From a virus, in IMG/VR virus record IMGVR_UViG_3300047551_001140, positions 1 to 36,857 of that record: a DNA stretch of 36,857 nucleotides; one strand, 5' to 3'. The translations under genes were made by a program, and so were the position numbers. Position 1 is the first letter of the stretch; each line of letters opens with the position of its first letter. Shown here in pieces: positions 1-36,857 of the stretch. A model generated the notes under the pieces. That model saw nothing but the letters and a program-made list of their open reading frames with translations. It had not been told where the DNA came from and made no database searches.

Positions 1-386
1 ATATGTTTTTCTTTACTGTTCTGTACGTATAGTTCAACATCTATTCCTTTAATCCTTATATCATGATTAAAGTTGTATTGATTCTTCTTTGCGTCAAATA
101 ATTGTTTTAGATGAAATTCTGCTGCACTTGGCACATCCACAATAAGATGTAAGTCTAAGTCGCTATGCTCTGTGTAAGTATAGGCAGCATTACTGCCACT
201 TATTGTCACGTCCCGTAAATTAAGATTCGGTATTCCTATAAATTTAACAAAGTTCTGTGCTATTAATAGTAATTTATATCTAACAGAATCGTTTAATTTG
301 TTACCATCAAAGAGATGTGGGTTCAATTTGTCATGAAATTGAACTGCTTGATCTACTATACCTTCTTGAAATTCGTTTAGAAACAT
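1..386 (-). CDS. Pol-beta-type nucleotidyltransferase, partial (runs off left edge)
   Basis: This is the first 128 codons of a gene that continues beyond base 1. I read it by translating the minus strand from the ATG at 386. It shows the nucleotidyltransferase-fold signature: G64-S65, then S75-D76-x-D78 in a strand context (HSDLDLHLIVD), and a third acidic strand, IDVELYV, with D116. These would bind the metal ions for nucleotide transfer. The start lies 7 nt beyond the stop of the upstream coiled-coil gene, after a weak GGAT. The substrate cannot be told. Similar stand-alone nucleotidyltransferases are common in large aquatic phages. An overlapping ATG at 390 is in another frame and gives no such motif. 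Confidence 0.75.
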   Translation of the reverse strand, partial: MFLNEFQEGIVDQAVQFHDKLNPHLFDGNKLNDSVRYKLLLIAQNFVKFIGIPNLNLRDVTISGSNAAYTYTEHSDLDLHLIVDVPSAAEFHLKQLFDAKKNQYNFNHDIRIKGIDVELYVQNSKEKH

Positions 387-392
387 TCATAA

Positions 393-788
393 TTATCCGG
401 CTATTAACTTAATTATCTTCGCCACCTCACCGTGTGTAAGATATCCTGTGCCGGCTAAAAATGCTGCTACACCTACAGCCACATAAGTGCCTTTTGTTTT
501 AAATTTTTCTAATGCTTCCAGTTTAGAATGATTGGCTGATATAGCAGTCTTGAGCTCCTTGTGTGCTTCTGCTGCTTCGTGTTTATTATCTTCTAGTACT
601 TGATAATAACGATCACGATTTAACCTATATTCATCAAGCATATCATCTAGTTTTTTATCTAGAAGATCTCGGGTTCTATCGAGGCAGTCGTGCAAATCTT
701 TTACATCATTTTTTAAATCATCAACTTTTTCAGTGATATGTTGAACTTTAGTTTCAACAACACCCATACGTTCATCAATAGAAGGCAT
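393..788 (-). CDS. Coiled-coil protein with C-terminal membrane segment
   Basis: 131 residues. Residues 8-95 are highly charged with heptad-like hydrophobic spacing, which predicts a long coiled coil. A glycine/alanine-rich hydrophobic stretch near residues 100-120 (YVAVGVAAFLAGTGYL) predicts one membrane helix. This layout recalls XhlA-like or spanin/holin-accessory proteins, but no family motif proves it, so a lysis role is only a guess. The start is supported by GGAGCG seven bases upstream. A late-type box at 843-850 lies 54 nt upstream, giving a leader of about 49 nt. It is followed by the partial nucleotidyltransferase after 6 nt. Confidence 0.7.
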   Translation of the reverse strand: MPSIDERMGVVETKVQHITEKVDDLKNDVKDLHDCLDRTRDLLDKKLDDMLDEYRLNRDRYYQVLEDNKHEAAEAHKELKTAISANHSKLEALEKFKTKGTYVAVGVAAFLAGTGYLTHGEVAKIIKLIAG

Positions 789-842
789 TTTCGCTCCATA
801 AAAATAAGTAGCCTAATCAATGCCTTATATAGCCTATTGTTA

Positions 843-850
843 TATTTATT
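843..850 (-). promoter_or_regulatory. Late-type promoter box AATAAATA
   Basis: The minus strand reads AATAAATA, matching the T4 late box TATAAATA at 7 of 8 positions. It ends 54 nt before the ATG at 788, giving a leader that carries GGAGCG. It overlaps the last bases of the upstream gene. Confidence 0.5.
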
Positions 851-1220
851 ATCTGTAATCAAAAATTATATTGCGGCCCAGCACAAAAATTGGGCGTTCA
901 AACCTAACAGATTCTGTTAAGTTGGGTATGTATGGCACAAACTCGAAGCTTTGTTTTAGTTTATGGATAGGATCATTGTTTTTTTCAAATAATCCTTCTA
1001 ATTCCATACGCCATTCGAAGTACCAGCATTGATCATTGTCCATTCCAAAAATTCCTGCTAATACTTTTTTAGGTGGATCGTCATAGTAAACATTTCCACT
1101 AAGGCTAATTACACTGATTACTGTATCAAAATTTTGTTGCTGTAAACGTTCTAAATCGCTCCTACTACGATAAGTTCGAGTTTCAGTAATATCAACTAGT
1201 GTATAAAGGCTGTAAATCAT
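849..1220 (-). CDS. Conserved phage protein of unknown function
   Basis: 123 residues, soluble, no signal or membrane segment. The N-terminus (LYTLVDITETRTYRSRS) and a central YYDDPPKK followed by a tryptophan/phenylalanine-rich strand resemble small conserved proteins I associate with marine T4-like phages. I cannot assign a function. The start is notable: the minus strand reads GTTAAATA, six bases, ATG, with no Shine-Dalgarno, and a terminator lies just 20 bases further upstream. The mRNA is therefore probably leaderless. The neighbours are the small structural candidate upstream and the coiled-coil protein downstream. Confidence 0.75.
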   Translation of the reverse strand: MIYSLYTLVDITETRTYRSRSDLERLQQQNFDTVISVISLSGNVYYDDPPKKVLAGIFGMDNDQCWYFEWRMELEGLFEKNNDPIHKLKQSFEFVPYIPNLTESVRFERPIFVLGRNIIFDYR

Positions 1221-1226
1221 TGGTAG

Positions 1227-1234
1227 TATTTAAC
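1227..1234 (-). promoter_or_regulatory. Late-type promoter box GTTAAATA, leaderless geometry
   Basis: The box ends 6 nt before the ATG at 1220 and lies between that ATG and the terminator at 1241-1268. If initiation follows T4 spacing, the transcript begins at or one base before the AUG. Confidence 0.65.
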
Positions 1235-1240
1235 AGCCAT

Positions 1241-1268
1241 AAAAAAAGGCCTAGGTAAACTAGGCCTT
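1241..1268 (-). terminator. Rho-independent terminator
   Basis: The minus strand has a perfect 9-bp stem (AAGGCCTAG / CTAGGCCTT) with a 5-nt loop, followed by a T run. It ends 16 nt after the stop of the 1284-1628 gene, which it presumably terminates. It separates that gene from the leaderless-type promoter of the next. Confidence 0.9.
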
Positions 1269-1283
1269 AATGTATAAGCTAAA

Positions 1284-1628
1284 TTAGCTAATGCTATAAA
1301 AGCTTGTTAGCTCTGTAACTGTTACTAACGCAGTTGTTCCAGAACCAGTCATTACGCCAGCTCCACCTAAAACCATATCTACACGGCGAGCAATTGTGTT
1401 GATGTCTAGTGCGTGACCATCACCGACTACTACCATACTTGTACCATCACTCTTAACATTGATAATTGCACCAGTTGTACCGATTTCACGAGCTGTTAGT
1501 TCGCCTGTTCCGTCAACACCATCAGCAAATGCTGTGCCTGGAACAATTTTGAATACTTTTAATTGTAATGTACTAGCAAATGTATTACGTTGACCGCTAA
1601 TACCATTAACTCTTGTAAATGTTGCCAT
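1284..1628 (-). CDS. Small abundant structural protein candidate
   Basis: 114 residues, rich in Gly, Thr, Val and Ala with few charges, predicting a compact beta fold typical of virion decoration or tube-associated proteins. I recognise no named family. It has the strongest expression signals here: GAGGAG eight bases before the ATG, its own late-type box at 1679-1686 giving a leader of about 45 nt, and a strong terminator 16 nt after the stop. A single-gene transcription unit with these signals suggests a product made in high amount late in infection, such as a head decoration protein. That role is inferred from expression signals and composition only. Confidence 0.75.
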   Translation of the reverse strand: MATFTRVNGISGQRNTFASTLQLKVFKIVPGTAFADGVDGTGELTAREIGTTGAIINVKSDGTSMVVVGDGHALDINTIARRVDMVLGGAGVMTGSGTTALVTVTELTSFYSIS

Positions 1629-1678
1629 AATGTTTCTCCTCGTTGGCTTGACCTACTCTCAATAGGCCTTTGTATTAT

Positions 1679-1686
1679 TATTTACC
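1679..1686 (-). promoter_or_regulatory. Late-type promoter box GGTAAATA
   Basis: The box ends 50 nt upstream of the ATG at 1628. It yields a leader with a strong GAGGAG Shine-Dalgarno, in contrast to the leaderless sites. Confidence 0.5.
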
Positions 1687-1734
1687 AAAGTAGAGGAAAA
1701 ATACCCGAATATGGCTAAAATTCAAAGAATTAAA

Positions 1735-2871
1735 TCACTTCGGAGTCCAACGTTTTCTAGGAACTAATTTTACATTTCCAAACTTTTTATCTTGTCCATA
1801 TCGAACATATCCTTCGCCATTAGTAGCCCATATTTCCCCACGTTGGTGTTCTACCTGGTCTATGATTTGATCTTTTAAAGTCATTATTTTAGATACAAGA
1901 TTAAAAATGGCATCTAAGGCACCTTGATTTTGTGATAACTTTTGCTCTATTTTGCCTTGCTTAGGAGTGCTTACTTTACTACTCTTAAGCCAGCTTAGGA
2001 AACTTTGTGTTCCTAAGTTGTTTAATTGCTTTGCTTTAGCAGTTTGATTTACATAAGTGTAAAGTATATTTTTAAGGTCTCCTAATCCCGGAGTTTCTTG
2101 TAAAAATCCATCAATTAATCTAGCATTACTAGATAAATCTTGTTCAACATCTAGTATTTTACTTGTGTCTAAGCTAGTAGGATTACTAACATATACTGGG
2201 CCTTGAACAATTAACATAGGATTTTGATTAAATTGTGAAAAATCATCTAAGGGTTGTTGATCACTATCATCCATTCCAAATTCTGGGAAGTAAGCATGTC
2301 CTACCACCATAACCTGTGCATTGGCAATTTGTTGACCTAATGGGCTACTAGGATTAACGTGATAACAGGTTTGGCTTTTAGGATTGGGGCAAAATGTATA
2401 ATTACCTTCAGCATCGATTTGAGGCTTACTTAAGAATAATGCATCACCATAAACATATCCTACAAAGTCTGTAGGAGTCGCTTGATCAAATATATCATAT
2501 AAGCCTGCAAATTGTTTTGCAAAAGCTATACGAGCCTGTCGTTCCTGATCAGTTTTAGGATCTCCACTACCATAGGCAATAAACTTTGCTAGGTCACGAG
2601 GGTTGTTAGTTTTAGCACCTCTACTCCATCCATTATGTCCTGCTAATATTAATGGACCTCCTTCAACATCTCTACCCCAATATATTTGCGGATTACCATC
2701 CCATTTCATTCGTATACTTTGTCCACCTTCTTCGCTCATCATCTCCCTAATATGTTCAAGGGCTTCTATAGTTCCTTGACTACCATAAAAGAATACAAGA
2801 TCTTCAAGGTGATTGAAGGCACGACCTAATTTTTTCACTGTATTTTCAAATATAAATTCTTTGGCTCTCAT
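1735..2871 (-). CDS. Phage protein with ligase-like KxDG motif
   Basis: 378 residues from the ATG at 2871. I prefer this start over an upstream in-frame one at 2898 because it gives an ATGA overlap with the preceding stop and exposes the N-terminus MRAKEFIFEN. Residues 56-59 read KWDG, followed by GNPQIYWGRD and later VGYVYGDALF. A KxDG before a beta strand is the adenylation motif of the DNA/RNA ligase superfamily, and the later strand could be an equivalent of motif III, but I do not see a convincing motif IV or V. Its product could be a degenerate ligase-fold or an unrelated phage family. It is co-transcribed with a nucleotidyltransferase. Function unproven. Confidence 0.6.
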   Translation of the reverse strand: MRAKEFIFENTVKKLGRAFNHLEDLVFFYGSQGTIEALEHIREMMSEEGGQSIRMKWDGNPQIYWGRDVEGGPLILAGHNGWSRGAKTNNPRDLAKFIAYGSGDPKTDQERQARIAFAKQFAGLYDIFDQATPTDFVGYVYGDALFLSKPQIDAEGNYTFCPNPKSQTCYHVNPSSPLGQQIANAQVMVVGHAYFPEFGMDDSDQQPLDDFSQFNQNPMLIVQGPVYVSNPTSLDTSKILDVEQDLSSNARLIDGFLQETPGLGDLKNILYTYVNQTAKAKQLNNLGTQSFLSWLKSSKVSTPKQGKIEQKLSQNQGALDAIFNLVSKIMTLKDQIIDQVEHQRGEIWATNGEGYVRYGQDKKFGNVKLVPRKRWTPK

Positions 2872-3659
2872 AGTATATCCAACATACGACGGAACCATTC
2901 ATTAGTTCCTACTCTAGCAGGCTGCGGGCGTTCTACCCAATTCTTATCTTGTTTAACAATTGCTAACAATGCTCTGCCTTGGTCAGGGGGTAGTGTTTGC
3001 ATAATAGCTTCTACACTATCTATAGCATTACCATCTTTTACTCCCACTAGCCTTTCTGCTATTTCGTCCCATTCATCGGCAACAAGTTCACCTTTTTTGT
3101 TATCGCTAGTTCTTACGAATAAACCTTCCCAAGCACTGTAGACATAACCTTTTTGCTTTGCTAATGTTGCCAGCATTAGTTGCTTGCTAACTCCTTTATA
3201 AGGGCTTCCTTTAGGTATATTGTGTTGATGGTAACGACTAACCTTGGGTACTTTACGGATACATTCTAGATCAACTTGATAGTATCCATCTTGATAAGGA
3301 ACACGAACAAAAACATTTACACCAGCCTGTGCTGTTTCATAACCCTTTTTATCGAAGTAGTCACGCAGAGCACGACGACCTGCTGCCTCTACTGTATCTT
3401 TTTTATTACGACTTAGATCTGGCTCTGACTGAAATACTTGAATTATATTATCTAAATCAACCATTGTATCTACATCGCCACTCCATTCTTCTGGACTACG
3501 CTCATCAGGCTCTTCCTTCCAACTACTACCTACTGGAACTGCGGCCAAGCCAATTTCTGCTAATTCTTTATTGATAATTTTACGAACAGGATTAACATAG
3601 CGTGGGTCTATGGGCTGAGTGTCAGCAAATATAGCGTGGCCTGTTGCTTCATTAATCAT
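2868..3659 (-). CDS. Pol-beta-type nucleotidyltransferase
   Basis: 263 residues, complete. The catalytic signature is visible: VGSS at 43-46, GDVDTMVD with D62 and D64, and the third acidic strand YYQVDLECI with D130. These acids would coordinate two metal ions for nucleotide transfer onto a nucleic acid or protein. The C-terminal half is unassigned. Translation begins inside the upstream gene's last codons (8-bp overlap) with AGGAAAG upstream, and ends in an ATGA overlap with the KxDG protein, so the three genes form one translationally coupled operon. The target is unknown; RNA end repair or tRNA modification are possibilities only. Confidence 0.7.
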   Translation of the reverse strand: MINEATGHAIFADTQPIDPRYVNPVRKIINKELAEIGLAAVPVGSSWKEEPDERSPEEWSGDVDTMVDLDNIIQVFQSEPDLSRNKKDTVEAAGRRALRDYFDKKGYETAQAGVNVFVRVPYQDGYYQVDLECIRKVPKVSRYHQHNIPKGSPYKGVSKQLMLATLAKQKGYVYSAWEGLFVRTSDNKKGELVADEWDEIAERLVGVKDGNAIDSVEAIMQTLPPDQGRALLAIVKQDKNWVERPQPARVGTNEWFRRMLDIL

Positions 3660-3906
3660 TTTTACTTTCCTGTATTTTCTTCATTCCACGCTTAAATTTT
3701 GCAGGCTCTTGTGTTCTTATAGCATTGATAAATCTACGTTCAATTTCTGCTGCGGTTTCTAAATCATAATGCTCACGGATTAAGCCAATAAGGTTAATAG
3801 CACTTTCAATAAGGTTGCTGCCACGACTTTCGATTACACGATCTTTATCACGACTAATGCCTAAATCAGTAAGTTCAGTTAAAATTGATCTGGTGCTCTT
3901 ACGCAT
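3652..3906 (-). CDS. Conserved small helical phage protein
   Basis: 84 residues, predicted all-helical and charged, with the pattern RKSTRSIL...SRDKDRVIESRGSNLIESAINLI. It resembles small proteins I associate with T4-like cyanophages; no function is known to me. It is first in the operon with the nucleotidyltransferase and the KxDG protein. A late-type box at 3928-3935 lies 21 nt upstream, leaving a leader of about 16 nt with AAGGAT and GAGAG as possible ribosome sites. Confidence 0.75.
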   Translation of the reverse strand: MRKSTRSILTELTDLGISRDKDRVIESRGSNLIESAINLIGLIREHYDLETAAEIERRFINAIRTQEPAKFKRGMKKIQESKND

Positions 3907-3927
3907 AATACTCTCAATCCTTTAGTA

Positions 3928-3935
3928 TATTTAAC
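3928..3935 (-). promoter_or_regulatory. Late-type promoter box GTTAAATA
   Basis: The box ends 21 nt before the ATG at 3906, in the 113-bp divergent gap 3907-4019. It faces away from the plus-strand box at 3981. Confidence 0.5.
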
Positions 3936-3980
3936 TAAATTCTGTTTGGAAATAATATAATATTACTTGCTGCACTGCCA

Positions 3981-3988
3981 CATAAATA
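3981..3988 (+). promoter_or_regulatory. Late-type promoter box CATAAATA
   Basis: 7 of 8 match to TATAAATA on the plus strand, 31 nt before the ATG at 4020. I see no good sigma-70 pair in this gap, so the micro-gene operon is probably late. Confidence 0.5.
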
Positions 3989-4019
3989 CAATTATACACA
4001 TATATAGGGAAAAATTCAA

Positions 4020-4199
4020 ATGACATTAAGCCAGATTATGCTCAATATCCTTGGGCGACTAGCAGAAATGTTTCCTAAAGACGGTTACCAAAGTCGTTTG
4101 GAAACATATCTTAGAACTAAAAGCATTACCGATGCTGCTACTCTTGACAACTACATCAAAGAGTTTACTTACAATTCTCACAAGGAACATTACAAATGA
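4020..4199 (+). CDS. Micro-gene 1 of small-protein operon (59 aa)
   Basis: ATG at 4020, TGA at 4197-4199; 59 residues beginning MTLSQIMLNILGRLAEMF. It predicts two short helices and is mildly charged, with no signal peptide. AGGGA lies about 10 bases upstream. The support is its position: the next gene starts within its stop (ATGA), and the chain of overlaps continues. Function unknown. Confidence 0.65.
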   Translation: MTLSQIMLNILGRLAEMFPKDGYQSRLETYLRTKSITDAATLDNYIKEFTYNSHKEHYK

Positions 4200-4306
4200 T
4201 TACTTTTTTAACATCAATCGCACGTTCAATTTATCTAGCATTAGAGCAGAGTGGACAAGCCCGTGCTCGTAGATACCTCAGTACACATAAAGGAACTTGG
4301 CAATGA
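4196..4306 (+). CDS. Micro-gene 2 (36 aa, arginine-rich)
   Basis: 36 residues; an N-terminal amphipathic helix (FLTSIARSIYLALEQSG) followed by a basic segment QARARRYLSTHKGTW. The layout faintly recalls DUF1127-type small basic proteins but the family's core motif is absent. It starts in the ATGA of micro-gene 1 and ends in an ATGA with micro-gene 3, so it depends on translational coupling. Function unknown. Confidence 0.55.
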   Translation: MITFLTSIARSIYLALEQSGQARARRYLSTHKGTWQ

Positions 4307-4410
4307 AACTATTAAAATGTATATATGAAATATGGTGCCAAGGGCTTTTAGCAAGTCATCTTACTCGTCGCGGACGCTGGCAAAGCGCCGTTAAACTAAT
4401 GAACAAATAA
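4303..4410 (+). CDS. Micro-gene 3 (35 aa)
   Basis: 35 residues, begins MKLLKCIYEIWCQGLL and then turns basic (HLTRRGRWQSAVKLMNK). The hydrophobic-then-basic plan is like micro-gene 2, so the two may be distant relatives or both bind membranes or nucleic acid. It starts in the ATGA of micro-gene 2; the next start is 2 nt after its stop. Function unknown. Confidence 0.5.
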   Translation: MKLLKCIYEIWCQGLLASHLTRRGRWQSAVKLMNK

Positions 4411-4411
4411 T

Positions 4412-4555
4412 ATGACAATATCATTTTTAATATTAACTGCATTATTTTTAATAGCGGCTATTGATGACAAGTTAAGTCATAAACCGGAATTAGGTGAGGA
4501 ATGGGATTTCACACGTTCTTGTTTTAAGCCTAAATCTATAGACACAAATAAATAA
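4412..4555 (+). CDS. Micro-gene 4 (47 aa, single membrane helix)
   Basis: 47 residues; residues 4-18 (SFLILTALFLIAAI) form a clear hydrophobic helix, followed by a polar acidic tail. It is probably a single-pass membrane microprotein. The start is 2 nt after the preceding stop, without a separate Shine-Dalgarno. Its last codons overlap the late-type box for the next gene. Function unknown. Confidence 0.5.
   Translation: MTISFLILTALFLIAAIDDKLSHKPELGEEWDFTRSCFKPKSIDTNK
4547..4554 (+). promoter_or_regulatory. Late-type promoter box AATAAATA
   Basis: 7 of 8 match to TATAAATA, 33 nt before the ATG at 4588, overlapping the end of micro-gene 4. It would give the 4588 gene a leader of about 28 nt that contains GGAG. 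Confidence 0.45.
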
Positions 4556-4587
4556 ACACTATATAATTAACAGACACGGAGACAATT

Positions 4588-4878
4588 ATGTTTAATCAAC
4601 CTTTACTCTTTATCGACAGTGTGCAAAATGCCAAGAGGCAATTTGTAGAAAAATATGTTCGTCATCAAGATATTAAAGCAGATATGATTATCTACATTGA
4701 TGCACAGACTAAATTTTTGCACAGTGCTGTAGAAGCCACAAGTAATATTATTTCAACCTGTGGCAGAGAAATACTCCATACAAAAGTAGAAAAATTAGTC
4801 AATCCTTTTAGTATTGATTGGTTCAAGGCAGGTTGGGATGCCTGGTCTGCACAAAGTCGTGCTGCTCAAAACACCTAA
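4588..4878 (+). CDS. Small helical protein, possibly phasin-like
   Basis: 96 residues, predicted all-helical with no membrane segment. The sequence FIDSVQNAKRQFVEKYVRHQDI, a middle AQTKFLHSAVEATSN and a C-terminal DWFKAGWDAWSAQ follow the general plan of short phasins (polyhydroxyalkanoate-granule surface proteins). There is no invariant catalytic motif to confirm this, so the call is tentative. GGAGA lies 6-7 bases before the ATG. Its neighbour at 4909 is also strongly translated. Confidence 0.7.
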   Translation: MFNQPLLFIDSVQNAKRQFVEKYVRHQDIKADMIIYIDAQTKFLHSAVEATSNIISTCGREILHTKVEKLVNPFSIDWFKAGWDAWSAQSRAAQNT

Positions 4879-4908
4879 CATAAGACATACACACATAAGG
4901 AGAATATA

Positions 4909-5181
4909 ATGTCTAATTTACCAGAAATGAAATTACCTGAAGTAAAATTTAACAAGAATGGATATGAAATCCGCACAGATATTCTACACCTAGCTAAAGA
5001 CCTAGTAGCCCAAGAATACACCTATAAATATCAGGGTTGGGAAATGAGCGCCAAGCGTGATGACAAGACTGGTCAGATCGTTACATCAGTTGGTATGCCT
5101 GAGTTCCCAGGACTTGACAAAGTTCTTGAAACTGCTGAAAAAATGTATGCATTTGTTAACGCAGCAGGCGGTAGAAGATAA
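4909..5181 (+). CDS. Conserved small phage protein
   Basis: 90 residues, acidic N-terminus, central FNKNGYEIRTDILHLAKDL and C-terminal GMPEFPGLDKVLETAEKMY. It resembles a small protein I have seen in several aquatic phages; no function is known to me. AAGGAG sits 7 bases before the ATG, one of the best ribosome sites in the window. A UUCG terminator follows 36 nt after the stop, ending the plus-strand operon. Confidence 0.75.
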   Translation: MSNLPEMKLPEVKFNKNGYEIRTDILHLAKDLVAQEYTYKYQGWEMSAKRDDKTGQIVTSVGMPEFPGLDKVLETAEKMYAFVNAAGGRR

Positions 5182-5217
5182 TCACTACATAGTAGTTAAT
5201 ACTTAATACGTTACGAT

Positions 5218-5239
5218 AAGGGCTCTTCGGAGCCCTTTT
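5218..5239 (+). terminator. Rho-independent terminator with UUCG tetraloop
   Basis: GGGCTC-TTCG-GAGCCC followed by TTTT. It terminates the 4020-5181 operon and touches the stop codon of the convergent 5238-5855 gene. On the minus strand the T run is too short to be a good terminator. Confidence 0.9.
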
Positions 5240-5855
5240 AATTTGACTTTTCTGTATATTCAGACTTGCTCCAGCCTATTAAGAACTTGGCCTTCCAATG
5301 ATTTTGGTCAAAACCTTTTAAGTTTATCCACTCTTCTTTATGCTGTAGAATCTTATTAGCAGCATCAATCCAATCAGTGTGTCTAATTTTAAAATCAAAA
5401 CTAATCATTTTCTCATTGAATTTAAAATAGTTATAGTCGTCGTATTCTACGTGTAACACCTCAAATATATTGCCTTCTGCATCTACACTGTCTAGGGCAA
5501 AATCAAATCCCCATTTAGCTTTAGTATTAGCTAGAAGAGATGCTTGCGGGATAGTTTTAGATAGATTATTAAGTTGCTCTAAAGCCTGGTCTTCATACCT
5601 GCATCTATGGAGAATAAGACAGTGATCTATGATTATATCTTTTATCTCTGATATAAACCAATTTTGTTGAAAACACACATGGTTAAGACAATTATTAAGG
5701 GGGTAATCCATCTTATGGTAGAATAGTTGTTCTGCTCGATTCAATTCAAACCCATCTTTATCATAATACAGAAAATCATTAGCAGTAAAATAATTAATGG
5801 GTTTATAACAGACAGGATGACTTAAGGTTTGAACATCCAACCTTTTAAGCATCAT
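5238..5855 (-). CDS. Conserved phage protein of unknown function
   Basis: 205 residues, soluble, rich in aromatic residues. Segments such as QLFYHKMDYPLNN, IDHCLILHRCRYE, KWGFDFALD and LKGFDQNHWKAKFLIGW resemble a conserved protein family that I associate with T4-like cyanophages, without known role. It starts with ATG-ATG that overlaps the stop of the 5852-6430 gene (ATGA), so it is the last gene of the operon headed at 7190. It is likely co-expressed late with the structural genes. Confidence 0.75.
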   Translation of the reverse strand: MMLKRLDVQTLSHPVCYKPINYFTANDFLYYDKDGFELNRAEQLFYHKMDYPLNNCLNHVCFQQNWFISEIKDIIIDHCLILHRCRYEDQALEQLNNLSKTIPQASLLANTKAKWGFDFALDSVDAEGNIFEVLHVEYDDYNYFKFNEKMISFDFKIRHTDWIDAANKILQHKEEWINLKGFDQNHWKAKFLIGWSKSEYTEKSN

Positions 5856-6430
5856 CCAATCCAGATTTGAGGAATTTCAGTTAAAGCGCCGCCTGTATTC
5901 AGGGCAAGTGTAACAGAAGTTTCTCCAGAAATATATAACACCCCAGTCTGTGTGTCAACTGTACTTTGTAATGCTGTTAAATAAGGAGCTACAAAAGAAG
6001 TAGCCCCAATTTCTAGAACACCAGTTGCAAGTTCCCCAACAACAGGGAACATACTTGTTGACGAATTAAATATGAGTTCACCAGCTAGGTTACTAACTAG
6101 GCTAATATTATAGATTTGTGTTGCATTAAGGGTAAATCCTACACCTTCAACACTAGTTAATGTAGAACTTTGAGCATCTATACTGCTTATTGTAACATTG
6201 CCTGTAGTTTCTACTAGGTTATAAACTACACTTTCACTGGATAGCCAATCAATGCTAAAGTTATAGTTGTCCTCAACTGCTGTCCAATTCTGATAGATAG
6301 GACTATAAACATGAGGACCAGTGGCACTTAAAGTTAAAACTCCGTTGTTTGACTCGGCATACTGTAGTGTTAATATAGGTCCATCAACACCTATAGGCAA
6401 ATAACCAATTGCGTCTATGCCTATCAGCAT
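5852..6430 (-). CDS. Putative virion beta-structure protein
   Basis: 192 residues, almost entirely Ser/Thr/Val/Ile/Gly-rich beta strands with few charged residues and no signal peptide. This composition suggests a virion surface or baseplate-fibre protein. No motif is recognised. GGAT lies 8 bases upstream of the ATG, within the stop region of the previous gene. It is third in the 7190-headed operon. Confidence 0.65.
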   Translation of the reverse strand: MLIGIDAIGYLPIGVDGPILTLQYAESNNGVLTLSATGPHVYSPIYQNWTAVEDNYNFSIDWLSSESVVYNLVETTGNVTISSIDAQSSTLTSVEGVGFTLNATQIYNISLVSNLAGELIFNSSTSMFPVVGELATGVLEIGATSFVAPYLTALQSTVDTQTGVLYISGETSVTLALNTGGALTEIPQIWIG

Positions 6431-6435
6431 TTACT

Positions 6436-6786
6436 TTATCCAAACAATAGTGCGTAGGTTACCGCGTCGTCTTGGAATGCTCTAAATGTAGGTGCATTAA
6501 CGGTCATATAAATTGCCTTAACTTCGTTGCCCCAACTTACTGGTGATCCGCCGTTACTGCTGCTATGTATAGTAACTCTTGTTATAGTATTAGTCGAAGA
6601 ATTGTACCTACCTAGCCCATTTTCCCAATTTGGGCTTCCTACCGCAGTGACACCATAATCAAATTCTTGTTGGTCGGTTAGGACAGAGGCAAATGTTTTA
6701 AATCCGCTAGATGCGCCACCTAAGTTATAAGATCCAGTTCCAGTTGTTGTACTGGTCTCTTTTATTCTGTCATGAAATTGTCCCAT
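6436..6786 (-). CDS. Small tail/fibre-associated protein
   Basis: 116 residues. The opening DRIKETSTTTGTGSYNLGGASSGFKTF, then WENGLGRYNSST and VTIHSSSNGG, is a pattern seen in many phage and prophage tail-fibre-region proteins that form a small beta domain. The start overlaps the stop of the upstream gene as TAATG, so the two are translated together. A structural role is likely; the exact position in the virion is unknown. Confidence 0.7.
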   Translation of the reverse strand: MGQFHDRIKETSTTTGTGSYNLGGASSGFKTFASVLTDQQEFDYGVTAVGSPNWENGLGRYNSSTNTITRVTIHSSSNGGSPVSWGNEVKAIYMTVNAPTFRAFQDDAVTYALLFG

Positions 6787-7190
6787 TATGGATTATTCAA
6801 TGAAAGTGTAAGAGTTATACGGATTTCGTCCCCATTGTTCAGTACATTAATTGGAGCATTATTAAACCTATTCGCAAAAATTAATGAGTTTGAACTAGCC
6901 TGAACAACGTAATAACCGTAAATTAATCCTATTGCACCGGTAAAGGTGAATGTGATTTGTGGGTAAGCTGCTGTACTTGGATCTCCAGGAGTAAAGGTAA
7001 AGTTGTTAGGAGTTAGCGTAACTGCCGAATATCCGTAACCACTACATTCAGTATAGTCTGCTGTTACGTCTGTTTTTTGCGGAGTAATATTGTTTGCATA
7101 AAGCTTAAGAACCAAATTTTGAGGTGCTGTCTGATTTACAATATTTCGCAGTGCTATTGCTTCTCCTGAATTAGTGAATACAATTGCCAT
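6786..7190 (-). CDS. Small virion protein, beta-rich
   Basis: 134 residues beginning MAIVFTNSGEAIALRNIVN, a start seen in small phage structural proteins, followed by beta-strand-rich Thr/Asn/Phe sequence. It heads an operon of four genes (7190 to 5238). AAGGATGA lies 6 bases before the ATG and a late-type box (ACTAAATA, 7214-7221) gives a leader of about 18 nt. Confidence 0.7.
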   Translation of the reverse strand: MAIVFTNSGEAIALRNIVNQTAPQNLVLKLYANNITPQKTDVTADYTECSGYGYSAVTLTPNNFTFTPGDPSTAAYPQITFTFTGAIGLIYGYYVVQASSNSLIFANRFNNAPINVLNNGDEIRITLTLSLNNP

Positions 7191-7213
7191 AATTCATCCT
7201 TGTTAGTTTAATA

Positions 7214-7221
7214 TATTTAGT
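7214..7221 (-). promoter_or_regulatory. Late-type promoter box ACTAAATA
   Basis: The box ends 23 nt before the ATG at 7190. It sits in the only gap between the fibre operon (ending 7223) and the 7190 operon. Confidence 0.55.
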
Positions 7222-7222
7222 A

Positions 7223-8506
7223 TTAGAGCATCCTTCTACTGATGCTTATAGTAGCAGCAGCAGAGCTTACCATTGTAACAATAAGCCTTACCTGATCTGC
7301 AACTATCGCAGTAGAGAACGAAGCAAGGGTGCCTGATGTTTCTAACACGCCAAACTCAGTAATAGTAGAAATCGTTAAATTGTGTGTTAATAATATTTCA
7401 GCACTCATGGCCGCAGTTCCTTGAACAATATTAACTACATATTTTCCTGTTCTATACATTGACTTGCTGAAATAATCTACAACAGTTGGAGTGGTTGTAC
7501 TAATTGATGTTGTTGTAATTTCTTCTATAGATAAGCTATGATTAGATAGAGTAGGCTGTGGGCCTCCTGTAACGAAATTATACTTAAATTCAACACTTAA
7601 TCCATATCCAGGAGCAGCAGGCGTTCCTACATTAACAACATCAACAGTCAAGTAATCATCTGTAATTAGTGTAGAATTTGCAGCTTTTTCTGCTTTTAAA
7701 ACTCCTGCTGGAACTGTAATAGTATCAATTTGAGTTCCGTTTTTAAGATACCTAATTAAAACATTTTGATCAGCAGCAGTAGACAATCTAGCTATAACTT
7801 TATTCACATAGATTATATCCGGTGCGTGCCATCTTACCGTTCCTGTTTTAGGTTTAAGTTCTCCATCCTGCCATAAAATAACGTGTTTATCTACAGTGCC
7901 AAAGATTAATTGTTTATCAGGGCTACCAAATGGATCTGTATTAATAGTAATACCTGGCCCCGCAACAAATTCAACAGTATCTAAACCGCTAGCAACTAGG
8001 TCACTTTCTCCAGAAACCTTCCAAGTTTTGAAGGTACTATTTAATTGTATCCTTACCTCGCCATTTCCAAGGTCAACTACATCTAAGCCGGAGTCTTCAT
8101 CAAATCGTAAAGTATTAACATTAGACACTGTGCCTGAATGTATATTGCTTTGATTAGTTTTGCTTACTGTAATACTACCAGAAAGGCTATTTAAACTCCA
8201 ATTAGCTTCTGCATTAGGCATAGACCCTGTGGTTACATTTCTTGACTCTCCTAATTGCAAACTATATTTGTAGTATGTTCCGCCTACTCTAACAGTAGCA
8301 CCGGCAGTATAACCAGCTTTAAGATAAACTAACATTCCTTCTTCTAATCGTTGTCCTGTAATATCTGTTAATCGGTCTCCTACTGCTCCTGACACAGTTC
8401 TTAGAGACCCTCTTAGTTCCGTATCTAATACAATGGGATGATTGGCAGTGGGACTAAATGTACCAGGCCATAAATTTCTCGTTAAACCACTATAATCTGA
8501 AGGCAT
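7223..8506 (-). CDS. Tail fibre-like structural protein
   Basis: 427 residues. The N-terminus (YSGLTRNLWPGTFSPTANHPIVLDTELRGSL) precedes an adaptor-like beta region and Thr/Val-rich strands, including a middle segment with LRFDEDSGLDVVDLGNGEVRIQL, typical of coarse-grained fibre domains. There is no catalytic motif. The start overlaps the stop of the previous fibre gene as TGATG. It is the last gene of the fibre operon read from 21570. It is probably a distal fibre or fibre-attached subunit. Confidence 0.65.
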   Translation of the reverse strand: MPSDYSGLTRNLWPGTFSPTANHPIVLDTELRGSLRTVSGAVGDRLTDITGQRLEEGMLVYLKAGYTAGATVRVGGTYYKYSLQLGESRNVTTGSMPNAEANWSLNSLSGSITVSKTNQSNIHSGTVSNVNTLRFDEDSGLDVVDLGNGEVRIQLNSTFKTWKVSGESDLVASGLDTVEFVAGPGITINTDPFGSPDKQLIFGTVDKHVILWQDGELKPKTGTVRWHAPDIIYVNKVIARLSTAADQNVLIRYLKNGTQIDTITVPAGVLKAEKAANSTLITDDYLTVDVVNVGTPAAPGYGLSVEFKYNFVTGGPQPTLSNHSLSIEEITTTSISTTTPTVVDYFSKSMYRTGKYVVNIVQGTAAMSAEILLTHNLTISTITEFGVLETSGTLASFSTAIVADQVRLIVTMVSSAAATISISRRML

Positions 8507-10032
8507 CAGCTTATACTCACATAGGTATCACCAGGTTGCAGAATAATTCCGTATAATTGATAATTTTCAGAATTATAACCAGCCGGATTAACGTCAGGAT
8601 TTAAGCTTACACTTCCTGTGGAATAGCTTACATCACTCAACAGACTTTGACTGCTACCTGTTCTAAAAGATGTAGGTTGGCTTGCACTTGCTCTTATACC
8701 AAACCAAAACACTCTTGGATTCACAGTTGGATTATTTACAAGGCTTGAAAATACTTTTGTTTGGTTAGCTAATACCGTTACCGCTGCTTCAAACCCATAA
8801 CCAAATACTATATCAGCTCTTGTGGGTGGACTTACTACGCTTCCTGTAAATATCCAAAAACTAGGATAGGTGAAATCTACACTAATTGTACTATCGCTAG
8901 AGGAAGCATTAGCTGTATAACTTATACCTGTAACTGCACTAGGTCTTGTAAATGTTGTAGTAACAGATACGCTACGAGCAGATGCAGTATTATCTTTATG
9001 AATAGGAGCTGTACAAGTAAAATTCCCTGATCCAGTGGCACTGCTTAGAGTTCCACCAGATGCAGTCACAGCGTGACTGGCATTGGCGCTATTATTCAAC
9101 CCTGTAGTTGTTACTGTATAAGGCACGATTTCATAAGGGTCTAAAAAAGTATTCCCTGACAAATCTGCAAAAACTATACTTGTAGTTGGTGTAGCCCAGT
9201 TTACTGTAAATGTAGTAACATTTCCAAATAGGGTTGTGTTTGCACCATCCCAAAAATTATATCTAACCTGTATTTGTGCAGTTCCTCCTGATATCCCAGA
9301 ACTTACATTAGGTCTTATGTAGGAACCTGCATTGGTGGTAAATGACTGAGTCCAGTCTATTCCACCAGCTGGAGTAGCACTCTTAGCCCCTGCGGTAAAC
9401 AAAACTAAAGCAGTTGCAATACCAGTCTGAACAACAATGCTACTTACTCCATTAATATATTGTGTCGTAAAATCTGTAGGATTATCTACACTTACATTAA
9501 ATCCTGTGCAGGCCACGTCCCAACTAATACTAGAACCCGGAGTTGGGGTGCTAGATAATATAGGAGTAAAAGTAGCTAATTCTAATCTTAAAAGATTATT
9601 ATCGAACATGGCTGTTCTTACACTATAGGTTGACCCTGATTCTTGATACCCGGTAAGAGTTCTATAATTTCCGCTGGTAGTAAAAACTAGAGGGTTGGCA
9701 GCTAAACTATTTAGACTAACTGTTAGGTTACCTTCTGGATCAGTAGTTACACTAATACCATTGGTTCCCGAAACTTTAAATGTTTCTCCTCTATTAATTG
9801 TACGTTGGGTTGAATCATCCCCTGTTATATTAAAAAGAGTATCAGAGGGTTTATTAATTAGGTCATTATAATCTCTACTTAAGGCTATTACAGACTCAAC
9901 ACCTGACTGATCAGTTTTAAAAAATATTTTACCATCGTAAGTGTTTACAGCTAATTCACCAAGAACTAGGTCGCTGTTTTGCGGCGACCTGCCAGGTACT
10001 GCTGTTCGCTTTAGTTTGAGTAGATTAGCCAT
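8506..10032 (-). CDS. Tail fibre with Mtd-like N-terminal adaptor
   Basis: 508 residues. Residues 1-50 (LLKLKRTAVPGRSP then LVLGELAVNTYDGKIFFK) match the short N-terminal fold found on many phage fibres (Mtd_N/hyaluronidase-like adaptor), which docks the fibre. The remainder is Ser/Thr/Asn-rich beta structure with Ig-like segments. It has a non-repetitive receptor-facing C-terminus. It begins 7 nt after the stop of the giant fibre at 10040-14473 and is followed by a TGATG-coupled fibre gene. Confidence 0.75.
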   Translation of the reverse strand: MANLLKLKRTAVPGRSPQNSDLVLGELAVNTYDGKIFFKTDQSGVESVIALSRDYNDLINKPSDTLFNITGDDSTQRTINRGETFKVSGTNGISVTTDPEGNLTVSLNSLAANPLVFTTSGNYRTLTGYQESGSTYSVRTAMFDNNLLRLELATFTPILSSTPTPGSSISWDVACTGFNVSVDNPTDFTTQYINGVSSIVVQTGIATALVLFTAGAKSATPAGGIDWTQSFTTNAGSYIRPNVSSGISGGTAQIQVRYNFWDGANTTLFGNVTTFTVNWATPTTSIVFADLSGNTFLDPYEIVPYTVTTTGLNNSANASHAVTASGGTLSSATGSGNFTCTAPIHKDNTASARSVSVTTTFTRPSAVTGISYTANASSSDSTISVDFTYPSFWIFTGSVVSPPTRADIVFGYGFEAAVTVLANQTKVFSSLVNNPTVNPRVFWFGIRASASQPTSFRTGSSQSLLSDVSYSTGSVSLNPDVNPAGYNSENYQLYGIILQPGDTYVSIS

Positions 10033-10039
10033 TTACCGA

Positions 10040-13000
10040 TTAAAATGTTCCGCCGTCAAAGTCACCATATTCTAAGGCATTACCAGCACTATTTACTTGT
10101 AGGAATTTTCCTGCTGCACCCATTGTTAGTTTACTTAGTGTTCCACCAACATTGCCATAAAGTAAATCACCGCTAGTGTATGTTGAGAATCCTGTGCCAC
10201 CATAGCCTGCTGCAACAGTTGTACCTTGCCAAGTACCGGTAGATATCGTACCTAAGGTTGTTATTGAATTTTGTCCAACATAAGTACTGGCAATATCTAC
10301 AGCATCGGCGCTGACAGTAATCCTATCTGTGGTGCCGCCAACTGCTATAACTCCAGAAGAATATGTTAAGCCATTTCCTGCTACAGTGCTCTGCAATTGT
10401 AAAGCGTCAGCGCTAATTTCGATACCACCAGTTGCAGATACAACAACATCTAATCTATTTCCTGTCTTTGTTAAAGCATCACCTGCGGTAATCTGTCCTG
10501 CTCCACTAAATTGCGAGAAAGTTAGCGGATCAGTGCCTACCACTAAAGGATTATTACTTGTTATAACAAATCCATTATCTGCATTAACAGTTCCTTCTTC
10601 TATAAAAAAGAACACACCAGCTGTTACTTCATAAGGTTCATCAAAGTCAGTGGCTCTTGTCCAGGCACCGTTGGCAACTACATAAACACCATTTTCACTA
10701 GCAGTGGCTTGATCCTTGACAAGCACACGATCTCCAACTACTAAAGCGACACCATCAATAGTTTGTGTATTACTACGAGTTATTGGACCTGTAGTTGCTG
10801 CTCTTACACTTTGCTTTACATCTAATCCGCTACGAGCTGCGTCAACATAGTCTTTCGTAGCTGCATCTGTTCCTTGTGTCGGTGTGCCTAAGCTTGTAAT
10901 TCTAGCACTATTAACATCAACGGTACCAGTGCCATTTGGATTTAGGCTGATATTTCCATTTGCATCAGTGCTACTAATTTCATTACCATCTACTCGAATG
11001 TTATCAACATCAAGCTGTTGTAAACCAGCTAATGTTAAATCAGTGCTACCCAAATCTAATTGTGTAGTTCCTAATGTAATACTTTTTGCACTAACTGCTC
11101 CAGTGGCAACAGTAAAGTTATTAGTGTCAAAGCTAGCAATACCTTTTGTAGTTGTTGTAGCATCATTAATAGCAACATCACCACTAGACACTGTAAAATA
11201 GGTTGCGCTGAAGCTAGCTATACCTTTGTTACCACTAGTTGCATCTTCACCTGCTACTGTTATAACTGTTCCAGCGTGTGTTACATCCATACCTTCGCCA
11301 CCAAGGATGGATACAGCGTTGCCGGTTATAGTCATACCACCTGTATCAGTTGTTATTCCTTGAACTACATTAACTTTTAATCCCACTGCACCTGTAGTAA
11401 CATCAAATCCGCTTGTATTAAAGCTAGCAATACCTTTTGTAGTTGTTGTAGCATCATTAATAGCAACATCACCATTAGTCACTGTAAAATAGGTTGGGCT
11501 GAAGCTAGCTATACCTTTATTATTACTAGCTGCATCTTCTCCACTTATTGTCACTGTATTATTTGTTACAGCAACATCCATTCCTTCACCACCACTAAAT
11601 GTTAGTGTATCATTTAATAACGAAACAGCATCTGTTCCTGTATCACCTGCAATATTAAGTGAAGTGCTTATTGTTTGAAAACTTAATTGTCCATTTCCAT
11701 TTGTAGTCAATACCTGTCCATTTGTTCCGTCAACTGTGGGAAATGCATATTCATTATTAATGGTTAAGATTCCATTGATGAACGTATCTGCGTCAACGAT
11801 GACATCTTGATTACCTGTAGGATCTATGTAGATATTGCCTGAGGTGCTGCTTATTGTATTTCCACTAATTGTAATATTATTAGCAACTACTCCATTGCCG
11901 CTAATTGAAGTAACATTGGCTCCACTTGTAAATGTAAATCCTGTTGTATTGTTTACGTTAAATTCTGGGGCGTTAAAAGTTACATTACCTGTAGCGAAAT
12001 CTACGCTAAAATAATCACCAATTCTAAAATTACCACTTTGGTCTACACTGTTGTAGTAAACACGACCCTGATTTACTTCAATAACTTCGTCGGCTTGAAC
12101 TACAGAGGATTTATTATTAGTTAAATCTGCACCAGTTCCGATGTAGGCAAAATTATGTGCCATCAAATGAATATATACATCGTCTCCATCAGCTTTTACC
12201 CCTTGATTACCATATACGTTTGCACTACTGATACTGCGCATTTCAGCAGCAAATTCTCCACGATCGTATCTTACAATTCGTGTTGCAGTAGCTCCTGAAA
12301 CACTTCCACTAATACCACCAGGAGGAGTAAAATCTTTACCTTCTAAAGTGTTAAGGCTACCATCAACAACAACTGTTGTTCCACTATTTTCTACACTTTC
12401 AACAACAAATGTAACATCAGTGCTATCTACATAATCAACAGTGATTGTATCACCAGCTTGGAAGGCACCGGTTACTGTTCCAAACGTAATACGAGTTTTT
12501 CCATCTCCTCCACGCCCTGTTGCTCCTACTACACCCTCAATAGCTAAATCAGCAAAATATGTGAAACAGTTCAACCATTCTACTCTTGCACCATTAGTCA
12601 TAATTAAGCCGCGGCTATTAGGAACAATAAATGTACACTCATTAAATAACATCGCAGCCTCTAAGCTAGCACGGGTAACACGACTACCGTCTACATACGC
12701 ACCACGTCCAGCATTATTACTTAAAAACCCATAAGGATCGTTGCTGTTGGCTCCTGATCCTTTGTTGAATACTGTGATATTTCTAATGTATGGGCTTCTA
12801 CTTGTAATACTAACCATTGCCGCTGTATTATATCGAAACGCATATCCAGTATTAGCTCCACTGTTAAAACGCATATCAGCAATTGTTAAATCTTCAATAG
12901 TGGTTTCACCGTTTAGTAAGAAACAGTCATTTGTATTAGTTAATGCAGTAGGAGTAATTTTTGTTGCACGAACACCAGCACCACGAACTGTAACACCAGC

Positions 13001-14473
13001 CGGTACAGTCAAAGGAAATACTTCTTGATAAGTTCCTGGTAAAACTTGAATTGTATCACCTGCTGCTGCCTGTGATAAGGCATAAGCAATTGTTAAAAAT
13101 GCAGTGTTTAACCTACGACCATCGTTACTATTACTACCGCTGTCAGCACTTACATACCAAGTATCACCGTTATAAGCTGTCCAGTTTTGTCCTCCAATTA
13201 AAACCTGCCCAGTTCCATTCGGGCTAATTTCTATGTTTCCATTAAGACCTTCATTGATTTTAATAAAACCACTGTTAGTTCCGCTATTGGTATTAAGTGT
13301 TAAATCACCTGTACCATTAGTTGTAAATAGAAAGTCAGTATTGCTATCACCTGCAACTATTGTATCTGTAGCAATATTAACATTACCAGTTCCGTTTGGT
13401 GTAATGTTTATGTCGCCATTGACATCTGTTGAACTAATTGTGTTACCGTTCAAATCTAGATTGTCTATTGTTAATTGTGTCAATCCTGCAATAGCAGTGG
13501 TAGTGCTACCTAAGTCTAAAGTGCTAGATCCTAGTGTAATACTTTTTGCACTAACTGCACCACTGCTTACAGTGAAATTTGCTGTGGCAAAGCTTGCAGC
13601 ACCTTTTGTTGTAGTTGTAGCATCTGCGATACTAAATGTTATTTTATTACTTGCAGGCACACTAGTTGTGCTAATAGCTCCTACACCTTCAAGGTCTAAG
13701 GTTTCTGTTAATAAATCGATAGTAGTATTTGTTCCGCTATCACCACTTATGTTTAAAGTTGTTACTGGACTTCCCCAGGTAGCATTTCCAGCACCGTCAC
13801 TGGTTAAAACCTGATTAGCAGTTCCACCACTTCTTGGCAGATACCAAGTGTTAGCGATTTTCACCTGTCCAGTTCCATTTGGGTTAAGATCTAAATTACC
13901 ATTAGTATCTGTAGTGCTGATAACATTACCATCTAACTTAATATTATCAATTGCTAAACTTCCTGATATAACAGTTGCACCTGTACTAGTATCAAATGTA
14001 AAATTAGAATTATCTTTAATTGCACCACTGGCGCCAGCAAATAATACTCTACCTGCTGTTAAATCTGTAACCTGTAATTCAGCTCCTGCACTAACTACAA
14101 CATCTCCCGTTCCGTTTGGATCGAGGATAATATTACCGTTACTGTCTGTACTACTAATTGTATTACCATTTAAGTCTAAATTATCAACTTTAAGATTATC
14201 TAGTTTACTATTGGCATCTGCAATTAGAGCACTGCTTGCTGTAAGGGTTCCGTGGACATGATCCATCATATCCGTAAAGTATTTTCCGCCTATTACAATA
14301 GGAGCACCTGAAGCACCGTTGATATCATTGCCCGCTCCCAGGCCACCAACGAAAACACGATCTCCACTGTTGTTTTGCGCTCCCGAGCCAAAAGTAACAG
14401 CTAATTCACCAGTGTTTAATGATCCTGGTGCATTCGCATTCAAGCTTCTTTTAATTTTTAATATTGATGCCAT
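10040..14473 (-). CDS. Giant tail fibre with repeats and beta-helix
   Basis: 1477 residues. An N-terminal adaptor (ILKIKRSLNANAPGSLNTGELAV) is followed by many copies of a repeat like NGNTISSTDxNGNIxLxPNGTG, a parallel beta-helix region (WYVSADSGSNSNDGRRLNTAF, then TIQVLPGTYQEVFPLTVPAG), the segment GRVYYNSVDQSGNFRIGDYF known from cyanophage fibres, and a second set of repeats TTTTKGIASF. Two repeats are nearly identical at DNA level. The C-terminus ends in a small trimer-like tip. CGGAGCG precedes the ATG. It probably mediates host recognition. Confidence 0.85.
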   Translation of the reverse strand: MASILKIKRSLNANAPGSLNTGELAVTFGSGAQNNSGDRVFVGGLGAGNDINGASGAPIVIGGKYFTDMMDHVHGTLTASSALIADANSKLDNLKVDNLDLNGNTISSTDSNGNIILDPNGTGDVVVSAGAELQVTDLTAGRVLFAGASGAIKDNSNFTFDTSTGATVISGSLAIDNIKLDGNVISTTDTNGNLDLNPNGTGQVKIANTWYLPRSGGTANQVLTSDGAGNATWGSPVTTLNISGDSGTNTTIDLLTETLDLEGVGAISTTSVPASNKITFSIADATTTTKGAASFATANFTVSSGAVSAKSITLGSSTLDLGSTTTAIAGLTQLTIDNLDLNGNTISSTDVNGDINITPNGTGNVNIATDTIVAGDSNTDFLFTTNGTGDLTLNTNSGTNSGFIKINEGLNGNIEISPNGTGQVLIGGQNWTAYNGDTWYVSADSGSNSNDGRRLNTAFLTIAYALSQAAAGDTIQVLPGTYQEVFPLTVPAGVTVRGAGVRATKITPTALTNTNDCFLLNGETTIEDLTIADMRFNSGANTGYAFRYNTAAMVSITSRSPYIRNITVFNKGSGANSNDPYGFLSNNAGRGAYVDGSRVTRASLEAAMLFNECTFIVPNSRGLIMTNGARVEWLNCFTYFADLAIEGVVGATGRGGDGKTRITFGTVTGAFQAGDTITVDYVDSTDVTFVVESVENSGTTVVVDGSLNTLEGKDFTPPGGISGSVSGATATRIVRYDRGEFAAEMRSISSANVYGNQGVKADGDDVYIHLMAHNFAYIGTGADLTNNKSSVVQADEVIEVNQGRVYYNSVDQSGNFRIGDYFSVDFATGNVTFNAPEFNVNNTTGFTFTSGANVTSISGNGVVANNITISGNTISSTSGNIYIDPTGNQDVIVDADTFINGILTINNEYAFPTVDGTNGQVLTTNGNGQLSFQTISTSLNIAGDTGTDAVSLLNDTLTFSGGEGMDVAVTNNTVTISGEDAASNNKGIASFSPTYFTVTNGDVAINDATTTTKGIASFNTSGFDVTTGAVGLKVNVVQGITTDTGGMTITGNAVSILGGEGMDVTHAGTVITVAGEDATSGNKGIASFSATYFTVSSGDVAINDATTTTKGIASFDTNNFTVATGAVSAKSITLGTTQLDLGSTDLTLAGLQQLDVDNIRVDGNEISSTDANGNISLNPNGTGTVDVNSARITSLGTPTQGTDAATKDYVDAARSGLDVKQSVRAATTGPITRSNTQTIDGVALVVGDRVLVKDQATASENGVYVVANGAWTRATDFDEPYEVTAGVFFFIEEGTVNADNGFVITSNNPLVVGTDPLTFSQFSGAGQITAGDALTKTGNRLDVVVSATGGIEISADALQLQSTVAGNGLTYSSGVIAVGGTTDRITVSADAVDIASTYVGQNSITTLGTISTGTWQGTTVAAGYGGTGFSTYTSGDLLYGNVGGTLSKLTMGAAGKFLQVNSAGNALEYGDFDGGTF
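11130..11248. repeat. Direct repeat copy A (291-bp period)
   Basis: Nearly identical to 11421-11539, with only a handful of mismatches by eye. The offset of 291 bp equals 97 codons, so the repeat is in frame within the giant fibre. The encoded unit includes the TTTTKGIASF-type repeat. Confidence 0.8.
11421..11539. repeat. Direct repeat copy B (291-bp period)
   Basis: Partner of 11130-11248. DNA-level identity, not only protein-level, suggests a recent duplication or ongoing gene conversion. Confidence 0.8.
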
Positions 14474-14492
14474 CTAAATCGCTCCGATTTTT

Positions 14493-14792
14493 TTAAAAGT
14501 ATCCGCCGTCCATGACCTGCTTATTAAGATCAATAGTATCTACCCACTTATTTATGCTAGTTTGGTAAACCATTACTGACCCATCTACTGGACTTGTGCT
14601 AATTTGTACATCGAACAAATTAGCTAAAGTGCCCTGATCTGTAAAAGGCAGTAGGTTCCAAGGTCTAACACCGTCTCCTACTTTAAACCTGTAGCTAGTT
14701 GTATCAACTGCTATTTCCCCTTCAGCAAGTATGGGATTTTGTGAGGTCCATAAACTAGCAGGACCTCTTCTTAATTGAATTTGAATTGCCAT
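14493..14792 (-). CDS. Short fibre adaptor-domain protein
   Basis: 99 residues that consist almost only of the fibre N-terminal adaptor: IQIQLRRGPASLW, ILAEGEIAVDTTSYRFKVGDG, then a short tail. This is the same fold that heads the neighbouring fibres, here without a shaft. It may cap or link a fibre, or be a remnant. GGAGGAG lies 8 bases upstream and the start overlaps the previous stop as TAATG, so it should be well translated together with the 14792-16768 fibre. Confidence 0.75.
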   Translation of the reverse strand: MAIQIQLRRGPASLWTSQNPILAEGEIAVDTTSYRFKVGDGVRPWNLLPFTDQGTLANLFDVQISTSPVDGSVMVYQTSINKWVDTIDLNKQVMDGGYF

Positions 14793-16768
14793 TATACAAC
14801 TCCTCCTGCATCTAGTTGTCCAGTTTGTGCGTAATTTGCATATGGTACGCCTCCATCTAAGTTTTGTGTGAATAGGTAGATGCTTTCTACTGATCCACCG
14901 TCAATATTAGCACCAAGATTGTATAGATTAGATACATTTATGTCTACTGTAACATTATCACCAACTCCGCTAACAGTCACTCCAGGTCCTGTAAACTTGA
15001 TACTGGCTAAATTAGGAGTGATTACAGTATTTGCAGAATTACGAACTTCAACTATTCTGCTTTCAATATTAAAATTGCCAGAGTTATCTACATAAGTATT
15101 AGTTCCACCTTTACCTAATATCTGTAAATTACCACCAAAAGTTATATAGGTTGGAACACTGTCATCCCCGTTTAAGCTAAAAGCCAAAGCCCCGTATGTT
15201 CCTTGTAAACTATACCAGTCTGTTCCGTTATATCCTTCAAATTGATTTAGTAAACTATTAAATCTAATCTGGCCTGCAACACCATCTAAAGGTCTTTGCG
15301 TAATGTCACCGGTTGGTAATCTTAGTGAACTATTTGAATTAATTGTTATATAATTATTTGATAATGTTTCTATTTGATTAGTTTTAACTATCGGAGTGCT
15401 TGTTGTTCCTGTAATTATGGTGTCAGCGTTTACATTAACAGTGCCAACACCACTGGTGTGAATCTCGAAATTGCTATTACTCTGTGTAGTTTCAATCCTA
15501 TTGCCGGATATTTGTATATCATCACTACTAAATTTATTAGCAGAAATTGTTGTTGCAACAGATAAATTATTAAGGGTAGTTGTGCCTGTTACAGTGAGAT
15601 CTTTTAAATTGGCTTGATCTTTTACAGTTACATTATTTGCATAAACATTTTTCCAGCTCTGTGCATACGAACCTATATCGTAGGTATTATCTGTTTTAGG
15701 AATTAAATTACTTGTAAAGTCAGCTATAACATTTACTGTATCTAAAGTTTGATCACCAATTGTAATATTTCCACCCAATATGATATTTCCATCTACATTA
15801 AGATTGCCATCAATATCTACATCTTGCTTGAATCTGGCATTATTATCTACTGTAAGTTGATCTTTTATATTAGTTGGGGATAATAAATCAATTGTTCCTG
15901 ATCCTGCTGTATCTATTTCAAAATTGCTATTACTCTGTGTAGTTTGAATTCGGTTTCCGGCTATCTTAATATCATCAGTTTTTAACTCGCTTACAGTTAA
16001 GTCATTAACTGTTACTTTATTTGCGGTTACATTACCTTCAAAATTACTTGCTCCATTAACATTTAGTGTGTTTAATTCTGCATGGCCGTCAATATCAATA
16101 TTATTACCATATAGAAATCTCCAACGTTGAAGAGTTTCGCCTAAGTCGTAAGTATTATCAGTGTCAGGAACAAGATTACTAGTAAAGTCGGCAACTACAT
16201 TAACAGTATCGATAGGTTGATCACCAATTGTAATATTTCCACCTAGTATGATATTTCCATCTACATTAAGATTACCGTTAACATCTACATCATTTTGAAA
16301 TGTAGCATTATTAGTCACAGTTAAATCTGTAGCAGTTAGAGTTCCAGTAACATTTGTATCTGCAAGTAGCTCTATACTGCCTGTACCTACTGTATTAATT
16401 TCAAAATTGCTATTACTTTGTGTAGTTTGTATTCTATTACCAACTATTTCTATGTCATCTGTTCTTAAAGGCCCTCCGACAATATCTCCTATTACTGTTA
16501 ACTTACCTTTTACCAATAAATCATCAAACTCTGAAGGTCCATTAACAGTTAACGATTGTAGAACTACCTGACCACTTGAGTTAATAGTTATAGAGTCTGA
16601 CCAACTACGAACGCCTGTAGCAGTGCTTATTAATATAGAACCGTCTGTATTTGGTAAACTTAAGTCTGGCTCAGCATTAGCTAAATCTAGATAGTCGTAA
16701 CGGTCGGTGCTTAGTTCCGATCCTGTGCGTTTAATAGCGCGACCACTAAGTAATCTAGTATTACTCAT
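14792..16768 (-). CDS. Repeat-rich tail fibre/structural protein
   Basis: 658 residues built from long repeats: a GNRIQTTQSNSNFEI unit appears about four times and the unit VDGNIILGGNITIGDQ with DNTYDxGxxxQxWxxxYxNN twice. These are typical of cyanophage fibre shafts and intramolecular-chaperone-like regions. The C-terminal part (DTWYSLQ-like YNGTDWYSLQGTYG) resembles a fibre knob. GGAG precedes the ATG, which lies inside the end of the upstream gene (8-bp overlap). Confidence 0.8.
   Translation of the reverse strand: MSNTRLLSGRAIKRTGSELSTDRYDYLDLANAEPDLSLPNTDGSILISTATGVRSWSDSITINSSGQVVLQSLTVNGPSEFDDLLVKGKLTVIGDIVGGPLRTDDIEIVGNRIQTTQSNSNFEINTVGTGSIELLADTNVTGTLTATDLTVTNNATFQNDVDVNGNLNVDGNIILGGNITIGDQPIDTVNVVADFTSNLVPDTDNTYDLGETLQRWRFLYGNNIDIDGHAELNTLNVNGASNFEGNVTANKVTVNDLTVSELKTDDIKIAGNRIQTTQSNSNFEIDTAGSGTIDLLSPTNIKDQLTVDNNARFKQDVDIDGNLNVDGNIILGGNITIGDQTLDTVNVIADFTSNLIPKTDNTYDIGSYAQSWKNVYANNVTVKDQANLKDLTVTGTTTLNNLSVATTISANKFSSDDIQISGNRIETTQSNSNFEIHTSGVGTVNVNADTIITGTTSTPIVKTNQIETLSNNYITINSNSSLRLPTGDITQRPLDGVAGQIRFNSLLNQFEGYNGTDWYSLQGTYGALAFSLNGDDSVPTYITFGGNLQILGKGGTNTYVDNSGNFNIESRIVEVRNSANTVITPNLASIKFTGPGVTVSGVGDNVTVDINVSNLYNLGANIDGGSVESIYLFTQNLDGGVPYANYAQTGQLDAGGVV
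15751..15830. repeat. Direct repeat copy A (468-bp period)
   Basis: Closely matches 16219-16298, offset 468 bp or 156 codons, inside the 658-aa fibre. It codes for the IILGGNITIGDQ unit and reflects module duplication. Confidence 0.65.
16219..16298. repeat. Direct repeat copy B (468-bp period)
   Basis: Partner of 15751-15830, in frame in the same fibre gene, with scattered third-position changes. Confidence 0.65.
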
Positions 16769-17102
16769 TACTGGTCTCCAATAAACTTAAAACAAGATTT
16801 AAAGTACTATTTGCACTGGCAAATGCTCTAATACTACATCCTTCTTCTACCACCAGTTTACCAGTTGTAGCTTCAGCAGCATCGTTAGGAGGCACAATGA
16901 ATTCTTTTAACATAACATAATCGATGTTATTTTTACGTAGGGTAAATGTAATCCTAGCCGGTAGCACGCCGACATTGCTTACCTGAGCTCCAAGTATGAT
17001 AGCAGTTAATCCTGTTGGAGTAGCATATATCACACTATCTGTTGTGGTTAATTCTACAGGTCTAGTTTTAAAACTGTTTAATGGAAGTGTGGTAGCTGCC
17101 AT
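16761..17102 (-). CDS. Small structural protein between fibres
   Basis: 113 residues, beta-rich, with the patterns LTAIILGAQVSNVG and ARITFTLRKNN, suggesting a small jelly-roll or Ig-like virion protein. Similar small proteins accompany fibre genes in T4-like cyanophages. TTGGAGAA precedes the ATG, which directly follows the stop of the 1483-aa fibre without a gap; it overlaps the next gene by 8 bp. Confidence 0.7.
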   Translation of the reverse strand: MAATTLPLNSFKTRPVELTTTDSVIYATPTGLTAIILGAQVSNVGVLPARITFTLRKNNIDYVMLKEFIVPPNDAAEATTGKLVVEEGCSIRAFASANSTLNLVLSLLETSNE

Positions 17103-20100
17103 TTATTCTCCAATAGCTAAGATGTAAGGTGTTACCACTGCGAATAGGCTTTTTGTAAATGCTCGTCCAGAAATTGTTCCTAGCCTACGATTAATCACTA
17201 AATCTTCTCCAATCCTAAAATCCCCTTCTTGGTCAGTACTAGTAAAATTCACTTTGCCGTAATTCAGTTCTATCACTTCATTTTCTTGTATAGCAATTCC
17301 TCCCTGATAGGGCAATGCTGTATTTACATTAATACCCGCTCCGATCCATTGCAGCGTATGACCGCTAGTTGTTATTAAACTAAATTGATGAAAAGTAACA
17401 TCAAGATTATCTGTAATTCCATTCATACTAGGGAAAACTTCTATTCTTGATGTATAAGCATTTTCTATTAGGTTATCAACTATACTAAACAAATCATCTA
17501 CTCTAGTAACTTCTGCTCCTGAAGCAGCTGGTAAGCTAGTATTTTGAATCACAACATTCTGTAAAGGTGTCACCACAGTGTTTACAACACAACTTTTAGC
17601 TATATTTTTTACATAGGTAAAAGTATCTGCTGTAGCCTGTCGTTCGCTTGCAGGAACCTGCAAAGTGCCACCACTATAATATTCGTCTGCTGCATCTGCT
17701 GTTTGACTATTTCCGCCATAGATTATATCATAACATACTGCATCTATTACATAACCTATATCTCTTTTACATTTAATATCGTCATATACAGCAGGTCCTA
17801 AATAGGCTATGACATCTGATTTAATAGTAGATTCTTGTGCAAGAATGGCTGTTCGATATGAATTTTGAGTTGAATAATCTACACCTTTAGTATAATCTAC
17901 ATATGTTTTGGTAATTAATGAATTACCATCTAAAATATAATCAATCAATAATGTGTGCAAGGTTTCTAAATAATTAGCAGAAGCAAGTGTGCCAGGTGAC
18001 GCTCCTAATACTTGTGCAGACATATTGCCAACAGTATTAGTCACTGGTATATTTTGTATAATTTTTTTAATTACCGAGCTCATATGAGTAAAGACTTCAG
18101 CGTGAATCTGTTCTTGATTAGGAGTTACCGTATTACCATTGTAATAATATGACTCAGCAGCAAGATATGTTTCGCTGTTACCACCATATAATAAATCATA
18201 AGTCATCGCGTTTAAAATATAACCAATATCTCTTGCACATTTTGTAGTATTGTAAGTAAACCCACTATAACTATAACTAACAAATTGACTTACTTGTGTT
18301 TTTATAGTAGGTATGGCCGTTGTAACTGCTTGTCTATCATAATGAAGTGACGGTGTAGACCAAGTTGTGTCTGGATAAACCTTAGCAGGAAGTCCATTTA
18401 CATTGCCGGCATTTAAAACATCTATTATAATCTGCACCAAATCAGCTATTTCTGTACCTTGGGTCGCATTAGCTCCATTATAAGTCGTCCAATCTTGCGA
18501 TAGAATAACTCCAGGAGTAGGGGTAACCACTAGACCCTGTGCTACCTGAGAGGTCGTTAACTTTAGTCGAGTATAGGCATCTATAGTGGCAGGTGTTTCA
18601 CCTAATCCTAATTGACTAAAAGTTCCTACAAAGTAAGATTCAGCAGCGACTATAGTTGCAGTATTGGTTCCGTACAATATATCATAACATAATGCATCAA
18701 TGATATAACCAACATCTCTGCTGCACTTTACTTGATTATATGTTAAGGAAGGATAATAATCATTAACATATTCAATTATATCTGCTTTTATAAATTCTTT
18801 GTTTAATTGTAGTTGATTCTTAGCATTTAATCTAGATTGGCTAGGACTTGCGTGATTATATACAATAGGCACAACAGATCCTATTCCGTTTAGAAAAATA
18901 TCTATAATTTTATCGACATTGTTTGTAAAAATAGTCTTGGCAGTGTTATCAGTCATTAATGCTAAACTAAGGTCTCTAGCCTTCTTTATTGCATTTATTG
19001 TTTGGTTACGTTGTTCGCCTTTTACATAATCAGCATTAGCTCTAATATACGCTAGCCCGGCTGTTATAGTCCCATAGTTAGTGTTAAGAGCCATATCGTA
19101 GGCAGCAGCATTTAAAATATAAGTTACATCACGTTCACATTTTGTTTGAAATTCTGGCGTATATACAAATCCAACATAATTATCATTAATGTAAGCAATA
19201 ATTTCATCTTTAATATAATTTTTATTGGCCTGTAAAATAGTTGCACTGTTGCTAGCACCAGAAATAATATCGCTCACTGGGTTAGTAAAAGTGGTAGTTG
19301 GAGCAAGTCCAGTATTAATGATATTAATTACGTTTTGAAATCTTGCAGTAAGCTCACTTTGTGTAGTACTATCATTAATAATAGCTATAGCTAAGTCTCT
19401 TGTTTTAGCAATACCGGCTAAAGTTTTAGACTTTTGACTTTGAGTAACAGTAGAGGCATAACTTCTCAAATAGCTTAATCCTGCTGTAATACTTCTATGG
19501 TTAGTGTTGAATATAACATCGTCTAACACTGCATTAAGTATTAGCCCTACATCTCTTGCACATTTAACCTGGTCATAAAATAGGCTAGGAATATTAGCTG
19601 TGATAAAGGCAATACCTTCTTCCATTAAAAAGCTTCGATTAGCCTGTAAAATATTTTTAGCTTTTGTCTTATTAACATCTACATTAACAGGATCAGGATA
19701 TGTTAATGCAGGGATAGCGGGCGCTCCATTAGTTAATATATTAATAATAGTGTTAAAATTATTGGATATAAGATTATATTCTATGCCTTGTGTAGAATCA
19801 TTAGCTATCTCTTGTAGCACAGAATTTTTTACAAAGTTGACAGCTGAAATAGTTTCTGCTAATTGTTGGTTCGCAACCTTACTGGCACTTACTCTTTGAT
19901 AACTTGACCCGGCTAAAACACTTTTATAGTTTGTACCAAACATCATATCATCTACTACAGCATCAATTATTAAACCAACGTCTCTAGTACATTTAAATTG
20001 ATCATAGCTTAGGTTAACAAAGGTTTCGTTTATAAAATCTATTGTATCTATCTGAATTTTTTGTTTAATGTCCAATACTCTATTTCTAGTATTTTTCCTG

Positions 20101-21551
20101 TCACCAGCTTGATTACTATAATTAGGTCCTATGATCTCACTTGTGCCATCTGATAGGGGGTGTAAACCATTAGTAGAAATCACAGTATAGTAAGCAGGAT
20201 CCCCAGCAAATTTTACTGCATCTCCTATATTTGGCAATTTATAAAGATTATCGATTAATATTGTTCTATTAGTAATTTGAGCTCCATTAGTCTTTCCTGT
20301 ATAGAGCACTTTACTAACTCCATCTGCTTTTAATCCAACGTTTCCAAAACTGCTATTACTATTAGCGAGACTACAAAATCCTCCAGATTCAGCCAAGATA
20401 GCAATGTCACAACATATAGTAAAAACAGATACAAGTTGACTGTTACCCATATTAAGATGGTGTACACCGATTCCACCTTGATTATATTGTGTATATGCAT
20501 CTACTACAAAGCTCTTCAATCCTTCAACGTGATTGCCGTCAATTCTTAACCCAGTTCCAGTGGTTGTCATACTAGTACAATTTTGAACATATGGGCTTGT
20601 ATGTATAGCTCCAGCACTGCCATCTGGAGGAAATGCAACCGCTGCCGCTGGAGATTCATGATCCTTAAATGTCATATGTGCTAAGTAAACACCATTCTTA
20701 ACCCAAAATAAATCCTGTTTTTTATTATATGGTCTTACTGTTACGCTACGAAGATTGTCTCCTACTATACTGACACCTTCTGGCACAGTGATAGGGTTAA
20801 GCTCTGTATAATCTCCACTCTTTACAAATATACAGGTTCCATATGTTGCTATTGCAACTGCTCCTTTAATTGTACGTTTCGTTGTGCTTAAAGTTTTACC
20901 GTCTAATGTATCGCTTCCACTCATACTAACATATAAAACATTCTGGACCTCCATAGGTCCTGCTATAATATTAGCTAAGTATTCTTTCGTAACTGCGTCT
21001 TTGGCATCAATCGGAGTTGCCAGGTTACTAATTCTAGTAGCCCCAACATCAATAACTCCACTTCCATTAACCCTTAATTCTAAATTACTGTTACTATTGG
21101 TTGTTTGTATTCGATTATCGTCTATTAAGATGTTACCATTATAAAACTGAGTAACATTCAAATTCCGCCATTGTTTGTCAGGTTTTCCTATATCAAATAC
21201 ACCTGTCTGACTAGGTATCAAATCTCCTTCTAGTTGTCCAAAAATGTTAATAGTATCACCACTATTATTGCCTAATCCTACATTTCCATTAAGATTAGTG
21301 TTGCCGTTGACAACAAGATTACCTGTTAACTGTGTATTTCCTGCTACACTAAGGTTACCAGTTATATTAACATCATTGGGTAATGGAAGAGTGCCACCAC
21401 CAGTAAGTATGATACCACCAGGTGTTACACCGTCGCCTACTCTAATTGTGTTATCATCACTATGATACCATAGCACACCAGGCCGTTCTATCCTAGTGGC
21501 ACCATCGCCATAATTGCGTCTACTGGTAAAGAAATCTTGGGTAAAGGACAT
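17103..21551 (-). CDS. Giant tail fibre with six KCxRDxGYI repeats and beta-helix
   Basis: 1482 residues from the ATG at 21551; a TTG one codon upstream is less likely because AAGGAG is 8 bases from the ATG. Order: N-terminal adaptor (RRNYGDGATRIERPG, NTIRVGDGVTPGG); GNLxVxGNTxLxG repeats; a pectate-lyase-like beta-helix starting YVSMSGSDTLDG; six repeats of about 140-160 residues with the core KCxRDVGYIxDAxxYDxxYGTN; and an end module with YGKVNFTSTDQEGDFRIGED shared with the other giant fibre. It heads the seven-gene fibre operon and has the late box GATAAATA 18 nt upstream. Confidence 0.85.
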   Translation of the reverse strand: MSFTQDFFTSRRNYGDGATRIERPGVLWYHSDDNTIRVGDGVTPGGIILTGGGTLPLPNDVNITGNLSVAGNTQLTGNLVVNGNTNLNGNVGLGNNSGDTINIFGQLEGDLIPSQTGVFDIGKPDKQWRNLNVTQFYNGNILIDDNRIQTTNSNSNLELRVNGSGVIDVGATRISNLATPIDAKDAVTKEYLANIIAGPMEVQNVLYVSMSGSDTLDGKTLSTTKRTIKGAVAIATYGTCIFVKSGDYTELNPITVPEGVSIVGDNLRSVTVRPYNKKQDLFWVKNGVYLAHMTFKDHESPAAAVAFPPDGSAGAIHTSPYVQNCTSMTTTGTGLRIDGNHVEGLKSFVVDAYTQYNQGGIGVHHLNMGNSQLVSVFTICCDIAILAESGGFCSLANSNSSFGNVGLKADGVSKVLYTGKTNGAQITNRTILIDNLYKLPNIGDAVKFAGDPAYYTVISTNGLHPLSDGTSEIIGPNYSNQAGDRKNTRNRVLDIKQKIQIDTIDFINETFVNLSYDQFKCTRDVGLIIDAVVDDMMFGTNYKSVLAGSSYQRVSASKVANQQLAETISAVNFVKNSVLQEIANDSTQGIEYNLISNNFNTIINILTNGAPAIPALTYPDPVNVDVNKTKAKNILQANRSFLMEEGIAFITANIPSLFYDQVKCARDVGLILNAVLDDVIFNTNHRSITAGLSYLRSYASTVTQSQKSKTLAGIAKTRDLAIAIINDSTTQSELTARFQNVINIINTGLAPTTTFTNPVSDIISGASNSATILQANKNYIKDEIIAYINDNYVGFVYTPEFQTKCERDVTYILNAAAYDMALNTNYGTITAGLAYIRANADYVKGEQRNQTINAIKKARDLSLALMTDNTAKTIFTNNVDKIIDIFLNGIGSVVPIVYNHASPSQSRLNAKNQLQLNKEFIKADIIEYVNDYYPSLTYNQVKCSRDVGYIIDALCYDILYGTNTATIVAAESYFVGTFSQLGLGETPATIDAYTRLKLTTSQVAQGLVVTPTPGVILSQDWTTYNGANATQGTEIADLVQIIIDVLNAGNVNGLPAKVYPDTTWSTPSLHYDRQAVTTAIPTIKTQVSQFVSYSYSGFTYNTTKCARDIGYILNAMTYDLLYGGNSETYLAAESYYYNGNTVTPNQEQIHAEVFTHMSSVIKKIIQNIPVTNTVGNMSAQVLGASPGTLASANYLETLHTLLIDYILDGNSLITKTYVDYTKGVDYSTQNSYRTAILAQESTIKSDVIAYLGPAVYDDIKCKRDIGYVIDAVCYDIIYGGNSQTADAADEYYSGGTLQVPASERQATADTFTYVKNIAKSCVVNTVVTPLQNVVIQNTSLPAASGAEVTRVDDLFSIVDNLIENAYTSRIEVFPSMNGITDNLDVTFHQFSLITTSGHTLQWIGAGINVNTALPYQGGIAIQENEVIELNYGKVNFTSTDQEGDFRIGEDLVINRRLGTISGRAFTKSLFAVVTPYILAIGE
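17765..19995. repeat. Six-fold protein-level tandem repeat KCxRD(V/I)GYI
   Basis: The Lys-Cys codons fall near 19989, 19561, 19140, 18726, 18239 and 17771, spaced 414-487 bp. Each unit shows KCxRDVxxIxxAxxxDxxxxTN or GGN, then SYxxx. The DNA has diverged, so these are old copies. Confidence 0.85.
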
Positions 21552-21569
21552 CAATCCGCTCCTTACCAG

Positions 21570-21577
21570 TATTTATC
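21570..21577 (-). promoter_or_regulatory. Late-type promoter box GATAAATA for the fibre operon
   Basis: Matches TATAAATA at 7 of 8 positions and ends 18 nt before the ATG at 21551, leaving a leader of about 13 nt with AAGGAGCG. It likely drives the genes from 21551 to 7223. Confidence 0.6.
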
Positions 21578-21580
21578 AGA

Positions 21581-21979
21581 CTATTTTTGTTGGGCTGATT
21601 CGTAAACTTTGGTTAATTCGTCAAAGTCACTGCTCAAATCATAGACAGTTTTATCTTCGTTGATGTGTGCTGGATTGCCTGCTTCGTCGCCGAATCCGTC
21701 TTGTGGGCCGTGTTCGCTGTCAGCACCATTGTTATCCAGGATTTGATTGAGCACAGTACTGCGCTTGCCTGATTTATGCTTTTCTAGTTCCAGCAATTGT
21801 TGTCCTGGAAACACCCATACAGGATCTTCAGGGAGTTCACCCTTATTATAAACAGCTTCTTTAGGGTCTATGGCTGTAGTCGATACCTGTGGGTCACCAC
21901 CTCCACTGGGTATGGTGATATTGATAGGAATGTTTATAGTTACAGTTTTATCTTCTGTTAAAAAATCACGGGCTCGCAT
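21581..21979 (-). CDS. Small virion-type protein with MRARDFL start
   Basis: 132 residues. The N-terminus MRARDFLTEDK resembles the N-terminus of the KxDG protein at 2871 (MRAKEFIFEN), a short motif seen at the start of several T4-like phage virion proteins. The middle is a proline/glycine-rich linker and ELPEDPVWVFPGQQLLELEKHKSGKRS. No function is recognised. The ATG is preceded by ACTAAATA and five bases, with no Shine-Dalgarno, so the mRNA is probably leaderless. Confidence 0.7.
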   Translation of the reverse strand: MRARDFLTEDKTVTINIPINITIPSGGGDPQVSTTAIDPKEAVYNKGELPEDPVWVFPGQQLLELEKHKSGKRSTVLNQILDNNGADSEHGPQDGFGDEAGNPAHINEDKTVYDLSSDFDELTKVYESAQQK

Positions 21980-21984
21980 ATGTG

Positions 21985-21992
21985 TATTTAGT
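21985..21992 (-). promoter_or_regulatory. Late-type promoter box ACTAAATA, leaderless geometry
   Basis: The box ends 5 nt before the ATG at 21979. T4-like initiation would then put +1 on the A of ATG. It touches the stop codon of the upstream gene. Confidence 0.6.
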
Positions 21993-23341
21993 TAAACTAA
22001 GTCGTGCCAATTCAAACTTCCATAGACTACCCCACCAGTTACAAGATGCCTTGTTGCTAGAGTAATAGTATCACTAGTGGGAGTTTGATCTCTACCTAAT
22101 TGTTGTTCCCAGTTATAGTCTATTTCTTGAGTTCTTAGGTTATTACTTTGATTACTGCTGGCAAAGAAGCCACTGTCTTCTGTTGTGCCTCCTGTCATAC
22201 TGGTAGCAGACACATTGTATTCTACATTGCCGCCACTATCAGTATGTGCTACCCAGGAACCACCAGTGATGGTGGCATTTCTTATAATAGCATATTCATA
22301 TAGGCTGTTATTACCGTCACCGGCTATATGAACAGCGCCTGGTAATATTACAGCATCCTCTCTACCCGAAGCTAGTCTAATGCTGACCACAGGAGCCCAC
22401 CCTGAAGCCACTGAGGTTGATGCTATGGCTGTGGTTCTAGTAGCACGCCACTGTTTAGTTCTTGCTTCATATCCACCTTCACTCATAGCACTGGCACAGA
22501 TCTGTAGCATTGTGCTAGATGATGAAGTTGCTGCGGTATTCTCTATTTCGTATCGTATGGGCAGGGTAGCAGTTCTCATATATACAGTGCTTAATATATT
22601 AGCGTGATGAAATACGTGACATACAATAAACTGTCCGTTTATAACAAACCCACAGCGAACACTACCTACTCCTAGCCACTCTATGTCTGTCCAAAATATC
22701 TGTGCTTTGGTAGTATCTAGCGTAATACCACTGATGCCTGTGCCGTCTAACTTATCTACGTTCCAGTTAGACTGAGCGATCCTTTCACTGGTATCATCTA
22801 CACTGCCGGAAGTGTTCTTTCTTATTACTAGGTAACGTGATGTATTATCCTGCTCAAAATATACACCGTTAGTAGATTTAAAATATCCTACACGCTGTCT
22901 AAGATTGGCTTTTGCTGGAGCCATTACAAATGTTACTAAGATTAACAAACTTTTACCAGGTTGATAGGCAAATACTCTATATGTTTCTCTATAAACTTTG
23001 TCGCCGCTGGCCGTGCCCACTGTCATCAATATACTACTTTGATAGGTATTATAACTGGTAGTGCCTGCGCCTGCTGTCACTGTGCTAAATTTTCCATTAT
23101 CTTTGTAACGATGAGCACTGTCAAACAATGTAACTGGATTGCTAATTCTCAGTCTTCCAAATGCGTCGGAACTGGCGCTGATATTACCTAGCGTATTAAA
23201 TCCTGTGCCACCGATGTTATTAACTCTAAGCACCGGTTGTCCACTGGCATCATACTCCATTGCGTAGTGAACGCTATAAAGGTGGCTTTCTTGTGGGTGA
23301 CTATAACTAGTGCTATTATTTTCTAAACGACTCAAGCCCAA
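21992..23341 (-). CDS. Phage structural protein (DAFGRLRISNP family)
   Basis: About 449 residues. The segment SASSDAFGRLRISNPVTLFDS is a hallmark of a widespread phage virion protein that I recall in many T4-like and other phages; the rest is beta-rich, with no catalytic residues. The only plausible starts are TTG codons at 23341 and 23335, with AGGAAGG immediately upstream; no ATG lies near. It overlaps the preceding gene by 10 bp. It probably belongs to the virion surface or tail. Confidence 0.75.
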   Translation of the reverse strand: MGLSRLENNSTSYSHPQESHLYSVHYAMEYDASGQPVLRVNNIGGTGFNTLGNISASSDAFGRLRISNPVTLFDSAHRYKDNGKFSTVTAGAGTTSYNTYQSSILMTVGTASGDKVYRETYRVFAYQPGKSLLILVTFVMAPAKANLRQRVGYFKSTNGVYFEQDNTSRYLVIRKNTSGSVDDTSERIAQSNWNVDKLDGTGISGITLDTTKAQIFWTDIEWLGVGSVRCGFVINGQFIVCHVFHHANILSTVYMRTATLPIRYEIENTAATSSSSTMLQICASAMSEGGYEARTKQWRATRTTAIASTSVASGWAPVVSIRLASGREDAVILPGAVHIAGDGNNSLYEYAIIRNATITGGSWVAHTDSGGNVEYNVSATSMTGGTTEDSGFFASSNQSNNLRTQEIDYNWEQQLGRDQTPTSDTITLATRHLVTGGVVYGSLNWHDLV

Positions 23342-23556
23342 GGCCTTCCTGCTAATAATCCGCCTGTGTTAGCATTGTTTTCTAGCGTATTATCTGCTTT
23401 GTATTTGGTAGGCAATTGACTTATGTCTGCTGTAGTATCACTGTATCTACCAGCTTCTACTAGATTACGATCTGCTCTATCCTGCCCGGCCAATGCTAAT
23501 TTTGCTTCTTGTCTTAGTTTTTTATTGGCCAATGTTGAAATACCATTTGCTGCCAT
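23332..23556 (-). CDS. Small conserved virion-region protein
   Basis: 74 residues, charged helix (LANKKLRQEAKLALAGQDRADRNLVEAGRYSD) followed by a polar tail ending GGLLAGRPWA. It travels with the structural protein next door (10-bp overlap). AGAGGAAA precedes its ATG, 1 nt after the stop of the radical SAM gene. The role is unknown; it could be a chaperone or connector. Confidence 0.7.
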   Translation of the reverse strand: MAANGISTLANKKLRQEAKLALAGQDRADRNLVEAGRYSDTTADISQLPTKYKADNTLENNANTGGLLAGRPWA

Positions 23557-23557
23557 C

Positions 23558-24736
23558 TTAATTTTCCTCTAATAAATTCATCCATTTACTATCTATCTGG
23601 GAAAATGGTTTGAAGTTTTTATACAATTTTCGATTTATTACATCCTCGTCTCTTTGATTAATTTTAACTGGAATAGACAAAAAATTATCATTATGTTTCG
23701 AATCCATAAATTTAATTACATTTTGAAAATCTTTTTTGTCTTCATACTTTTTCCTAATATAATCTTTAGCTGTAGGTGAAATTTGATTAATACAAAGATA
23801 TAACGGAGTATACACGTAATTTAAAGTACATTTAACCTGTTCTTCAAATTTAAAAAAATTAAAGATTTGATCAAGATTATTTAAATTATAAACACTGACT
23901 GTTACTATAATTTCTGGATTAAATATAGATTTCAAATCTTTAAAATTTCTTAGCCATGAATTCCAATTTAACCCAGTTCTAATATATTCGGCTAATTCTT
24001 TTATTCCATCCATACTAATGTGGAATTGTATTTCTTTAAATTTTAATAATAATTCTTTTTGTCTTTTATTTAATTTCACAGTTCCATTAGTATTATATTG
24101 TAGAGTAACATCAAATCGATTAATTTTTTCTAAATGCTCTAGTATATCCCACATCCCTGGTTGTAGAAAAGGTTCACCGCCGCTAAAATGCAAATATCTA
24201 ATATTTTCTAGATTCTCTAAAATAGACTTATAAAACATACTTTGTGTATCTAGATAAATTTTTTCAAAAAAAGCAGTAGGTTTATCAAAAAGATGCGGGA
24301 TAGATTCTCTGCCTAACATACTAGATGAGTTAACACCGCACATTCTACAGGCTAGATTACATCTGTTACTAAAATTTATATGTAGATAAGTCAAAGTAGG
24401 ATTCTTAATATAATCAATATGTTTATTAAAGTTGGCTTCGGCATTATGACTAAAACGTTGACTATTTTCTAAGTTCATAACGCAACTGCCGCATTTTGTA
24501 TATTTTTCTAACCTGAGTTCTGCTTCTACAAATTCCTCTCGCAAATAGGAAAAATTATCGAAGTTGTTCTTAAAAGTTTTTGTTTGATCTAATTGGATAA
24601 AATTGGTTTCAGTATCCATAACACAACAAGGTAAAATTGTAGATTTTCCATTCCATTCTTTAATAAACATAGAACTAAAAGGTGCAACACACCATATATT
24701 TTTATATCGTTCTCTCCAGCTTAAATCATCAATCAT
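23558..24736 (-). CDS. Radical SAM enzyme with cysteine-rich N-terminal domain
   Basis: 392 residues from the ATG at 24736; an in-frame TTG at 24751 is an alternative. The radical SAM cluster motif is C126-x3-C130-x2-C133 (SNRCNLACRMCG), with FSGGEP following. Before it lie C16, C37-C38 and C82-x2-C85 (WCVAPF, LPCCVM, CGSC), which look like ligands of an extra iron-sulfur cluster (SPASM/twitch-like, but placed at the N-terminus). Such enzymes use S-adenosylmethionine to make radicals for peptide or nucleotide chemistry. Similar ones occur in many marine phages; the substrate is unknown. Confidence 0.85.
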   Translation of the reverse strand: MIDDLSWRERYKNIWCVAPFSSMFIKEWNGKSTILPCCVMDTETNFIQLDQTKTFKNNFDNFSYLREEFVEAELRLEKYTKCGSCVMNLENSQRFSHNAEANFNKHIDYIKNPTLTYLHINFSNRCNLACRMCGVNSSSMLGRESIPHLFDKPTAFFEKIYLDTQSMFYKSILENLENIRYLHFSGGEPFLQPGMWDILEHLEKINRFDVTLQYNTNGTVKLNKRQKELLLKFKEIQFHISMDGIKELAEYIRTGLNWNSWLRNFKDLKSIFNPEIIVTVSVYNLNNLDQIFNFFKFEEQVKCTLNYVYTPLYLCINQISPTAKDYIRKKYEDKKDFQNVIKFMDSKHNDNFLSIPVKINQRDEDVINRKLYKNFKPFSQIDSKWMNLLEEN

Positions 24737-24757
24737 TTTTTTAATTACCAATTAGTA

Positions 24758-24765
24758 TATTTAGA
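24758..24765 (-). promoter_or_regulatory. Late-type promoter box TCTAAATA
   Basis: The box ends 21 nt before the ATG at 24736 and 6 nt before the alternative TTG at 24751. It heads the radical SAM/small protein/structural protein operon. Confidence 0.45.
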
Positions 24766-24778
24766 ATTATTTTAGGTA

Positions 24779-25078
24779 TTACGCTCTCCATTGTGCTCCA
24801 GGATACATACTGGGAGCATTGGTTCTAATGTCTGCTGGATGTTTGCTCTTATGCACATCATCGCCACTTGCGATGACAGCATCTACATCTGCATATTGTG
24901 GATTAGGTTCGTTGGCCAATACACTCATTTCATCGTTAGGAATAAGCCCAGCAATCTGTTTAAGACGAGGAATATCAGCATCGGTATAGCCAATGGGCTG
25001 GTCATCTGGCACGCATTGCTCAGGGTCAATTTGATCCAGTGTATCTAAAAATGCTCTAATAATTTCGGCGATCTGCAT
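24779..25078 (-). CDS. Small conserved phage protein
   Basis: 99 residues, acidic, ending with [25 protein letters not shown], a tail that recalls proteins I associate with T4-like aquatic phages. It has an N-terminal amphipathic helix ([15 protein letters not shown]). Function unknown. It lies divergent to the 5-aminolevulinate synthase gene and shares a back-to-back late promoter with it; the leader is about 13 nt with a weak TTGGAA ribosome site. Confidence 0.7.
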
Positions 25079-25096
25079 AATTTTTCCAATATGCTA

Positions 25097-25104
25097 TATT
25101 TAGT
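25097..25104 (-). promoter_or_regulatory. Late-type promoter box ACTAAATA (divergent half)
   Basis: The left half of the back-to-back pair, ending 18 nt before the ATG at 25078. It abuts the plus-strand box at 25105. Confidence 0.6.
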
Positions 25105-25112
25105 GTTAAATA
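25105..25112 (+). promoter_or_regulatory. Late-type promoter box GTTAAATA for hemA, leaderless geometry
   Basis: The box ends 5 nt before the ATG at 25118. With 25097-25104 it forms TATTTAGTGTTAAATA, an inverted pair of TAAATA boxes. No Shine-Dalgarno lies between box and start. Confidence 0.65.
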
Positions 25113-25117
25113 TCGTT

Positions 25118-26317
25118 ATGATAAACAAACAGCCATTCAGCGATTTAATAAAATCATTAAAAGACACAGGCAAATACAGAGTGTTCAACGATATAGTAAG
25201 GGAAAACGGCCGATTCCCTAGAGCAATATGGTATGGTCCTTATGCTATTAAAAACATCGTTAACTGGTGCTCTAACGACTATCTCGGTATGGGTCAGCAC
25301 AAGGTCGTCATAGACGCAATGCACACCGCCCTGGACCACACAGGCACAGGATCGGGAGGAACTAGAAATATAGGCGGCACTAGCCACTACCACGTTGCAC
25401 TAGAATACGAATTAGCCACACTACACAGTAAGGCCAAGGCGCTGCTATTCAGCAGTGCCTACGTGGCCAATGAATGGACATTGATTGCCCTAAGCAAAAT
25501 TGTGCCTAATATTGAATTTATTTCTGACAGCAATAACCATAACAGTCTCATTGTTGGCATCAATCATAGTCGTGCTGCTAAAAGTATATTCCGGCATAAT
25601 GATATGGAAATGCTGGAGCAGATGCTTAAGGCCAGTAGAGAAGCAGGACATACACCTTGTATAGTATTTGAATCAGTTTATAGTATGGACGGTGATGTGG
25701 GTCATATTAAGGAAGTAGTTCAACTGGCTGATCGTTATGAAGCAATGACCTACTTAGACGAAGTTCACGCTGTGGGGCTATATGGCTATCACGGGGCAGG
25801 AAAATTAGAAGAACTCGGTCTACAAGATCGCATTGACATAGTTAATGGAACCTTGGGAAAAGCGTTTGGGGTGCAGGGTGGCTACATTGCTGGCGATGCT
25901 GTAGTAATTGATGCTATAAGATCAGTGGCAGCAGGATTTATCTTTACTACATCAATGAGCCCGGTAACCTGTGCAGGGGCCTTGGCTGCTGTAAAATATC
26001 TAAAAGATCATAACGAACTTAGACAACGACATCAACTTAGAGCACAGCAACTAAAAGATAAACTAATAGAACACCAACTACCTTTGATGCAGTGTAGCAC
26101 TACTCATATTGTGCCAGTGCTTGTGGGCGAGGCTAAACGATGTAAAGTTATGAGTGATTATCTGCTAAATGAACACGGCATTTATGTGCAGCCTATAAAC
26201 TACCCCACAGTTGATGTGGGCACAGAAAGATTAAGATTTGCTCCAACTCCCTTACACGATGAAGGTATGATAGAGGACTTGGTTAATGCACTATCAGATT
26301 GTTTTACACAACCTTAG
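25118..26317 (+). CDS. hemA: 5-aminolevulinate synthase (ALAS)
   Basis: 399 residues from the ATG at 25118. I reject the ATG at 25091 because it would add nine residues and contain the promoter. It condenses glycine and succinyl-CoA to 5-aminolevulinate, the first step of heme and chlorophyll synthesis in alphaproteobacteria, using pyridoxal phosphate. Landmarks: [12 protein letters not shown] (N53), GTGSGGTRN (79-84), [10 protein letters not shown] (H141), YLDEVHAVG (D214, H217), GTLGKAFG with K248 as the PLP lysine at the same number as in the Rhodobacter enzyme, and [18 protein letters not shown]. Length is normal (about 400) and no key residue is missing. By hand count 25261-25380 is about 54% G+C, above the AT-rich surroundings. 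Its end overlaps the convergent 26304-26534 gene by 14 bp. Confidence 0.95.
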
Positions 26318-26534
26318 ACAATAGCCAAACACTTTGAACTAGCATAGTCTTTAGTTCAATGTCGTCTGCTTCACTGTCTAGTTTATCAGTGCGAACTAGA
26401 TCCTCTAATAGTGCTTTATATTCATCAGCACTGACCTGTCCTGACTGTAGAGCATCGTGTAGTTGGATAGCATACTGCGCTCGTTGTGCAGCCCAAGGCT
26501 TATTACAATTGGCAATGTTATATAATTCCTGCAT
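26304..26534 (-). CDS. Small conserved phage protein
   Basis: 76 residues, helical, with [39 protein letters not shown] and no membrane segment. The pattern is typical of small conserved proteins beside phage lysis or structural genes, but no role is known to me. It directly follows the lipoprotein stop; TTAGGGAG lies upstream. It is the last gene of the thermonuclease operon and overlaps the end of hemA. Confidence 0.65.
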
Positions 26535-26915
26535 TTAGAATCTCCCTAAGACTGCTCGTGCTGCTCGCTCTGTTTGTGTTTGTAGTAGTTCTCGTTTTAA
26601 TTTACAATATACTTCACTGGCATCTTTTTCTCGTGTTCTATCATGAAACTCCTGCACAGTGTCTTTGATAGGCTTGATCAATTTCAGCATATCTCTGTGA
26701 TCTCTGCCCTGACTGTATAATTCAAACCATTCTACATTACGCAGTATTCTCTGTGCCTGTGGATGGTGTGGCTGCTTACAGTCTAAGTAGGCCACTTCCA
26801 TTCTTACATCAGTGATACGCTGTGCTTGATTAGCATCCCAAAAACTAGGAATATAGTCCTTGATAGTGCTGCATCCTGCGAGACTTATTGCAAGAACAAA
26901 GACCAAGGATCTCAT
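26535..26915 (-). CDS. Lipoprotein
   Basis: 126 residues. A short signal peptide ends in the lipobox LAGC (C15), so the product is likely lipid-anchored. The mature part is helical and charged (LIKPIKDTVQEFHDRTREKD). It starts as TAATG on the stop of the secreted nuclease and precedes the small 76-aa gene. It could be an outer-membrane lysis component (o-spanin-like) or a superinfection-exclusion lipoprotein. No inner-membrane spanin partner is evident nearby, so the function is open. Confidence 0.7.
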   Translation of the reverse strand: MRSLVFVLAISLAGCSTIKDYIPSFWDANQAQRITDVRMEVAYLDCKQPHHPQAQRILRNVEWFELYSQGRDHRDMLKLIKPIKDTVQEFHDRTREKDASEVYCKLKRELLQTQTERAARAVLGRF

Positions 26916-27349
26916 TAATTACACCAACTCTGCTTCGCTTCGCCAAAGTATTCGCGGGCAAAGCCATTCTTGATCAATTCTGCTCTAAGACTAACACCAT
27001 TAAGGATGATATCGCCTAGCACACGACCACCAAACTTATCCCATCCATAAAGCACAACTTGATGCTTCTGTGTAGTAGTCACAGCGTTCTTAGTAAAGGC
27101 CGATGCTGCCTGTCCTCGCTGATCTTCTGAGGGGCATTGAGCACGGAATCCTTTTTCAGGAGTATCCACACCATAGATCCTAACTGCTAGCTCAGGCTTA
27201 AGTGGTGCTGGCAAATATGGTGCTGCTATGACCACAGTATCACCGTCATTTACTCTTACAATTTTTGCATCATATAGCACGCCTTGTGGCTGCTTTTGTG
27301 CCCAGGCCAACAAGGGAAGTAGGGCCAGTAATACTAGTAGTCGTTTCAT
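26915..27349 (-). CDS. Secreted staphylococcal-nuclease-like thermonuclease
   Basis: 144 residues. A signal peptide (KRLLVLLALLPLLAWA) is followed by the SNase fold: VNDGDTV with D37, VRIYGVDTPE with R57, D62 and E65, and DKFGGRVLGDI with R109, corresponding to D21, R35, D40, E43 and R87 of the S. aureus enzyme (one extra glycine near R109). The calcium-dependent nuclease should act in the periplasm or outside the cell. It heads an operon with a lipoprotein. GGAGCG precedes the ATG and a late-type box is at 27373-27380. Confidence 0.85.
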   Translation of the reverse strand: MKRLLVLLALLPLLAWAQKQPQGVLYDAKIVRVNDGDTVVIAAPYLPAPLKPELAVRIYGVDTPEKGFRAQCPSEDQRGQAASAFTKNAVTTTQKHQVVLYGWDKFGGRVLGDIILNGVSLRAELIKNGFAREYFGEAKQSWCN

Positions 27350-27372
27350 TTATCGCTCCATTAAACTACTAC

Positions 27373-27380
27373 TATTTACT
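27373..27380 (-). promoter_or_regulatory. Late-type promoter box AGTAAATA
   Basis: The box ends 23 nt before the ATG at 27349, giving a leader of about 18 nt with GGAGCG. It abuts the stop of the DUF454 gene. Confidence 0.5.
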
Positions 27381-27799
27381 CAAAAACTGTTATTGAACCA
27401 GCCTATTTTACGACCTTGTTCTATGCGTAGATCGTATTCTTCTACTGTGCTAGGAAAACGCCACGCCCATATCGCCACTAAGGCCATAAACACTGCTGTA
27501 TATGCTATACCACGCACGGCTACACCGCCACTATACATTAAGATTAGACTAACGCTCATACTGGCTAGCATAAAGAATTTTAGTTTTAATGGAAATACAC
27601 GCTTTTGATTCCAGTTAGTGATGAAAGGTCCGAATATACGATGATTCATAATCCAGGCGTGCATCTTTGGACTAGACTTAGCAAAACAGTAAGCAGCGAA
27701 TACCACAAAAGGACTATATGGAAGTCCAGGAGTAATCACTCCTATGTAGGCCATTCCTAAACTAACGAATCCTAAACATAACCAAAAATAACGTTTCAT
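27380..27799 (-). CDS. DUF454/YbaN-type inner-membrane protein
   Basis: 139 residues. The region IGVITPGLPYSPFVVFAAYCFAKSSPKMHAWIMNHRIFGPFI is the DUF454 (YbaN) signature, followed by two or more membrane helices (FFMLASMSVSLILMYSG, YTAVFMALVAIWAW). DUF454 proteins are cellular inner-membrane proteins of uncertain function, so a phage copy is unusual. Its ATG overlaps the stop of the radical SAM gene (ATGA), with GGGGAA upstream, so it is produced with that enzyme. Confidence 0.85.
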   Translation of the reverse strand: MKRYFWLCLGFVSLGMAYIGVITPGLPYSPFVVFAAYCFAKSSPKMHAWIMNHRIFGPFITNWNQKRVFPLKLKFFMLASMSVSLILMYSGGVAVRGIAYTAVFMALVAIWAWRFPSTVEEYDLRIEQGRKIGWFNNSF

Positions 27800-28659
27800 G
27801 CCATTCCCCAGCTACCTTCACTTTTGCGAGCTTGTAGATCAAATCCATTAGTGCATTGAAGTTTTGGGCAGGCAATTGGACCATTAAAGACTTGAATACG
27901 ATCTGAATAAATGTTTCCAAATCTAGTGCCGAAACACCAACCTCTATAAACATCACCTAACTGATTTATTACAATTTGTTCCGATCCTGCCCAACACATA
28001 TGTCCGTAGAAATTATTTAAGTTATGTTGGCGCTTGAACTCTATAGTTTTGACAACTTCTTCTTGTCCAACAATTCCTCTAGTAAAATAATAATAGTCCC
28101 ATTGTTCCTTAGTATAGTTTAAGTATTGATTATTTCCTCTGGTAAAATTACTATATAGAAATTGTAATTGTAAATCAAAATTATAAGGCTTTAATGTTTC
28201 ATAAACTGTAATTTGTTTATTCCAGTTATCTGGGCTTATTGGAAGTAAAATTGTAGGATTAAGATTTTTAAGTTCTTGTACTACATCAAAAAAATGATCA
28301 AAGTCAGTGCCATTATGGTATGTTAGCTGTATTTGACTAAGCTTGCTTTTAATTGTTGCCCACCAAGATATATCAGCATATCCGTTAGATACAAGCTGAT
28401 ATTTTATTTTAGGGTTCGAATTTCTAGCTATAATTAGCTGTAGATTTTGGCTATAAGTTGGCTCACCGCCTGTTATTTCTAAAATAATACTGTCGTAAGA
28501 TTCACTTAAGATGTTTAAGTTATCGAAAGCTTTGGTTAGTTTTTCTAGTTCCGGAAAAGGATTGTCACCCTTATATAATTCAGGGTGACAATATCCACAT
28601 CGTAAATTACATTGGTTAGCTAAACTCCATTGGATCTTTAGCTCAGAAATTCTCTCCAA
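27796..28659 (-). CDS. Radical SAM enzyme, short type
   Basis: 287 residues. The cluster motif is C17-x3-C21-x2-C24 (NQCNLRCGYCH), then ITGGEPT near residue 65. The C-terminus has HMCWAGSEQ...GDVYRGWCFG and CPKLQC, consistent with an auxiliary iron-sulfur cluster (twitch/SPASM-like). The start is a TTG at 28659 with AAGG 8 bases upstream; no ATG exists before the motif. It overlaps the HNH gene by 22 bp and is ATGA-coupled to DUF454. The substrate is unknown; peptide modification is the usual function in SPASM relatives. Confidence 0.8.
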   Translation of the reverse strand: MERISELKIQWSLANQCNLRCGYCHPELYKGDNPFPELEKLTKAFDNLNILSESYDSIILEITGGEPTYSQNLQLIIARNSNPKIKYQLVSNGYADISWWATIKSKLSQIQLTYHNGTDFDHFFDVVQELKNLNPTILLPISPDNWNKQITVYETLKPYNFDLQLQFLYSNFTRGNNQYLNYTKEQWDYYYFTRGIVGQEEVVKTIEFKRQHNLNNFYGHMCWAGSEQIVINQLGDVYRGWCFGTRFGNIYSDRIQVFNGPIACPKLQCTNGFDLQARKSEGSWGMA

Positions 28660-29150
28660 CTTTCGTGCCTTACTATAAAAGGAAACTGCTTTCTTTTATT
28701 TACTAATTCAAAATAACTAGGGCGGTAAGGCTTAATTTTTGGACGAACACGATGGTTGTTACCCTTGGCTGCATTACAAGGTCCACAACTTGTTACGGTA
28801 TTTTCGAAAGTAGTTTTGCCGCCTTTGCTGATAGGTAAGACGTGATCTAACGTGCAGTCTTTCTTCTGTAGTATATGTGAGCAATATGAACAACGATATA
28901 GGTCTCTCAGATAAACATTTCCTCTACTGAATCTTACAGTTTGTTTTGGTTTCATAAACTCTTTCAGCATAATTACAGCAGGTACAGGAGTGCTCCAACG
29001 ATGACTATGTACAATCCAATTGTCGTGCCAATTCAATACGTGTACTTTTTCAAGCACCATATATCTAATTGCCTCTTGCCAATCTATTACGCTTAATGGA
29101 AGATAAGTCATAGGCGCTCCATCAGCGTTTAATACTAGAGTATCGCTCAT
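28638..29150 (-). CDS. HNH endonuclease
   Basis: 170 residues. N-terminal LVLNADGAPMTYLPLSVIDWQEAI is the region usual in the cyanobacterial/phage type of HNH protein, and C87-x2-C90 with C122-x2-C125 bind zinc around the core LDHVLPISKGG (D102, H103), N117 and NAAKG. It nicks or cuts DNA; a role in packaging, homing or host DNA attack cannot be separated. It heads an operon (HNH, radical SAM, DUF454). Confidence 0.85.
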   Translation of the reverse strand: MSDTLVLNADGAPMTYLPLSVIDWQEAIRYMVLEKVHVLNWHDNWIVHSHRWSTPVPAVIMLKEFMKPKQTVRFSRGNVYLRDLYRCSYCSHILQKKDCTLDHVLPISKGGKTTFENTVTSCGPCNAAKGNNHRVRPKIKPYRPSYFELVNKRKQFPFIVRHESWREFLS

Positions 29151-29199
29151 TTCTAATTCTTTATGGGTTAAAACAGATTATATTTTAACACCATTTTTA

Positions 29200-29207
29200 T
29201 ATTTAAT
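29200..29207 (-). promoter_or_regulatory. Late-type promoter box ATTAAATA
   Basis: The box ends 49 nt before the ATG at 29150 and overlaps the stop of the YqgE gene. The Shine-Dalgarno of the HNH gene is weak. Confidence 0.4.
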
Positions 29208-29751
29208 CAAGTAGTTTTTGGACAAATTCCGAACCACTACATTCAATGCCGTGAGTCCATTGCTCAACGCTATCTAATTCAAACACATTATGATAGTTTG
29301 ATGTTGCAGTTAACCAACTACTATCGTGACTATAAGGATGTCGCCCTTTTACTTCTTGCTCTAACTGATCAGGACTCCAAGCACACAATCCTAAGAACAT
29401 TCGCCAATATTTTGGCCTATCTCCCATAGCTAATCTTTGTAATAAATCAGGTTGGCTGCTTAATCCAAAATTGTTATCAATTTCAAGAGTGTTATTACAA
29501 CGCCAATCTGAACTATGAAGAATAGTAAGTGCTTTAAGATTTACTGGTCCACCAACATAAAGATATCCTGGTATCTCGCATTCAAACCCAACCTGTCGGC
29601 TAAAATCAATAATAGTATTTTTACTATTACGATTGAGAAGTATTCCCATACTTCCCCTAACGTGATGTTCAGTTATAAAGATAACTGATTTTTGCCAGAA
29701 AGTTCCTCGTACATTGGGTGGTGCTATTAATAACTGTCCAGTTAAATTCAT
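29203..29751 (-). CDS. YqgE/AlgH family (DUF179) protein
   Basis: 182 residues. The N-terminus LTGQLLIAPPNVRGTFWQKSVIFITEHHVRGSMGILLNR and the later YVGGPV, ILHSSDW and AWSPDQLEQEV are diagnostic of the UPF0301/YqgE/AlgH family, whose cellular role is unclear. A phage version is present here as a single-gene unit. The ATG is preceded by ATTAAATA and six bases (no Shine-Dalgarno), so its late mRNA is probably leaderless. Confidence 0.85.
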   Translation of the reverse strand: MNLTGQLLIAPPNVRGTFWQKSVIFITEHHVRGSMGILLNRNSKNTIIDFSRQVGFECEIPGYLYVGGPVNLKALTILHSSDWRCNNTLEIDNNFGLSSQPDLLQRLAMGDRPKYWRMFLGLCAWSPDQLEQEVKGRHPYSHDSSWLTATSNYHNVFELDSVEQWTHGIECSGSEFVQKLLD

Positions 29752-29757
29752 ATGGGG

Positions 29758-29765
29758 TATTTAAT
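29758..29765 (-). promoter_or_regulatory. Late-type promoter box ATTAAATA, leaderless geometry
   Basis: The box ends 6 nt before the ATG at 29751 (spacer CCCCAT). It is intergenic. Confidence 0.6.
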
Positions 29766-29775
29766 AGTACAGAAA

Positions 29776-30054
29776 TTATAATTGGCCTTTTCTGGTACCG
29801 TAATCTGGTAACGGACCTCCGTACTTTTTACCTTTTATTTTTTTACCGCCTACTGTTATTCTAGTGGAGCTGTTTCCGTGCCCAACTAAATGGCTTTTTT
29901 GCCCTTCTCTAGCTCTAAGTCCTTGGCTTTTACAACTGGCTAAGTTGCTGGCTCCTAAATCTTTGTTCGATTTAGTGCTCAAGCATAAGGCACGGCTTGC
30001 TTTTTCATCTAGGTCAGCAAGTTCTTCGTCTGTAATAAATTCTTGTATCAGCAT
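29776..30054 (-). CDS. Small basic protein with GASxLxSCK and GGPLPDYG motifs
   Basis: 92 residues. The segment KSNKDLGASNLASCKSQGLRAREGQKSHLVG and the C-terminal GGKKIKGKKYGGPLPDYG recur in many large aquatic phages in my memory, but have no assigned function. It is strongly basic, consistent with binding DNA or a capsid surface. The ATG is preceded by CATAAATA and four bases, without Shine-Dalgarno. Confidence 0.75.
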   Translation of the reverse strand: MLIQEFITDEELADLDEKASRALCLSTKSNKDLGASNLASCKSQGLRAREGQKSHLVGHGNSSTRITVGGKKIKGKKYGGPLPDYGTRKGQL

Positions 30055-30058
30055 TTAG

Positions 30059-30066
30059 TATTTATG
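30059..30066 (-). promoter_or_regulatory. Late-type promoter box CATAAATA, leaderless geometry
   Basis: The box ends 4 nt before the ATG at 30054, between that start and the stop of the epimerase gene. Confidence 0.55.
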
Positions 30067-30068
30067 GT

Positions 30069-30893
30069 TTAGACTTCTAAGTCTAGCCATTCATATACAT
30101 TCAGCCACTTACGTCCGCCTATAGTTTGTTTAAGATGTCTAAGATCTGCACAGGTTTTAGTACGAAATCTTGTCATTTCTTCGTAGGGTACAGGAACAAA
30201 AACTATGCTTACGCCTTCTTGTTCTGCAATTGTTTCTGCAATATGTAAAAAACTATGGGGTAATCCTGCCCCTACATTCCAGATGCCACTCCCTTTTACT
30301 GTCTTTATAAAGTCTAAGTGCAGCTGACATATATCTCCTACCCAAGTCCAGTCTCTATAAATGTGTTCTGCATTTTCCCAAACTTCAATATATCCTTGCT
30401 TTCGAGCCTGCTCTCTCCACTTATGGATGACGTTAGCTCTGGATCCACGTAGGTGCATCCATTTACCGTAGACATTGAAGTATCTAAATCCTTGTACAAA
30501 TATATTATGTTCTCGTTCAAAAACCCAGCGATCGAATAAGTATTTGCTCCAAGCATAAGGTGTTTGCGGGTGACACGGTGCCGACTCCTCAAAATTATTT
30601 GTTTCCCCGTATACAGTGCTAGAGCTTGCATATTGCAGGTTTACACCTAATCTGTTACATTCGTTAAACAAATAACAACTGAAGTCATAATTTTGAATCA
30701 TACACTTTTCTACGTCAGTTTCGCTTACATCTGCAACTGCTCCAAGGTGTACAACCCAATCATATTGTTTTACATCTGGCCAATGCTTAGGATCCCAATC
30801 GTACCCATCTACACGCCACTCTAACTGACGACCTAAAAAGGCCGTCATATTTTTACCGATAAACCCTTCTGACCCAGTAACTAAAACCTTCAT
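30069..30893 (-). CDS. NAD(P)-dependent sugar epimerase, HldD-like
   Basis: 274 residues. GSEGFIG (G7, G10, G13) is the Rossmann loop, SSSTVYGE and Y113-x3-K117 (YAWSK) are the catalytic short-chain residues, and FRYFNVYGKWMHLRGSRANVIHKW is reminiscent of ADP-heptose epimerases (HldD). It interconverts nucleotide sugars, probably to alter cell-surface or DNA/protein sugars. It starts after AGTAAATA and four bases, without Shine-Dalgarno. The methyltransferase stop codon shares bases with that box. Confidence 0.85.
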   Translation of the reverse strand: MKVLVTGSEGFIGKNMTAFLGRQLEWRVDGYDWDPKHWPDVKQYDWVVHLGAVADVSETDVEKCMIQNYDFSCYLFNECNRLGVNLQYASSSTVYGETNNFEESAPCHPQTPYAWSKYLFDRWVFEREHNIFVQGFRYFNVYGKWMHLRGSRANVIHKWREQARKQGYIEVWENAEHIYRDWTWVGDICQLHLDFIKTVKGSGIWNVGAGLPHSFLHIAETIAEQEGVSIVFVPVPYEEMTRFRTKTCADLRHLKQTIGGRKWLNVYEWLDLEV

Positions 30894-30897
30894 TCAA

Positions 30898-30905
30898 TAT
30901 TTACT
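30898..30905 (-). promoter_or_regulatory. Late-type promoter box AGTAAATA, leaderless geometry
   Basis: The box ends 4 nt before the ATG at 30893. Its TAA is also the stop codon of the methyltransferase gene, so chance overlap is more likely here than at other sites. Confidence 0.45.
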
Positions 30906-31842
30906 GGAACAATCCTGTAGACTCTAAACTTGTGAGTAAATTTATGCGCTGTTTCATTTTGTCATACATCTTTGTATCACGTTCGATCAATGTGCAATTT
31001 CTTTCTAAATTATAACAGGCTGCTCCTGTGCTACCACTACCAGCGAAAGTATCTAACACTGTATCTCCTGGCTTTGATAATAAGGACACAAAGTATTCTA
31101 ATAATTCTATAGGCTTTTCAGTAGGATGTATCTTGCCTTTACCTAATCCACCACTGTAAACAATAGTGTTTGGAATAACACATTCAATCAATCCATCAAC
31201 AGTTTTTCTATTTGATAGCATCTTATCTGCTTCTTTACGAGCCTGATCAAATAGCTGATTAAGATTGCTCAATGCACCTGGTTCTTTGGCTAGCTTATAG
31301 ATAATACTGCTAATTTTATCTGCGGCACTATAACGTTCCACAATAGTATCTTTAGCAGCATTTGAGTTAAATGTGCGTTTACCTCCAGGCTTGATTCCCC
31401 ATAAAATATATTCACAGGCGCTAACTGGGTTTACACTGCGATTAAATGGAACTGCTGCTGGCTTTTTCCAAGTCCATATACGCTTGGGTTCGAAACCAGT
31501 TTGCTCCATTATTTTCCATAGATAGCTAACATATTGGTCGCTAATAAAAACAGCAAAAGCTCCACCTTTACGAAGCTTGGTATACCATAGTGTACTCCAT
31601 TCAGTCATTTGAGCTATAAACTCTTCGTGCCCAACATCGTCCCAATCCTGCTCAAACGATTCACTAAACCGTTGGCTATGTATACTGTTTTTATTTTCTC
31701 CTGTATCTTTATCAATCCAAATAGGTTTAGCACCGTCTGAGCTGATGTTATAAGGTGGATCTGTTAATAGTAAATCTATACTGTTGTTTTTGATTTGATC
31801 AGAGACTTCTATACAGTCTCCTTGGATAGTTGTAATATTCAT
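30901..31842 (-). CDS. DNA N4/N6 methyltransferase, beta class
   Basis: 313 residues. Catalytic motif IV is at the N-terminus (LLTDPPYNI, residues 26-33) and the SAM-binding motif is at the C-terminus (LDTFAGSGSTG, near 264-274), with HPTEKP between; this order defines the beta class. It methylates adenine N6 or cytosine N4. It lies 30 nt after a putative PD-(D/E)XK nuclease on the same strand, so the pair may be a restriction-modification-like unit. AAGG precedes the ATG at 8 bases. Confidence 0.9.
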   Translation of the reverse strand: MNITTIQGDCIEVSDQIKNNSIDLLLTDPPYNISSDGAKPIWIDKDTGENKNSIHSQRFSESFEQDWDDVGHEEFIAQMTEWSTLWYTKLRKGGAFAVFISDQYVSYLWKIMEQTGFEPKRIWTWKKPAAVPFNRSVNPVSACEYILWGIKPGGKRTFNSNAAKDTIVERYSAADKISSIIYKLAKEPGALSNLNQLFDQARKEADKMLSNRKTVDGLIECVIPNTIVYSGGLGKGKIHPTEKPIELLEYFVSLLSKPGDTVLDTFAGSGSTGAACYNLERNCTLIERDTKMYDKMKQRINLLTSLESTGLFQ

Positions 31843-31872
31843 TGATGTGCCTTTTCAAGTATTATAATTGCC

Positions 31873-33255
31873 TTAATCTAAAATTCCTATAAACCCTGGT
31901 AAATTATTTCCTGGCATATGACTTGGTGCGTGATATTGAAACTCAAACTTAATGTCACTAAACGGTTTGGTTAACACCTTCATACTGCCATCTCTATTAA
32001 TAGTAATATGACCCAACACTGCATTAGCTTTGCTCACTATGTCTGTCATCATTTTACTATAATCCGCGCTGTCTTTTCCTCTGCGTATACGATTCAGCAA
32101 ACCAACTCCAAGCACATAAGTTAATATGTCTGCTGCTGCTAATGAAGGATTAGCATCGTAGCTTGCCTTACCTGCTGTATATGCTCTCTTTGGAGCATCT
32201 GCCTTTAGGCCCATATGGTAACTGCCATCCGCAGGTAACCCAACAGGTATTCCCCAATTACCCGCTGTCATCGCTGGATAAACCGTTTTTAAAAAATTAG
32301 CATAATCTGCTTTTTTAGTTAACTTTGTAGTCAACCCTAACATTGAATCAAAGTTTGGAATGCTTTGAGTCTTAAAGATTGAGCAAAGCATTTTATATTC
32401 AGGAATTCCTGCTGTCATACTGGCTGCAATAATTTTGTCCTTATTAGATCCTTTGGAACTAGGGTGAAATTGTTTTAGCACAGCATACTTGCCCATTTTT
32501 GTTTTATCGTTGACTATGCTAGCTTCATATTTGTCCATTAAATCCTTTACAGTACGAAAGCTGGTTCCAGATCCTGTGAGGGCCTTTACACTGAGATTCA
32601 TATTTTTTAATTTGACATCAACGATTGGATTATTTCCTGCTGGTAATTCTGCTGTATCATCGTCGTCCATTATTATAATAGGAGTAAGTATTTCACCAAA
32701 GTCTTGGCTCACTGTTCCTAAAATCGAATCTAGCCTATCCTGATGTTCAGATGATAAAGTTCCTTTGCCTCTATTAGCTGCAATTTCTAGTAATTCTAAT
32801 AGACTATCTCTCAATAAACTATCACGGATTCTTACCTCCAGTGCTGATCTAGTAGCTTCTATCAATTCATCTCTTGTATAAAGGTTACCACCAAGTCCCA
32901 GTCCAGTTGGTGCCAACTCTTTTCTATTAATACCAATCGCACCAGAGTCCTTACCTTTACCTACACTACCAATTACTATACTATATTTTGTTCCGTCTAT
33001 GTCAACGCTATGTACAGGATATTTGCCACTTAGTTTGACCTGGTTGCTATCCGGGCCACTAAAAGTTCCGCCCAAATTTGTAATTGCTGTTTTAAGTTCG
33101 TCTAAGCTGATCTTTTGTGCTCTAATATGAGGAACAGGTTTTACGCCTTTGGCATTATGCGGAGTAAATTTACCCTGTGTTATTTGGGCTAACAGATCAT
33201 TAGCCAATTGTTTAGTTTGCTTTAGATCTGCGTATTTTTGGACAGACTTAGCCAT
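31873..33255 (-). CDS. Putative PD-(D/E)XK-like nuclease
   Basis: 460 residues from the ATG at 33255. In-frame upstream starts at 33300 (TTG) and 33276 (ATG) are less likely because the sigma-70 promoter predicts a start near 33301 and the late box at 33276-33283 overlaps them. The middle has DFGEILTP (E188) and NNPIVDVKLKNMNLSVKALTGSGTSF (D213, K224), the E, D and K pattern of a PD-(D/E)XK fold, with S in place of the second acid before K. The C-terminus KFEFQYHAPSHMPGNN is also family-like. A restriction-like nuclease partner of the adjacent methyltransferase is the likeliest role, unproven. Confidence 0.65.
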   Translation of the reverse strand: MAKSVQKYADLKQTKQLANDLLAQITQGKFTPHNAKGVKPVPHIRAQKISLDELKTAITNLGGTFSGPDSNQVKLSGKYPVHSVDIDGTKYSIVIGSVGKGKDSGAIGINRKELAPTGLGLGGNLYTRDELIEATRSALEVRIRDSLLRDSLLELLEIAANRGKGTLSSEHQDRLDSILGTVSQDFGEILTPIIIMDDDDTAELPAGNNPIVDVKLKNMNLSVKALTGSGTSFRTVKDLMDKYEASIVNDKTKMGKYAVLKQFHPSSKGSNKDKIIAASMTAGIPEYKMLCSIFKTQSIPNFDSMLGLTTKLTKKADYANFLKTVYPAMTAGNWGIPVGLPADGSYHMGLKADAPKRAYTAGKASYDANPSLAAADILTYVLGVGLLNRIRRGKDSADYSKMMTDIVSKANAVLGHITINRDGSMKVLTKPFSDIKFEFQYHAPSHMPGNNLPGFIGILD

Positions 33256-33275
33256 TTCTTTTATTCTCGTAAGCA

Positions 33276-33283
33276 TATTTAAT
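33276..33283 (-). promoter_or_regulatory. Late-type promoter box ATTAAATA
   Basis: The box ends 20 nt before the ATG at 33255, downstream of a sigma-70 promoter on the same strand. The nuclease/methyltransferase pair may be transcribed both early and late. Confidence 0.4.
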
Positions 33284-33293
33284 TGGTTTGAGC

Positions 33294-33322
33294 TTGACAA
33301 TGAAACAAGTATACAGTATAAT
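33294..33322 (+). promoter_or_regulatory. Sigma-70 promoter for the right early module
   Basis: TTGACA (33294-33299), 17-bp spacer, TATAAT (33317-33322): perfect consensus elements. Initiation is expected near 33329, 26 nt before the ATG at 33355. It drives the plus-strand module. Confidence 0.9.
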
Positions 33323-33336
33323 TATGATGTTGTCAA
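33308..33336 (-). promoter_or_regulatory. Sigma-70 promoter toward the nuclease/methyltransferase genes
   Basis: On the minus strand TTGACA (33336-33331), 17-bp spacer, TATACT (33313-33308). Start expected near 33301. It overlaps the plus-strand promoter, so the two polymerases would compete. Confidence 0.85.
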
Positions 33337-33354
33337 CTACTTCTAGGATAATTT

Positions 33355-33552
33355 ATGAAGCTTGCTAGTTTAGTCGTAATCAGCTGTTTGGCTGGATGCG
33401 GTTCAGTAGGACAGTTTTTGGACAATTATCAACCATTATGTCCAGGCACAACTCACTATGATCCTCAGGTATGCCGTGGAGAAAAATTCCAGCGTTTGCC
33501 TAATTTTGAAAACGAAGCTAAAAAGCGCCGTGAGCGTGGGGAGTATTGGTAA
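33355..33552 (+). CDS. Small early lipoprotein
   Basis: 65 residues. Signal peptide with lipobox LAGC (C15), then NYQPLCPGTTHYDPQVCRGEK with two more cysteines and a charged tail KKRRERGEYW. It is the first gene after the sigma-70 promoter, so it is made early; an early lipoprotein suits superinfection exclusion, but that is inference. AGGA precedes the ATG. Its stop overlaps the SWIM gene start as TAATG. Confidence 0.75.
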   Translation: MKLASLVVISCLAGCGSVGQFLDNYQPLCPGTTHYDPQVCRGEKFQRLPNFENEAKKRRERGEYW

Positions 33553-33914
33553 TGCAGATCAAAGTTTATAACCCAAGATATAAACAACGTAATTTATACT
33601 TTTATCCAATTGAAGAATTTAACTACTATGAAGGAGTAGAGACTACGCTCAAACACGTTGACAGTAAGCAGTATCTCTGCTTAACTACAGGACTTAAAGA
33701 TTTTCCTGTTCGTGTAATTGATAGGACGATGATAGTGAATAGCGAACCACAAAAATTGTTTATTTTAGATGAATTTTTTGGCGTAACTGAACGCCGTAAG
33801 GTAGAAGGCAGTAAGGGTGCTGTGTATGAACTAACCAAAACTAATGGTAAATGGACTTGTACCTGCCCTGGCTTTGAATATCGTAAAGATTGTAAACATG
33901 TTAGAGCAGCCTAA
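33552..33914 (+). CDS. SWIM zinc-finger protein
   Basis: 120 residues from the ATG at 33552 (TAATG overlap); an upstream TTG at 33546 is less likely. The C-terminus C103-x-C105-x8-C114-x-H116 (WTCTCPGFEYRKDCKHVRAA) is a SWIM finger, used for DNA or protein binding. The N-terminal beta-rich part is unassigned. A regulatory or recombination-related early role is possible. The next gene starts inside its last codons in another frame. Confidence 0.85.
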   Translation: MQIKVYNPRYKQRNLYFYPIEEFNYYEGVETTLKHVDSKQYLCLTTGLKDFPVRVIDRTMIVNSEPQKLFILDEFFGVTERRKVEGSKGAVYELTKTNGKWTCTCPGFEYRKDCKHVRAA

Positions 33915-34158
33915 TGTAAAATTAGATTTGTTAGGCAGAGAGTTAAAGGCCGGACAATTTGTGGCATTCTGTCAATCTAATAGTCTTTATATTGGTAGAG
34001 TTAAAAAAGTAGCTAAAATTATGGTCAGGGTTGAAAGAATTAAGACTATAAGATATATGAGTGAAGAAGTCAATAAATATCCAGAAGACTGTTGTATAAT
34101 AAGTGAAAAGGAAATGACCTGGTGGTTGTTAAAAAATGTCGGACCTAAAAGTAATTGA
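33898..34158 (+). CDS. Small SH3-like early protein
   Basis: 86 residues from the ATG at 33898; an earlier in-frame ATG at 33844 would overlap the SWIM coding region by 71 bp and is less likely. LLGRELKAGQFVAFCQSNSLYIGRVKKVAKIMVRVERI has the short-strand plan of a small beta-barrel (SH3/Tudor-like), as in small conserved proteins I associate with T4-like cyanophages. No function known. It overlaps the 2OG oxygenase start. Confidence 0.65.
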   Translation: MLEQPNVKLDLLGRELKAGQFVAFCQSNSLYIGRVKKVAKIMVRVERIKTIRYMSEEVNKYPEDCCIISEKEMTWWLLKNVGPKSN

Positions 34159-34729
34159 TCAAAATGATTTAGTAAAAGTTTTTAACTATAGCAGTATTAT
34201 TACTGAAGACGATAATCAACAGGTATGTAATCTAGTAGATCATATTATCTTTAAAGAGGATAACTGGTTTAGAAACAGTCCTAAGTACCAAACTAAAGAA
34301 AACATATTTGGCCGGCCCGAACCCATTTGGCTAAAATATAGATTATCATTTTTATTCAGCGTGTTTATGTATGTCGGACGTGAAGTAAAGGTAAACAATA
34401 TGATGGCCTGGAGTTATATGACTAACACAGAAACAGCAGGCAACAGAGACAGGCTTTGGCACGATCATTGGCATCCTAAAACACCTGGTAACAAAATGAT
34501 GAGTGGTATATTTTATCTCCATATTCCAAATGATGTCTTAGATATTAATACCTGTGGTACAGAAATGGCCCCTGAGGGACCTTTAGAAGAACATAAAGAT
34601 TCTCGCTATTTTATAAAGCCATCGCCCTTTAGCTGGCATATCTATCCTAGTAATCTATGGCATAGACCCGGAATAAGCCAAAGTAAACAATATAGGTTTA
34701 TTATAGCCGCAGATATAGAATATGTCTAA
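34136..34729 (+). CDS. 2-oxoglutarate/Fe(II)-dependent oxygenase-like protein
   Basis: 197 residues. WHDHWHPKTPGNKMMSGIFYLHIPN (H109, H111, H113) matches the metal-binding strand of the phage 2OG-FeII_Oxy_5 type, with H176 (NLWHRPG) as distal ligand and R187 (QYRFIIAADI) for 2-oxoglutarate. It hydroxylates a substrate, possibly a protein or nucleotide; which one is unknown. It overlaps the previous gene by 23 bp and the following radical SAM gene by 8 bp, so they are translated together. Confidence 0.75.
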   Translation: MSDLKVIDQNDLVKVFNYSSIITEDDNQQVCNLVDHIIFKEDNWFRNSPKYQTKENIFGRPEPIWLKYRLSFLFSVFMYVGREVKVNNMMAWSYMTNTETAGNRDRLWHDHWHPKTPGNKMMSGIFYLHIPNDVLDINTCGTEMAPEGPLEEHKDSRYFIKPSPFSWHIYPSNLWHRPGISQSKQYRFIIAADIEYV

Positions 34730-36038
34730 GCAAACTCTTTGTAGCAGACCCTGGGATATTCCGATTTATTATCCATATCATAATAGTTTTAGTTATTGCA
34801 GTAAAACTCCTAAAATAAAGATTAACATCGACCTATTAAGATCATTAGGAGATAATTTTTGGTCTAATCATCCAAATTTAATTGAACGTAGACGATCATT
34901 ATTAGAGGGCATCAAGCATACCGATTGTGAAGTATGTTGGAAATTAGAAGATAAAGGCTTCAAAAGTGCTAGAAATGTAGAAGAAATGCATTATTTTATG
35001 AGACGGAATATTACTAACCTGTCTTGGAATACAGAATGGGAAGAATTCAAAGATATTCCAAATATAGAATATTCTAATTATACAAACGCACTGGAGATAT
35101 TTCTTAACAATACCTGTGATGCAAAATGCACATACTGTAATGAAGAATATAGTAGCCAATGGGAAACAGAGAAAAGAAAATTTGGCGAGATTAAGACATT
35201 TCACCCTAAAGTAAAATCAAAAGAAATTGAGGAAAGTTTTTGGAATTGGTACTCTACAACTGCAATAAAAACTGTTCGGAGAGTTGGATTTATTGGAGGA
35301 GAGCCTTTAATACAAGAAGAACTATACGAATGTTTTGACAAATTAATTAATATACATTCCAATAATGGTCTAAGATCTGAGGCAGATTTAGTTGAAATTT
35401 ATATTGTTTCTAATCTTAATACTCCTCCAAGTCTACTTCAAAAATTTTTAGATTATACGGTAAAATTAAAAAAATATTTTAAAATAAAATTACAAATAAG
35501 TGGAGAAGCTCTGGGAAATGAATTAGAATATATTAGGTATGGTGTAAAATTTGAAACCTGGAAACATAATATACATAGGGTTATATCGAATTCTAATCTT
35601 AATGTCGCATTTCAACCTGTTATAAGTCTTTTAAGTTTACCAACTTTATCTAATTACTTAAATTTTTTCCATCAAATCTGTAAGAATTATAAATTTATTA
35701 AATTACATTATAATATGGTTAGCTATCCTTTAGCGCAAAGCCCGCTTCTAGCATACAAAGATTTCGTACCATTCATAGAATCATCTATTTTGGTATTAAA
35801 TGAGATCATACTAGATGATATAGAAGCTGAAAAACAACGAATCAAATCTTATATAAAATTTAAAGATGGTTTAGAAAAAATTAAAACTGCAATAAAAGAT
35901 AAAGAAATAAATTACTCCCAAGCAGCAATATTTTATAACTATTTTTCAAACTTAGATCAAAAAAGAAATACAAAAGTGTTTATTACGTTTCCTTTCTTTT
36001 TAGAAATGTATAACAAAGGAGCTAAAGGTGATCACTAA
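34722..36038 (+). CDS. Radical SAM enzyme with N-terminal cysteine domain
   Basis: 438 residues. The cluster motif is C132-x3-C136-x2-C139 (NTCDAKCTYCN), followed by FIGGEP near residue 190. C7, C26 and C69-x2-C72 lie before it, a plan like the 23558-24736 enzyme (N-terminal extra cluster), so the two are distant paralogues. It is coupled to a 2OG oxygenase upstream and to three small proteins downstream; it may modify a protein or peptide. Coding is AT-rich. Confidence 0.8.
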   Translation: MSKQTLCSRPWDIPIYYPYHNSFSYCSKTPKIKINIDLLRSLGDNFWSNHPNLIERRRSLLEGIKHTDCEVCWKLEDKGFKSARNVEEMHYFMRRNITNLSWNTEWEEFKDIPNIEYSNYTNALEIFLNNTCDAKCTYCNEEYSSQWETEKRKFGEIKTFHPKVKSKEIEESFWNWYSTTAIKTVRRVGFIGGEPLIQEELYECFDKLINIHSNNGLRSEADLVEIYIVSNLNTPPSLLQKFLDYTVKLKKYFKIKLQISGEALGNELEYIRYGVKFETWKHNIHRVISNSNLNVAFQPVISLLSLPTLSNYLNFFHQICKNYKFIKLHYNMVSYPLAQSPLLAYKDFVPFIESSILVLNEIILDDIEAEKQRIKSYIKFKDGLEKIKTAIKDKEINYSQAAIFYNYFSNLDQKRNTKVFITFPFFLEMYNKGAKGDH

Positions 36039-36360
36039 TTTAATTTGGGAGGTTAGACGTACCGACCGTAGAATGAATGGCTTCCAATACTTTGAATACG
36101 TGGCCTCTCCTAAAATGACAAAATATGATATATTAGGACTATCCAATAAGCATCGATATTATCAAAAGATGTTGATTGAAGCACGTGATTGGTGTTGGCA
36201 GACATGGGGATCTAGTTGTGAATTGTCATTCTTTATGTCACTACAAGGATTCGAAGACCCGACAAATAACCGTTGGTGTTGGCACACAGAATTTGATAGT
36301 CATAAAATATATCTTAAATCAGACAAGGAGGCCAATTGGTTTAAACTTAAATGGCAGTAG
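36028..36360 (+). CDS. Small aromatic protein, paralogue 1
   Basis: 110 residues, GTG start at 36028 with AAAGGAG upstream, overlapping the radical SAM stop by 11 bp. Very rich in W, Y and F, with two WCW stretches. The C-terminus (IYLKSDKEANWFKLKWQ) is shared with the next two genes. No catalytic motif; function unknown. Confidence 0.7.
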   Translation: MITNLIWEVRRTDRRMNGFQYFEYVASPKMTKYDILGLSNKHRYYQKMLIEARDWCWQTWGSSCELSFFMSLQGFEDPTNNRWCWHTEFDSHKIYLKSDKEANWFKLKWQ

Positions 36361-36581
36361 AAGTCATTATAAAACATCTAATACCACTCGAAATAATGTC
36401 TATAGTTAACCAATTAAGGAATATGGGCTGCGAACAAGGTATTGATTTTGATTTTGCCTATACTCCTGAAAAGTTTGAAACATTTGGCACAGACAATTAT
36501 CATAGGTTTACTACCTTTACCTTTTACAATGAAAAATATGCAACTTGGTTTAACCTCAAGTATTCTGATTACCTAAAATGA
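36351..36581 (+). CDS. Small aromatic protein, paralogue 2
   Basis: 76 residues. It starts 10 bp inside paralogue 1 and ends as ATGA on paralogue 3. C-terminal FTFYNEKYATWFNLKYS aligns with paralogues 1 and 3. The N-terminal half is a short alpha/beta unit (IPLEIMSIVNQLRNMGCEQGIDFDF). Function unknown. Confidence 0.7.
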   Translation: MAVEVIIKHLIPLEIMSIVNQLRNMGCEQGIDFDFAYTPEKFETFGTDNYHRFTTFTFYNEKYATWFNLKYSDYLK

Positions 36582-36823
36582 CCGAAGCCATCCTACCAGA
36601 GTTCGAATGGGTTCGTAAGCCTGGAAAGAAACTGGTATTGTTGGCACAATATAGACAACAAGAAGACTTTCTACATTATGGATTAAGGCCAGATTTATTT
36701 GATAGTATTGGGCTTTGGTGTAGTGATACAGGATGCGGTAGAAGAACAGCCTATAATGAATTTACATTTAGAGAAGAAAAGCAGATTACCTTGTTTCTAT
36801 TACGATGGAGTGGCCGTGTTTAA
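36578..36823 (+). CDS. Small aromatic protein, paralogue 3
   Basis: 81 residues, ATGA overlap with paralogue 2. C-terminal FTFREEKQITLFLLRWS aligns with the others; N-terminus LPEFEWVRKPGKKLVLLAQYRQQED. Function unknown. The three genes together suggest duplication followed by divergence. Confidence 0.7.
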   Translation: MTEAILPEFEWVRKPGKKLVLLAQYRQQEDFLHYGLRPDLFDSIGLWCSDTGCGRRTAYNEFTFREEKQITLFLLRWSGRV

Positions 36824-36857
36824 TATACCAAAGGTCCATAACCCTGATGTTATAATC
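36816..36857 (+). CDS. Start of a further phage gene (partial)
   Basis: A GTG at 36816 with GGAG 5 bases upstream opens MFNIPKVHNPDVII, running off the right edge and overlapping the end of paralogue 3. Too short to identify. Confidence 0.4.
   Translation, partial: MFNIPKVHNPDVII

Follow-up and report, generated by a model that had tools for sequence, protein, structure and literature searches.

Late transcription in phage T4 is a textbook system, and its mRNAs are led by Shine-Dalgarno (SD) sequences. The T4 late promoter, TATAAATA, spans positions -13 to -6 (PMC1524935). Leaderless mRNAs, as described for lambda cI and for bacteria, have the AUG at the 5′ end and no SD, with a strong preference for AUG as start codon (PMC9031893), and Thermus phage phiYS40 produces leaderless mRNAs from its middle and late genes (PMC3594737). 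In pelagimyophages, a comparative study found late-promoter prediction unsuccessful (PMC7029224). Here we describe a lineage of large T4-like phages in which, judging from sequence, the gp55-type late promoter is very probably often fused to the start codon, giving leaderless mRNA.

The stretch of DNA analysed (the window, 36,857 bp) is a complete IMG/VR record and probably a fragment of a larger genome. Relatives found via its 92-aa and 132-aa proteins are viral contigs of up to 383 kb, and the terminase of one of them, G001, is closest to those of the jumbo T4-like isolates PA5oct (56%), Phosso (50%) and GAP32 (44%). We read eight relatives (G001–G008); these uncurated contigs from metagenomes are not independent of one another phylogenetically. 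Pooled figures refer to the window plus six of them, leaving out the short G008 and also G005, which seems to duplicate G002 for the most part. Genes were called by a simple home-made coding-potential script blind to upstream motifs, and the gap, meaning the number of nucleotides that separate the final A of TAAATA from the ATG, was then measured. T4, Syn9, GAP32, PA5oct, P-SSM2 (first 240 kb) and Phosso (120 kb) served as controls.

A preliminary description of the window had claimed six starts at which a TAAATA box stands just before the ATG without an SD. All six pairs are present at the gaps given in Table 1, and none carries an SD. Beside the three products named there, the genes encode three small proteins without assigned function. 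The box is found at 4–6 nt from ATG 1220 in 8/8 orthologues, down to about 32% identity, and is kept at 4–8 nt from ATG 25118 in 21 of 25. ATG 29751 and ATG 30893 are the two weakest sites and are not consistently conserved; at ATG 30893, the weakest of the six, only 14 of 54 orthologues have the box. TAAATA is depleted in the window overall (39 against 75 expected), yet enriched at starts: it lies at 4–8 nt in 6 of the 37 ATG genes, against 0.28 ± 0.55 in dinucleotide shuffles (maximum 3 among 200). The phage 5-aminolevulinate synthase is of the kind described as vAlaS (PMC11480375). Three radical-SAM proteins are also encoded in the window.

Table 1. Late-promoter boxes, the genes behind short gaps, and other features; coordinates refer to the window unless a relative is named.
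Feature	Coordinates	Strand	Gap (nt)	ATG	Remarks
TAAATA box, short gap	1227..1232	-	6	1220	directly after conserved T-rich terminator-like stretch
Terminator-like stretch GGCCTTTTTTTATGGCTGT	1233..1250				conserved in orthologues; abuts promoter of 123-aa gene
ORF, 123 aa	849..1220	-		1220	no family match; predicted leaderless
TAAATA box, short gap	21985..21990	-	5	21979	kept in 3/3 orthologues
ORF, 132 aa (MRARDFLTED...)	21581..21979	-		21979	predicted leaderless
TAAATA box, short gap	25107..25112	+	5	25118	half of divergent promoter pair, 39-bp gap
5-Aminolevulinate synthase, 399 aa	25118..26317	+		25118	TIGR01821, 557 bits vs cut-off 339; predicted leaderless
TAAATA box, short gap	29758..29763	-	6	29751	kept in 27/49 orthologues
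YqgE/AlgH-like protein, 182 aa	29203..29751	-		29751	PF02622, 101 bits; predicted leaderless
TAAATA box, short gap	30059..30064	-	4	30054	kept in 29/31 orthologues
ORF, 92 aa (MLIQEFITDEEL...)	29776..30054	-		30054	no assigned function; predicted leaderless
TAAATA box, short gap	30898..30903	-	4	30893	overlaps TAA stop of upstream DNA methyltransferase gene
Nucleotide-sugar epimerase, 274 aa	30069..30893	-		30893	PF01370, phrog_540; predicted leaderless
TAAATA box, leadered	843..848	-	54	788	GGAG SD
TAAATA box, leadered	1679..1684	-	50	1628	GAGGAG SD
TAAATA box, leadered	3928..3933	-	21	3906	
TAAATA box, leadered	4549..4554	+	33	4588	GGAG SD
TAAATA box, leadered	7214..7219	-	23	7190	AAGGA SD
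TAAATA box, leadered	21570..21575	-	18	21551	AAGGAG SD
TAAATA box, leadered	24758..24763	-	21	24736	
TAAATA box, leadered	25097..25102	-	18	25078	divergent
TAAATA box, leadered	27373..27378	-	23	27349	GGAG SD
TAAATA box, leadered	29200..29205	-	49	29150	
Radical-SAM protein	23558..24751				twitch-domain radical SAM (NF033640)
Radical-SAM protein	27796..28659				weak viperin-family match (1e-10, below cut-off)
Radical-SAM protein	34722..36038				twitch-domain radical SAM (NF033640)
sigma70 promoter fused to ATG, G001 (example)	352283		6		
sigma70 promoter fused to ATG, G002 (example)	289935		6		
sigma70 promoter fused to ATG, G003 (example)	101125		6		

Other boxes in the window were said to keep leaders with GGAG-type sites. 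This is true of most of them, with GGAG/AGGA-type sites at the starts and boxes 18–54 nt upstream, although a few of the sites are weak. The range of 7–17 nt before a gene holds no correctly oriented intergenic box in the window. At 33276-33281, a TAAATATG that shares bases with an ATG is ambiguous, and the exact TATAAATA occurs once in the window, within a gene, the form of the clade being gATAAATA. Two divergent late boxes stand four bp apart at 25097-25112, one facing a putatively leaderless gene and the other a leadered gene; similarly close divergent pairs occur in relatives.

Across the window and six relatives, the distribution of gaps is bimodal, with 100 genes at 4–8 nt (25, 43, 9, 18 and 5 at gaps of 4, 5, 6, 7 and 8 nt, respectively), about 8 at 9–13 nt, and a broad, SD-bearing hump at about 15–35 nt. 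Counts in the bins 4–8/9–13/14–35 nt were 26/4/42 in G001, 23/1/56 in G002, 18/0/29 in G003, 16/0/22 in G004, 7/2/13 in G007 and a weak 4/1/15 in G006. The controls gave 0/5/25 (T4), 0/0/23 (Syn9), 0/3/35 (GAP32), 2/4/43 (PA5oct), 5/3/43 (P-SSM2) and 0/1/20 (Phosso). Among Pelagibacter phages, HTVC008M gave 15/0/8 and Mosig 8/2/19, while Melnitz was weak (2/2/20). The preliminary description would have counted a lack of positional enrichment of the box, across the genome and relatives, as refutation, but such enrichment is seen: against dinucleotide shuffles, the 4–8 nt class numbered 26 vs 3.6 in G001, 23 vs 4.3 in G002, 18 vs 2.6 in G003, 16 vs 1.7 in G004, 15 vs 2.5 in HTVC008M and only 4 vs 1.3 in G006. 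T4, Syn9 and GAP32 had no gene with TAAATA at 4–8 nt in the same test. The ratio of short to long gaps was 100:188 in the pool, whose members are not independent, against 2:136 in T4, Syn9, GAP32 and PA5oct (Fisher p = 1.2e-17). HTVC008M and Mosig together reached 23:28 against the same controls (p = 1.9e-13), with a short class of mostly exactly 5 nt; in HTVC008M, TAAATAG-type boxes lie exactly 5 nt from the ATG of virion genes, and the baseplate-wedge gene at 31132 has the TAAATA-N5-ATG arrangement. In the larger genomes, other permutations of the same letters are on average about one fifth as frequent at 4–8 nt, and of the ten hexamers most frequent in that range, all but TAAATA are SD hexamers. 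A count that needs no gene calls agrees: TAAATA-N5-ATG followed by 60 or more open codons occurs 49 times, against 3–5 when ATT or ATA replaces ATG.

The boxes resemble T4-type late promoters in several respects. Because the T4 box covers -13 to -6, +1 is the sixth base after it, and a gap of 5 puts the AUG at +1; the distance of about 5 nt from box to +1 given in the preliminary description agrees with the published coordinates (PMC1524935). Short-gap and long-gap boxes share identical flanks (G at -2 in 41/42%, A at -1 in 54/64%, G just after the box avoided at 4/4%), so that both are one element. The gATAAATA motif is found upstream of terminase, tail-tube, baseplate-wedge and virion genes. 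As to homologues of gp55, gp33 and gp45, which had been named as a check, only the first was found in the lineage: the gp55 family (phrog_234) is present in the three largest relatives, G001, G002 and G003 (E ~1e-25), and the window fragment is without it. Neither gp33 (phrog_254) nor gp45 (phrog_223) gave a match in the lineage or in PA5oct, and both were found in HTVC008M. Sequence divergence is the likely reason, since PA5oct, the nearest isolate, is also without a match.

Transcription starts usually prefer a pyrimidine at -1 and a purine at +1. Among short-gap genes, 85% have a pyrimidine directly before the ATG (96% at gap 5), compared with 44% where no box is present; counted by protein family, the figure is 68 of 77 (p = 6e-16). 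At gap 7, A stands at box+5 in 83% of genes (7/8 families), the typical sequence being ACT-ATG; a 3-nt leader is therefore predicted. At gap 8, the same pattern is displaced by one, in five genes only. With strict T4 spacing, transcription of the gap-4 genes (25, including two window genes) would begin at the U of the AUG, so the start position must be allowed a shift of 1 nt.

We further compared substitutions between orthologues. In codons 2–12 they numbered 545/314/1170 at codon positions 1/2/3, against a flat 1194/1100/1229 upstream, in orthologue pairs that are not independent. Because the codon-position constraint starts there, coding begins at these ATGs. Downstream in-frame SD-led starts are no commoner in the short-gap class (3% vs 5%). 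The class starts with ATG in 100 cases and with GTG in one, and an SD is present in 2% of it vs 63% of leadered genes, a difference partly forced because the box fills the SD position. Counting pelagimyophage and Melnitz genes, it comprises 77 families, which in relatives include the terminase large subunit, tail tube, virion structural proteins and a baseplate wedge protein. TerL orthologues have the short-gap layout in four genomes, as does the baseplate wedge gene in G001, with homologues likewise in G003, HTVC008M and Mosig. An N-terminus like MRAxEFLxE is common to unrelated proteins at window 21979, 30054 and 2871 and in relatives, being enriched about tenfold over internal Met in several of them, and resembles the capsid-targeting sequence carried by internal head proteins of T4. 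As a shared property of the short-gap class it was rejected, since only a minority have it.

TATAAT also peaks close to the ATG in this lineage. Requiring a -35 element and at least 10/12 matches, we found 38 sigma70 promoters at gaps of 4–8 nt (exactly 6 nt in 28 cases), 2 at 9–14 nt and 145 farther upstream, a pattern detected post hoc in the same genomes as the late-box analysis. T4, Syn9 and GAP32 have none of this quality at 4–8 nt. In the lineage, TTGACA is perfect and spaced at 17 bp in many of these promoters (TTGACA-N17-TATAAT), and in relatives a leadered sigma70 class, peaking at 30–32 nt, exists beside the fused one. Two promoter types thus stand at two distances, each fitting its own start spacing, a pattern that little besides selection for starting on the AUG would readily explain. 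Early-type and late promoters alike appear to make use of leaderless initiation. Because sigma70 promoters are fused likewise, it would be a general layout in the lineage and not a late-gene device. Of the two translation modes proposed for late genes, the box-led, putatively leaderless class and the SD-led class are strongly supported, but their confinement to late genes is not.

We propose that the extended late promoter, approximately gATAAATA, is fused to the ATG such that RNA polymerase would start on the A of the AUG when the box is 4 or 5 nt away, and 3 nt before it, typically as 5′-ACU-AUG, in most 7–8 nt cases. The mRNA would then have neither leader nor SD, and translation would proceed by recognition of the 5′-terminal AUG. 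Genes of a second class, mostly SD-led and with leaders some 10–30 nt long, would be driven by the same promoter, and sigma70-type promoters (TTGACA-N17-TATAAT) 6 nt before the ATG would act alike. Positional enrichment, the shared motif, the initiator signature, gp55 and the T4 spacing all strongly support an mRNA starting on or beside the AUG; from these we infer the RNA 5′ ends, recognition of the box by gp55 and the ribosomal mechanism. It is likely, with less assurance than for the late promoter itself, that a lineage-wide rule exists by which promoters of both temporal types, host sigma70 and phage gp55, are fused at their own spacings, giving 0- or 3-nt leaders in dozens of genes, among them terminase and other virion genes, with the late version also in pelagimyophages. 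The predicted leaderless layout holds for the window's lineage and pelagimyophages, but not for T4-like phages generally, as T4, Syn9, GAP32, PA5oct and Phosso are without the class.

The boxes could be real late promoters even if most translation draws on longer read-through transcripts, through coupling or initiation without an SD, and the leaderless transcript is incidental. The packing of the genes agrees with this, as 73% of short-gap genes have a same-strand upstream neighbour at a median distance of 34 nt. However, some genes have no upstream transcription, such as that at window 25118, a lone + strand gene with no adjoining + strand gene upstream and with divergent boxes in a 39-bp gap; the pyrimidine-A signature at the AUG and the valley at 9–13 nt would be left unexplained, and T4 and GAP32, though compact, lack a short-gap class. 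We consider such read-through improbable as the main route. It is far less probable that TAAATA near the ATG is an AT-rich translational element, although it does sit at the position of the SD and replaces it: the same extended motif recurs 15–35 nt ahead of genes that do have an SD, other permutations of the AT letters show far less enrichment, the box keeps the spacing of a T4 late promoter, and sigma70 promoters behave alike at a different distance, matching their own spacing. We give least credence to chance or genome compaction, or to wrongly called starts with true SD-led starts downstream. TAAATA is indeed frequent in AT-rich genomes, but dinucleotide shuffles fall far below the observed counts, AT-rich compact controls have none, and the downstream starts and codon constraint given above speak against miscalled ATGs.

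Possible causes of fusion between promoter and start codon were also considered. Phage-encoded bS21 is present in most leaderless genomes but was rejected, being also found in PA5oct and Phosso, which are without the class. An alphaproteobacterial host was likewise rejected: Sinorhizobium phage Phosso (120 kb) has no such class, and phiM12 and phiM9 are without any TAAATA-N5-ATG. Matches to the 5-aminolevulinate synthase span several phyla. IF3 disfavours leaderless mRNA (PMC9031893), and phage-encoded IF3 was detected only in GAP32 (234984) and Phosso (382560), both without the class; a link between IF3 and absence of the leaderless class is suggestive (n = 2).

Pelagibacter is an abundant ocean bacterium. 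Collectively, our results suggest that the same late promoter seems to have been rewired for leaderless translation of core virion genes in a large environmental branch and in cultured Pelagibacter phages, and the fused layout may explain why late-promoter prediction failed in pelagimyophages. It helps to assign start codons more correctly in many uncultured jumbo phages, and provides a ready natural system in which to study how leaderless mRNA at high load is dealt with by the ribosomes of infected cells. As transcription starts are predicted to the nucleotide, the proposal is easily tested. In the open-access literature we came across no account of leaderless late mRNA of the T4 type; leaderless phage mRNA is known, but its systematic use with T4-type late and sigma70 promoters appears undescribed there.

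Compared with the T4-type late promoters of T4, S-PM2 and Syn9, the lineage shares the core TAAATA box, the NATAAATA-like form, the location before virion genes and a gp55 homologue. In T4, Syn9, GAP32 and PA5oct, however, the box lies about 14–40 nt from the ATG, leaving room for an SD, whereas about one third of boxes in the window's lineage are fused to the AUG. In HTVC008M and Mosig the late box is fused in the same way, in most cases exactly 5 nt from the ATG, but both phages are distant from this lineage and have few sigma70 fusions. The lytic phage phiYS40 has leaderless beside leadered transcripts, as is predicted for the lineage; it differs in host, phage and promoters, as the window's lineage uses T4 late and sigma70 promoters and has no known IF2/IF3 change. 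The restriction to middle and late genes seen in phiYS40 is not found here, since sigma70 promoters are fused to AUGs too. With lambda cI and leaderless bacterial mRNAs the lineage shares the missing SD, the preference for AUG and, by prediction, the AUG at the 5′ end; in contrast to lambda cI, the layout is carried by dozens of genes, core virion genes among them, and the spacing to the start is specific to each promoter type.
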